A stretch of 64,000 bases of DNA from positions 442,085,816 through 442,149,815 of the forward strand of contig NC_066581.1 of assembly GCF_024323335.1 (NCBI RefSeq), in the 5' to 3' direction. Positions within the stretch are counted from its first letter, which is position 1; each line of letters begins with the position of its first letter. Source of the DNA: Lathyrus oleraceus. Taxonomy: Eukaryota > Streptophyta > Magnoliopsida > Fabales > Fabaceae. Below, in pieces: positions 1 to 64,000 of the stretch. The translations under genes and the position numbers were made by a program. The notes beneath the pieces were generated by a model, which saw only the letters and a program-made list of their open reading frames with translations, made no database searches and was not told where the DNA came from.

Positions 1-192
1 ATGGAATTCGAAAAAAAACAACCGGCGAAGAAAGACAGGAGAGTCGCCACCGTGCGTTATTTATCCCAAAGGAGGGAAAGGAAACGCTCGAAGTAAACCT
101 GGAAAAAGGAAAGGACAAGACAGGGTCTCGCAACCAAATCTTGGGTTCGGGAGTCGGTTATGCGAAGGGAAGGTATTAGCACCCCTACACAT

Positions 193-455
193 CCGTAGTA
201 CTCTACGGGATCCACTTTTGTAGTTCTTGTCTAAAGGGTATGGGTTTATCTAATGTGTTATTTACTAAAAAAAGGGGTCAAAAGAAAATGACTCGCACGG
301 ATGTCGCATCCACTGCATACGTATCTCATTTGAATATGAGAATTAGAGTCTTCGTAGCTCGGCTACCTAGGGGTTAAGGGTAATTGTGCTCGCTAAGACA
401 TCGCGTCTTATGCCTACGTATCTCATATGGAATGAGAATCAGAACAAGCCGTAGT
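193..455 (-). repeat. U5 stem-loop block of the first LTR
   Basis: Hairpins seen: CCGTAG/CTACGG around TACT (193-208); GGATG/CATCC around TCG (299-311), then TACGTA, then TCTCAT/ATGAGA (324-341); AAGAC/GTCTT (395-409), then GCCTACGTA (412-420), then TCTCAT/ATGAGA (421-437). Equivalent hairpins with different stems occur in the other LTRs (see findings). Confidence 0.7.
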
Positions 456-1403
456 TCGACTAACTACGGGGTTATGGATTGGGTTTTGGACGAACGACGT
501 TACTACGCAATCTACCGGATGCTCGACCTTTGGAGACTTACTCGCCTGTAGTAGAAGGAGTTAACGTGTTGCTTTGGGTTTTAGGGTTTGGGGGATGCTC
601 AAGGGCAAAAGGGCAGTCCTTGACGAAGGAACCTGTAAAAATAAAAAATAAAATAAACACACAAAAATATTGCCTCCTATCGAGGTCTTCCAGCTAAGAA
701 AGCGGTAAAAATATGGGAAAATGTAAAAGTACCACACGGATAAAGATCCGAAGTAACAGTAATTAACGGAACAAGGAAACCCTGAGATCCTTCCAAGCTA
801 ACACCATCAAAGAAAGTGAGTCAGTACAGGTAATCGGAATGAAACCTCCAGGTGGTATCCCACAAATAAAGTGGAACACCAGACAAACCATCTCTGCAAG
901 AGTCATATGAGCCCTCACAAAATAAAACTCAACAAACATGTTAGAGAAACAAAATAGGGTAACCAAGAGTTGCCCCCAAATCAAAATGTAACCACATGAA
1001 TCATGCCATTAAAATTCACAAAAAGCTCACAAAAAGCAACCAAGGGTAGGAGGCCTAAACCTCTTGTCAAACACATGCATCAAAAGGGTATCAAATTCAC
1101 CCATAATACCTCATACATTTAGAGCATTCAAATTAAAGGCATAAAGATGATGGATATAGGGCAAACCTGATTGGAGAGATCGGTTGAAATCAAATGGCAC
1201 GGCTGGATTTGCAAACCAATGTTAGGGTTTGCTTGAGCTGAAAGTGTGTGAGTCAGAATGAACCTTTCAGAGTTGCCTGGAGGTTGCTGCAGATTAATTC
1301 TCACTCTTTCTGTCTAGGTTTCTCTCCAGGTTTTGTCCAGGGTTTTGTTTCAAGGAAACCTCAGAGTATTTTGCTTCTCTTCCTTTTTCTGTTTGTTCTC
1401 CCT

Positions 1404-1411
1404 CTTTTATA
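1404..1411 (-). promoter_or_regulatory. putative LTR TATA box
   Basis: TATAAAAG on the minus strand, about 410 bases inside the U3 end of the LTR. The position and the orientation match the LTR. No transcription start is shown by the sequence. Confidence 0.45.
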
Positions 1412-1821
1412 ACCTGATTTTCATGGCTTTGTGGGCTCAAATGAGAGAGGTCCAAGTCTGATATTTTTTCTTTTGTTTATTTATTTATTTAATTTTATTT
1501 TTTTCGTTTTCCGTTTTTTTTCGATTTTCGTTTTTTTTGTGCATAACACGTGGGCTTCGCCTAGCGAGTATGACAGCTCATGAACAAACCTTTGCTCCTT
1601 TAAGATAAACGTTTTGACTGACGAATAGACCCCTGTTGGAAGTAACTCAACTCTTTCCCTTGTGTTGACCGATCATCTAAATAGAACCCACAAAGTGTCC
1701 TGGATGATGTTCAAGCTTCTTGGAGCTAATCCCGATTGACATGATGAAATGCAATGTATATAATGTTAAATGACCTAAAAATGAATGCGTGAATAAGGAG
1801 GGCAAATTTTGGGGTGTTACA

Positions 1822-3762
1822 GTTATGGTCTTCAATTCAAGAGAATCAAGTTCTAAGGATTCATAAAGTGACCTAGGATCAATTTGTTTAGGCAAACATT
1901 GCGCCCCTCATGAATCTTGGTTGCTAAGGCTATAAACTTCTTAGCTATTTACAGATAACTTGAACAAAAGATGAAATAGGATAACCATAGAGTGAGAGAA
2001 GAAATGTGCTCACAGTTAGAGAAATTGGGTTTAAATCTTATTTTTAAGAGTATGGTCGAAAGTATCCCTGGTTGGTCGAAGGCCAGTAATGACAACGACG
2101 TCGAAAAGAGTAAGGGTTATCATTATTCAGCAAAGATGAAATGTATTTGCCAAGCCCTACCAAAAGTAAAGGTTTGAGATGAACATGTTAGTGTTGTACT
2201 TGGGACCAGTTCTTGACTGTTGAATCAATTCAAAAATGCCTTAGTCTTTCCAGATTTATCCTTTCTTCCTTTCCACTTTGTTCAACCAATCGAGATAAGC
2301 TTCATTGTTGGTAGAGGGAGAAGAACGAAATACACTGTGGGGTGAATCCATAAAGCTTAACCCAAAGATTTTATCCTTAAACACACGAGGTTTATAGTAA
2401 GGTAAATAGGGAAAAAAATTGGTCAACTTAACAGGTTTTGCAAAAGATTTGGGTAAAGGACCAAAAGATGTATGAACACTACCTGAGATAGAAGTGAGAC
2501 CTTTAAATTTTCTCCTTCTGAAGTTAAACCCCACTAACGTTTTAATTTATGTTTTGTTAAAAATTATTAGTAATTAAATTATTTTATCTTTTCATTTAAA
2601 TGGTTAATTTTTTTGTCCCACAGTGGCCTAGGAAATTGGAACCATGATGGTAGGCGCTTGCACGTTGCTGATATGATAGTTGAGTGAAAACATGCATGGT
2701 GCCAATTAAATGGAGGAAGTCATTATGACAATGACATATGCATGATGTCTATAATATTGTTGTGAATTCGACTGAAAATGCTATATTTCTATCATACTGT
2801 AGATATGATTGAAAAATGACCTTTTTGGGGGGTATCTTTTAGCCGGAAAATTTGTGCTTAGTATTTTGACATGAATGTGTAATATAAAGGTATGAAAATG
2901 ATGAGTTTAAGATGACCATGCTATATTTTTGACATATTAATTGTTTTGACATAGGAGACGAATTCAACTTACCTATCAGGGGTTATAGGACTTAACATAT
3001 TCTTAAATCCATGGATTGGACGACTTAGAAGCATTTTCGACACCAGATTATAAGATTTGATAGGAGAACTATTCGACAAAGGATATTAGAGGATTTGAAG
3101 ACAATTTTTACAATGGCAGCAATTTAAGGAAGTTCAATAACTAGAGACACGTGGAAACACAGGAGAAGATAAAAACCCACGTAGCAAGATATGTGTCAAA
3201 TTATAGAGAAATAACTGTTATACACGGTTATTGATGTATATAGTATATAAATAGATTTTGTCTTTAGGACAAGGGTTCACATTTATCCTTAGAATTCACA
3301 TATTTGAGTAATAGAGATCAAGAATTCATGAGAAATGTATGAACTTGTGTCCCACTTTTAACTCAAACACCTTTTATCCAATTGTTTTGTTATTTTCCTC
3401 ATTTACTTTATCCTTTTTAAAAAATTATGCATTTACTTATTTACATTCTTATCCAATTTCCATAAATTCAAATATATAACCTTTTAACATGAACACATTT
3501 CTAAAACATATCACACAAAACGTCCTTAAGATTTTTTCGAGTTTAATCCTTTAAGTGAACTAAAATTTATCATTTGTTTACTAAAAACACTAGTATACAA
3601 GTTTATGATACCAAAATTCCTTAGCATATTAGCAGGAGAGTTGATAAGGTTTATGATTCTCTTGGAGATCAAATCCCAAATATTTATAGGATCCCTATTT
3701 GCAAGTGCGAGAAACGCAAGCATCCTTGGGGTGGCACGATCAGTATGGTTGGAAGTGTCTTC
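1822..3762. other. old unassigned DNA, no intact gene
   Basis: AT-rich DNA between two LTRs. Apart from the mobile-domain-like fragment at 2172-2534 I recognise no coding region. The stretch around 2940-3560 looks like a decayed plus-strand LTR, with TATAAATA at 3246-3253, but I cannot find matching ends. The rest shows nothing I can name. Confidence 0.5.
2172..2534 (-). pseudogene. plant mobile domain-like fragment
   Basis: An open stretch of about 92 codons continues past a stop into the same frame. It contains the string AYLDWLNKVERKKG, then IWKD, GIFELIQQSRTGP and KYNTNM. This pattern resembles the N-terminal part of plant mobile domain proteins (transposon-derived, PMD family), where a short charged segment precedes the mobile domain proper. 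At least two in-frame stops (before IWKD and before GIF) break it, and the mobile domain that should follow is absent. The assignment rests on remembered family pattern, not on a search. It may instead be the capsid-like part of an unrecognised retroelement. Confidence 0.4.
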
Positions 3763-5034
3763 TGTCATACTCTAATTTTTAACCGTAAGATCCCACATAT
3801 CATTTGCATCGTTGCATACAAACAAGGTCACATCTCGGTCTTTCCCCTTTTCCTTCTTTGGTTTGCTTCTTGCAAGGATCACCAAACACCTCTTTGTTAT
3901 TTTGTTTTCCTTTGTGTTTACATGATTGATTGCTTATCTAACCAACTAATCAAAATATCAAAAATATGTCTTGTTTAACTTAATTTTATTGTGAAAGGTA
4001 TGATCTTTTTAACCAAGGACATCTCAATGTTTTGTGGCTTACTTCTCAAAGAAAGTCAAAGGTTCATGTGTTTATTTTCAAGCTTTGAGCAATTTAATCA
4101 AGAGGCAATCAATGAAACCTTATTTTGAGTTCATATTATCACCCATGTGCTTTGAAATTCAAGGAAAACCCAAGTAGACAATTTTGTTCTTAGAGGTTTG
4201 ACCAAAAAGTCAATCTTTTGAAGTCAAAGTTCCAAGGATCACAACTCCTTCAATTCTCAATATTTTTGAATGCTTATTTTTTCACATGACTCTTCTAAAC
4301 CTACTCTACAGCCTATATTTACATGGAAATATCCAATTATACTTGGAGGATAATAAAAAGTTTGGAGACATTATAGGTCATTTGTGGACTTAGTGAAATT
4401 TGACTTATTTTCAAGTGATTTTCCCCCAATTTTCAAGATTCATAACTTCTTCAATTCTCAACATATGAGGCTGATTATTTTTGCATAATGACATTTGTGA
4501 TTATATCTACAAGTTTTCTTCAAGGCCCAATGTCAGAATACGCTTGGAAGGCCATGGATTTCATTGAGACATTACAAGTTATTTTCAGCCATGAAACACT
4601 CAAATTTTTCTAAGTTATATGATCAGTTTTTCATGCCAACTTCAACATGAGATAACTTTGTTATCAAGCATCCAAATGCAACCTTCCTTGGCGCATTGTA
4701 ATCTTCTCCATGATGTTAACATATTGCAAAATGAATGGGATCAAAAAGCCTCATGAGTAGGGTGCCCCATTGGGTTGAACATGGCGACTTGTAACTGAAG
4801 AAATTGCCATTGTCTGGGTTTTGAACTTCACTAATCTCAATTTCAAGCCAAATTAGCATGTGTTTTAGACCTAAACATGTTGAACCAAGTCTCCAGAAGT
4901 TAATTGACCCTTTAAACGCATCATTTGGCTGAGTTTTGATGAGTTTCAAGTCACACTTTTCACACACTCAGATCAACTTCATTTTGCATGAATTCTTCAT
5001 CATTTCACACGTATTTGGATCCAATCACATGCCC

Positions 5035-5042
5035 TATAAACA
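5035..5042 (+). promoter_or_regulatory. putative TATA box of LTR P
   Basis: TATAAACA on the plus strand, about 1.27 kb into LTR P. It agrees with the plus orientation deduced from the LTR start. Confidence 0.35.
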
Positions 5043-6267
5043 AAGGAAGCTATTGCATTCATTTCCAAGCTTTGGAGAGCCATGAAATCCCTATTGCAAC
5101 ATGAAATTTTTCCAGAAAATTCAATTATCATGTTTTGAGTTTCAGCTTGTTTCAATCCAATTTCTTGATTCCATTAGCACCTTCGACATCCTCTGAATCT
5201 TTTGCAACAATTCCCAACCTCTGAGACGTTCTGAAGTGCTCTAACCAGACCAAGCTTCATCAACTTCTGATCACCGTCTGAACAAGGTAGTTTTGAGCAT
5301 CATTTGAACCCAAACATGTCACCACAATATAGTCTTTCACTTTCTAATGTTTCTCCCTAACTTATCTGGTGTTGATTGATCGTGTTCATCATTTAATTTT
5401 ATTTTTCGTGGCTTGGTTGTTCCTGAAACTTCTCTGAAACTCCCTTTGCTCAAAATTTACCAAACGATGAAACTCCGATGAGAGCTCACCGGAGAAGACG
5501 ACCAGAGCTTTCTCAGGTTGTCTGAGTTTGATCGGACACGTTGGCAGAATGAAATGTTTTGATTGGTTGGATTTAAATTGGATCCTGTGTTTGGCTTGCA
5601 GCGCATTCAATCGTGTTCTCTAACATTTGGAGTGTTGGGTCTGCCACGTCAATTACTGAGGCGTGATTCAAAGCTCAGTGTTTTTTTCTGATTTTAATTA
5701 TTTTTATTTTATTATTTTTAAATGCTTTTTATTTAAAAATTCATAGTAATTTAATTTTTTCATACAAAAAATACCAAAATAATTGCTAAAATTCACTTTT
5801 ATTTTTCTTCATATGTTTTTTATATTTCCACATTTTATTTCACTGATTTTCTATTTTTCTTGAATTTTCTCTTTTCTCCTTTGTTTTAATTAGTTTAAAA
5901 ATACTTTTATGTATTTTAAAATTGTGAAAATAAATTTATATCTTCTTATTTTATTTCCAACATTCCAGATTTTTCATGGCAATTTATTTGGTGTTTTGAA
6001 ATACTTTGTGGATTTTCCATTTAATTTCCATTTTAAAATTTAAAAAGACCTTTAATGCATTTTAATTTCATTTAATTGCATTTTTATTTGTGTGACCCTT
6101 GTGAATTTTTTTTGGCATTGGATATGATGGTTTGGACTTCTAGTGTCATCAAACTCAATAGGTATTGGGTGTTGATGGGGTGAAAAACCTAATCCACCAA
6201 AATGGATAATTGATTTTGATGATGACTTGATCAAACTTTTGGTTCAATTTGGGTGTGACTTCTCTTG

Positions 6268-6272
6268 TGTCT
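6268..6272. repeat. TSD of solo LTR S, left copy
   Basis: TGTCT directly before the LTR start TGTAGCGG. The same five bases follow the right LTR end at 26786-26790. Confidence 0.85.
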
Positions 6273-6486
6273 TGTAGCGGGGTATTCGTTACCTTTAGAT
6301 TTATTGACTAAATCAAAAGTAAATCATACAATTCGAGTCGCCACCGCACTTCTATTTATCCAAAGGAAATGTTAGAAAGCAAACAAAAACCGAGAAGTTT
6401 TATCAAATCAAAAACTAATAAAAATGTCAGAGATCTGGGTAAGGGGGTTGGTTATGCAATGGGAAGGTTTTAAGCACCCAAAACAT

Positions 6487-6655
6487 CCTTAGTACTCTAA
6501 GGGAACCCTTTTTACAAATGATGTATGGTAGGTTGGTATTTGTGAAAAAATATTTGTGCAAACATGATTGGGGAGATGAGAAAAGAATATACAAGTTATT
6601 TATAATTTTGGGTTTGAATGGATAAACCCATTGCCTACGTACCATCACAAAGGTA
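6487..6655 (-). repeat. U5 stem-loop block of LTR S
   Basis: CCTTAG/CTAAGG around TACT (6487-6502). TGGGTTT/AAACCCA (6609-6630), then GCCTACGTA (6633-6641), then TACC/GGTA. Stem sequences differ from those in the other LTRs while loop and spacer are kept. Confidence 0.65.
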
Positions 6656-9600
6656 GGATCAAAACCTCGTAGCTCGGGGTAAAAATCTCAAAATAATTTG
6701 GTGAATAGATTGGTCAAAAGCCTTAAGGTCTTTTGTTATCAAAGGGAGAAAACTCAACCTAAAACCATAAATCCACCATGTGAGGAGAGCTTCAACATGC
6801 TAGTGAGGGGTTAACCCTATAATAAGCATGGAAGACTTATGGTCCAATCACTAAGAATACATGTGAGTATTATATCAAACTCTATGATAACTCAAACCTA
6901 ATAGCTAATGTTTATGAAAAGCTTTGGCAAAAGTGGCCATTGAAACCACAAAAACAATTGAGTGAGTTGTATTTACAAATGAAAAGTATTCACAAAATAA
7001 AGTCAAAGTTGACTTAAGATTCAATTCAAAATAAGTGTTATGAAAAGAGTTTGAAAAAAATCAAAGGCATAGTGCCTAGGTTTCTAATTTTGAAAGCAAT
7101 GTTAATGTTTGCACAAAAGTTTGGCTTGGGTTATAGTGGAGAGAAAAAGAGAAGTTCTAGATCCTAAACATGCAAAGATGAGGGAAGAGAAATAAAACCA
7201 CTTGGAGTTCCCTTCTTGAGATCATAAAGATGATCCAAGTTGCTCATTTCCTTTGGAATTAGCAAGCAATAAGCAATAAACTCAAGCAATCAAGCAAATA
7301 TTCAATCAAGCTCCTAGGAATCTTCCAATTGGCTTTTGTCTCTCTTGTCTTGGATGCTCATGACAATGGTCTTTCTAATAGCTCAAGTTTGGTATCCCTA
7401 TCACAAGAACACACAAATCAAAAAGTTCCACAATGCAATAAAAGAATGGACAAGAGTGAGTTTAGAATTAGGGTCCTTTCAATTCATCTTCAAGATTAAG
7501 CATTCTAAAGGCATGAGGCGTAGTTGCTCTTCAACATATTTAGCATTCTAAAGGCATGAGGCCTAGTTGCTCTTGAAAACTCCATTTAGCATAGGTAAGG
7601 TCCTAAATCTAAGTCCTTTCTCCATTTGCATTGGGTTCACACAAACAAAAACAAAACAAGCACAAGACAATAATATATACACAATAATATGCTCAAGTGA
7701 GCAAAAGGCAAATTGCATAAACATAAACATGAGCTCAAGTGAGAAAAGGGCAAAGACAAATGAATTAATGAGCAAGAAATTAAATTGTATTAAAGTAAAT
7801 TGCAAGAATTAAATGCTTGAATTAAAAGTTAGTAATTAGTAGTTAGTGTTAGTGTGCCATAAGGCAATTTAGCGCTATGTTAAACAATCATAAGTGGACT
7901 GAGGCCGGTCAATAAAACTATAGGCAAATAAACACAAGTTAGAGATCATGACTAGTAAGCCAAGCTCCTACAACTTGCCATGCCAAAAGAAAAGAATAAC
8001 GACCTTGTATGGATTTAGGTTTTTTGCTTGACCAAAAAGCAACCTATCTCTAATGCAAAGCAATTCACTTGATATTTTATCAAGATGAATTTGATTTGAA
8101 TCAAAGAAAGTTAAGCCCCTCATATGTCAAGGCTAACCATCAATCATTAACTCATTGGTCAAAAATAAAAAGAAGAAGAAGAAGATGGAAATGGAATGTA
8201 CATAATTGAAATTCAAATAACATAAGCAAAACACATTGACCAAATATGAATGGAATCAACATCAATCAATGGTAAACAGAAGTGAGATGAAGCTTAGAAG
8301 TCAAGAAACAATAAAAATATTTTTGGTAATTTTTGGAATTAAAATAATACTTGAATTAAAATAAACAAATAAAGGTCAAACTTCAAATCCAATTCAAATT
8401 AACTTGGAAAAGTCCAATTGGATCATTATAAGTCTAACATCGTCAAACTAGGTTTAAAAAAAATTTCACCATTTTTTGAAAACAGAAACTAATTTTAAAC
8501 AATTAAAAATGGAGAAAAATAACATAATTGGACTAAAATCTGAAATAAATCTGAAATAAATTAAGAAATTGATGAGAATATTTTTCATAGATTCATCATC
8601 ATCCAAAGATGTTAAGCAAATATTTTTGGCATTTTTGAATATTGAAAAGTATTTTAAATGAATTAAAAACAATCAAAAATGAAATAATTCACAAAAAATA
8701 TTAAATGGAATCACAAAAATAATTAAAAATCATTTTTAGAAACTAGAATTTAAGAGAAATTTTTTGCAATTGGTCCCATATTTTTGTGATTACAAATAAA
8801 GAAGTTATGAATTTTTAAAATAAAATGGAATAAAAGAAATTAAAATGAAAATTCAGAAATTGCAAAAAATCCACAGCGCTTGGATCTTGGTTCATTAATT
8901 GACGTGGCGCATCAAAAGGCTGGTAAACGCGCGCGCATGAAACACTTGAGTCAACAGCGTAGCACAGAGCATTTAAAATAGTCAACCAAACCAAGAGCCA
9001 AGATTAGATCTGAAGCAATGGATCCAAGGGCCAGGAACTCATCCACGTGGGGACGGTGGTGGAAACCACCGTCTTCTCTAGTGAACCTCACTGTTCCGGC
9101 CAGAGTTGCAGGTTTCACAACTTCAACCAAAATGCACGATCCATACATCATTCGAAAGATGGGGTGATGTACATCTACCCTGTACCCTTTGTTTCCACTC
9201 AAGATCCCTATAGAGAGAGAAATCTGAGATGAAAAAATATGGTGTTCAATCTGATCTTACTCAATTCACAAAATTAAAAGCACAAACCAATTGCCTCTCA
9301 CATGAGGACTTCAGAGGTACCAACCAAACCAAGCAATGCACTATATTAAGAGAGATTAGAATTAAAACAGTTTGAATATAAACCTTTGAAGTGCAGCTTT
9401 CAATGGCACGATCTGATCCAATTCTTCAGTGCAGCTTGCTCTTGAAGTAACAAAGAAAATAGGCTAAGGAATTGTAAGTTAAAGATCAACCAATGAAGTT
9501 GAAAATTGAACTTGAAAAATTGAGAGAAAAAATTAGAATTCCTTTGAGTGAGGGTTAGGGATTCAAATGTGCAGAGCTTTAGGCGCCTTTAGGTTGAAGT

Positions 9601-9871
9601 TTGAATATAGGCAAGGCTGATGCAAGCAAGGAAATACTCGTGTGTGCATGAGCTTGGGTCCTCCATGCATGGGCCTGTACAGGCGCATGTGAGGCCCAAA
9701 AGCAATGGCAATTGAGTGCTAAACATCAACCAAATGAAATTGGACGTGCATATTGCAATGTGTAAGCTTGTGCATGGAGTTTTAATATGGTATGCATAAT
9801 TGAAACAAAAACTTCACCTCTTCGAAAATGCCATTTGCAAAATTGAAACATAGGCATGTGGGTAATGGTTA

Positions 9872-9876
9872 GAAAG
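9872..9876. repeat. TSD of Ogre1, left copy
   Basis: GAAAG immediately left of TGTCGCGGCG. The same five bases lie at 25527-25531. Confidence 0.9.
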
Positions 9877-10069
9877 TGTCGCGGCGGGATTTTTCACGAG
9901 ATTAAGTATTGATTGAACTTAACCCGTTTGAAAAATATTTTAAATGCAAGAGTCGCCACCGTCTTTTATTTTATCCAAAAAGAGGAAGGGAAAAATAACG
10001 ATAAATCCCTTTAGAGTTACGGGTTCGGGGGTTGGTTATGCAAAGGGAAGGTATTAGCACCCTCTACAT

Positions 10070-10252
10070 CTGTGGTACTCCACAGGAACCTTTTTGCTTA
10101 TGTTTATGTGAATGCTTTGCTTTTTTCGCTTTGATCGTTTGATTGGGGAGATGAGAAAAGAACTTGATTTTATTGCTTTTGGACTCGATAAAGTCGTAGA
10201 CTTCATGCCTACGTATCTCCAAGGCGCAATGGAGAAATCAGAATCCACGTAG
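10070..10252 (-). repeat. U5 stem-loop block, Ogre1 3' LTR
   Basis: CTGTGG/CCACAG around TACT (10070-10085). AAGTC/GACTT around GTA (10191-10203), then GCCTACGTA (10207-10215), then TCTCCA/TGGAGA (10216-10235). Outer CTACG (10209-10213) pairs with CGTAG (10248-10252). Confidence 0.7.
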
Positions 10253-10879
10253 TTCTCCCAAAAGAAAAGGGGAAAGTCTGTTTTGTTGATTTTAGATTGG
10301 CATGTCTTGCCATCTCTTGCTCGACCTAGGCGGGAGGCTTCGAGACTGACACGTCCTTTTGAAAATGTTTTTAAACTGAAAAGCTAAAGCTGGCAAAAGT
10401 TTTGAATGAGCCTAAACCCTGAAACAATAAATAAATGGGCTCATTATAAGGAAGCCCAAGAGTAAGCTTGTGAGTGTGTGAAAATGGTTTCTTAAACGGC
10501 GACCGTTGGAATCGCATCGGGTTTCTCTTTTTTGGATTTTTCGATTTTTTAACATAAAACGTGAACAATACGATTAAACACATAATACAGAACATAAAAA
10601 ATGCGAGAAAGTAAATTATTACAACATAGTTAGCTATGAATAGTTAGTATTACGAATAGTCAGTTGAGTTAATCGAGCTGAAACTGAAACGAAACGGTTA
10701 GTAACAACATAAACAAATATAAAAAAACAATATAAATATTTACTTTAGACAAAATAAACATTTGATATAAATAAACATTTAAAAATAAACATTTAAACAA
10801 ATAATTAATTTAACTAACATTTAAATAAAACATATATGCAAAATAATAATAAAAGATAAACAATATTTAGTAAAAAAAG

Positions 10880-11092
<213 letters not shown>

Positions 11093-11155
11093 AGACAATA
11101 ATATATAGTAGACAAAAATATATATGTACATTTAGACAATAATATATAATAGACA

Positions 11156-11215
<60 letters not shown>

Positions 11216-11670
11216 TAAATAATATATTAAAACACATGTCGGCAAGCCGGAACTTTGCCGATTTCAGAGATAAGTGAAGAATATTACCTTGTGTGAAGAG
11301 GATGAACTTCTGATCGTCCAAATGATCGACCGAAAGCTGGAAACCGTCACCGACGCAGTGCTGGCTGCCTTCGTGAGTACCTGACTTCAACGTCGCTTTT
11401 GATCGGTGAAACGACGCCGGAATGAAATGAACCTTGGATATTTGTGACCTGGACTCAACGAACTTCAAAGATATGAAATCGGTTTTGTGTTTCGGTGAAT
11501 AATCGGGACGATTTTGGGTTACCGAAAATGAAGAACAAGTGAAATACGGTAATGCTTTTGGAAAAATATTTCTTTTCAATTCTCTATTTCTCTCACCACA
11601 CGTTTTTTTCTTACTGATCCACCTTTTTCTTTCTTTTTTTCTTACTAACCACATCTATATATATATATAT

Positions 11671-11910
11671 ATATATTTAGATTACTTAAACAATAAGAAA
11701 CCTAAAAAATATCTAACATAAATTAATAATATATATTTAGATTACTTAAACAATAAGAAACCTAAAAAATATCTAACATAAATTAATAATATATATTTAG
11801 ATTACTTAAACAATAAGAAACCTAAAAAATATCTAACATAAATTAATAATATATATTTAGATTACTTAAACAATAAGAAACCTAAAAAATATCTAACATA
11901 AATTAATAAT
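11671..11910. repeat. 60-bp tandem repeat, 4 copies
   Basis: A 60-base AT-rich unit starting ATATATTTAGATTACTTAAA is repeated four times with no change I can see. The 5' LTR has three copies at 24667-24846. Confidence 0.95.
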
Positions 11911-12593
11911 ATAATTTATATATTATATAATAATAATAATAATAAACTAATATAATATTAATCCTAATTAAATAAACTAATTAACAACTAAACATAATTA
12001 ATATTAAGCACAAATAATATTAAACGGCACACGATTAAAATACGATAAAATCGAGCGACACGAACGCGATAAAAACGATGACAATTTGCACAGCAAAACA
12101 GACAAATTGATAAAACCAATAAACCAGTAAACCGGTAAACCAGTAAAATCAACAACACGACTCAAACAGACTTGATTAAATCACACGGCACAACACGTAA
12201 TTAAATAAACAACCCTAGGCAATAATAAAATCAACACGACATCACGAAAAACATTGACAAACACAAATCACAAATAATCGGACAATACGAAAACTCTAAT
12301 ATATTCGAAATACAGTCAAAATACCGATAAACAAACAATTAAATAGATAAAAACGCACAAAACCTAATCGAAGCGATGCCACGCACAACAGAGATAAGTG
12401 AGATAAATACGAGGCAACGATATCAGCCAGGTTTTGCTAAAACAACGAAATACAACACGGTAAGCAACGAAAACACACAAAACCTAATCAAACCAGTTGT
12501 CACGCGAAGTTTAAGAAATTGAGATGAATACGAGACAACGAGATTAATCAAGATGTGGTCAACAAAGCCAAAGTCAAATTTTGGGGTGCGACA

Positions 12594-12612
12594 GATGCCC
12601 CTATTTAATTAA
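12594..12612 (-). other. Ogre1 polypurine tract region
   Basis: On the minus strand AAATAGGGGCATC abuts the LTR start TGTCGCACCCC. Ogre2 has the same core, ATAGGGGCA, at the same place, so this is the likely plus-strand primer. Confidence 0.7.
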
Positions 12613-12749
12613 CTTAGGCCAGATAGCCGGAGGCTATCGAATGGCGTAAGGTAATTAAATATGACAAACGCCAAAAAATTTGACCGCAAATGCATGTATG
12701 CATGATGCAAAAGACAGACAGACACAGAGACACAGGAGTGCAAACTCTA

Positions 12750-13850
12750 CTGGGGAAGGACATACACCGACTCAATGCATGAAGGTAAACACTGCGAACA
12801 CTCAGCTGGGGAAGATTCACTACCTATTCATAGATGGAAAATAGGAGGAAAAGAGATATCGACTCAATGCATGACGATACATCACTATCTCATAGATGAA
12901 AGTGGGAAAAGATCAATATAACAAGAGTACTGATGTGACAGTACATTACCAACTCAAAGATGGAGGTAACAGAAAAGATGAATACCAACTCAAGGATGAA
13001 GGTATAACAAGGGCATAATAAGAATCGAACTGCGTTGACTCATGGTTGATAGCTCACTACCCACTCATTGATGAGGTAAACAGGACATGCCAACTCAAAG
13101 TTGAAGGCAAGCTTCAAAAGATTGATAATAACACTGCTAGGGAAATCAAATTCCAACTCATTGATGATGGTGTAGATGAAGAATCAGATCTAAGGATCAT
13201 TGTGCAGACTTACAGCTGAATGCACACTACCAACTCATTGATGAGGTAGACAGAGAAATGCCGACTCAAAGTTGAAGGCAACCACCGATTCATTGACAAA
13301 GGTGTTTAAAAGAATTTAGAACATATTTTCCTGGAGATGTTTATCATTACCGACTCAAAGATGACGGTGGAAGGACAAAATGTACCTAACTCATAGATGA
13401 AGGTACTCCATCAACTCAAAGACGAAGATGGAATCAGAAGTTATCTGTGCAGACTCAAAGATGAAAGCACACTATCAGTTCAACAAGGATCAAACATACC
13501 CTACTCATAGATGAAGGTACTCCATCAACTCAAAGACGAAGATGGAATCACAGGAAAATGTGCGAACTCAAAGATGAATGCATATTACCAGCTCAAAGTT
13601 GCAGGTACTTCACCAACTCAAAGACGAAGGTGGAATCAAAAGGAATCTGTGCTAAACTCAAAGACGAAAGCACGCTACCAACTCAAAGTTGCAGGTAGAA
13701 CCATGGAACTTTCTGTGAGGATGTTATCAACTCATAGATGGAGATAGTAATTAATTTATCCTAGGGATAACAAAGGTTACCACTCATGGATGTAGGTAAC
13801 TCAAGTTTGTAACGGGTACCAACTCAAAGATGAAGGCATAAAGGACTTGG
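12750..13850 (-). repeat. Ogre1 3' UTR hairpin array (ACTCA..GATGA loops)
   Basis: Some two dozen degenerate units share the loop core ACTCAAAGATGA (variants ACTCATAGATGA, ACTCATTGATGA) flanked by short inverted arms. Arms differ between units but stay complementary: TATCG/CGATA (12857-12879), CACT/AGTG (12883-12904), TTACC/GGTAA (12946-12969), ATACC/GGTAT (12982-13005), TGCC/GGCA (13259-13280), CACC/GGTG (13283-13304), GTACC/GGTAC (13382-13406), CCATC/GATGG (13408-13431), TGTGC/GCACA (13446-13471), GTGCT/AGCAC (13649-13673), GTTACC/GGTAAC (13776-13800). Tat/Ogre 3' UTRs are known for variable tandem repeats; stem covariation is my observation. Confidence 0.85.
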
Positions 13851-14285
13851 ACACAATATCTGTCATGTCTGTTTTACTGAATGAGAGTCACAAAGACTAT
13901 ATTGTTGCCTTCTTTTACTGGCAATTTCTGAGCTTTATCTGGAGACACGAGGTTCAAACTAGGATAGAACTAGAATGAAACGGTCAAACAAGACTTCAAC
14001 TGAAGAGGAATGAACTCATCAGGATTTACAACTGAAACAACCATCTTCCACGAGGCATAGATCTCTGTGGGGAACATGACCAATAAAAGGTATTTTGCTG
14101 CTTATGAGGATACTCTATATGGAGAGATTGACTCAACCCACAATATAAACAAGGAAACAAGGTGCATATGAATGCAAGCATGATATGTCATAGATATGCA
14201 TGAATATTTAGTAATGAATGCATGATGGACAGACAAAACTAGGAATAACTAAAAATGTTAACAGCTGCATAAGGACTTGCTGGAG

Positions 14286-15060
14286 ATTTGCACTGAGACT
14301 CGCTAGGGAGTAGTACAAAGACTTGCTGGGGAATTGGTACAAGAGCACCATATCCAGGTTTCTTTAAAAGTCTGTCTCTACTGAGGTTTCTGTAGAAGAA
14401 TGGAGATGCCTTCTTCTTCAAAAATACAGGAGATCCCCTCTGGTTTTTGAATTCATGAGGTATATGAGGATTGGACCTTTCTGAGGACTCCGCTGGGGAT
14501 ACAAGGTGTTATCCTCTAGAAATAAGATGATATTGTAAGAGAAGTCCTGCAATTCTTGAATTTGCTGATAATGCAGAAGGGATTATTCTTCTAGAAGACT
14601 CCGCTGGGGATAAAGTCCGCTGGGGATAGGTGGTATCTTTCCAGGGAATAAGAATATAGGGGAAATCCATCCTTGATTTTTTTGCTTTAATTATCATGGA
14701 GACTTTCTGTATCTGAAGACTCTGCAGGGGATTATGGTGTCTGATATCTGGTTACGAGATCTTTCCTCTAGGAGACTCTGCCGGGGAACAGTGATGTCTG
14801 ACCTTTGAATGTAAATGAGAATTCAGGAGGAATCCTGTAATTCTTGAATTTGCTTAAAATGCAACACACTCTTCTTTACTACAAAACATTACTGAGGAGG
14901 AGACATATCCTTCTATTGAATGGACAGAGAACAACAAGAGATTCCCTGTAGTTTCTGAATATCAACTTTCTTCACTCGCTGAGGGATGGAGACCTCTGTA
15001 TTACTCCTGCTTGGGGAAATCAAAGCTTCCTTCTCATCCTCTGCTGGGGACATTGCTGAT
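14286..15060 (-). repeat. Ogre1 3' UTR PBS-like microrepeats
   Basis: The plus strand carries repeated GACTCYGCTGGGGA-type words: 14486-14499, 14597-14610, 14615-14625, 14718-14731 and 14774-14787, plus shorter GCTGGGGA copies near 14320 and 15041. They match the core of the primer binding site (TGGCGACTCTGCTGGGGA) but on the opposite strand. The element RNA would therefore carry sequence like the tRNA 3' end and complementary to its own PBS. Confidence 0.7.
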
Positions 15061-15109
15061 CCCTCCTTAATAAATTACTGGGGAAATACCTGTAGTAATC
15101 CCATAGGCC

Positions 15110-15770
15110 AAATCTGTAACTTAAAACCTGGATCAAAGTCTTCATGATCAATTAACCGGGGAGTCTTCATGCCCCAAGTGAAGGGAACAATCTTCTTGAA
15201 ATATTTCTTGCATGATCTCTTGAGGAAAACTAGGAAGCAAAACTGGGGATATCCAGAATTACAACCTCTGCTGGAGAAATATTACTGCCAAGACACCTGT
15301 GGAGATCTTTTCATCATATACATATGAGGATAGTAACATGAACATGTCTAGTTGGAATCACATGATTTTAGAATTACTGCGACCGCATGTCTCAATCCTT
15401 TTATTGATGTCCACAAATCAAAGTAAAGAATCTTTATAGTTTTCAAAAACTGTTTTTAATTCAAAACTTTTGTTTCAAAACATATCTGTCAAAGTAAAAG
15501 AACTTTCGTAAATTGAAATGAAAATTAAGAGTGCCAAGAAATATAGAAAGGCTCAAATTGATTTGATAGGATGGTAATCAGCCAACAGCATGATTCCATA
15601 TATCTTTACAAATTGGAAAATGGTAATTTCGTGGAAAAAGGGTACGTTGAAATACAATGACATCATTCTCTCTTCCACTTTTGAAACCTGTATTGCAGCC
15701 TTAAGAACGTTGGAGAACTGTTGAAAATATTCTGATACTTCAATGATCTTGTCTCCGTTATGCAGTTACT
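15110..15770. other. Ogre1 3' UTR, remaining non-coding part
   Basis: Low-complexity non-coding DNA between the microrepeats and the pol-proximal hairpins. I see no open frame with family similarity and no further repeat. Confidence 0.5.
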
Positions 15771-15774
15771 TGCC

Positions 15775-15950
15775 TGAAATCCCTAACTTTTGCCTAGATT
15801 GCCCTTTCGGGTTTTCAATCTACCGGGATAATATTTTCTTTGTTTTTTATGTCTCTAATTTTTGCCTGGACCGCCCTTTCAGGTTTTCAGTCCACCGAGA
15901 CGCTCATTTTTGCCTAAGCCGCCCTTCGGGTTTTCAACTTAGCGAGTTGT
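15775..15950 (-). repeat. Ogre1 pol-proximal hairpin array
   Basis: Three units share TTTGCC..GCCC..TTCGGGTTTT and carry inverted arms that differ between units: TAGATTG/CAATCTA (15795-15822), TGGAC/GTCCA (15867-15894), CTAAG/CTTAG (15914-15942). The same module with other arms follows pol in Ogre2. Confidence 0.75.
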
Positions 15951-15962
15951 TCTTTTCATTTT

Positions 15963-16727
15963 TTAGGCGAAGTATTTCTTGACTGCATCTGTATTCACGG
16001 GACGTGGAAGCTCTTCACCATCCATGTTTGTAAGAATTAAAGCACCGCCTGAGAAGGCTTTCTTGACAACATAGGGTCCTTCATAATTAGGAGTCCACTT
16101 GCCCCTAGAATCATTGTGAAATAGTATCATCTTCTTGAGTACAAGGTCACCCTCTTTGAATTCTCTCGGCTTAACCTTCCTATCAAATGCCTGCTTCATT
16201 CTCTTTTGATATAACTGTCCATGGCACAAGGCAGTCATTCTTTTTTCGTCAATCAAATTCAACTGATCGTATCTGCTTTGACACCATTCAGCCTCTGACA
16301 ACTGAGTTTCCATTAGTATCCTCATTGATGGAATTTCAACCTCTATCGGTAACACAGCTTCCATACCGTATACAAGTGAAAATGGGGTTGCCCCAGTTGA
16401 AGTACGGACTGATGTTCTATATCCGTGTAGTGCAAAAGGCAGCATTTCATGCCAATCTTTGTAGGTAACAACCATCTTTTGAATGATCTTCTTGATATTC
16501 TTATTTGCAGCTTCAACTGCCCCATTCATCTTGGGACGGTAAGGAGAAGAGTTGTGATGCTCGATCCTGAAACTTTCACATAATTCATCCATCATTTTGT
16601 TGTTCAGATTGGAGCCATTGTCAGTGATGATCTTGTTTGGAATGCCATATCGGCAAATGAGATTATTTTGATGAATCTGACCACCACTTGCTTTGTCACC
16701 TTTGCATACGAAGCTGCTTCCACCCAT
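15963..16727 (-). CDS. pol: Ogre1 pol, integrase catalytic and C-terminal part (frame 3)
   Basis: A frame of 254 codons. Its first 20 or so codons are out of register with integrase; authentic sequence starts at NNLICRYGIP (near residue 21). The second catalytic aspartate is in IITDNGSN (D36) and the glutamate in KMNGAVEAANKN (E72), which completes a DDE triad with the aspartate in the upstream frame. Then come KDWHEMLPFALHGYRTSVRT, the TPFSLVYGMEAVLP motif and a C-terminal basic domain with FDRKVKP and GKWTPNYEGPYVVKK, typical of Ty3/gypsy integrases. The protein ends at a normal stop just before the 3' UTR. It is joined to the upstream pol only if a frameshift near 16661-16675 is ignored. 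Confidence 0.85.
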   Translation of the reverse strand: MGGSSFVCKGDKASGGQIHQNNLICRYGIPNKIITDNGSNLNNKMMDELCESFRIEHHNSSPYRPKMNGAVEAANKNIKKIIQKMVVTYKDWHEMLPFALHGYRTSVRTSTGATPFSLVYGMEAVLPIEVEIPSMRILMETQLSEAEWCQSRYDQLNLIDEKRMTALCHGQLYQKRMKQAFDRKVKPREFKEGDLVLKKMILFHNDSRGKWTPNYEGPYVVKKAFSGGALILTNMDGEELPRPVNTDAVKKYFA

Positions 16728-19207
16728 TTGGTGAAGTAATCAATTGCCACGAGAATGAAACGATGTCCGTTGGAAGCTTTGGGTTCAATCATACCGATCA
16801 TGTCAATGCCCCACATTGAGAATGGCCAAGGAGCAGAAATCACATTCAAAAAGGTTGGTGGTACATGAACCTTATCAGCGTAGATCTGACATTTGTGACA
16901 CTTCTTTACAAATTTGTAGCAATCTGATTCCATGGTCAACCAGTAGTAACCAGCTCTCAACATCTTTCTTGACATAGAGTGGCCGTTTGCATGAGTACCA
17001 AAGGACCCTTCGTGAACTTCTTTCATCAACATTTCTGCTTCCTTTTTGTCAACACATCTGAGTAAGACCATGTCATAATTCCTCTTATAGAGCACATTTT
17101 GATTAAGGAAGAAACTGCCTGACAATCTTCTCAAAGTCTTTTTATCTTTTTCTGTTGCTCCAAGAGGATACTCCTGAGTCTGAAGGAAATGCTTGATATC
17201 GTGGTACCATGGTTTATCATCAAAACTGGCCTCAACTATAAACACATGTGCTGGTCTATCAAGTCGCTTGATCACAATTCTGGGTACTTCGTTTGGAAAA
17301 CCCACTTGATACATTGAAGACAACGTAGCTAGAGCATCCGCCATATGATTCTCATCCCGAGGAATGTGATGCAATTCAACCTTGGTGAAGAAAGTCAACA
17401 ATCTTCTTGCATAGTCTTTGTATGGGATCAAGCCAGGGTGGCGTGTTTCCCATTCTCCTTTGATCTGATTGATAACTAATGCTGAGTCACCATAAACAGT
17501 AAGATTTTTGATGTGGAGGTCAATGGCTTCTTCAAGACCCATGATACAGGCTTCATATTCAGCAATGTTGTTTGTACATTCAAAGCAAATTCTTGCCGTG
17601 AAAGGAATATGAGAACCTTCTGGAGTGATAATGACTGCACCTACTCCATGTCCATAAATGTTGGAAGCTCCATCAAATACTAAACCCCATTGAGAATCTG
17701 GTTCAGGCCCTTCTTCAGGAAGTGGCTCTTTACAATCTCTGGATTTTAGGAACATGACATCTTCATCAGGAAACTCATCCTCATTATCATCGTGATCTTC
17801 AACGGGTTGGTGAGCAAGGTACTCAGCCAACACACTGCTCTTGATAGCTTTCTGGGTATGATACTCAATGTCGTATTCTGATAACAGCATCTGCCATCTG
17901 GCAATCTTACCAGTGAGTGCAGGCTTCTCAAAAATGTACTTGATTGGATCCATTTTGGATATCAACCAAGTGGTGTGACTTAACATATACTGCCTCAATC
18001 TCTTAGCAGCCCAAGCCAATGCACAACATGTCTTCTCGAGTAAGGAGTATCGTGATTCACAGTCAGTAAATTTCTTGCTTAAGTAGTAAATGGCATGCTC
18101 TTTCTTTCCAGTTTCGTCTTGTTGACCCAGAATACAGCCCATAGAATTCTCAAGCACTGTCAAATACATAACCAACGGTCTTCCAGCAACAGGTGGTAAC
18201 AAGATAGGAGGCTCCATGAGGTACTCTTTGATACTGTCAAATGCTTTCTGACAATCCTCTGTCCAAACACAATTCTGACTCTTTCTCAGCAATTTGAAGA
18301 TAGGTTCACAAGTGGCAGTCATGTGAGAAATAAACCGGGATATGTAATTCAATCGTCCTAGAAAACCTCTCACTTGCCTTTCGGTTTTTGGTGCGGGCAT
18401 CTCTTGGATAGCTTTTACTTTATCTGGATCAACTTCAATGCCTTTTTGGCCGACAATGAAGCCCAAGAGTTTCCCTGACCTGACGCCAAATGTGCATTTG
18501 TTCGGATTGAGGCGAAGACGGAACTTCCTCAATCGTTGAAACAGCTTCAATAGATCTACTAAGTGACCTTCTTCTGAACGAGACTTCGCGATCATGTCAT
18601 CCACATAAACCTCAATCTCTTTGTGCATCATGTCGTGAAAGAGCGTTGTCATGGCTCGCTGGTAAGTAGCACCTGCGTTCTTCAACCCAAACGACATCAC
18701 TTGATAACAGAATGTTCCCCATGGTGTTATGAATGTAGTTTTTTCCATGTCTTCGGGAGCCATTTTGATCTGGTTATACCCGGAGAATCCGTCCATGAAG
18801 GAGAATATGTCAAACTTTGCTGTATTGTCTACCAACATGTCAATGTGAGGCAGGGGGAAATCATCCTTTGGGCTTGCTCTATTTAAGTCACGATAGTCGA
18901 CACACATTCGTACCTTCCCGTCCTTCTTAGGAACTGGCACAATATTTGCTATCCACTCTGGATACACTGAAGTGGCAAGAAAACCAGCATCTATTTGCTT
19001 CAGAACTTCTTCTTTAATTTTGACGGCCATATCTGGATGTGTTCTTCTTAATTTCTGTTTGACCGGTGGACATTCTGGCTTCAAAGGTAGCTTGTGCTCT
19101 ACGATGTCAGTGTCGAGACCAGGCATATCTTGATAAGACCAAGCAAACACATCTACATACTCTTTCAACAGGCTGATCAATTGCTCCTTGACTTGTGGGG
19201 ATAACAA
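16604..19207 (-). CDS. pol: Ogre1 pol: RT, RNase H, archaeal-type RNase H, integrase N-terminus
   Basis: An 867-codon frame. The reverse transcriptase has VPVPKKDGKVRMCVDYRDLN (about 90-109), FMDGFSGYNQI (about 137-147) and the catalytic YVDD (201-204). An RNase H follows (ILGQQDETGKKEHAIYYLSK through EYDIEY, roughly 360-455), then a second, archaeal-type RNase H (WGLVFDGASNIYGHGVGAVI, AEYEACIMGLEEAI, DSALVINQI, DENHMADALA; roughly 505-630), a mark of the Tat/Ogre lineage. The integrase zinc finger (CHKCQI) and first catalytic aspartate (MWGIDMIG) come next. The frame then breaks at about 16661-16675 and ends in unrelated residues. The true start lies upstream, before a second frameshift near 19226. 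Confidence 0.93.
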   Translation of the reverse strand: MLSPQVKEQLISLLKEYVDVFAWSYQDMPGLDTDIVEHKLPLKPECPPVKQKLRRTHPDMAVKIKEEVLKQIDAGFLATSVYPEWIANIVPVPKKDGKVRMCVDYRDLNRASPKDDFPLPHIDMLVDNTAKFDIFSFMDGFSGYNQIKMAPEDMEKTTFITPWGTFCYQVMSFGLKNAGATYQRAMTTLFHDMMHKEIEVYVDDMIAKSRSEEGHLVDLLKLFQRLRKFRLRLNPNKCTFGVRSGKLLGFIVGQKGIEVDPDKVKAIQEMPAPKTERQVRGFLGRLNYISRFISHMTATCEPIFKLLRKSQNCVWTEDCQKAFDSIKEYLMEPPILLPPVAGRPLVMYLTVLENSMGCILGQQDETGKKEHAIYYLSKKFTDCESRYSLLEKTCCALAWAAKRLRQYMLSHTTWLISKMDPIKYIFEKPALTGKIARWQMLLSEYDIEYHTQKAIKSSVLAEYLAHQPVEDHDDNEDEFPDEDVMFLKSRDCKEPLPEEGPEPDSQWGLVFDGASNIYGHGVGAVIITPEGSHIPFTARICFECTNNIAEYEACIMGLEEAIDLHIKNLTVYGDSALVINQIKGEWETRHPGLIPYKDYARRLLTFFTKVELHHIPRDENHMADALATLSSMYQVGFPNEVPRIVIKRLDRPAHVFIVEASFDDKPWYHDIKHFLQTQEYPLGATEKDKKTLRRLSGSFFLNQNVLYKRNYDMVLLRCVDKKEAEMLMKEVHEGSFGTHANGHSMSRKMLRAGYYWLTMESDCYKFVKKCHKCQIYADKVHVPPTFLNVISAPWPFSMWGIDMIGMIEPKASNGHRFILVAIDYFTKWVEAASYAKVTKQVVVRFIKIISFADMAFQTRSSLTMAPI

Positions 19208-19423
19208 TGCTCCAATTTTGACTTCTTTTTCACATTTTCTTCTGAACCCAAGTTGACTGTTTCCAAAGGCTCCTTGTATGGCTGAATAGTGTCTTCTTCA
19301 TTTTCAAGCTGGCGGGCGACCTCTTCTGGAATCTCATCCCACTCTTCCTCTTCAGCTTCGAATACAGAATGTTCAAAGTTGGGAGAGGGCATGATGTCAT
19401 TGTGTTCAACGGGTTTAAGTAAC
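19177..19423 (-). CDS. pol: Ogre1 pol exon 2, 5' end before frameshift
   Basis: Acidic linker that begins the pol exon (LLKPVEHND, AEEEEWDEIPEEVARQLENE, then VNLGSEENV). Two extra A bases in an A-run near 19226-19232 shift the frame. In the corresponding Ogre2 stretch VNLGTEE leads directly into KEVKIGAAL and the RT. Splicing at 19423/19424 puts this linker in frame with the end of gag. The last 15 or so codons of the open frame are out of register. Confidence 0.75.
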
Positions 19424-19665
19424 CTGTACAAACAATTGTTTTTAGAGGACTGACCATGCCATGCAAAAATGTGTTCTTTTTAAGGTTTTTTTGTGTTACC
19501 ATTTTCCGAAAAAGCTGAAAAGATAAAAGGACACAAGTGTATAGGAACACAAAAGATCTTTTTCATGGATAGTACGTTTTTGACAAAAGTGCCCATTTTA
19601 CAAAATTAATGCTTCGCGCTTTGGGCTAAAGCGGAAGGTTTTTGAAAACTGAAAAGCTTAATTAC
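19424..19665 (-). other. Ogre1 gag/pol intron, 242 nt
   Basis: The donor GTAATT overlaps the gag stop codon and the acceptor is TGTACAG. Removal joins ..HIS-K to LLKPVEHND in frame across a split AAG codon. Ogre elements are known to splice an intron between gag-pro and pol. The unspliced RNA ends at the stop inside the donor, which would give gag-only product. Confidence 0.75.
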
Positions 19666-20348
19666 TTTGATATGTGGACACAATGTGGGATGTCAACTGC
19701 GGTCCAGTTCTTCATAACTACTCCAGTCTCCATTCTGTCTTTCCCTCGAAGAGCTTTTATCTCTTTTTGTAATTCCGCAAACTGATCCTGGAATTCATCC
19801 ATTCTATCATTGAGACCAGGATCCTCACTTGGGGTAGGGCCGTGATAGACAGGTTCTCCTAGGTGAGGAGTATAGTGAACAATGGGAGGCACATTAGTGA
19901 AGACAGGAGCATTTGGTGGAACGAACTCTTGTTGATATCTATCTTGATTAAGATCCCTGGGTATTGCCCAAGGACGGGATGCTGTGATGGTAACAGAAGT
20001 GACTGGGACAACGTTGATTTCTGAAGCGATGACTGTAGTGACGGGTGCTGCTGTTGTCTGATTCTGAATTTGAGGTTGATTCTGTGCCGAAGTCTGTCCT
20101 GAATTATGAACTTGAGCCCTAGCCTGGGCTTCCTCTACTTGTAGACGGGCGGTTAACATTTGGTTGCGCATCTCTGCTGCCTGTGCTTGCGCCTGGATCT
20201 GTGCATCTTGTGCTTCGGCAACCTGAGCTTGTGCTGTTTGAAGTTGAGCAGCTTGGGCTGCTTGGTTTGCTATCAGTGTCTCGACCATAGCAGAAAGGCG
20301 GTCAACCTGAGCTTTCAATTCTCGGTTCTCGTTATCTGTTATCTCCAT
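19666..20348 (-). CDS. gag: Ogre1 gag, internally deleted, joined to pol by splicing
   Basis: It starts MEITDNENRELKAQVDRL, a charged coiled-coil, followed by an Ala/Gln-rich helix (about residues 28-85), a Pro/Thr/Val linker and DRMDEFQDQFAELQKEIKAL (about 180-200). This is the N-terminal layout I expect of Ogre gag. Straight after ALRGKD it jumps to METGVVMKNWTAVDIPHCVH, which matches the segment at the very end of gag-pro (compare GMEIQNWKAEKIITVTL in Ogre2). The capsid, zinc knuckle and protease are therefore missing, yet the frame stays open and still leads to the intron donor. The encoded protein of 228 residues is about one third or less of a usual gag-pro. Confidence 0.8.
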
Positions 20349-20585
20349 TCTTCTTTTGTAGTTGGCTCTTGTGTTGTAATTATGCGTCAGCTTGAAATGG
20401 ATCTGCTGGCGGGAAGCAACTGTTTAGAAGACTGGACCAAGACAGACAACCTGTATGCACGTGATGCATGGATATGCAAAATGAATGATTTTCCAAGGAA
20501 CTCTAAGTGAAGGAAAAGATAGAATTGCAAACATTTTTGATAACAAAACAAAGTTATCAACCTAAAATACAACCAAGAAAACCAT
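20349..20585 (-). other. Ogre1 ORF1-gag spacer
   Basis: Non-coding spacer of about 240 bases between the ORF1 stop and the gag start. No recognisable motif. Confidence 0.5.
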
Positions 20586-22088
20586 TTAAGGACATGTGTC
20601 ATCAGGACGAGCATAAACAAGTAGGAGTTGTCCTTCAAGTCTCTCAATTCTTTCTTCATAGGCCTTCTGCATAAAAGCTTTCTCCTTCACCAAACTGTCT
20701 ACAAGACCTTTCCATGCACCTGAGGACTGTGGAATCTGGGAGTAATCTGTTGTGCCTGAGGAAAATAAATCCTCTTGCACCCTTGGACGTTTACCTGCAC
20801 GATCTTCTCCACTCTGCTCCTTTAACTGTCTCTGAAGTTCTTCATTTTCCATTTCGAGCACCTGGGCCTTATCCTTCCAAGCGTCTCTCTCTTTCTTGAC
20901 CCTCTCCAAGGTGGCTTGGAGTTCTTCTTTGTCATCTAGCGGAAGGTAGGGGGTCTTCAACGGAGCGGGTTTGATAGGATCATGATGTGGGTATGGAATT
21001 TCCAACTGTATAGCTCTGGCTCTGATCCACTAGAGGTACGGCTCATAAGAGGTACAATCTTTCTTACCCAATTCAAGTCTCCCTTTGCGACAAACACGAT
21101 GCCAAGCTCTTACTACTCTCTCTTTCATGGTAGGGTCCTCCTCGTTATCTCTCAAGAAAATACCTTCTAAAAGAATGTTAGGAGGCTTGTCCTTCATAGG
21201 GTAACCGAGTTGTCTCCTAGCAAGTACTGGATTATAAGAAATGATTCCCTTTGTGCCCATGAGGGGCATATTGGGGAACTCCCCGCAACTATCAATGATC
21301 TTCACATCGTCTAAAACTCTACTATACCATGCAATATCTGACTGGGTAAGAGACATAATCCTCTATGACCACTGAAGTCCTGACTTGCGATCCCAAAAAG
21401 TAGCTGACTTAGGAAGATGAGAGGCAAACCATTTGTAGAGTAACGGTATACAGCAGACTATGGTTCCTCCTCCTTTCAAAGTACGGTAATGGATGGAATG
21501 ATAGGTGTCTCCGAGCAAAGTTAGAACAGGATTACCACTTAGGAAGATGCGTATAACATATGAATCCACAAAACCTTCAATATTAGGAAATAGTAACAAA
21601 CCGTAGATCAACAAGGAGAACAAATGCTCCACAATAATATCACAACCTTGACTGGCAAAATAAGAAACCTTCCCCATTAAGAACTTGGCAGTGAAACCTG
21701 GAAGTCCTCCTTTGGTGGTGAAGTTATTCTTGAATTCTGACTTCTTCATGTACAACACTTTTGCAAGAGAACTGTGCTCGGGTAACTTTTCTGAACCAGA
21801 GAAAGGTACTGTATCAGCAACTGGGATGTGAAGCAACTGGGCATACTCTTCCAATGTAGGCATGAGTTGATAGTCTGGAAATGTGAAACGGTGATAGACT
21901 GGATCATAGAACTGTACTAATGTCTGCAATAACCCTTCTTCCATCCTAAGTGTCAATAAAGATATAAGTGCCCCATATCTGTCTCTGAAACCAATAGGAT
22001 CTGCGATTGAAGAAACCAGTTTCTTTAGTTCATCTATCTTTGGATTGATGAGATTGTACTTTTTCACACTTCTCCGTCCAAAATCCAT
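20586..22088 (-). pseudogene. Ogre1 ORF1, two in-frame stops
   Basis: The extra ORF that Ogre elements carry upstream of gag; its function is not established. I place the start at MDFGRRSVKKYN (22088), because the 39 codons before it look like translated leader. Segments in order: LTLRMEEGLLQTLVQFYDP, FTFPDYQLMPTLEEYAQLL, GLPGFTAKFLMGKV, ITFDRK-like WDRKSGLQWS, then SDIAWYSRVLDDVKIIDSCG, RRQLGYPMKDKPP, and a C-terminal coiled coil rich in Glu/Lys (ERVKKERDAWKDKAQVLEME). The middle part belongs to a domain annotated in legumes as a DUF, related to transposon-derived proteins. TAG codons at 21363-21365 and 21027-21029 interrupt an otherwise continuous 501-codon frame. Confidence 0.75.
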
Positions 22089-22796
22089 GTTTCCGGCAAT
22101 ATTTGCAATTCTCACTTTAAGTTCCTTGGAAAAAGGTTGAAATGATGGGAATGAATGCATGTCATGCATGAATGCAACAAACACAAACATGGTCAAACAA
22201 TACAAGGTTCAAAGTTCATCACCAGCATGGAGTTTAGGACAAAGCCCTAAGATAAGTTCTAAGGTTCACCTGCCAAACGGGTTCTAAAAGTTCCCAAGGT
22301 TATGGATCCTTCTTCGGATAATACCGGGTTAAGCAACTGCTCGCTTTCCAATATTATTCTCAAAAGAATCTTGCTTGAGTGTGATATCGCGTATCAACCA
22401 AACCAGACTTTTGGTCCGAAGTGGTCACCGCATCACATCCTAAGTAAGGCCAAGATGGGGTAAAGGTAAACTAAGGTCCTTGGCTTCACGGGCCCGTCGA
22501 AAGCAACAATGCCTCACAAATGACTTGTTTAGCACTATCACCCTCAAAGAGGCCTCCACCAAGCGGACAAAGGCTCAAGTCAACTCGGTAAGGATTGTCT
22601 CCTATCAAGTCAACCTGAATTATCATCCATCCTATCTCAAATGTGCCCCAAATCCGGGTATAGGATTTATCACAAGTATCCCCCAAAACCCAAAATAACA
22701 AACATTACAAACAATACAATTTAGCAAATATTCACAAAGCAAACATATAAACAAGCAAAGATAGGCTAAACCCTCAAATAAGTTTTAATCATGTAT
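22089..22796 (-). other. Ogre1 5' untranslated leader
   Basis: About 700 bases between the PBS and the ORF1 start. It is non-coding as far as I can see. Confidence 0.6.
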
Positions 22797-22814
22797 TCCC
22801 CAGCAGAGTCGCCA
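22797..22814 (-). other. Ogre1 primer binding site
   Basis: TGGCGACTCTGCTGGGGA on the minus strand, three bases after the LTR end. It is complementary to a tRNA 3' end finishing GTCGCCA. Ogre elements are reported to use tRNA-Arg; I have not verified the isoacceptor. Confidence 0.85.
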
Positions 22815-23010
22815 TTCTGTCGCGGCGAGATTTTTCACGAGATTAAGTATTGATTGAACTTAACCCGTTTGAAAAATATTTTAAATGCAAGAGTCGCCAC
22901 CGTCTTTTATTTTATCCAAAAAGAGGAAGGGAAAAATAACGATAAATCCCTTTAGAGTTACGGGTTCGGGGGTTGGTTATGCAAAGGGAAGGTATTAGCA
23001 CCCTCTACAT

Positions 23011-23193
23011 CTGTGGTACTCCACAGGAACCTTTTTGCTTATGTTTATGTGAATGCTTTGCTTTTTTCGCTTTGATCGTTTGATTGGGGAGATGAGAAAA
23101 GAACTTGATTTTATTGCTTTTGGACTCGATAAAGTCGTAGACTTCATGCCTACGTATCTCCAAGGCGCAATGGAGAAATCAGAATCCACGTAG
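23011..23193 (-). repeat. U5 stem-loop block, Ogre1 5' LTR
   Basis: Copy of the 10070-10252 block with the same stems: CTGTGG/CCACAG at 23011-23026, AAGTC/GACTT at 23132-23144, GCCTACGTA, TCTCCA/TGGAGA. Confidence 0.7.
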
Positions 23194-23821
23194 TTCTCCC
23201 AAAAGAAAAGGGGAAAGTCTGTTTTGTTGATTTTAGATTGGCATGTCTTGCCATCTCTTGCTCGACCTAGGCGGGAGGCTTCGAGACTGACACGTCCTTT
23301 TGAAAATGTTTTTAAACTGAAAAGCCAAAGCTGACAAAAGTTTTGAATGAGCCTAAACCCTGAAACAATAAATAAATGGGCTCATTATAAGGAAGCCCAA
23401 GAGTAAGCTTGTGAGTGTGTGAAAAGGGTTTCTTAAACGGCGACCGTTGGAATCGCATCGGGTTTCTCTTTTTTGGATTTTTCGATTTTTTAACATAAAA
23501 CGTGAACAATACGATTAAACACACAATACAGAACATAAAAAGTGCGAGAAAGTAAATTATTACAACACAGTTAGCTATGAATAGTTAGTATTACGAATAG
23601 TCAGTGGAGTTAATCGAGCTGAAACTGAAACGAAACGGTTAGTAACAACATAAACAAATATAAAAAAACAATATAAATATTTACTTTAGACAAAATAAAC
23701 ATTTGACATAAATAAACATTTAAAAATAAACATTTAAACAAATAATTAATTTAACTAACATTTAAATAAAACATATATGCAAAATAATAATAAAAGATAA
23801 ACAATATTTAGTAAACAAAAG

Positions 23822-24079
<258 letters not shown>

Positions 24080-24152
24080 TTTAGACAATAAATATATAGT
24101 AGACAAAAATAATATATATGTACATTTAGACAAATAATATATAATAGACAAA

Positions 24153-24201
<49 letters not shown>

Positions 24202-24666
24202 TAGATAGATAGATAGATAAATAATATATTAAAACACATGTCGGCAAGCCGGAACTTTGCCGATTTCAGAGATAAGTGAAGAATATTACCTTGTGTGAAG
24301 AGGATGAACTTCTGATTGTCCAAATGATCGACCGAAAGCTGGAAACCGTCACCGACGCAGTGCTGGCTGCCTTCGTGAGTACCTGACTTCAACGTCGCTT
24401 TTGATCGGTGAAACGACGCCGGAATGAAATGAACCTTGGATATTTGTGACCTGGACTCAACGAACTTCAAAGATATGAAATCGGTTTTGTGTTTCGGTGA
24501 ATAATCGGGACGATTTTGGGTTACCGAAAATGAAGAACAAGTGAAATACGGTAATGCTTTTGGAAAAATATTTCTTTTCAATTCTCTGTTTCTCTCACCA
24601 CACGTTTTTTTCTTACTGATCCACCTTTTTCTTTCTTTTTTTCTTACTAACCACATCTATATATAT

Positions 24667-24846
24667 ATATATTTAGATTACTTAAACAATAAGAAACCTA
24701 AAAAATATCTAACATAAATTAATAATATATATTTAGATTACTTAAACAATAAGAAACCTAAAAAATATCTAACATAAATTAATAATATATATTTAGATTA
24801 CTTAAACAATAAGAAACCTAAAAAATATCTAACATAAATTAATAAT
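24667..24846. repeat. 60-bp tandem repeat, 3 copies
   Basis: Same unit as 11671-11910, with one copy fewer. Confidence 0.95.
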
Positions 24847-25526
24847 ATAATTTATATATTATATAATAATAATAATAAACTAATATAATATTAATCCTAA
24901 TTAAATAAACTAATTAACAACTAAACACAATTAATATTAAGCACAAATAATATTAAACGGCACACGATTAAAATACGATAAAATCGAGCGACACGAACGC
25001 GATAAAAACGATGACAATTTGCACAGCAAAACAGACAAATTGATAAAACCAATAAACCAGTAAACCGGTAAACCAGTAAAATCAACAACACGACTCAAAC
25101 AGACTCGATTAAATCACACGGCACAACATGTAATTAAATAAACAACCCTAGGCAATAATAAAATCAAGACGACATCACGAAAAACGCTGACAAACACAAA
25201 TCACAAATAATCGGACAATACGAAAACTCTAATATATTCGAAATACAGTCAAAATACCGACAAACAAACAATTAAATAGATAAAAATGCACAAAACCTAA
25301 TCGAAGCGATGCCACGCACAACAGAGATAAGCGAGATAAATACGAGGCAACGATATCGGCCAGGTTTTTCTAAAACAACGAAATACAACACGGTAAGCAA
25401 CGAAAACACACAAAACCTAATCAAACCAGTTGTCACGCGAAGTTTAAGAAATTGAGATGAATACGAGACAACGAGATTAATCAAGATGTGGTCAACAAAG
25501 CCAAAGTCAAATTTTGGGGTGCGACA

Positions 25527-25531
25527 GAAAG
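25527..25531. repeat. TSD of Ogre1, right copy
   Basis: GAAAG, identical to 9872-9876. Confidence 0.9.
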
Positions 25532-26785
25532 GTGTTGGCATAAGGAACAAATGTTATGTTGAAGAAAAATCCATTTGGAGTTGGGAAAATATTGAAAAAT
25601 GGCCATGAAGTTCAATGTACAAAACATGTATATGGAAATTTTGCCAAAATGGACCAACTTCAAGCCCTTATGTTTCGATGATTCAAGCCTCAAATGACAA
25701 AACCTCCAACATAAAAGTTGTATATATTTTCAATAAAATAAATTTGGACTTAAATTTTTCATCATTTGGGTTTTTTATGAGAAAGTTATGGGCACTTGAA
25801 GTTGGACTTTTTCACATTTCAATGACTTTGGTCCAAAGTGACCTATAATGTTTTGTATTATCACATGTGTTTATTTTAGGATTATGAAATTTTGTCCAAC
25901 ATAACAATTGAAGTAGACATCTCAAAACTTCCAATTCACTTGGTCCCACTTCAAAATCATAAAAAAAGAAGGAGTTAGGTCCTTCGGAAGTTGACCCAAA
26001 ATTAGAGTTTCAGTCAAAATGACCTATAATGTTTTGAAATGAATGATGATATTACAAGTTTAAAATGAATTTTTAATGAAAATGAAAGTTGTTCATATGG
26101 GTCTTAAGAACATTTTTTATCTTGGGGTCATCTTCATATGACAAACACATCAAAAGTTAGGTCTCAGTGCATTTCAAAATAGTCAGATGAATTGACTGAT
26201 CAACTTCTCAAGTCCAAACTTCAAATCTTAATGAATGAATGATTGAGGACACTCTCATGAGCTCAAATATGCATAAAATTATGAATGAAAGAACTTCCCT
26301 TGATTGTATTTGATCATGGGTTGAGGTTGCTTCATGAGCAAGGCACAGTCAATGCACAGTTGAATTAGGGTTTCCTTGGGCAACAATCCCCAAGCCCTTT
26401 GGTTTATCTTGATAAAATTGAAAAATTAAGATACTTGGGAGACATATATGATGATTGAGAGCTTTGGGAACCATTGTCATGCTTGCTTCCAACTTCATCT
26501 GGCCACTTCAATGGGCATAGGAGCCATCCTAGGAGCCTTGGATCACATGATTGCTCAAGCTTTAACACAAACAAAGTTAGTGACATGTTTTTATGCTTTT
26601 GGTTAGCAAACAAAATAATAAAAGCAATAATATACAATTCAAGCATGCTTGGTGGTCTCAAACCAACTCACACAAGTCCCAACCCAAGGGTTAGGAGCCA
26701 AGATGTTATGATCCTTGAGGCAAAATGCAAATGAGCAATGATATGATGCCATAAGGGATCTTAGGGTCAAAATTAGGGTCTTACA
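25532..26785 (-). repeat. U3 end of solo LTR S, right part
   Basis: Continuation of S after Ogre1. It ends GGGTCTTACA, that is TGTAAGACCC on the minus strand. Non-coding; short open frames here carry no family signature. Confidence 0.8.
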
Positions 26786-26790
26786 TGTCT
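26786..26790. repeat. TSD of solo LTR S, right copy
   Basis: TGTCT, identical to 6268-6272. Confidence 0.85.
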
Positions 26791-28513
26791 CTCTTATGCA
26801 TCTCCTTCTTTTCCCTTTGATCAATTGGATGGCTTGTGTCCATCTTGTTCATGATGTATGGACTGGTACTTGATGAACTTTCATCATTTCAAATCTACCT
26901 TATAATTGATCATGGATCATTTAAGGTGCTTTGGATTGATGCATACGTTTATCCTAAGTGTCATGAAGTGTGAATTGAAGTAACGAACCATCCTCCTAGC
27001 CTTTGTGTTTGATCCTCCCTTTTTCTTTTTTGTGTGGCATGTCTTTAGGAGAATGATTTACATATCATTTATATAGCATGTATTAACACAAACGTTATTA
27101 TTGACTGAACACAGATAGTTGTGACTTCTACATAAGTCCAATTACGATTACGTAACATAGCGTTAAATTTGTCCCACTGAAAACAAAGGCATTTTTATAA
27201 GTGAGATTGTAAGTCTCCTATTCCTCATGGTATTGTGTGAAAATGTTGCTCCTTTTCTATTTGCGAGAGCTAGTGGCATAACTGTTGATTTTATTCAAGT
27301 TGGAGCCCTTCTAATGAATGGTGTATAGGATCATATTTTCATGTTTGTGAGTGGATAGTTGAGTGTTCTCGGTAAAATGACCAAAACATCTTTTCATCTC
27401 TTACTAACATCCTTTACTAACACTTTACTTGTATTAACCTTTTACTTCAAAGTCATTTACTTTATGCTCTTTTATTTTTATGCCATTTACTTTAGAATTT
27501 ATGTTTAGCATTTCATATCATATTGTTTGTGATTATGTCATTTGTTCTTTGGACTTTACTTTCATATCTTTGTAAAGAAAACATTAATAAAGAAAACACC
27601 TAAAAATAAACTTGGTTATCCTGATTCATTGACTTGTGGTTACTATCCTTAACATCATTGTGGTGTTATTGACTTATAATTAGGACCTTGTCCTTTTATT
27701 TGGATTTGTGATTTGAGATCTTGAGATTCATCTAATACCTTTGACTTTGGACTACCTCTAGAGATTTGGTTGAGTTAATTTGCTTTCATTTGATGCATGG
27801 GTTATTATTTGCTTATTCTGGCTTACTTGAGGCTTAATCCAAATGAGGGAATTCTTTCTTGACTTATGTCATAAAGCTTTTATATTTCTTGGTTAGATCT
27901 TTCCTTCCTAGATTTTACTTTATGCTCTAGGATAGTCTCTTCTTCTTCTCCCCTTTCTTTAATTTTCAAAAGCTTCTCTCTTTTTCAAAACCTTCTTGTT
28001 TTTTAAACTTGAACACTTTCTCAAAAAACCTTTATTTTTTATCAAGTGATTTTCAAAACCTTTTTCTTAATAAATGCTAATCTATCTTAAGCATATACAT
28101 ACCAATTTTAAGACATTAAAAAAACGCCTCACTCATTTAAATCATTTTTGTGCCCTTTGTGCACTTTTTCTTTTTAAAGAAAACTTTTCCCAGAGCATTA
28201 GACATGACTCATTTCCATAGTTGACATATAATTCTCCTATCCCCATAGCATTTATGACAATTCTTTTCCATTTGTGATAGCTAGTGGCATGCTTGTTGAT
28301 CTTAATCCAATTTGGAACCTTCTCATGATGATGAAAGTACTCATACTTGTGGGTGACTAGTTGATTATTCTCCTTAAAATGACAAAATGTCTTCTCATTA
28401 AAAATGAATAAAAACAAAAATCTTGGTACGTAGGCATGAGACTTAAAAAGTCTTGGCAAATACAAAAATCATAAAAAAAATTCTTTTCCCATCTCTCCAA
28501 TCTTTTTTACAAA
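26791..28513 (+). mobile_element. old plus-strand LTR 'P', right part
   Basis: It resumes P after S. Near its right end, read on the reverse strand, it has the U5 words of the minus-strand LTRs: GCCTACGTA (in 28426-28438), and a GATTGGAGAGATGGGAAAAG stretch (28480-28502) like the one near 10141. Here they run in the opposite direction, which supports plus orientation. The U5 end is cut off by the Athila insertion at 28514. Confidence 0.55.
28426..28453 (+). repeat. U5 stem-loop of LTR P
   Basis: TACGTAGGC followed by AGACTT/AAGTCT (28439-28453). It is the inverted counterpart of the GCCTACGTA module in the minus-strand LTRs, with its own stem. Confidence 0.55.
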
Positions 28514-29356
28514 TGATCGGGAAAATAGCAAGTGTACTATTTTGCCTTTTATAGTAATAATGGGGAAATTCCCCGAATGTCGATCTTAAGGACTGCACGT
28601 TAATATCGAGTTTAAATTATCATTCAATTAAGCAAAAAGTATTAATTTGGTTTTTGAGTGTAAGAATATAATAATACAAGTAAAGGTAAAGAAATATGAA
28701 AATAAAGGGTTATAAAGAAAGAAGAACAATGCCTGAGAAGGTGTATGATTTATCCCTGTAACAACTCTGAGTTACGATTGCATCAACAACTACGAATTAC
28801 TACCAGTTCTCAAGGGTATTTTCTCCCAAGTCCTTGGTGAGAAAACCTTTAACCAATATACCCTAATTCCTATGTCCATAGCCAATTAGGGTGAAGTTAA
28901 GTTGTATAATATCAAGAATGCTCTGGTTCATACAGGGTATCCCTAGTCCTAGGTGATATCTACGGCAGAGTAACCTGGTGAAAACCTCATCAATGGCGGT
29001 CCAGCCTAATTGATAACCATAAATCAATCTCAATTGGTCCGAAAGAGAAAGCAATAAACACATCAAAAGGTTACCGTAAACAAAATATTATAAATGCAAA
29101 TGTAAACTTAAATTCATTACAATTCTAAATCAGGGACACCCCCTAGCATTGGGGGGTTTAGCTACTCATATTGTTTAAACCAAATTCAAGATAAAAATTA
29201 CACATTACAAGTAATTGGATGACTTTGATCTTCAATCGCTCCCGCTCATGAATATCTTCAGCTCTCCAAATGCCTTGATCTTTGTAATACTTGATTGCTT
29301 CACAATATTGTGGTTTGCTGTATTCCAAGATGATTTTTCCTTTGGCAGAAGACCTC

Positions 29357-29364
29357 CTTTTATA
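29357..29364 (-). promoter_or_regulatory. putative TATA box, Athila LTR
   Basis: TATAAAAG on the minus strand, about 590 bases from the U3 start. Confidence 0.5.
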
Positions 29365-29460
29365 GTGAAAGTTCCCAGCAGCAGTTAGACAGGTCCAAAG
29401 ATGTCTCCAAAAAGCCCGAAGAATGAAAAGCCCGAGAAAATTGGAAATTTTGGGCTTGGG

Positions 29461-29670
29461 CTGACACGGCCCGTGTCAGCTGACACGGGTGGCCGTGTCA
29501 GCCTACTGTTTAAGTTGACACGCCCATGGCAGTGTTGACACGGTTGGAGTTTCTGCCTGACACAGCCCGTGTCAGCTGACACGGGTGGCCGTGTCAGGCT
29601 ACTGTTTTCTTCCTTTGCTTCCCTTGCCCTGACACCGGCCGTGTCAGGTGACACGGGTGGCCGTGTCAGG
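29461..29670. repeat. GC-rich palindrome array in Athila LTR
   Basis: Three copies (29461-29502, 29557-29599, 29627-29670) of a double palindrome. One TGACACGG/CCGTGTCA stem closes on CC and the next on GTGG. The same module recurs at 32928-33198. Confidence 0.9.
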
Positions 29671-29954
29671 CCTCTTGTACCGGGGTTTTCTGCTCTTTTG
29701 AGTGCCGGACTCTCGCACTGTCGTGTTCTGAGTTTTCCGGTTCTTCTACCTGGATCTGTCGGACAAAAACATAGCTATCCCACACATAAAATCAAGATAA
29801 ACAAAGTAAAACATAACAAAGATTATAAACGCGTAAATAAAAGAACAGAAGTAAAACTACTCGAATTGTACCATAAATGCTTGCACAGTGTATCAAATGT
29901 TTTTGTCTTGCGTCGGATTAGTAATGAAAACTTACTATAAATGGTGACTGATCA

Positions 29955-29970
29955 CAACCCCAAACTTAGC
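29955..29970 (-). other. Athila polypurine tract
   Basis: GCTAAGTTTGGGGTTG on the minus strand, directly before the LTR start TGATCAGTCACC. A near copy lies at 30546-30560. Confidence 0.6.
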
Positions 29971-31430
29971 TCATTACTTGTCCCAAGTAATGTTTCATTG
30001 TCACTCCCCATAATTCTTTATGCTTTCCACCACTGCTGAGATCATTCGCGAACGTCTTCCCTTTTCCTTCCACAAGTCCTGCCCATCCTCGTAAGTCATC
30101 ATTCACACTTCCACTTCAAAGCACCGTTTCACCTGTCAGCTTATTTCACATTCTCACAAATTCTCTCGGGGTAAGCTATTTACACTCATATTTCAAAGTA
30201 TGTAATATCACTCACAAGTTTGAATAGTCTCTCTTTTCTCATCACCTACACACACACTTTTTGAGGTCTTTCGGGTTGTAGCTTGGCTTGGGTTAGGGTA
30301 TGGATTCAAAAAGGAAAACAAGGGGCTTTTGGTTCAGAGTCGATGTTACATCCTGTGTTTGTTTCTTTTATTTCCTCGGTTTTCTTTTCTTATTTCTTGA
30401 ATTTTTACCGACTGCCCTTTTCTGTGCTTCTTTCTTTTGAATCTTCGAGTATTTTATTTTTATTTTTCTTTCTTTTTCTCAATTCATCAATTTTTTTTCT
30501 TTTGTTTTTGCACTTTCTTGGGCTTTGAGAGCTTTTGGGGTTTTTACCCCAAACTTAGCTTTTCAACACAACTTGAATACATTCTCATGACTCTGAATAG
30601 GGTGAGGAAGTGTTTTGGCCAATGATTACATTTATGGTGTTTTAAACAAAAAAATGGATATAGGCTCAAAGGGGGTTAACGAGGGATATAATAATTCGGG
30701 ATGGCTAGAAAGGCTCGGGGTTAAGTACAAACAACGTGTCTCAGTGTGTGTATCATGCAATGACAGTCCTAGAGAGTCTACGCAAATTTAGAGTGATAAA
30801 GACAAAACTGAATGACGCTCATGATTATTAATGTGTTTGGCTTTTTATGACTCACTTGGTTTAGCTCAGCTTTGACAGGATCCACAGTGCTCCTTAATTT
30901 GGTGCAATTGCTTTCTTACTTCGGAATGTGCAGGATACTCGTGTCGGTCAAGCTGTATACCTTGCGTCCGATCTTTACTTTCAACAGTGTCACTTTCTAG
31001 GGAGATCCTTCGCAACAAGTCATGGTGAGTGGTGTGATCTTTCATCCACTCTCAATTGTGATCATCACTTTTCCAACCTGTCAACACATACTTGACACAC
31101 ACACTTGCAGCATAAAATGTACTTTCAACAGAATTAAATCTAGACTACAAAAGTAAAAATAACACAATAATCAAATACTAATAAAAGACATAAAATCTCC
31201 CCCACACTAGAACTCAACATTGTCCACAATGTTTGGGAACAAGCACGGAGGAGGGAACTCACAAGGTCCTACTGAGGAGGTGGGTGCGGGAAATGCAACA
31301 TCAACTGTTGCATCATGCTGCTCATCTCATCCAACATCACTCCCTGACGGGCTTTTTCGATGCCTTGCCTTTGTTGTTCAGTCCTCAAGTCACCTATCTC
31401 GGTCTGTACCCAACTCCATTGGTCAGTTGA
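29971..31430 (-). other. Athila region between env-like ORF and PPT
   Basis: About 1.46 kb with no recognisable coding. It holds a second AGCTAAGTTTGGGGT at 30546-30560 and a GTGTGGGGGAGAT purine run at about 31194-31206. The rest is AT-rich. Confidence 0.5.
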
Positions 31431-32576
31431 CTAAGATGAAGAACCCGCCGCCTGTTGGGTGGGTTCCTGATGCTGTGGAACAAACTGCTCAGGAGGTGCT
31501 TGAGGATATTCTTCTTCTATTTCCGTTCCTTCTTCCTGGTCATCTACAAAGTGCCCACCTGCATTAAAATGGTCAGTTTCATGGCCTTCATCCACATCGG
31601 GATCGACGCTCACATATAACCAATTAGCGCAGTCAGTAATAACAACTTTGTCTAGATCCAGAAGAGCGATGATAAACCTTTTATGAATGAGTACGGAATA
31701 ATAAGTAGGGGCAACCACAATCATACCTCGGGAAATCAGAGCAGACATGTCAATTTTTGTATTACCTGCAATTGGCGTGTCTTCGAGTAAAACAATGTGA
31801 TACCCAAAATGCAATGCAATTTGGGTGATCATACCTCCCACGGATATGCCTCCTGAGTTTGCTCGGCCGACTCTACCCAGGTAGTCCGCTGCAAAGGCAG
31901 CTACATTGATGGTCTTGGTTTGAGCCATCTATTACATGAAGAATAGCTCTCTCTGAGCAGCTACCCCAGTGTTGTCGCCTCTACCGAACATGGTGTAGGC
32001 TAAACCTTTTTGGGCGTACCTGAAACAGGGATTCTGGATGCCCGAGGCTTTTGCACATTTGGAGGAGTAATCCGTCCTCCCAGTTATAACGATCTAGAAA
32101 TCCTGTGGAGAGAACCCATTTGGGACCGCTACGGGTCCATTGAGAGGGAGTCGGAGTATTGCAGCTAACTCCTCAATAAACAATTCATGATAATTGTTAA
32201 ACAATCGGAAACATAAGGTGCCGAAATAATACCTGGTTGTGTTAATCCACCACTTTTCCAGCTAGAACTCCAAAGTGCCGAGGAACTCGAGAGTAATGCG
32301 CTCGTAGGTCGGCGCCTCCAAACTCATAAATTCGAGCATGCCCAAAACATGGAACATTCGGTCGACCTCAATTTTCAGCCCTAGAGCGTTCAGAAACTGC
32401 TTACACATATACCTGGTCGGCGTGAGCTTGCACTTCCGGTGAATTTGGTAACGTCATTCTTGCTCCGGATTGTCAAACAAAATGTTGTGGGGATTAGGAT
32501 TCCGGCTCCGGCGTTTCCAGGACTTCGCCATCTCTGCATGTTGTTGCTTTCCGGTAAGGATTCTTTGCGGGGGCAT
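31431..32576 (-). pseudogene. Athila env-like ORF (Athila ORF-1 family)
   Basis: A single frame of 382 codons from MPPQRILTGK (32576) to QAAGSSS (31431). It contains LTPTRYMCKQFLNALG, EAPTYERITLEFLGTL, CFRLFNNYHELFIEELAAIL and, after the last stops, MAQTKTINVAAFAADYLG. This pattern is the Athila ORF-1 family, encoded downstream of pol and often called env-like, although a membrane role is unproven and I see no clear membrane segment in this copy. Five nonsense codons interrupt it: TGA at 32454-32456, TAG at 32262-32264 and 32094-32096, and two tandem stops just before 31928. No frameshift is needed to read it. The C-terminal 165 codons are open. Confidence 0.75.
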
Positions 32577-33433
32577 TTTGGACCTGCAAAAAATAGCAAT
32601 ATTTCGAACATTCGAGTTTGGAAAATCTAAAACCGTGGTTGTGACCGGGACGACGAGGTGAGAAATATTTGTGAAGGGTGTTTTAGCGATAGGTGAGTGG
32701 AACTTGGGTGTATGGAGGGTTTTGTGTGGTGAGGTGAGTGAGGTTTAATGGAGTTTTTAAGAGAGTGAGAGAAGAAAATGAAAAATGATGAGAGAGATTA
32801 ATGAGGTTTGTGGTAAAAATATGATAATGATGAGGTGATAGGGAAAAATGTGTGGTTAAAAGTGGATTAAGGGGGTGGGCCCCACGAAAAATAAAAAATT
32901 TCAAAAAAATTGCAAAAAATCCGCCTGCCTGACACGGCCGTGTCAGCTGACACGGGTGGCCGTGTCAGGCTACTATTTTACCACATTCTACAATTTCTTT
33001 TACAGTGCTCCTGACACGGCCGGCCGTGTCAGGCCACTATTTTACCATTCCCAAAACCATTTTTCCTATAGTGCTCTTGACACGGCCCGTGTCAGCTGAC
33101 ACGGGTGGCCGTGTCAGGCCACTCTTTTCCAACATCCTTCATACATTTTCCCTCTCCTGACACGGCCTGTGTCAGCTTACACGGGTGGCCGTGTCATGCT
33201 GTCCTTTTGGCTGCTTTGTTATTTTCTTGTCAGGTCAACCGCTGGTTCCTCTGGCTCCTCCTTGTAGAACTCTTGTATACTTATAGACACATACAACTGA
33301 TTAGAAATAAAAAGCCTGGGTTGCCTCCCACGAAGCGCTTCGTTTAACATCGCATGGCTCGACGGTTCTCCGTCTGCTTAGGTGAGACAGATCTTTTCTA
33401 TAGGACCACCCTCCTGGTCTTGTATGTAAGGTT
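32577..33433. other. Athila pol/env spacer
   Basis: Non-coding spacer between the end of integrase and the env-like start. The only structure I see is the palindrome array at 32928-33198. Confidence 0.6.
32928..33198. repeat. GC-rich palindrome array in Athila pol/env spacer
   Basis: Four copies (32928-32970, 33009-33033, 33078-33120, 33157-33198), about 70-80 bases apart. They have the same TGACACGG/CCGTGTCA double palindrome as the LTR and share the flank CYACTRTTTT. The second copy keeps only one palindrome. Confidence 0.9.
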
Positions 33434-33988
33434 TCACTCTCTGCCCATTTTCCTTGAACGTGTGTCCGTTGCTGGATTTCTTAGTTCAACGGCTCCATGT
33501 GAAAATACCTTTTGTATCTCAAAGGGTCCGTACCATCGGGACCTCAGTTTCCTTGGGGAGAGTTTCAACCTTGAGTTGAATAATAACACCAGTTGTCCTT
33601 CCTGAAGGTCTTTCTTCTGAATGCGCCTGTCATGCCAGGTTTTGGTTTGTTCTTTGTATATCTTGGCATTTTCATACGCTCGATTCCTGAACTCTTCCAG
33701 CTCTTGTAATTGGAGGATCCAAGATTTACCCGCTTTGGCCAGATCATAGTTGAGGAATTTGGTAGCCCAAAATGCCCTATGCTCAAGTTCGAGTGGTAGG
33801 TGACAAGCTTTACCATAGACTAACTGATAAGGGGACACACCTATTGGTGTTTTGAACGCTGTTCGGTATGCCCAGAGTGCGTCATCGAGCTTGATTGACC
33901 AATCCTTTCTTGAGGCACTGACAGTTTTTTCTAGGATTTGCTTGATCTACTGATTGGATACCTCAACCTGTCCACTGGTCTGGGGATG
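33434..33988 (-). pseudogene. pol: Athila integrase, C-terminal half, cut by element B
   Basis: From the B insertion it continues the integrase at QTSGQVEVSN, with [20 protein letters not shown], then [20 protein letters not shown], and a C-terminal basic region with [20 protein letters not shown]. This is the usual gypsy layout after the DDE glutamate. One stop interrupts near SNQ. The N-terminal half lies at 62314 and beyond, on the other side of B. Confidence 0.85.
33984..33988. repeat. TSD of element B, left copy
   Basis: GGATG, repeated at 62314-62318. Confidence 0.88.
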
Positions 33989-34499
33989 TGAAATTCTGGC
34001 GTAGTCAGGGTTCAGATGTTCTACTCCAAGTCATGACATCTGATCCAACATTGTTACTAATACAACAAGACAATTATACAAATTAACACCCAGTACTAAT
34101 ATGCACACGTTCACCGATGTCACTACATCTGCTACTATATCACCATAGAAAGGAAGAACACCCAGTTCTGTCCATCTGGTACAAAGACACAGCAGAGATC
34201 AAACATAGCACTAACTTTTGTTGAGCCTGCACAGTTATCAGCATGATGTCTCAATAGTGCTTTGAACATCACCTGTTACAGTATTACAGTTTGCTGGCCT
34301 TGTACTTGTATTTCCTAAAATAAAGGTTAAACAAGTTAGTATAATTTCCACATATTAGGGTGCTAACAAATAGGCTATTTGTTAGGTTCATTAATTGTAG
34401 CTCAGTTGTTAGTTTCCTGGATTTTAGCTCAGCTGTTGGGTTCCTGAGGAATAGCCTGGGAAAAATACTGAAACAGAAAAACTAACCATCCTACAATTT

Positions 34500-34870
34500 A
34501 GCATATGCTGTCAGGAATGAATGTCTCAACATTCAGTTTGACGACCAGAACATATACCACATGCTAAGTCTGTTATGTTCCTGAAAACGGACTGTACAAA
34601 ATGCTGTACTGTAAAAGACCAGCCAGTATATACTTCAGTATCAGCTTATAGTAATAAATGTCAAAACATCCAGTTTAACATTGCAAAATGTGCCTTATGC
34701 CAGGTCTGTTATCCTCTTGAAGAACAGACTAAGATACATACTGAACTGAAGCAGAAAAACCAACCTGCCTATTATTCAGTATATGCTGTCAATGATGAAT
34801 GTCAAAACATTCTGATTGACATTCAAACAGTATGCTATGTACCAGGTCTGTTACTCTCTTGATAAACAGA
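34500..34870. repeat. diverged tandem repeat in B LTR
   Basis: About three units of roughly 120 bases share AATGTCAAAACATYC, RGTCTGTTA and CAGAAAAAC words in the same order, with clear divergence. Ogre2 inserted in the homologous repeat of the other LTR. Confidence 0.65.
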
Positions 34871-35340
34871 CAAAAATACATGCTGAGTTATAACAGACAG
34901 GATTATAACGTGCAGAAGGAAAACAAACACAGGAAATTGTTAACCCAGTTCGGTGCAACATCACCTACTCTGGGGGCATACCAAGCCAGGAAGAAGATCC
35001 ACTATGAGTAGTACTAATTCAGAGTTAAACTCCCCCGTTTACAACTCTTCACTTAATCCCTTCCCAATGCAATCTAGACATAGGAACTCCTAGATAGAAA
35101 CCACCAGTTTCCATTCCTATCACTACAATTTCAAAGTAATGCTAAACAAATTGAACTTGCTTCACAGCTTAGTTCAAGACCATGACAACTCTTACCTACA
35201 GGCTTTGAGTTACAAAATAATCTCAGCTTTGAGCACTGAGAAACACATGGTAACCTTCCCACAGGTTGGGAGGTTTACCTCACACACACCCCTAATTTTT
35301 TACATTGTTTGAGGCTCACTTAACCTAGGTTACATTCTGC

Positions 35341-35348
35341 TATTTATA
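35341..35348 (-). promoter_or_regulatory. putative TATA box, B 3' LTR
   Basis: TATAAATA on the minus strand; the same box is at 61897-61904 in the 5' LTR. Confidence 0.55.
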
Positions 35349-35627
35349 ACCTAAACACCCAACTGGATTTGGGCCTTAGAAATCGCAGCAAGCTTCTCCT
35401 TTGCTGTTACAAAGTCAGCAGAAAACTTCTACTACAATTAAGGTCTTCAATCTTTTAGTTCCTAAAATATCTCCTTATCCATCTCCATATTTAGAAACTG
35501 TATATTCGGATTGAGTCTTTAAGACCTCCACAAGGAAGTTAGGATATTCACCAAATATCCTCACTAATCCCAGAATATATGCCTGAATTAACTAATTCAG
35601 TTTTCTACATATGTGTGATGTCACAGT

Positions 35628-35646
35628 CACGATGTCGTGACATCGT
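35628..35646. repeat. palindrome in B LTR
   Basis: ACGATGTC and GACATCGT arms separated by GT. The copy in the other LTR is near 62185-62203. Confidence 0.7.
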
Positions 35647-35757
35647 AGATGACATGTTGGTCCAGATGTTGAACTTCTTCAACCCAACATATTAAAACAA
35701 CAGAGGTGATTACATTATTTGTTTTGCAAAATTAATGCCAATCCTAAGGTATTAACA

Positions 35758-35775
35758 ATCTCCCCCTTTGGCAAA
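35758..35775 (-). other. element B polypurine tract
   Basis: GCCAAAGGGGGAGAT on the minus strand, abutting the LTR start TGTTAATACC. Confidence 0.8.
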
Positions 35776-38700
35776 TTTTAGATAAAACAAATAAACATTA
35801 CACTAGACACTACATCCCAATATGGGTATGCACTTCCTCTCTGTCATTATCTGCACCACCACGAACACCAAAGTTGGTGTACATGAGGAAGTAGATGTAC
35901 AAGAATCAGTTGCATCAAAACCCTTCCCCTCAACAGTAGAGCTTCCTGAAGAATATGTAATGCTGAGTACATAGATAATGTAACTCAGATCACAAGACAC
36001 AACTGTCCTCTTAACTCAGATCACAAGACACAAGTGGTATACCCAGTTGGTGACTTTTGTGCCTGAAACCAACTTCTGCTCGCTACCATATTTTGCTTGC
36101 TTTTGGTACATCCTCATGACAGTGTTTCTCTCCCCCTTTTTAGCTAAACATTTATAAATGAAACCTTCGCAAAACCAGATCCAGGCGCAATATGCCCAAA
36201 TCTTACCAAACCCCATGGTTTAGAGAGAATGGAATGTCGCTCTATTGAGAGGAGGAGCGCTGATGCATCCTTTAAATAGACCAGACCGTGCTTAGGAATT
36301 AACGGTAGGAATAAATGCTTGGTCAAGATTCATAAATATTTGCTGAGAAACAGTCAGAGAATCACCAACAATATCTCAGACTATCTTTGAATACCTTTTA
36401 TAGATCTTGACTGTTTCTTTTCCGAAACAACAGTTCCAATGCATGAATATTATTCCATATATGCAGTCAGACACGTTGCGCGCGATGTCTTGACATTCAA
36501 CGCGGCTTTTTCCTGCATTCTTCATGTATTCTTCCTATCATCATTTCCTAAGACCACTTTCGTACCTCCAGTGGTAGCTTGACATCTGGCACCACTACAA
36601 CCAAACTCACAAACACCAGTAGGTGGTTACTCCCCCTGTACCACACAACTGTAACACTCGGGCTTATTCTACTACACCACACCCATATTTCCTAATGACT
36701 GTAAGTTTCAGAAGGAACTAACAATATTGTCTAAGGCAATGTCATGACATCCGGTCAGACATTCTTATGCTCACTCAGCCTTGACACACACCACATCATC
36801 CCAATTACCAACAAGGGTCCATACCTTGTTATCTGAGAACACATAGACCACAAGCTTGATGATTACTTGCAGCACAAAGACAAAACTCCCCCTGTCATGA
36901 ACAACCAACTCTCCTCTTGAAACTTGGAGATTACACATGAACATATCCAACACCCCAAAGTTGGACCTTCACATACTTCCTGATTCAAAGAGAACTCAGA
37001 CCACTTGATGAATGGAGAACATAAGACGCATCTTCATGTCTTCAAGAGCACTCCCTCTATTCAACCTTCTTGGCTGAACACATCCACACTCAGTGTCAAT
37101 CTCTCTTCTAACCAGAACAGAAAGTCACTTCACAAAATGTTCTAACATTAGTTAGGACATCCTTCACAAAGGACACCATCTGATAATCTTCAGATATCAC
37201 TGAGTCACCCGCTTGATCCAAAAGAAACCAGACACAAATTTGGACATATACATTCTCATCCCATTACAAGAGATAATCTTCCCTAGATAGCTTAGAACTC
37301 CTACCACAAGCTTCAAGAGATGAATAGACAACACCTCCCTTTGTCTTCAACTTACTACTTTTCTGCTCAAAAGTAATTTGTCTCAGACTTTCCTCAAGAA
37401 TAATCAGCTGCCATATGTTGATTATCTTGATTCTTCGAACTCACTTCTGAGATGGACCAAATGCCACTGGTTGATTACCTCCTCCATGAATCCTCATATG
37501 AAAAAGTCAAATTCCACTTTTTGACCTCTCCACGTTTATCAGACTTCTTCCAAAGATATTCTGACCTTCCAAGTGAGACTTGAACTTCAAGCTACATGTC
37601 AAACAAAACTTAGATTCTCTAAGACAAGAACCTGTAACATCTTCTCCATCCAGTAACTCCAAAGAACTGCAATGAGAATGATCTTTTTGAAGTACTCAAT
37701 CTACAACTCTGTAGCCCCTTCTATCTTAAGTTGATGTGCCACTTCACCAACTAAGATTCTGATGTTGAACCAAATGTCACAACATGGTGTTTTAACATCT
37801 AGTTGTTGAATTCAGCTCCTTCTTCTGCCACTTGAAAGAACTTCCTCCCTACACAAAACAAGAGTTCAACGCTCTCATAGACTTGATTGTGGAACCAAGT
37901 TTGAGTAAACAACCTCCATCCTACAGGTTTGCAGTTAAGTCATCCAAGCTCACAACTTGATGAATCCCTGCTTCTTCTCCAAAGACATCAGACACTCTGA
38001 TGCATGAGTCTTCAGAAGGACCAGTTAGAGACTAACCCTTCAACTATACCAAGGATTCCACTTCCAAAGCAAGGCTGTTTCCATGATGTCAAGAATGCTG
38101 CCACTTGTTCTTAACTCCACAGTGTGCATTAGCCAATGCACTTCCTTACCTAGATCAGAAATAAACTGATCCAAGTAACCACCATCAAGACTATGATGTC
38201 TTCTTCTTCTTGTACACACCAAGGCTGAGCATGTTTCTTGCCAGGAAACCTTTTTAGAGATCCTATGCTTTTGCTTCCACCAAAGAGATAGATCATAAAC
38301 CAATGTACTATCCTTCCTGTGATTCTGCACAGGGTCTTGAAGAAGAGATGTTCCAACATCTTTAAGAACATCAGTTATCTGGAGCTCCAAGGATACTCAA
38401 TTAAATACTTGTACTTGGCACAAGTAGACATTGATCTTAAATCCTTTCCCAATTATCCATTCAGATACTTCCACCATAAGAATACTTTGAAAATTCTCTT
38501 ATTGTGTCAACATCTTCTGCTTGCAAACACCTTAATAGTTTTGAGAATCTTTCCAGATTAGATTCACCCTTATGAATGAGAGAGATGGATCCTTCCTTGC
38601 AAATGTGTCACACAACAACCAGAACCCATGTGACACAGGTCAACAGCCAACCAGACCCTAGGCTGACCATACTTGTTGAACAACATGTTCTAACATCACA

Positions 38701-39246
38701 TAGAACATTAGTTCCACCTCCTTGGAACAAACCCTCCTTGAAAGTCTTCACGGTCTTCATATACACTACCCAAGAGAGTAAAAAAATCAGTGATCAGGTG
38801 ATTCTTACCATGATGAGTGGACTTGAGAAGACTCAAGTATCTTTGACATCTTCAGTAGATTATGATGAAATCCTGACTACAGCAGCCTTTCATCCACATG
38901 AGGGGAAACTACATCAGAGTTTTCGTTTTGCCAGGTATGATGCAGCGGAAATCATAATACAACTCAACCTATGAACACGCACTTCACCAGATCAGCCTCC
39001 AAGAACATACCAAGTTTGAATATGATTCAATACTAGCACAGCTGTCCCACACAAAGCCAATTGCCAACCTCCAGAGACAGGTACACGCAGTTCCTGCCAT
39101 GAATAGTCCATCCACCTACTTCAAGGGACCATTCAGGGAAATCACAAAACCTTCCACAAGTTCCAACATCAGTACTAACATAACTCTTTGCACGATACCA
39201 GAAAGTGTCACCCATGGATCTCATCTAGAAATAGAACAGGATGCCT
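35776..39246 (-). other. element B internal region, no coding found
   Basis: About 3.5 kb between PPT and PBS. Many short open frames occur on both strands, the longest about 132 codons, but none shows gag, protease, integrase, RT or RNase H motifs. I see no frameshifted remains of them either. Confidence 0.65.
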
Positions 39247-39258
39247 GCTCTGATACCA
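39247..39258 (-). other. element B primer binding site
   Basis: TGGTATCAGAGC on the minus strand, two bases from the LTR end; complementary to the initiator tRNA-Met 3' end. Confidence 0.85.
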
Positions 39259-39260
39259 AT

Positions 39261-39984
39261 TGAAATTCTGGCGTAGTCAGAGTTCAGATGTTCTACTCCA
39301 AGTCATGACATCTGATCCAACATTGTTACTAATACAACAAGACAATTATACAAATTAACACCCAGTACTAATCTGCACACGTTCACCGATGTCACAACAT
39401 CTGCTACTATATAACCATAGAAAGGAAGAACACCCAGTTCTGTCCATCGGGTACAAAGACACAACAAAGATCAAACATAGCACTAACTTTTGTTGAGCCT
39501 GCACAATTATCAGCATGATGTCTCAATAGTGCTTTGAACATCACCTATTACAGTATTACAGTTTGCTGGCCTTGTACTTGTATTTCCTAAAATAAAGGTT
39601 AAACAAGTTAGTCTAATTTCCACATATTAGGGTGCTAACAAATAGGCTATTTGTTAGGTTCATTAATTGTAGCTCAGTTGTTAGTTTCTTGGATTTTAGC
39701 TCAGCTGTTGGATTCCTGAGGAATAGCCTGAGAAAAATACTGAAACAGAAAAACTAACCATCCTACAATTTAGCATATGCTGTCAGGAATGAATGTCTCA
39801 ACATTCAGTTTGACGACCAGAACATATACCACATGCTAAGTCTGTTATGTTCCTTAAAACGGTGTACAAAATGCTGTACTATAAAAGACCAGCCAATCTA
39901 TACTTCAGTATCAGCTTACAGTAATAAATGTCAAAACATCCAGTTTGACATTTACAGAATGTGCCTTATGCCGGGTCTGTTATC
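39261..39984 (-). repeat. element B 5' LTR, left part
   Basis: Matches 33989-34712 and stops at the Ogre2 insertion; it resumes at 61270. Confidence 0.88.
39980..39984. repeat. TSD of Ogre2, left copy
   Basis: TTATC, repeated at 61265-61269. The uninterrupted B LTR has a single TTATC at the homologous site near 34708. Confidence 0.9.
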
Positions 39985-40160
39985 TGTCGCAACGCGAAAA
40001 ACAACCGGCGGAAAAAAACAGAGTCGCCACCGACGCTATTCATCCTATGACGGAAACGGAGCGCAGGACTAACCTAAGAAAGGGAAAGGAACGGTCTTAC
40101 GACCAGAGATTTCGAGGTACGGGAGTCGGTTACGCAAGGGGGAGGTATTAGCACCCCTCA

Positions 40161-40450
40161 CGTCCTTCGTACTTGACGGGATCCACGCTCAAAAGATAGC
40201 TCAAAGAATAGGAAAAGGTTGCTAATAAAACTGCTCAAAGAAATTGCACAAACTGGAATAATAAACAGGTGAAAGAAGAAAGAAGACGGAGGAAATGGAC
40301 TCCGCAGGATGTTGCATCCTGGGCCTACGTAGTTTGTCAGAAACAAACATCAGAGTCAAAGTAGTTCGGGGAAAGGGAGACATGCTCGCTAAGACATCGC
40401 GTCTTATGCCTACGTATCTTCTCTATCCAGAGAAGAATTAGAGCACTCGT
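40161..40450 (-). repeat. U5 stem-loop block 1, Ogre2 3' LTR
   Basis: CGTC/GACG enclosing a TACT-containing loop (40161-40178). AGGATG/CATCCT (40306-40320), GCCTACGTA (40323-40331), GTTTGT/ACAAAC (40332-40348), with outer CTAC/GTAG closing at 40361. Second copy: AAGAC/GTCTT (40391-40405), GCCTACGTA (40408-40416), TCTTCTCT/AGAGAAGA (40417-40436). Confidence 0.7.
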
Positions 40451-41074
40451 AGCTCGGCTAACACACGCTGAAACAAGACACCAATAGGGACGCTGAGACG
40501 TCAAAAGAAACACCCAAAAGGAAACAGAATGCCAATACATGGACTTATATCCGACTCCCAACAATAACAAAGAAAAGGAAACAGAATGCCAATACATGGA
40601 CTTATATCCGACTCCCCACAATAACAAACACTAACCAGCGAACACCACAGAAAAAGGTTATCAGAATGAACCCCAACAGAGTAATCAAATATCCAAATAT
40701 GAACCCCAAAGAGGAACCCCAAGTGAATAACCATCGTCATAAATGATCCCCAATATGAACCCCCAAGTAACAACCGTTATAGATGAACCCCGAGATGAAC
40801 CCCAAGTAACAACAACCGTCACAGATGAACCCCGAGATGAACCCCAATATGAATGACAACCGTCATAAATGAACCCCAATATGAACCCCAATATGAACCC
40901 CAACTTGAATGACAACCGTCATAAATGAGCCCCGAATAATAACAGAAGAAATTCCCAAGGTATAAACATACCACCACACACACGCTGAACAGACGGGTAC
41001 TCACACCAAAACAAAGAAAAGGGTGAACACACACAAAAACAACACAGCAAAAAAAGAAAAAAAAGGTGCCCGGA

Positions 41075-41135
41075 GAGATTGCTCGCAACCTCCTGCCTAC
41101 GTATCTCATCTGGTATGAGAATCAGGGCGACGTAG
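41075..41135 (-). repeat. U5 stem-loop block 2, Ogre2 3' LTR
   Basis: A third copy of the module: GAGATTGC/GCAACCTC with one mismatch (41075-41092), GCCTACGTA (41096-41104), TCTCAT/ATGAGA (41104-41120), outer CTACG/CGTAG (41097-41101 with 41131-41135). Copia C inserted 57 bases further on. Confidence 0.7.
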
Positions 41136-41186
41136 TTCCCCTTAACAGGGGTACAACACTCTCCTAACCAGAGACCAGGGAAACAA

Positions 41187-41191
41187 CAAAC
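41187..41191. repeat. TSD of copia C, left copy
   Basis: CAAAC, repeated at 48248-48252. Confidence 0.9.
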
Positions 41192-41524
41192 TGAAGGAGA
41201 ATTGCGACCCAAAGCGCAGCGGAAATTAAAATTTTCTCCTTTAGAGATCCTTACGAATGGTCATGATCAGTGATAGAATATTTACCTCTTGTGACGGTTG
41301 AAACCTTTGGTGCAGATCTCTTGCAACGATCAAAACCCTTTGATGCAGATCCACGAAACGATCACGAACGTTGAACGATGACAACGTCTCTACTCAGTCC
41401 ACACGAACGGATTCCTTCAAACCCAGTGCTAGCTGGTACGAATGAAGGATTTGAGTGAGAGAGAGAGGGAGTGATAGAAAACGAAAATAATGCAACCGCA
41501 AATTTTGCTTCTGCACAAGGGTTC

Positions 41525-41532
41525 TATTTATA
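41525..41532 (-). promoter_or_regulatory. putative TATA box, C 3' LTR
   Basis: TATAAATA on the minus strand; also at 47199-47206 in the 5' LTR. Confidence 0.55.
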
Positions 41533-41619
41533 GAACCACTTGTGTGGACTTCAAGCTAAAAGCCCACTTAAGTGTATTTTGGCCCATATCTTATAATATG
41601 CCCAAAATCACTTAAGCCC

Positions 41620-41708
41620 ATGGTATCTTACCATATTTCGTATTCTACTCAAGTACACCGTACCTTACGATGTTCCATAACTCACTTAAGGGCACCGTAC
41701 CTTACGGT
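41620..41708. repeat. palindromes upstream of the C TATA box
   Basis: ATGGTA/TACCAT around TCT (41620-41634), ACCGTA/TACGAT around CCT (41657-41671, one mismatch) and ACCGTA/TACGGT around CCT (41694-41708). The same set is in the 5' LTR about 5674 bases to the right. Confidence 0.75.
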
Positions 41709-42559
41709 ATTCCTTAGTTACTCTATCTCTCATTAATCCGTCCTTTGTGTGTGACCCTGTAGGTTTTCGTGACGTTGGCAATTATATTAAATCACGTATT
41801 TAACATAATAAACAGTGAGAGGTATCTAGCAACACATCACTGCTACCCAAGACACGAAAATGTCATGTGATCTGACAAAACCTTCTGTGATAATACTTAT
41901 GTGTATAATTACCCTTTTGCCCTTATGTCTATATTGAACACAAGGCATAGACCGTGTCATCCTTGTCCAGTTCAATATTGGGCCCATAGACATTTATCCT
42001 GTTATGCAGGATGGGCAAATTCCATCTAGGTCACTCATGTCCCTCAGCATGCTTTGTGGAGTACCCATCAACTGCCTTTATGGTTATCCAGTTACGGATA
42101 ACGTTGGATCAGCAATAAAGCACTCGACTCTACATCTAGGATCCATAGTGGTTTCAGGTCGAAGAGTGGAATACACTATTATCACCATGAGAATAACTTA
42201 TGACACCTTGCATAACTTTCTATATAGTATTCTCATAGCGGGTCAATCCGGTATAAATATTACTCCTAATATTCATACCTATGTTTAAGACTTGATAACT
42301 CTTTATCCATGATCCATGAGATGTGATCATCAGTCTACAAACATAATAGTCTTAATGCTTTAATGTTATCCCACTTCACACTAAAGCTCGACTACGGATA
42401 CTTTAGGAATAATGTCCTTATGTTTAATGTGTTCTCATGATTAAGTCACACTTAATACATTAAACGAACTATCTATTCCAGGGACTTTATTAATCAACCA
42501 TAATAAAGAGAATGCCTTTTTATTATTCGATACAAGTACCAAAATGTATTGGCCTTTTT

Positions 42560-43020
42560 ATCACACTTGAGGCAGCAATATACTCGGCCTCGGTTGTAGA
42601 TTCAGCAACTGTATCTTGCTTTGAACTTTTCAAGCTCACAGCGCCACCATTTCAGCAAAACACATAACCATTGGAATCATTCATATTAAAGCGTCTTAGC
42701 ACCTTGTCTATGTACTCTGACTTAGGCCAAGCATTTTATGATCTATCTCTATAGATTATGATTCCTAATATATAGGCTGCTTCACCTAGGTCCTTTATAG
42801 ATAAGCATTTCCCCACCCAAGACTTTACTTGTTGCAGGGTAGGGTTATCGTTTCCAATAAGTAATATGTCATCTACATATAATACCAGGAATACGATCAT
42901 GCTCCCACTAACCTTCTTGTAGACACAAGGCTCATCTTCGTTCTTGATGAATCCATACAGTTTTACTGTTTCATCAAGGCGAAGATTCCATGAGTAGGTC
43001 ACAGGCTCATCTTGATCCAT
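42560..43020 (-). pseudogene. pol: copia C RT and RNase H remnants
   Basis: The RT piece has WNLRLDETVKLYGFIKNEDE, SMIVFLVLYVDDILLIGND (catalytic YVDD) and IKDLGEAAYILGI, then a frame break and SEYIDKVLRRFNMND. After a gap the RNase H end SKQDTVAESTTEAEYIAAS follows. The RT N-terminus (fingers, first catalytic aspartate) and most of RNase H are missing. DQDEPVTY just upstream is the linker that normally precedes RT, so a deletion joins the linker to the RT palm. Confidence 0.85.
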
Positions 43021-43806
43021 GAGTAATACATCACCTTGATCAGATATCCATATATCTCAGGTAGGTGACGTATCCTGCCTGACCTACACTGGTCTTGTTC
43101 TACTTGAGCAGGTTGCTCTTACACAACCACTTGTGTTTCCTGCTCTAATTCCTCCATAGGTGTATCGATAATTTGTGATTCTTGAATTTCTTCAAGTTCT
43201 ACTTTCCTCCCACTGATTCCTTTGGAAATAAAATCCCTTTCTAGGAAAACTCAAGTTCGAGTGACAAACACTTTGTCATCTGAAGGATTGTAGAAGTAAT
43301 ACCCTCTTGTTTCTTTAGGATACCCCACAAATAAGCATTTGTCAGATTTGGGCTCAAGCTTAGTTAAAACTTGTCGTTTCACATAAACTTCACAACCCCA
43401 AATCTTTATGTAAGACATATGTGGTTTCTTACCACTCCATATCTCATATGGTGTCTTATCAACCTTTTGGATGGAATACGGTTAAGTGTGTAAGCTGTTG
43501 TCAATAGTGCATGTCTGCAAATGGAGTTTGGAAGATCAGCGTGACTCTCATGGATTTAACTCATTAGTTTTCATCCTTTTAGTATTAATGTTATAAGTTG
43601 GCATTATGAGATCAAGGACATGTAGTCCATTGTTCATTTGTGCAGAAGCATAGAATATATATCATTCAAATAAATTGAGCAACAATTGTTCTTTATTATA
43701 AATGAAAAACCAAACTTGTCCAAACAAGAAATGGAAATAATATTCCTGCTAATTGCAGATACATAATAACAGTTCTCTAACTGAATTATAAAACCACTAG
43801 GTAAAG
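43021..43806 (-). pseudogene. pol: copia C protease end and integrase remnant
   Basis: After the gag-frame stop, protease-type sequence continues (LTLPSGFIIQLENCYYVPAI, ISISCLDKFGF). It then breaks to ESHADLPNS and RHALLTTAYTLNRIPSKKVD, the end of the integrase core, followed by TPYEIWSGKKPHMSYIKIWG, CEVYVKRQ, KCLFVGYPKETRGYYFYNP and VFVTR, the copia integrase C-terminal region. The zinc finger and the DDE core are deleted. Confidence 0.8.
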
Positions 43807-44838
43807 TTAATAAGATCCTACGGCTAAAGTAGCAACCTTTGCTCCATTGCCAACTCGTAGGTCAACTTCACCTTTTGCCAAATCTCTACTCCCTTTCAGC
43901 CCCTGCACATTTGTACAAGTGTGAGAACCGCATCCAGTATCTAATACCCATGATGCAGAAGTAGATGAATTAATAACAAAAATACCTGAAGTTGAAGTCT
44001 CTACTCCATTCTTCTTATCTTCCAGGTACTTTGGGCAGTTTCTCTTCCAGTGTCCGGTCTTACCGCAATGGAAGCAGGTGCCTTCTTTTGCTATGCCTCC
44101 ATTAGGCTTCAAAGCAGCAACGGCGGGTTTGGGTTTGGCAACTTCCTTGCCCTTCCCTTTATCACCATGCTTAGTGGGCCTTTTGTTCTGTCTCTTTCCA
44201 TTTCCGATCATCAGAATGGACTTCCCTTTTGACTTCAGATTCTGCTCGGCAGTTCTTAACATGGCGAGCAGTTCAGGAAGAGATTTGTCCATATCAATCA
44301 TATTGAAATTTAGGACAAATTGACTGAAACTATCTGGCAACGATTGCAAGATCAAATCAGTTGCAAGTTCCTTTTCGAGGGGAAAACCCAATCTCTCAAG
44401 GTTTTCCACATACCCAATCATCTTGAGTACATGGGGACCTACAGGGGCTCCCTCAGCTAACTTGCTTTGGAAAAGGGCTTTTGAAACTTCAAACCTCTCA
44501 TGCCTTGCTTGCTCTTGATAGAGCAGCTTCAGGTGTTCGATCATATCGAACGCTGACATGTTCTCATGTTGCTTTTGCAATTCTGAGTTCATGGTAGCCA
44601 GCATGAAGCAAGCAGTTTCATTGGCATCATCGACATGCTTCTTATAAGCATCTCTTTCTGCCTTAGGTGCAGAACTAGGATGTTCCTCTTCAGGAACAGG
44701 TATCTCCAAGACATACAGCTTTTTATCATGTTTGAGGACAATCCTCAGGTTTCGGTGCCAATCCAGAAAATTTGTCCCAGACAATTTTTCTTTTTCAAGG
44801 ATTGATCGCAAGATGTTGTTAGAGGTGTTTGCTGTCAT
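43807..44838 (-). CDS. gag: copia C gag with zinc knuckle and protease start
   Basis: 343 codons. The N-terminal gag domain has LSGTNFLDWHRNLRIVLKHD (19-38) and a helical capsid-like region to about 205 (HLKLLYQEQARHERFEVSKA, LPDSFSQFVLNFNM). A basic Lys-rich segment follows, then a CCHC zinc knuckle CFHCGKTGHWKRNC (255-268) for RNA binding, and the protease active site WVLDTGCGSH (D300, T301, G302). In copia elements gag and pol are one polyprotein; here a TAA right after GSY (343) ends translation early in the protease. The start is supported by the position of the conserved SGTNF motif. This is the only open and apparently intact structural gene in the window. Confidence 0.9.
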   Translation of the reverse strand: MTANTSNNILRSILEKEKLSGTNFLDWHRNLRIVLKHDKKLYVLEIPVPEEEHPSSAPKAERDAYKKHVDDANETACFMLATMNSELQKQHENMSAFDMIEHLKLLYQEQARHERFEVSKALFQSKLAEGAPVGPHVLKMIGYVENLERLGFPLEKELATDLILQSLPDSFSQFVLNFNMIDMDKSLPELLAMLRTAEQNLKSKGKSILMIGNGKRQNKRPTKHGDKGKGKEVAKPKPAVAALKPNGGIAKEGTCFHCGKTGHWKRNCPKYLEDKKNGVETSTSGIFVINSSTSASWVLDTGCGSHTCTNVQGLKGSRDLAKGEVDLRVGNGAKVATLAVGSY

Positions 44839-46027
44839 GGTTATCTACATAAGGATTAAGAAAATATAAGTATCATTGACATATTTAATTAGGCCTTTAA
44901 TCAAATATGCTCCCACTATTTTACTCAAAACAAATGACCCTCATCATTTGATTCGGAAAATCCCGTTGGAAGATTTTCTAGTGGGTCGAGATCCATATTT
45001 CACTTCGTTCTAAGTCCGCGTAGGCGGATTACACAAAACTAGGTTATTTAGGTAGGAACTCCTTCCAGTTGTATCTCATACAACTCTCGAAAATTTCAGT
45101 TGGGTGAATAACTCCTTATTCCAATCCATCATATGGATTATTCCCAACTCTTGCTTCTAAACATGTATATAATCTTATTATAATTTGTTCAGTTAAGTTT
45201 GACCCATTGTTTTAACAGTTGGATATTACAATTATCCCATCGCACCTTACTAATATATAGATCATGCACCTCGCGTAGGCGAAACCTACATTATCCATTA
45301 CTAGTCTTGATGAGTGTTAAAACTTGGAAAGCATAAACTTAATATTTAATTTTGAGGGAATTGCAATTGTACTGATCTCACCGGCTTGTTTATCATATAA
45401 ATCGTCTCTCACATGCATCAACATACATTCACATACATTCACATGCATCAACATACATACACAATGAAACAGTTATGGCCCCTAGCGCAATTGTTCTCCC
45501 AAGCCAATGAGAGAACCTAAGCTAACCTAATAACGATCTAAGCTTCTCCAAGCAAGATCTTCAAGGTTGTCCTCCTTTGATCTTCAAGGTTGTCCTCCTT
45601 TGATATTGAAATCTTCTCTTTCTTCATAACATTGTCTTCTTCTCTTTCTTCATAACATTACATTCCAGAAGAAACTCGTTTTACATACGAGGGATTGAGA
45701 TGAGAAAAGAAGTTACATTAAGAGATCAAAAGGAGAGGCACGACACGCAGATCGTATTTAAAAACCCAAAACAAAATAAAGGACAACTAAGGCCATAACT
45801 GATCACCACAAGGCAATAATAATAAACACATTGTTATTATTAAATTTTAATTCCTTTAATTAATTAAAACCAAATTAAATTTCGGCGACCGATCACACTA
45901 CGTAGAGTTAGCCGGCGACCAAAATTTTAATGAACAATTCATTTGAAAATGGACATTGTTTTTGCATCCACACAACTCTTGCGCAGGCACAAAACAGAGA
46001 CCCCAAAGTTTTTGACTCTGTGAGTGT

Positions 46028-46220
46028 GCCGACCGTCACAGGCGTGTGACGACCGTCACAGGCCATGTGAGTGTGACGAGCGTCACAAGACACGTTACGA
46101 CCATCACAGGTCAAAAACAAAAACGCCTAGAATTCAGTGAGTGTGACGACCGTCACAAGGCATGTGACGACCGTCACGTCCTTGTTACGACCGTCATGGG
46201 CGTGTTACGACCGTCACACA
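46028..46220. repeat. GTGACG/CGTCAC palindrome cluster in C leader
   Basis: About eight copies of GTGACGACCGTCAC or close variants (GTGACGAGCGTCAC, GTTACGACCGTCAC), spaced about 20-30 bases. Each can form a 6-bp stem with a two-base loop. Confidence 0.88.
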
Positions 46221-46240
46221 TCCAGTTTGTTACGCTTCTT

Positions 46241-46350
46241 ACGCTCGTCACACGAGCTTCACGCGGCCAAAATAACAGACTTTGAAACAGTCAACACGCT
46301 CGTCACACGAGCTTCACGCAGCCAAAATAACAAACTTTGAAACAGTCAAC
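46241..46350. repeat. 55-bp tandem duplication in C leader
   Basis: Units 46241-46295 and 46296-46350 start ACGCTCGTCACACGAGCTTC and differ at two positions. Each unit begins with a CTCGT/ACGAG inverted repeat. Confidence 0.9.
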
Positions 46351-46852
46351 AGACGTGTTCCAAAAAAAAACCCTAAATTCACAACTCCTTGACGGCACAA
46401 CCCTTGCGCCGTCACCAACCCTAATGCGCCAATTTCAGACCGTCAAACACACCTCGATTGTTGATTCAGTATGATTGATCAACAGGTCATTGCTTCACCA
46501 TACTAATGTCGGATTCTGAAGCAAATGACCATTGATCGCTCAAAGGAAAACAATCATTTAGTGTTCGAATGAACGAAACAGAAACAGTATATCACATATA
46601 CCGTATTTTGCATTAGGATTACTTATATCATATATAAGTTGATCGGTCTCAATTGCGTAACCTATGGACGATCGATGTATCGCTGCTTCACCATACTAAT
46701 GTCGGATTCCGAAGCATAGTCAACACCAATCATCCAACTCGTACACTCATGATGCCAAATTTAATTACCCTTTTAATTAATCGATTCATTCTGTCTTTTA
46801 ATCATATTAATACAGAAATTAAACAGCTATCCGATTCATGGTTTCGTAAGTG

Positions 46853-46864
46853 GCTCTGATACCA
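46853..46864 (-). other. copia C primer binding site
   Basis: TGGTATCAGAGC on the minus strand, one base from the LTR end; initiator tRNA-Met type. Confidence 0.9.
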
Positions 46865-46865
46865 C

Positions 46866-48247
46866 TGAAGGAGAATTGCGACCCAAAGCGCAGCGGAAAT
46901 TAAAATTTTCTCCTTTAGAGATCCTTACGAATGGTCATGATCAGTGATAGAATATTTACCTCTTGTGACGGTTGAAACCTTTGGTGCAGATCTCTTGCAA
47001 CGATCAAAACCCTTTGATGCAGATCCACGAAACGATCACGAACGTTGAACGATGACAACGTCTCTACTCAGTCCACACGAACGGATTCCTTCAATCTCAG
47101 TGCTAGCTGGTACGAATGAAGGCTTTGAGTGAGAGAGAGAGGGAGTGATAGAAAACGAAAATAATGCAACCGCAAATTTTGCTTCTGCACAAGGGTTCTA
47201 TTTATAGAACCACTTGTGTGGACTTCAAGCTAAAAGCCCACTTAAGTGTATTTTGGCCCATATCTTATAATATGCCCAAAATCACTTAAGCCCATGGTAT
47301 CTTACCATATTTCGTATTCTACTCAAGTACACCGTACCTTACGATGTTCCATAACTCACTTAAGGGCACCGTACCTTACGGTATTCCTTAGTTACTCTAT
47401 CTCTCATTAATCCGTCCTTTGTGTGTGACCCTGTAGGTTTTCGTGACGTTGGCAATTATATTAAATCACGTATTTAACATAATAAACAGTGAGAGGTATC
47501 TAGCAACACATCACTGCTACCCAAGACACGAAAATGTCATGTGATCTGACAAAACCTTCTGTGATAATACTTATGTGTATAATTACCCTTTTGCCCTTAT
47601 GTCTATATTGAACACAAGGCATAGACCGTGTCATCCTTGTCCAGTTCAATATTGGGCCCATAGACATTTATCCTGTTATGCAGGATGGGCAAATTCCATC
47701 TAGGTCACTCATGTCCCTCAGCATGCTTTGTGGAGTACCCATCAACTGCCTTTATGGTTATCCAGTTACGGATAACGTTGGATCAGCAATAAAGCACTCG
47801 ACTCTACATCTAGGATCCATAGTGGTTTCAGGTCGAAGAGTGGAATACACTATTATCACCATGAGAATAACTTATGACACCTTGCATAACTTTCTATATA
47901 GTATTCTCATAGCGGGTCAATCCGGTATAAATATTACTCCTAATATTCATACCTATGTTTAAGACTTGATAACTCTTTATCCATGATCCATGAGATGTGA
48001 TCATCAGTCTACAAACATAATAGTCTTAATGCTTTAATGTTATCCCACTTCACACTAAAGCTCGACTACGGATACTTTAGGAATAATGTCCTTATGTTTA
48101 ATGTGTTCTCATGATTAAGTCACACTTAATACATTAAACGAACTATCTATTCCAGGGACTTTATTAATCAACCATAATAAAGAGAATGCCTTTTTATTAT
48201 TCGATACAAGTACCAAAATGTATTGGCCTCTAGGGCTTACACCAACA
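46866..48247 (-). repeat. copia C 5' LTR, complete
   Basis: 1382 bases, TG to CA. It contains a 94-codon open frame (47678-47962) that is identical in the other LTR only because the LTRs are. Confidence 0.92.
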
Positions 48248-48252
48248 CAAAC
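48248..48252. repeat. TSD of copia C, right copy
   Basis: CAAAC, identical to 41187-41191. Confidence 0.9.
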
Positions 48253-51014
48253 TAATAGGGAGACTAAGACTCGAGCCTAATAGTTGTCATGCCATCAAAT
48301 ATCCCTAAGTTGAGGTCTCTAACAAGAATCCTACTTCCTCAGAAATCAATCACAACTCCTACAGAAATGGAGATGAGAAGAGGAAAGCAGATAAACACAC
48401 CAGCACAAGTGAACAAGCATCACACACTATATCCATACAAGAGGCCCAAACAATGGGTAGGCTTTAGTCAAGAGGGGTCATATCAACCTCGACAAACAAG
48501 CCAAACTGTAATGGGTTATCTGTAGCTCTTAACCACTGACATTGAACGTTAGGGTGAAGCTGATCAAAATGGTAATGAGGATGAGAACTCATGCTCTTAA
48601 CCCTGGCCAGGGTGAGCTCATGACACAGAAAGCATGGGGATCCAGAAAGAGAGACCCTATTCCACTTGACATACACAGGACAAAGACCTTGGGTACATGT
48701 TCAGAAGCATCAGCACGTAGTGCGAGCATAAAGAACGACTCACTGAATAATGGGGGATTGGCTACTAATCCCTTTTATCCGTCAATTGCCTCTACTCTTG
48801 GAGGTCTTATCAAATGTCACATGCCTCATTTTGGAGGTCTTTGGCACAATTGTAAACAAACACAAACAGAGCCTCTGAAGGAGGACTTGCCAGCCAAATG
48901 CTTGCCAAAAAGGTGACAGGACTTCCAGACTACATGAAGTAAGGAGATAACTACCTAAGTGGTGTATCAACCATAATCCAAAGCTCAAGCAAGAGCTAAA
49001 AGCAAGCAACTAAGGTACCTATACAAAAACTAAACAGTTAATATTTCAATCAGAAAACCAACAGACAAACAGTGAAACCATTCACAGTTACACAACTCAA
49101 TGAACAATGCTCAAGCACTCAAATGAACTCAAGAGCTCAAGCACATCAATTAGATCCTACAAAACAAACACAAATTAGAACTCAAATCATTTGCATCTCA
49201 CAAAGTGAGAACAAATCAACCATCAATGCTAAACGTCCAAACCTGAAACACAAAGCACAGTTAGTTTATGTACAAAACACTAGTACAAAGACTAAGTTCA
49301 AAACCAAACCAAATGATCAAAACAGAACTCAATCTTTTACATAATGCACATTCAAACAATCCACAAAATGTCCTTAAAAGGACCAGCATCAAATCACTAA
49401 GCAAGTATCACAAATGATCCATGTAATGCAATGACCAAACAATGTACACAAATGAACTCCCAACTTAAAAAATTCAAATCAAATCAGAAATGCATGCAAT
49501 GACTTTGAGATTTTTCACACGAGTTCCTCATGTCATGAATAACCAACATGCAAAAAACCAAATCCAGAAAGGTTCAAATGATTGGTGAACAAAAATACAC
49601 AAATGTAATGCAAATAATGTGACACAAATTGTCACATACATCTTCATGTGTCAAAAACAATGATAGCATATGAGAAAAATTCCAAACCAGTTATCAAAAG
49701 TTCACATCATGTATGAATATCAAGAATGCAAAAAATCAGATCAATTGGCTCAAAGATAAAGATTTCACAAAGCATTGAATGCAACATATCAAAATAGCAT
49801 GGCATGGATCAAAAAATTCACACATTAAAAATCCGACATCAACATTTCATGAAAATAATACTAAAACAAACTAGACATCAAAACAAATCTATGAAAAAAA
49901 ATTGGAGTTAATTTGGATCATTTTTCTATTTTTTATGCATTTTACAAAATAAGCAAAAACAATTGAATTATTAAATGAAATGGAGGGAAATAATTTGATT
50001 AATCCAGAATTAATCATAACCACATGATCTAGCGCGCAAAAGCAATTAAACGGTCCATATTTAAACATCAAAACGCACAACTTCATTAATTGAGTCAGCA
50101 ACACACATCATCAGTCAACACACACATGGCATGGTCAAACAAATCAGAACCAAACATTCACACACATAAGCGCCTACATGGAAGACAACTCAGCTAAATG
50201 AAACGATGCGTTTCATTAAATGATTTGGCACGCACACTCAGTGTTCAACTGTACGCATGGCATAGTCAAACAAATCCTGGCCAATCGCTTATCCAAGCAA
50301 GCATACACGTGGATCCAGCAAGGCAAAACCCCAGCAATTACAGAGACGCCGGAGCTAAGCTCCGGTACTCTTCTCAGGCGAGCTAGACGGTGGCGCCGCC
50401 GTGGAAAAATGCAGAAATGAACAAAATCTATATCAATCGAATCATCTTTCAATAAGGAATCCAAATATGCTAATGGATCAACCTAATTCCTCCTAACTTT
50501 TCCAGATCGAACACAAACATATTTGAGATCCAAACTTCAAGTTCATCATACATGCTCAATATTCATCCATTTTCAAATCTAATCATATCTACATGATCCA
50601 TGCAACATGAACTACACATCTATGTACATAAAACAGCAAAAAGAGAGGACGAAAATTTGGTCACCTTGAAATGGAAGCTTCTGAAATCGTATCCTCAAGC
50701 TCTCATATGCTCCAGATCATCTCCTCTATCCTTGCCTTAAAGCTTTATGCAAGAAGCAATGCTTGAAACCTTCTGAATTCGCCTCAATTTCCAAGTTCCA
50801 TCTTCATGCTCATGTACATGAACTGCTCGAATTCTGGATCAATTGATCAAAACAATGGTTAATTCTTGCTCAGAATTGCATGAGGATCAAGAATCTACAA
50901 AAATATTTGGTGTTTGTGTGGAGAAATTGAAGAATCGAAGAGAGAGAAAATTTGGAGAATTTCTTGAATTTTGATCTCAAAAGTTAGTTATGGTGGTTAT
51001 GGCTAGGGTTTCTG

Positions 51015-51022
51015 TATTTATA
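51015..51022 (-). promoter_or_regulatory. putative TATA box, Ogre2 3' LTR
   Basis: TATAAATA on the minus strand, followed by CAGAAACCCTAGCC, a plausible start region. The same box is at 60004-60011. Confidence 0.55.
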
Positions 51023-52275
51023 CTTCATGCTAATCACCATGCTAATCATATTTTCCCTTGGCTAATCATGATTAATGAGATACGAAGTGATTTGAAAAAA
51101 TGAAAAATGAGCTCATTATAGCCATGCTACACGTGAGACATCCCATGCAAGGCTTGAATTCACTCAAAATCATCCAATGGTCATGATGGAATGGTTAATT
51201 TGCTTGTATCATAAGTCAAATTTGAATTATGGAAATTCCCTCCAAAATGAACACATGAGAAATGATGAGCATACACACTTTTCCCATGCATGGCAAAGGC
51301 TATTTTGAGATGTCTTGATCAAGAGAAACATTTTGCAAAAATAATGGACCAAATTGGAGCATTGCATCAAAAGTTATGCCACTTTGAATTTCCATGCACA
51401 CCTTGTGATCAAATGACCATAACTTCTCAAACATTCATCATATGGGTATGAATTAGGACTTTTTCGAAAAGGGAGACAAAGATCTACAACTTTCATGTTC
51501 ACCAAAAATCGATTTGAAACGTCTTTGATCTTGAAAAGTCAAGTTGAATATGGACCAAAAACTTGCCAAATTTGGAAACTTTGAATTACAGGTCACTTTC
51601 CATTTTTAGTAACTTTTGCCATGACCTTTGAATCTTCCAGATGAATGTTTAAAATGATGAATGAACCTCTTTTGAACATGATTGAGGTGTCTCAACTCAT
51701 TTCCCCATCTCATAGCCCTCAGTTGACTGTACAATTGACTTTTTAGTCCTCAGATGACCTTGAAATGCCTTGATCCACTTGAGCCTCTACCACTTGGGGA
51801 AATTCCTCAAAAATGAAACCCTAGCTCATGTAAGCTCCTCATAACAATCATGTGATCCTCATCCTCAACAAATACCTCATCTCTTTGAGAAACCCTAGTT
51901 GGAAGAATAACATTGATTAGGGTTGACTAGAGGTCACAACCCTAATTCAGAGGAACTTGAGGAAGAACTCTGAAACCCTTGATGATGATAGAACCATGAT
52001 GATTGTAATATATCCTTGCAAATAAGATGATACTCAAGACCTTTGAAGAATCAAGAAACCCTAATGAAAAGCAAACCCTCAGATGGTTGATCATCAATTC
52101 ATAGAGACCCTCAGGCTTGAATCATGTAACTTCTCCATCTTTTTGAAAAGACTTTGGAGGATGATCTTCTTATCTTCATATGAGATGCAAAATGCAATGT
52201 CTAATGCTCTAAAATATGAAATGCAATGTGTCAAACTAGTCTCAAGAAGAGGAGGGCAAATTTTGAGGTGTTACA

Positions 52276-52293
52276 ACTGCCCCTATTCAATCC
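52276..52293 (-). other. Ogre2 polypurine tract
   Basis: GAATAGGGGCAGT on the minus strand, abutting TGTAACACC. It shares ATAGGGGCA with Ogre1. Confidence 0.75.
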
Positions 52294-52469
52294 ACTGTGA
52301 ACTTGTCGATATGAACAACCTCGGCTTTCAGATGATCAGGGTGAAGAGTGGTTGAATACAAAGAACAAACGAACAATTTACGCTCCGCCGGGAATTAAGT
52401 AACAATGCCTGTCAGAATCGACAAAGAGGTGGTCTTGAAAGAAGAATCTGTCTGGTACGGTGAGAGTCG

Positions 52470-53050
52470 GTCTGAATACCGTAACAAAATGTTAACCTGG
52501 ATACCAAAATAAATGGTACACAAAAATAACCATGGCCTGAACGCCACTCATCAGTCTGAATACTGGAAATGACTTCGATATGAGCATCGGAAGATATGAG
52601 ATTATTAATATCGGTCTGAACACCGAGAGACTGGCCTGAATGCCACTTCGGTCTGAATACCGGAAAATTGGCCTGAATGCCACTTCGGTCTGAATACCGG
52701 AAACCTGGCCTGAATGCCACTTCGGCCTGAATACCGGAAAATTGAGATTATTAATATCGGTCTGAACACCGAGAGACTGGCCTGAATGCCACTTCGGTCT
52801 GAATACCGGAAACTTGGCCTGAATGCCACTTCGGTCTGAATACCGGAAAATTGGCCTGAATGCCACAAGTTGCATCGACCTGAATGTCGGAAAACCTCTT
52901 CGATCTGAACATCGAAAAACTGGCCTGAATGCCACTTCGGTCTGAATACCAGAAAGCTGGCTTGAATGCCACTTCGGTCTGAATACCGGAAACCTGGCCT
53001 GAATGCCACTTCGGTCTGAATACCGAAAAATTGGCCTGAATGCCACTTCT
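52470..53050 (-). repeat. Ogre2 3' UTR hairpin array (CTGAAY loops)
   Basis: Alternating units with a CTGAAT or CTGAAC loop between variable but complementary arms: TGGC/GCCA (52533-52546 and many more), CAGT/ACTG (52552-52565), TCGGT/ACCGA (52611-52626), TTCGGT/ACCGGA (52647-52664), CGAC/GTCG (52876-52889), TTCGAT/ATCGAA (52899-52916). Pairs of units form a near-tandem period of about 37 bases. Open frames across it repeat with the array and are not genes. Confidence 0.88.
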
Positions 53051-54524
53051 GTTGGGGATTTTCTCCTTGTTGTTATTATTTTTGCTTTTCTTGGACCCCC
53101 AAAACTTCTTTGATTCTTACTGTCAAACAATGAACCCCGTTCTCCATTTGAACCCCGTTCTCCAGAAGACACTCTGCGTCTCCTTTTCTCCTGATGGACC
53201 CCGATCTCTGCGCTGATCGCGTAACATTCTTCAATCTTGACTTCCCTTTCCGAACGACGAAATTTTTTCCCCCAATATCGCACTACTGGGGAATACTGTG
53301 GATTCAAAATCACGATGCCAAACTCCTTAGAGTAACATCTTCACCAACCAGTTAAACCAATTCTCAAACGGTAACCACGACTTGAGACTAGTTATGCTTT
53401 ATAAGCGTATGTTTGAATTTTTCAATGGCGTAATGCTCCATAACCATGGAAATGCTACGCAATTTGGGAGGATGCAATGCAATATGATTCTCTAAATGAC
53501 GAATGCATAAAAAGTATCCCCCTCAGGGGACGGCACAAGTAACTCTGTTGAGGAACTTGATATCACTCCAATCTCCAACCCTGCTTGGGATAACACTACT
53601 GCTGGGGAAAGAGGAACCCTTACTGGGGACGATCTCCACTGAACTCGATCCGCTTGGGGACTTCACTGGGGAAAAACTACCAACGCACACCCCTGCCGGG
53701 GGAACAACAACCTTCAGACCTGCTGGGGAAATAACAATCTTAACCCTGCTAGGGAAAAACGACATATTTGACACGGAACACCTGTCGACTCGTCGAACAC
53801 TGGCATTCACCATCTAACCATAGTGTCAATTTTCCACTTCTTCAGACTTTGAAGAGTCTTCTTGATTAACCCTCTAGGATCGTCGCAATTCTTTCGCCGT
53901 CTTTACACCATTCCTCAACTCCTTGTCCCCGATTGGACCTCAAAAGAATCTTCAGTCCAAAAGAAACGCTTCATACCACAACCTGCAAGTGAGTGAAAAT
54001 AAACCAACAACACCTGCAAAAGAGATCGTTAGATAAAACGTGCCCCAGGCGTGCCAAAATTTCAACACCTAGGTCACTCAACCTTTCGAATAAGATTTCA
54101 GGTTTCAATCCCATAAACATGCATTGGAAGAGACACCTATGTCTCAAAATGCAAAGATTCTTTATCAAAATAAACGGATGTTTTTGCAATCAAAGCGGTA
54201 ATGAAAACAAAAACAAAATTATTTGACTGAATATGCATTTATTGATTGAAAAAGGTGGCTCGTAACTGAGCAATACACAGGAAGCAATCCCTGAAAAGAG
54301 GTAATTACGCACAAAAGGAAAATCTATCCTATTGGCAATGTAAAACTGTGATCTCATCGAGTTCCAACCCGGTTACAACCCATATGTCCTCAAGACTCTC
54401 CGCGCTTTCTGCCTTCTGAAACAAGACGCTTCCGACCGATCTCCGCCGGGGATTATCCTCTTGTCTTAACCAAAGTACAAACGATCATGCTAGACGCAGT
54501 TGTTCGTTTCATTCCCTCTTTTTC
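53051..54524 (-). repeat. Ogre2 3' UTR with PBS-like microrepeats
   Basis: Non-coding. Between about 53570 and 53770 the plus strand repeats CTGCTGGGGA-type words (CTGCTTGGGA, CTGCTGGGGA, CCGCTTGGGGA, CTGCCGGGGGA, CTGCTAGGGA), and CTCCGCCGGGGA lies near 54441. The equivalent words in Ogre1 match its PBS on the opposite strand. No gene seen. Confidence 0.6.
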
Positions 54525-54722
54525 CTGGACCGCCCTTTCGGGTTTTCAGTCGTCAGGGATACCCTTTTTTGCCAAAGCCGCCCTGTGAGGTTTTCGACTT
54601 GCCGGGTGTACAATTTTTTCCTTTTTATCCCTAATTTTTGCCCGAACCTTTTTCTTCATTTTTTGGTTCGCCGGGATGCCCATTTTTGCCTGGACTATTT
54701 TATTCTTTCCGTCCAGCAGGTC
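54525..54722 (-). repeat. Ogre2 pol-proximal hairpin array
   Basis: Units with the TTTTTGCC lead and variable arms: CGAACC/GGTTCG (54643-54670) and CTGGAC/GTCCAG (54690-54716). Two further units with the GCCCTTTCGGGTTTT core have decayed arms. Same module as 15775-15950. Confidence 0.72.
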
Positions 54723-54724
54723 TC

Positions 54725-57700
54725 TTATACGAAGTATTTTTTAACTGCGTCCGCATTCACAAGGGATGAAAAATCCTCACCATCCATGGTTGTCAACAAC
54801 AAGGCTCCGCCAGAGAAAACCTTATTGACCACGAATGGACCCTCATAATTGGGTGTCCACTTGCCCCGACGATCGTTCTGAGGAGGAAGGATCCTTTTCA
54901 ACACCATATCTCCCACATGGTACACACGAGGTCGCACCTTTCGGTCAAAAGCACGCTTCATTCGCTGCTGGTACAACTACCCATGACAAATGGCTGCCAA
55001 CCTCTTTTACTCAATCAAGCTCAACTCTTCATACCGAGTCCTTATCCACTCAGCCTCTTCCAATTTCACATCCATCAGGACTCTCAATGACGGAATCTGG
55101 ACCTCAACTGGCAGCACAACTTCCATCCTATACACAAGCGAGAAAGGTGTTGCCCCAGTAGATGTACGCACCAAGGTTAAATACCCGTGCAATGCAAACG
55201 GCAACATCTCGTGCCAATCCTTATAGGTCACGACCATTTTCTGCACAATCTTCTTAATATTCTTATTAGTCGCCTCGACCGCCCCATTCATCTTTGGACG
55301 ATAAGGAGAAGAATTGTGATGCTCAATCTTGAACTCCTGGCACAGTTCTGCCATCATCTTGTTGTTGAGATTAGAACCATTATCAGTGATGATTCTTTCG
55401 GGAACCCCATATCTGCAAATAATGTCTCTTTTCAGGAACCTGGCTACGACCTGTTTCGTCACGTTTGCATAAGACGCCGCTTCCACCCACTTGGTGAAGT
55501 AATCGATAGCCACTAATATGAACCGGTGCCCATTCGAAGCTGTAGGTTCGATCTTTCCGATCATATCAATACCCCACATGGAAAACGGCCATGGAGACGA
55601 CATCAAACTCAACGGGTTTGGAGGCACGTGCACCTTGTCAGCATAAATCTGGCATTTATGACATTTCCGCACGAAGTTGAAACACTGAGCCTCCATTGTC
55701 ATCCAATAATATCCAGCCCTTAGCAACTTTTTCACCATCGCATTCCCACTAGCGTGGGTACCAAACGACCCCTCGTGCACCTCTTTCATCAATTGGCTTG
55801 CTTCTTTGTCATCGACACATCTGAGCAAAACCCAATCAAAATTCCTCTTGTACAAAACTCCATCTTTGTTCAGATAGAACACCATGGCCAATCTCCTCAG
55901 AGTCTTTCGGTCCTTCTTTGGCGCTCCCTCAGGATACTCTTGGGTTTCCAGATAACGCTTGATGTCATAATACCACGGCTTTTCATCATCAGGCACTGTC
56001 TCGATAGCAAACATATAAGCCGGTCTATCCAGTCGTCCGACCTCAACACTAGGGAATTAATTCCACCATTGCACTTTAATCAAGGTGGCCAGAGTAGCCA
56101 AAACATCTGCTAAAGGATTTTCCTCTCTCGGCACATGGTGTAATTCCACCTTGGTGAAGAGCATCAACAACCTCCTCGTATAATCCCGGTATGGAATTAA
56201 GTGAGATTGATGTGTAAGCCATTTCCCATTAACCTGGTTCACAACCAAAGTTGAATCTCCATAGATAATAAGGTTTTTGATCCGCAAATCAATCGCCTCT
56301 TCGACCCCCAAGATACAAGCTTCGTATTCAGCTACATTGTTGGTGCATTCAAACGTTAGCCGGGCAGCAAAAGGAATGTGGGATCCCTTCGGCGTAACCA
56401 AAACAACACCAACTCCGCTACCATTCACGTTAACGGCCCCATCAAACATCAGAATCCATTCGGATTCAGGGTCAGGCCCCTCCTCCGGGATCGGTTCCTC
56501 ATAATCTTTCGACTTGAGAAACATGATGTCCTCATCAGGGAACTCAAACTTCATCGGTTGATAATCCTCAATGGGTTGTTGGGCGAGGTAATCAGACAAT
56601 ACACTCCCCTTTATTGCTTTTTGAGAGGTGTACTGGATATCATATTCAGTCAAAATCATTTGCCATCTCACAACCCGTCCGGTCAATGCTGGCTTCTCAA
56701 AAATATACTTGATCGGATCCCTCTTGGAAATCAACAAAGTGGTATGAACCAACATGTACTATCTCAGTCGGCGAGCAGCCCATGCCAAAGCACAACAAGT
56801 TTTCTCGAGCAGTGAATATCTTGTTTCACAGTCGGTAAACTTTTTGCTAAGGTAGTAAATTTGATGCTCTTTTCAACCAGACTCGTCATGTTGCCCCAGT
56901 ACACACCCCATAGACCCCTAAAGGACTGTCAAGTACAGGATTAACGGTCGTCCTTCCACAGGAGGCATCAGAATCGGAGGCTCCTGCAAATATTCTTTTA
57001 TTTTTTCAAATGCCTCTTGGCAATCATCATTCCACCTGACCGTTTGATCTTTTCTCAACAACTTGAATATGGGTTTATACGTGGCTGTTAGATGAGATAT
57101 GAACCGTGAAATGTAGTTCAATCTAACTAAGAAACCACGAACCTCCTTCTCTGTTCTCGGTTCAGGCATTTCTTGTATCGCTTTTACTTTAGCAGGATCA
57201 ACCTCGATTCCTCTTTCGCTTACAATACACCCCAGCAACTTACCAGACCGCACTCCGAAAGTGCACTTATTCGGATTCAACCTCAATTTGAATTGTCTCA
57301 ACCGGTCAAACAATTTGGCCAAGTCTACCAAATGCCCCTCTTCTGTTTGGGATTTCGCTATCATGTCATCAACATAGCATTCGATCTCATGATGAATCAT
57401 ATCATGAAACAAAGTCACCATGGCTCTTTGATACGTGGCACCGGCATTCTTGAGACCGAATGGCATCACCTTATAGCAAAAAGTGCCCCATGGTGTGATG
57501 AACGTTGTCTTCTCCATATCATATGGCGACATTTTAATTTGATTATAGCTAGAAAAGCCATCCATGAAGGAAAACACCGAGAATTGAGCTGTATTATCTA
57601 CCAACACATCGATGTGAGGTAATGGGAAATCATCCTTCGGGCTAGCTCTGTTCAAATCCCGGTAGTCCATACACATCCTCACCTTTCCATCCTTCTTCGG

Positions 57701-58205
57701 CACCGGCACAATGTTCGCGACCCAAGGCGGATAATTAGTGACAGCTAGGAAACCAGCATCCAACTGCTTTTGTACCTCCTCTTTGATTTTCATGGCCATC
57801 TCGGGTCGAGTTCTGCGCAACTTCTACTTCACTGGAGGACAATCTTCTCTCAATGGCAACTTGTGTACAACGATATCGGTATCCAACCCTGGCATATCCT
57901 GATAAGACCAGGCGAAGATATCAACATACTCTTTCAACAATGCTACCATTTTGCTCTTGACATTCACCTCCAAAGCGGCCCCAATTTTTACTTCCTTTCT
58001 GACCTCCTCGGTACCCAGATTAACCATTTCGACTTGATCCTCGTGCGGTTGAATCACCTTCTACTCTTGTTTCAATAACCTGGCTAATTCTTCCGACAGT
58101 TCACAATCTTCTTCGCCTTCTTCTTCGGCATGATAGATCGGGTTGTCGAAGTCATATGAGGGTGTAACATGATTGTTATCAATGAGATCCGGAGAATAAT
58201 CCCAT
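54725..58205 (-). pseudogene. pol: Ogre2 pol exon 2: RT, RNase H, archaeal RNase H, integrase with eight stops
   Basis: 1160 codons in one frame with no frameshift. After an acidic linker (EEEGEEDCELSEELARLL) come RT (VPVPKKDGKVRMCMDYRDLN, FMDGFSSYNQI, CYVDDMIAKS), RNase H (DPIKYIFEKPALTGRVVRWQ), archaeal-type RNase H (WILMFDGAVNVNGSGVGVVL, VAEYEACILGVEEAI, EENPLADVLATLA) and integrase (CHKCQIYADKVHVPP, FSMWGIDMIGKI, IITDNGSNLNNK, KMNGAVEATNKN, GKWTPNYEGPFVVNK). In-frame stops start at 58061, 57824, 56918, 56873, 56759, 56057, 55007 and 54977. Three of them are TAG where Ogre1 has CAG. The order and lengths match Ogre1. Confidence 0.9.
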
Positions 58206-58486
58206 CTGCATGAATGTTGATTCATGCATTGCTTTAGAATCGGGACGCGACAAGTTAAAAGAAAGAAAAAATGAAAATAAACATTGCCATTTTTATTATA
58301 TATTTTTTTTAACTGTAAAAATAAATGAAAAACAGGGAACATCGCTTTTAATGTGAAAACTTCCGTTTATTACTGATGCAAATATTGCAAAGTGAAACAC
58401 ATGAGGTGGCTCTTACAATGAACCATTACGTTTCGGGCAAAATGTATGGCTTTCATGCAAACAGAATTGAAAAATAGAAATATTAC
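58206..58486 (-). other. Ogre2 gag-pro/pol intron, 281 nt
   Basis: The donor GTAATA overlaps the gag-pro stop codon and the acceptor is TTCATGCAG. Removal joins ..LREE to WDYSPDLIDNN in frame across a split GAA codon. It is equivalent in position to the Ogre1 intron. Confidence 0.7.
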
Positions 58487-58985
58487 TCTTCACGCAGAGT
58501 GACAGTGATGATCTTTTCGGCCTTCCAGTTCTGGATCTCCATCCCTGGTACGCACGGTTTTATCCACGAGTCGAGCTCGCAGTCACTATCAATCTCTTCA
58601 CCCACCGCACAGACGCGATCTGGATCTAGCATTCCAGCACTAGTGAACGTAAACGGCTGACGACGTCCTCTATTCTGTCCAGACGAGCCTTGGCCCGACT
58701 GATAGCCAATCCCAAACCTGTCCTCTTTTGCCGCAATGTCTATCATTCTTCCCCAACCTAGGGTTTCTCCATTTTTCACCACCTCCGCGGCCTGTTTGTA
58801 AGAAGCAATGGATGGCTTCTTCTCTTTCTCAGCAAAAATGGCATTCTCCACCTTAACGGTTTCAAACGCCTGACAAGGTGTTTCAAATATTTCACCGTCC
58901 ATTTCTACATATTTGAACGATGACAATTGGCTGACAAAAATATCCTCCTCCCCACAAACTGTTATGACCTGCCCGTCCCAGACAA
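58487..58985 (-). pseudogene. gag: Ogre2 gag-pro, C-terminal remnant
   Basis: An open frame from the deletion edge (VWDGQVITVCGEEDIFVSQL) through SSFKYVEMDGEIFETPCQAF, a linker with GWGRMIDIAAKEDRFGIGYQ, and the end GMEIQNWKAEKIITVTLREE. The first part is the C-terminal flank of the Ogre protease. Everything upstream (ORF1, gag, protease catalytic Asp) is deleted, with LTR sequence fused directly before it. The apparent start at 58926 is an internal Met, not a true start. Confidence 0.75.
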
Positions 58986-58988
58986 AAA

Positions 58989-61264
58989 TAATCCAGAATT
59001 AATCACAACCACATGATCTAGCGTGCAAAAGCAATCAAACGGTCCATATTTAAACATCAAAACGCACAGCTTCATTAATTGAGTCAGCAACACACATCAT
59101 CAGTCAACACACACATGGCATGGTCAAATAAATCAGAACCAAACATTCACACACATAAGCGCCTACATGGAAGACAACTCAGCTAAATGAAACGATGCGT
59201 TTCATTAAATGATTTGGCACGCACACTCAGTGTTCAGCTGTACGCATGGCATAGTCAAACAAATCCTGGCCAATCGCTCATCCAAGCAAGCATACACGTG
59301 GATCCAGCAAGGCAAAACCCCAGCAATTATAGAGACGACGGAGCTAAGCTCCGGTCGTCTTCCCAGGCGAGCTAGACGGTGGCGCCGCCGTGGAAAAATG
59401 CAGAAATGAACAAAATCTATATCAATCGAATCATCTTTCAACAAGGAATCCAAATATGCTAATGGATCAACCTAATTCCTCCTAACTTTTCCAGATCGAA
59501 CATATACATATTTGAGATCCAAACTTCAAGTTCATCATACATGCTCAGTATTCATCCATTTTCAAATCTAATCATATCTACATGATCCATGCAACATGAA
59601 CTACACATCTATGTACATAAAACAGCAAAAAGAGAGGATGAAATTTTGGTCACCTTGAAATGGAAGCTTCTGAAATCGTATCCTCAAACTCTCATATGCT
59701 CCAGATCATCTCCTCTATCCTTGCCTTGAAGCTTTATGCAAGAAGCAATGCTTGAAACCTTCTGAATTCGCCTCAATTTCCAAGTTCCATCTTCATGCTC
59801 ATGTACATGAACTGCTCGAATTCTGGATCAATTGATCAAAACAATGGTTGATTCTTGCTCAGAATTGCATGAGGATCAAGAATCTACAAAAATATTTGGT
59901 GTTTGTGTGGAGAAACTGAAGAATCGAAGAGAGAGAAAATTTGGAGAATTTCTTGAATTTTGATCTCAAAAGTTAGTTATGGTGGTTATGGCTAGGGTTT
60001 CTGTATTTATACTTCATGCTAATCACCATGCTAATCATATTTTCCCTTGGCTAATCATGATTAATGAGATATGAAGTGATTTGCAAAAATGAAAAATGAG
60101 CTCATTATGGCCATGCTACACGTGAGACATCCCATGCAAGGCTTGAATTCACTCAAAATCATCCAATGGTTATGATGGAATGGTTAATTTGCTTGTATCA
60201 TAAGCCAAATTTGAATTATGGAAATTCCCTCCAAAATGAACACATGAGAAATGATGAGCATACACACTTTTCCCATGCATGGAAAAGGCTATTTTGAGAT
60301 GTCTTGATCAAGAGAAACATTTTGCAAAAAGAATGGACCAAATTGGAGCATTGCATCAAAAGTTATGCCACTTTGAATTTCCATGCACACCTTGTGATCA
60401 AATGACCATAACTTCTCAACCATTCATCATATGGGTATGAATTAGGACTTTTTGGAAAGGGGAGACAAAGATCTACAACTGTCATGTCCACCAAAAATCC
60501 ATTTGAAACATCTTTCATCTTGAAAAGTCAAGTTGAATATGGACCAAAAACTTGCAAAATTTGGAAACTTTGAATTACAGGTCACTTTCCATTTTTAGTA
60601 ACTTTTGCCCTGACCTTTGAATCTTCCAGATGAATGTTTAAAATGATAAATGGACCTCTTTTGAACATGATTGAGGTGTCTCAACTCATTTCCCCATCTC
60701 ATAGCCCTCAGTTGACTGCACAGTTGACTTTTTGGTCCTCAGATGACCTTTAAATGCCTTGATCCTCTTGAGCCTCTACAACTTGGGGAAATTGCTCAAA
60801 AATGTAACCCTAGCTCATGTAAACTCCTCATAACAATCATGTGATCCTCATCCCCAGCAAATACATCATCTCTCTGAGAAACCCTAGTTGGAAGAATAAC
60901 ATTGATTAGGGTTGACCAGAGGTCACAACCCTAATTCAGAGGAACTTGAGGAAGAACTCTTAAACCCTTGATGATGATAGAACCATGATGATGGTAATAT
61001 ATCCTTGCAAACAAGATGATACTCAAGACCTTTGAAGAATCAAGAAACCCTAATGAAAAGCAAAGCCTCAGATGGTTGATCATCAATTCATAGAGACCCT
61101 CAGGCTTGAATCATGTAACTTTTCCATCTTTTTGAAAAGAATTTGGAGGATGATCTTCTTATCTTCATATGAGATGCAAAATGCAATGCCTAATGCTCTA
61201 CAATATGAAATGCAATGTGTCAAACTAGTCTTAAGAAGAGGAGGGCAAATTTTGAGGTGTTACA
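58989..61264 (-). repeat. Ogre2 5' LTR, truncated
   Basis: 2276 bases aligned over their whole length with 50000-52275, with scattered substitutions. The inner 2.95 kb of the LTR is missing. Confidence 0.88.
60004..60011 (-). promoter_or_regulatory. putative TATA box, Ogre2 5' LTR
   Basis: TATAAATA on the minus strand, retained in the truncated LTR. Confidence 0.5.
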
Positions 61265-61269
61265 TTATC
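61265..61269. repeat. TSD of Ogre2, right copy
   Basis: TTATC, identical to 39980-39984. Confidence 0.9.
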
Positions 61270-62313
61270 CTTTTGAAGAACAGACTGAGATACATACTGA
61301 ATTGAAGCAGAAAAACCAACCTGCCTATTATTCAGTATATGCTGTCAATGATGAATGTCAAAACATTCTGATTGACATTCAAACAGTATGCTATGTACCA
61401 GGTCTGTTACTCTCTTGATAAACAGACAGAAATACATGTTGAGTTATAACAGACAGGATTATAACGTGCAGAAGGAAAACAAACACAGGAAATTGTTAAC
61501 CCAATTCGGTGCAACATCACCTACTCTGGGGGCATACCAAGCCAGGAAGAAGATCCACTATCGGTAGTATTGATTCAGAGTTAAACTCTCCCGTTTACAA
61601 CTTTTCACTTAATCCCTACCCAATGCAATCTATACCTAGGAACTCATAGATAGAAACCACCAGTTTCCATTCCTATCACTACAATTTCAAAATAATGCTA
61701 AACAAATTGAACTTGCTTCACAGCTTAGTTCAAGACCATGACAACTCTTACCTACAGGCTTTGAGTTACAAAATAATCTCAGCTTTGAGCACTGAGAAAC
61801 ACATGGTAACCTTCCCACAGGTTGGGAGGTTTACCTCACACACACCCCTAATTTTTTACATTGTTTGAGGCTCACTTAACCTAGGTTACATTCTGCTATT
61901 TATAACCTAAACACCCAACTGGATTTGGGCCTTAGAAATCACAGCAAGCTTCTCCTTTGCTGTTACAAAGTCAACAGAAAGCTTCTGCTACAATCAAGGT
62001 CTTCAATCTTTTAGTTCCTAAAATATCTCCATATCTATCTCCATATTTAGAAACTGTATATTCTGATTGAGTCTTTAAGACCTCCACAAGGAAGTTAGGA
62101 TATTCACCAAATATCCTCACTAATCCCAGAATATATGCCTGAATTAACTAATTCAGTTTTCTACACATGTGTGATGTCACAGTCACGATGTCGTGACATC
62201 GTACATGACATGTTGGTCCAGATGTTGAACTTCTTCAACCCAACATATTAAAACAACAGAGGTGATTACATTATTTGTTTTGCAAAATTAATGGAAATCC
62301 TAAGGTATTAACA
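61270..62313 (-). repeat. element B 5' LTR, right part
   Basis: Matches 34713-35757. TATA box at 61897-61904. Ends TATTAACA. Confidence 0.88.
61897..61904 (-). promoter_or_regulatory. putative TATA box, B 5' LTR
   Basis: TATAAATA on the minus strand, same context as 35341-35348. Confidence 0.55.
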
Positions 62314-62318
62314 GGATG
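62314..62318. repeat. TSD of element B, right copy
   Basis: GGATG, identical to 33984-33988. Confidence 0.88.
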
Positions 62319-63055
62319 GTACGGTGTGGCGATTCTATGCTTGACATTATATTTCTGCAGTAGGTTTTCCATCAATTTATTAGGAAGTGGGCACCTTCGT
62401 CATTAATCAGTGCTCTTGGTACCCCAAACCGTGCTTAGATACTATTTTTGAGGAAATTGATTACCACCTTTGCATCATTCGTGGGCAGTGCAACTGCTTC
62501 CACCCATTTTGACACATAGTCAACCGCAACCAGAATGTATTGCTTTCCAAAGGAAGGTGGGAGGGGTCCCATAAAATCTATCCCCCATACATCGAATAGT
62601 TCGACTTCTAACATGGCATTCTGAGGCATCTGATTTCTTTTAGATATGTTGCCTGTTCTTTGACATCTGTCGCACTCTTTTACCATTGCTTGTGCATCTT
62701 TGAACAATGTGGGCCAGTATAATCCAGACTGGAGGACTTTGGCTGCGGTTCTGCCTCCGCTAAAATGTCCTCCATATTCTGAGTTATGACAGGCTTTTAA
62801 AATGTCCCTCTACTCTTCCTCTGGAACACATCTCCTGACTAGGCCATCTAATCCCTTTTTGTAAAGGAATGGATCGTCCCATACATAGAACCTACAATCA
62901 TGCAAAAACTTTTTTCGTCTGTTAGAGTCAAAGTCATCAGGTATCAGTCCACCTACCACAAAGTTCGCGTAATCGGCGAACCATGGGATATGCGTAACGG
63001 CTAGAATGCGTTCGTCCATGAACTCATCTCTGATGGGGTGCGTTTCTTCTTTTTC
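62314..63055 (-). pseudogene. pol: Athila integrase, N-terminal half
   Basis: From RNase H it continues EFMDERILAVTHIPWFADYA and VRRCVPEEE, then the HHCC zinc finger ([12 protein letters not shown] ... CDRCQRTGN), and the catalytic core with [20 protein letters not shown] (first Asp) and [16 protein letters not shown]. Beyond FLKN a stop and frame break occur, but IND.GAHF, the second-Asp region, is still readable. The sequence ends at the ACACCGTACCATCC stretch, where B inserted. An in-frame stop also splits PEEE from RDIL. Confidence 0.85.
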
Positions 63056-64000
63056 TTAAATTGGAGTCATCCGAGACAAGTGATCAGCAATAGTGTTTTC
63101 ACTACCCTTTTTGTCTCTGATTTCCAGATCGAAATCCTGTAGTAGGAGGATCCATCGCAGCAGCCTCGGCTTGGATTCCTGTTTTGCAAAAAGATATTTC
63201 AAAGCAGCATGGTCAGTATATACAACCTTTGATCCCAGGAGATAGGATCTGAATTTGTCAAAAGCGTATACCATCGCCAGGAGTTCTTTTTCTGTGGTTG
63301 CATAGTTCATTTGAGTAGGGTTGAGTACATGGTTTGCATAGTAGATCACATGCAAGAGCTTCTCCTTGCATTTCCCTAGTACCGCCCCCACTGCGTTATC
63401 ACTTGCATCACACATTCTCTCAAAAGGAAGGGACCAATCTGGGGCAATAACTATGGATGCTGACACCAGCTCCTTCTTTAAGGTCTCGAAGGCTTTTCTG
63501 CATTCTTTGTCAAATAAGAATGGGGTATCTTTTACAAGTAAATTAGTCAATGGTTTGGAAATCTTGGAGAAATCTTTTATGAACCTGCGGTAGAAACCCG
63601 CATGTCCTAAGAAGCTTCGGATTCCTTTTTCATTCACCGGTGGTGGTAAATTTGCTATTACCTCCACTTTTGCTATGTCTACTTCGATACCTTTGTTAGA
63701 GATCTTGTGTCCCAAGACTATTCCTTCACGGACCATGAAGTGACATTTTTCCCAATTCAGGATCAAATTTGTTTGCTAGCATCTCTCTAAAACAAGTGAC
63801 AGGTTAGTCAAAAAATTATCAAGTGAAGAACCGAATACAGAGAAGTCATCCATAAATACTTCCATATACTTTTCGAGCATGTCAGCAAAAATAGAAGTCA
63901 TACACCTTTGAAAGGTGGCTGGTGCATTGCACAAGCCAAATGGCATTCTTCTATAAGCAAAAATACCATAAGGGAAGGTGAATGCAGTCTTCTCTTGGTC
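63056..64000 (-). pseudogene. pol: Athila reverse transcriptase (3' part) and RNase H
   Basis: From the window edge: FPYGIFAYRRMPFGLCNAPA, then the catalytic FMDDF, an in-frame stop before [47 protein letters not shown], and RNase H with [29 protein letters not shown] and [10 protein letters not shown]. This is gypsy-type RT followed directly by one RNase H, without the second archaeal RNase H of the Ogre elements. The RT N-terminal part lies beyond the window. Confidence 0.9.

Follow-up and report, generated by a model that had tools for sequence, protein, structure and literature searches.

The closest described parallels to the structures analyzed here come from viruses and LTR elements. 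Exoribonuclease-resistant RNAs (xrRNAs) of mosquito-borne and insect-specific flaviviruses contain a three-way junction that pairs with sequence from their 5' end, and some viruses carry two copies, according to the available part of PMC5760640. The HIV-1 packaging signal, with its tandem three-way junction core, belongs to the 5' leader (PMC11499389, as far as its text was available). Of the export elements MusD MTE and RTE, the MTE is an export RNA that comes from an LTR element and bears a pseudoknot (accessible sections of PMC12786077). Rice Retrosat2 resembles the elements studied here in its very long LTR with a 2-kb R region, its long transcribed part and a U5 conserved within Oryza, and the available part of that report describes no LTR RNA structure (PMC3485330). 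In Fabeae, genome size varies mainly because of Ogre elements (available text of PMC4659654). Text searches of the literature, with the main Ogre papers outside their reach, found no RNA structure of the Ogre leader; one printed motif match among the matches listed (PMC2077865) was a maize actin primer and was set aside as chance.

We analyzed a 64-kb window of the 3.8-Gb Lathyrus oleraceus genome, in which one element, element C, occupies 9877-25526 on the minus strand. The PBS is read on this strand from 22814, and the window's long ORFs, seven in all, are likewise on the minus strand. As in Ogre, the LTR ends are TG..CA and a 5-bp target-site duplication (TSD), CTTTC, flanks the element on both sides; the PBS may be of the tRNA-Arg type that is typical of Ogre. 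Element C carries the RT, RNase H, second RNase H-like (aRH) and integrase domains of Ogre (OTA/Tat): RVT_1, RT_RNaseH, RVT_3 and Integrase_H2C2 of Pfam scored above cut-off on the minus strand, and rve under its cut-off (24.8 vs 32.6 bits). Its order RT-RH-second RNase H-like-INT is that of Ogre, and an extra ORF lies between PBS and pol. In the available part of PMC6317226, aRH is a mark of Tat and a plant mobile domain (PMD) ORF is present in 57% of Ogres; for the extra ORF of element C (21363-22205) the match was to DUF7745 rather than to the model named PMD. Because of the PBS position and the ORF strands, the RNA sense is the reverse complement of the strand on which the earlier note had written its hairpins, with only the fragment at 28439 reading on the plus strand. 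The two LTRs of element C are identical across both modules described below and therefore count once. A copia-type LTR (41190-42555) is nested in LTR D, and a TATA box considered for LTR D at ~41532 was dropped, as it lies inside this nested LTR.

In sense RNA, module 2 forms an ~80-nt three-way junction consisting of a closing stem, P1, and two hairpins, P2 and P3, with a conserved UGAU in J12 and a near-invariant UACGUAGGC in J23 between P2 and P3. A covariance model, R1, identified eight full-length copies in the window (E 7e-16 to 1e-12) and one partial copy (E=0.065); the training set of R1 included one of the element C copies. Modules within one LTR differ in their stems and maintain the fold. 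Upstream of module 1, 29 of 30 sampled LTR copies carry one to four modules (one in 2 copies, two in 12, three in 13 and four in 2), which lie ~116-990 nt 5' of module 1 in varying number, the end of the nearest being about 100 nt away. None of the 4227 Rfam covariance models matched the 64-kb window at its gathering score, and an Rfam search of the sequences L018, L070 and L103 gave no match at E up to 2.

Features of the 64-kb window, with positions in the window and the strand on which each is read
Feature	Position	Strand	Details
Module 2, LTR A, proximal	285..364	-	R1 73.9 bits, E 5.6e-15
Module 2, LTR A, distal	382..461	-	R1 78 bits, E 6.6e-16
Module 2, LTR B	6606..6679	-	R1 66 bits; P1 GGUUU/AAACC, P3 AAUGG/CCAUU, P2 short
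Module 2, 3' LTR of element C	10177..10259	-	R1 63.5 bits
Module 2, 5' LTR of element C	23118..23200	-	R1 63.5 bits; identical copy, in R1 training set
Module 2, LTR D, proximal	40293..40371	-	R1 71.8 bits
Module 2, LTR D, middle	40378..40459	-	R1 76.8 bits
Module 2, LTR D, distal	41062..41142	-	R1 66.1 bits; absent from the earlier note
Partial decayed module 2, LTR P	28405..28457	+	R1 16.1 bits, E 0.065, model positions 20-71: weak; P3 AGACTT/AAGTCT kept
Module 1, LTR A	151..216	-	H1 CCGUAG-AGUA-CUACGG, then H2 directly
Module 1, LTR B	6446..6511	-	H1 at 6487-6502
Module 1, 3' LTR of element C	10029..10094	-	H1 at 10070-10085
Module 1, 5' LTR of element C	22970..23035	-	identical to the 3' LTR copy
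Module 1, LTR D	40123..40188	-	H1 imperfect; H2 compensated ACG/CGU
5' LTR of element C	22818..25526	-	TGTCGC...GCGACA; 5-bp TSD CTTTC; ends read by eye
3' LTR of element C	9877..12593	-	ends read by eye
PBS of element C, 18 nt	22797..22814	-	TGGCGACTCTGCTGGGGA; 3 nt after the LTR ending GCGACA at 22818
PBS-like copy inside LTR	22891..22902	-	sense CGGTGGCGACTC; same motif at 41-52, 6335-6346, 9950-9961, 40021-40032

The earlier note had described module 2 as two hairpins around an invariant TACGTA. Its left and right hairpins are present at 299, 324, 395, 6609, 10191, 10216, 28439, 40306, 40332 and 40417, the right one corresponding to P2 and the left one to P3; the unit itself is a three-way junction with P1, which had been missed, and a probable pseudoknot. 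The 6609 stem TGGGTTT/AAACCCA is in competition with the fold common to the family: there P3 is AAUGG/CCAUU, and P1 is closed by AAACC and GGUUU. Besides P1, the inventory had lacked the distal copy in LTR D, the second module 2 copy of element C (in its 5' LTR) and the second hairpin of module 1, and the letters of its block B are corrected to TTAAGCACCC.

Every sequence that we compared comes from this one genome, from which 158 modules (145 distinct) were sampled. One sampling pattern selected copies whose 3' stem has an odd letter, and decayed copies are thereby over-represented; for this reason the modules were clustered and each cluster was represented by one medoid, giving 27 clusters and, with one added row, an alignment (A1) of 28 family rows. 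Candidates were required to contain A[AC]GTA[GT]GC. A filter removed 8 of 154 candidates, among them two real modules (in L027 and L056) and the fragment in LTR P; the L056 module was restored, mis-registered and partial in A1 and correct in the 145-module set, while the L027 module and the fragment were left out. Twelve modules were added to the 145-module set, and 11 of these lie in regions that had been retrieved because their J23 is altered, a choice that biases the set against the pseudoknot. Covariation was compared with an in-house null that treats columns as independent and places F81-like changes on a FastTree tree at rates fitted to parsimony counts, a procedure like R-scape but not R-scape itself.

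Among the 145 distinct modules, the covariation sums of P1, P2 and P3 were 394, 498 and 564, whereas the means under the null were 6 to 14 with an sd of 25 to 37, and these sums as well as that of the pseudoknot were each reached in 0 of 400 simulations. A separate run gave a sum of 254 vs 7.9 ± 13.5 (0 of 300 simulations). In A1, with the scored structure drawn from the same sequences as were counted, 85.8% of cells were paired vs 69.7 ± 1.0 after shuffling, and 18 of 23 pairs showed two-sided change; slid and shuffled controls both stayed far under the observed pairing. Individually, only 7 of 2346 pairs were significant (E<0.05), six of them in P1-P3 and the seventh adjoining the pseudoknot. 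RNAalifold, given no structure, recovered the two hairpins of module 1 and, in part, P1, P2 and P3. The weak spots in A1 were the outermost pair of P1, open in 14 of 27 rows, and, in P2, two pairs of its middle part, open in 10 and 12 of 27. As a single sequence the fold is modestly stable (mean pair probability 0.46-0.55, mean z -1.15), and the MFE structure of the element C segment contains P1 and P2, with other pairing in place of P3. A conserved RNA structure comprising P1, P2 and P3 is well supported by covariation, and the reading of paired changes as its signature withstood, within this genome, the covariation test that the earlier note had set beforehand as its refutation.

In sense, G·U exceeded A·C by 173:62 over P1-P3 together (P3 110:17, P2 43:19, P1 20:26) among the 145 modules and by 26:2 in module 1, which favors RNA over DNA for P2, P3 and module 1; P1 and the pseudoknot had no G·U excess in the same set. 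Action in sense RNA is therefore supported, but less firmly than the structure. As the paired letters change together between families, what selection maintains appears to be the fold of the RNA.

A pseudoknot probably links CGUAG in J23 to CUACG, a conserved sequence immediately 5' of P1. CTACTT/AAGTAG replaces CTACG/CGTAG in one class of modules, giving U-A at that pair in 16 of 145 rows, and covariation with J23 is also seen at the base that precedes CUACG on its 5' side (E=0.018). The covariation sum of this pseudoknot rests on one pair, with one clear compensatory event; the sixth pair fails in 22 of 27 rows of A1, A·C outnumbers G·U by 15 to 3 among the 145 modules, and copies with ACATAG mostly retain CTACG, leaving an A·C mismatch in 9 of 10 rows. 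We regard the pseudoknot as moderately supported. The AAGTAG class also shows that the near-invariant J23 motif is not kept as a palindrome, which argues against self-dimerization through TACGTA, and we rejected this as a conserved property.

Closer to the PBS lies module 1, in which the TACT-loop hairpin (H1) directly abuts a second covarying hairpin (H2) around the TTAGCACCC block. The TACT-loop hairpins are present on the plus strand at 193-208, 6487-6502 and 10070-10085, as had been reported, together with the imperfect one in LTR D, at 40164-40179. Paired cells amounted to 89.2% vs 78.0 ± 1.3 for controls, the structure again being drawn from the sequences counted.

Retroelement leader signals lie between promoter and PBS, and the modules lie between a TATA-bearing stretch, common to several family-A copies, and the PBS; the domain would most likely form part of the genomic RNA's 5' leader. 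We propose, with a probability of about 0.5, that the 3' part of Ogre LTRs encodes a conserved structured RNA domain whose reiterated module docks a protein; the likeliest candidate is the Gag/nucleocapsid of the element itself. The module 2 array would then serve as a multivalent packaging and genome-selection signal, and module 1 may present the part of the leader near the PBS for annealing of the primer and for reverse transcription. The choice of Gag is our guess from position and reiteration. Compared to the HIV-1 signal, the plant module is ~80 nt long, reiterated one to four times and matches no Rfam family, and Gag binding is putative.

It is rather unlikely, in our estimation, that the module instead resembles an xrRNA, in which the 5' strand tied by the pseudoknot would stall 5'-3' decay and so protect the leader or yield trimmed, uncapped RNA for packaging. 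The 5' end of flaviviral xrRNA pairs with the three-way junction (available part of PMC5760640), and here CUACG probably does so from 5' of P1; the junction is strong in P1-P3, and the pairing of the 5' strand into it is moderately supported. A second pseudoknot between L3 and a downstream S4 was not seen, however: complementarity between the P3 loop and downstream sequence exceeded each row's own shuffles in 10 of 21 testable rows (mean 3.9 vs 3.6 nt; 7 of the 28 rows were untestable). The pairing also involves 5 bp instead of two nucleotides, the module lies in a retroelement LTR rather than a viral 3' UTR, and no Rfam family matched, and we rejected membership in the flavivirus xrRNA class. 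Doubtful, too, is a reading in which the reiterated, pseudoknotted three-way junctions form a new RNA class, spread by retrotransposon amplification to more than 100,000 genomic copies in this one plant genome; each would tie its 5' strand into the junction as viral xrRNA does and so shield or trim the retrotransposon's RNA for packaging, with no virus involved. A further alternative is a nuclear-export or translation element (like MusD MTE or MPMV CTE, or an IRES) for a long, partly unspliced RNA; the conserved unpaired motifs, being reiterated, would suit a CTE-like design. Introns of Ogre are functional, and in the mouse the MTE serves export and contains a pseudoknot (available text of PMC12786077), but such modules would sit in the leader whether or not the transcript is spliced, location and host differ from those of MusD and no Rfam family matched; we consider this hypothetical role in export or translation unlikely.

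That the leader structure serves mainly reverse transcription, by placing the primer tRNA or aiding strand transfer, would agree with the position of module 1, ~200 nt 5' of the PBS, and with a PBS-like 12-nt copy in U5 kept at at least 10 of 12 positions in 57 of 60 LTR copies. Yet a fixed step of reverse transcription would need neither the variable distance nor the variable number of module 2, and we think this quite improbable. Least credible of all are DNA-level inverted repeats, as transcription-factor sites or recombination traces with no RNA function. TACGTA is the bZIP A-box core, Ogre LTRs are repeat-rich, and P1 and the pseudoknot lack the G·U excess; against this stand that excess in P3, P2 and module 1, the AAGTAG class, which destroys TACGTA and retains pairing, and multi-helix covariation in a junction, which is unexpected for DNA sites.

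To our knowledge, little is known of the marks that direct the genomic RNA of plant LTR elements to packaging, export or reverse transcription. The present module, which is compact, reiterated and strongly covarying, offers a testable cis-element, with R1 as a handle for tracing it in other species. If exonuclease stalling is true, xrRNA-like folds would occur in a new setting; if Gag binding is true, it would provide a plant Ty3/gypsy element with a reiterated packaging signal.

Element C, an Ogre-type LTR retrotransposon bounded by a 5-bp duplication (CTTTC), lies on the minus strand, which carries all seven window ORFs of at least 250 aa. Its ORFs matched RT, RNase H, a second RNase H-like domain and integrase, and the ORF directly after the PBS is presumably the extra Ogre ORF. 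Given the minus orientation of its LTRs, PBS and ORFs, the hairpins of an earlier note lie at the 3' (U5) side of the LTRs, as proposed there; the RNA, however, corresponds to the reverse complement of the sequence quoted there. Only the fragment at 28439 is oriented along the plus strand. The LTRs of element C also contain long (TA)n-like near-palindromic arrays (10730-11230 and 23646-24230) and 60-bp tandem repeats (11609-12017 and 24605-24953).

Coordinates of element C features and of PBS-start copies within LTRs
Feature	Position	Strand	Remarks
Element C 5' LTR	25526-22818	-	ends TGTCGC...GCGACA
Element C 3' LTR	12593-9877	-	ends TGTCGC...GCGACA
Element C PBS, TGGCGACTCTGCTGGGGA	3 nt past 5' LTR	-	
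Element C ORF	21363-22205	-	directly after PBS; DUF7745 match
PBS-start copy inside LTR	41-52, 6335-6346, 9950-9961, 22891-22902, 40021-40032	-	also loci L009-L068

In the sense direction, the more PBS-distal structure (module 2) forms a three-way junction: [CUACG], 1-4 nt, the P1 5' strand, UGAU and the P2 hairpin are followed by U[ACGUAG]GCA, the P3 hairpin, about 2 nt and the P1 3' strand. The right and left hairpins noticed earlier hold as P2 and P3, respectively, but the closing stem P1 had been overlooked; it reads, by class, UGCUC/GAGCA, GACUC/GAGUC, AACUC/GAGUU, CGCCC/GGGCG or GGUUU/AAACC. In a 28-row alignment (A1), made with MAFFT without structure information, standard pairs filled 85.8% of 628 cells, compared to 69.7 ± 1.0% with the 3' letters shuffled and 32-44% with partners slid by 1-3 columns, and 18 of 23 pairs had changed on both sides. 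The outermost P1 pair was open in 14 of 27 rows, and two middle P2 pairs were open in 10 and 12 of 27, chiefly in the GGUUU class, where P2 is short. Unguided RNAalifold recovered 12 pairs (P1 4, P2 2, P3 6), all with two-sided changes.

Since shuffle tests are inflated by the kinship of copies, we used a tree-based null in which columns were simulated independently on a FastTree tree with fitted rates. The A1 structure covariation sum was 254 compared to 7.9 ± 13.5 in the null, which reached it in 0 of 300 simulations; the top six of 2415 ranked pairs all fell within the structure, one alone with E<0.05. We also collected a larger set of 158 modules, 145 of them distinct. Here the sums were 394 for P1 (null 5.8 ± 24.7), 498 for P2 (13.9 ± 37.3) and 564 for P3 (7.7 ± 32.5), each reached in 0 of 400 simulations, which bears out the earlier claim of paired change. 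Pairs of P1-P3 had undergone about 2 to 15 changes per side on the tree and supplied six of the seven pairs, among 2346, with E<0.05.

Module 1, proximal to the PBS, consists of the hairpin first seen as having a TACT loop (H1; sense loop AGUA) and an abutting hairpin, H2, whose arms AUGNN..GGG and CCC..NNCAU stand either side of UGCUAAUACC, which is conserved; both are enclosed by a weaker outer stem, GGUU/AACC. In 12 family rows 89.2% of 240 cells paired, compared to 78.0 ± 1.3 when shuffled, with two-sided change in five of six H1 pairs, five of ten H2 pairs and no outer-stem pair. Unguided RNAalifold recovered H1 and H2. With the tree-based null, applied to 11 clusters together with L015:631-723, the covariation sum was 69.5 compared to 3.2 ± 6.1 (0/300); individually, one structure pair was significant, but so was one pair outside the structure. 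L015:631-723 (+), from a different LTR family, shares the module 1 fold, but its loop is AUAA and its H2 (AUACAAAGGG/CCCUUUGUAU) pairs perfectly over 10 bp.

Selected sense RNA tolerates G·U and not A·C, a bias that constraint on DNA or antisense would not produce. Among rows that are related and hence not independent, G·U:A·C counts over the 145 modules were 110:17 in P3, 43:19 in P2, 20:26 in P1 and 3:15 in the putative pseudoknot; in family rows they were 40:18 in P1-P3 (2:3, 11:8 and 27:7, respectively), and in module 1 19:0 in H1 and H2 and 7:2 in the outer stem. Thus, the G·U excess in P3, P2 and module 1 favours sense RNA, an argument to which P1 and the pseudoknot contribute nothing. 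Thermodynamically the fold was modestly stable: mean z was -1.15 for the sense and -0.68 for the antisense strand, and the sense value was the lower one in 15 of 21 cases.

The candidate pseudoknot would pair CUACG, 5' of P1, with CGUAG in the junction strand J23. Three of its six pairs are invariant in A1, hence silent, and the sixth fails in 22 of 27 rows. Its covariation sum (70; null 0.2 ± 6.6; 0/400) is carried by a single pair. In its favour, G-C changes to U-A in a class where CTACTT accompanies AAGTAG (16 U-A rows, 122 G-C, 7 others), although this class represents one event on the tree. The seventh significant pair connects the base preceding CUACG with the final base of the J23 ACGUAG motif. 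GCUACG went with CGUAUGC in 29 rows and ACUACG with CGUAGGC in 114, with two exceptions, as if the helix shifted register. Speaking against a general pairing, ACATAG copies, deliberately selected for altered J23, mostly retained CTACG, and rows with A at that place had an A·C mismatch in nine of ten and CTATG in one; many such copies probably reflect methyl-CpG decay, but L095-L097 appear family-like. On these sequence comparisons we consider the pseudoknot likely to exist.

Exact patterns were counted in the window's own 3.8-Gb genome, with the reversed pattern as control: module 1 occurred 52,905 times (control 0) and module 2, with non-A before UACGUAGGC, 112,091 times (control 197). We then took the first 30 module 1 places listed and searched 1.5 kb upstream on the same strand with R1, the module 2 covariance model (E<=0.01). 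Module 2 preceded module 1 in 29, with none at L015, and was present once in 2 loci, twice in 12, three times in 13 and four times in 2; three of the 76 matches were located elsewhere. Copies within a single LTR differ in their stems, and R1 also matched L003, L007, L008, L024, L050, L054 and L068, outside its training set. The window also holds a Tat-type relative (50000-61264) with RT, integrase and LTRs (50000-52275 and 58989-61264) unlike those of element C. Its pol DNA is 71% identical to element C's, it gave no R1 match at E<=1 and its PBS place holds a different sequence; the module is therefore not universal among relatives, and this element is a useful negative comparison. Nested in Ogre LTR D, a copia-type element (41190-48229; gag on the minus strand, LTRs 99.8% identical) looks very recent.

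Near their 3' ends, the five window LTRs, two of them identical, repeat the start of the PBS internally; in element C this repeat lies 85 nt ahead of the true PBS. In 57 of 60 sampled LTR copies compared to 3 of 600 shuffles, a match to GGTGGCGACTCT at 10 or more of 12 positions preceded the true PBS, most commonly as GGTGGCGGCTCT (27 of 60). Such a copy may be a retained PBS decoy or a second tRNA site. A TATA[A/T]A motif lay upstream in 30 of 60 loci, which alone carries little weight. Within family A, several copies can be aligned over a TATA-containing stretch about 1.2-1.3 kb upstream of module 1, and a start there would place the modules within the 5' leader. In rice Retrosat2, an element with long LTRs, the R region spans 2 kb and U5 is conserved (PMC3485330).

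Rfam held no match to the module, and in the literature searched, with most subscription journals outside it, no such structure was described for Ogre or other plant LTRs. An xrRNA-like module 2 is a rival reading: the topology is shared with xrRNAs, but their second pseudoknot was not seen here. Judging from its location, its reiteration and the conserved letters of its junction (UGA, UACGUAGGC), module 2 may be a protein-docking RNA; in the mechanism we favour, Gag/NC would bind the modules for packaging.
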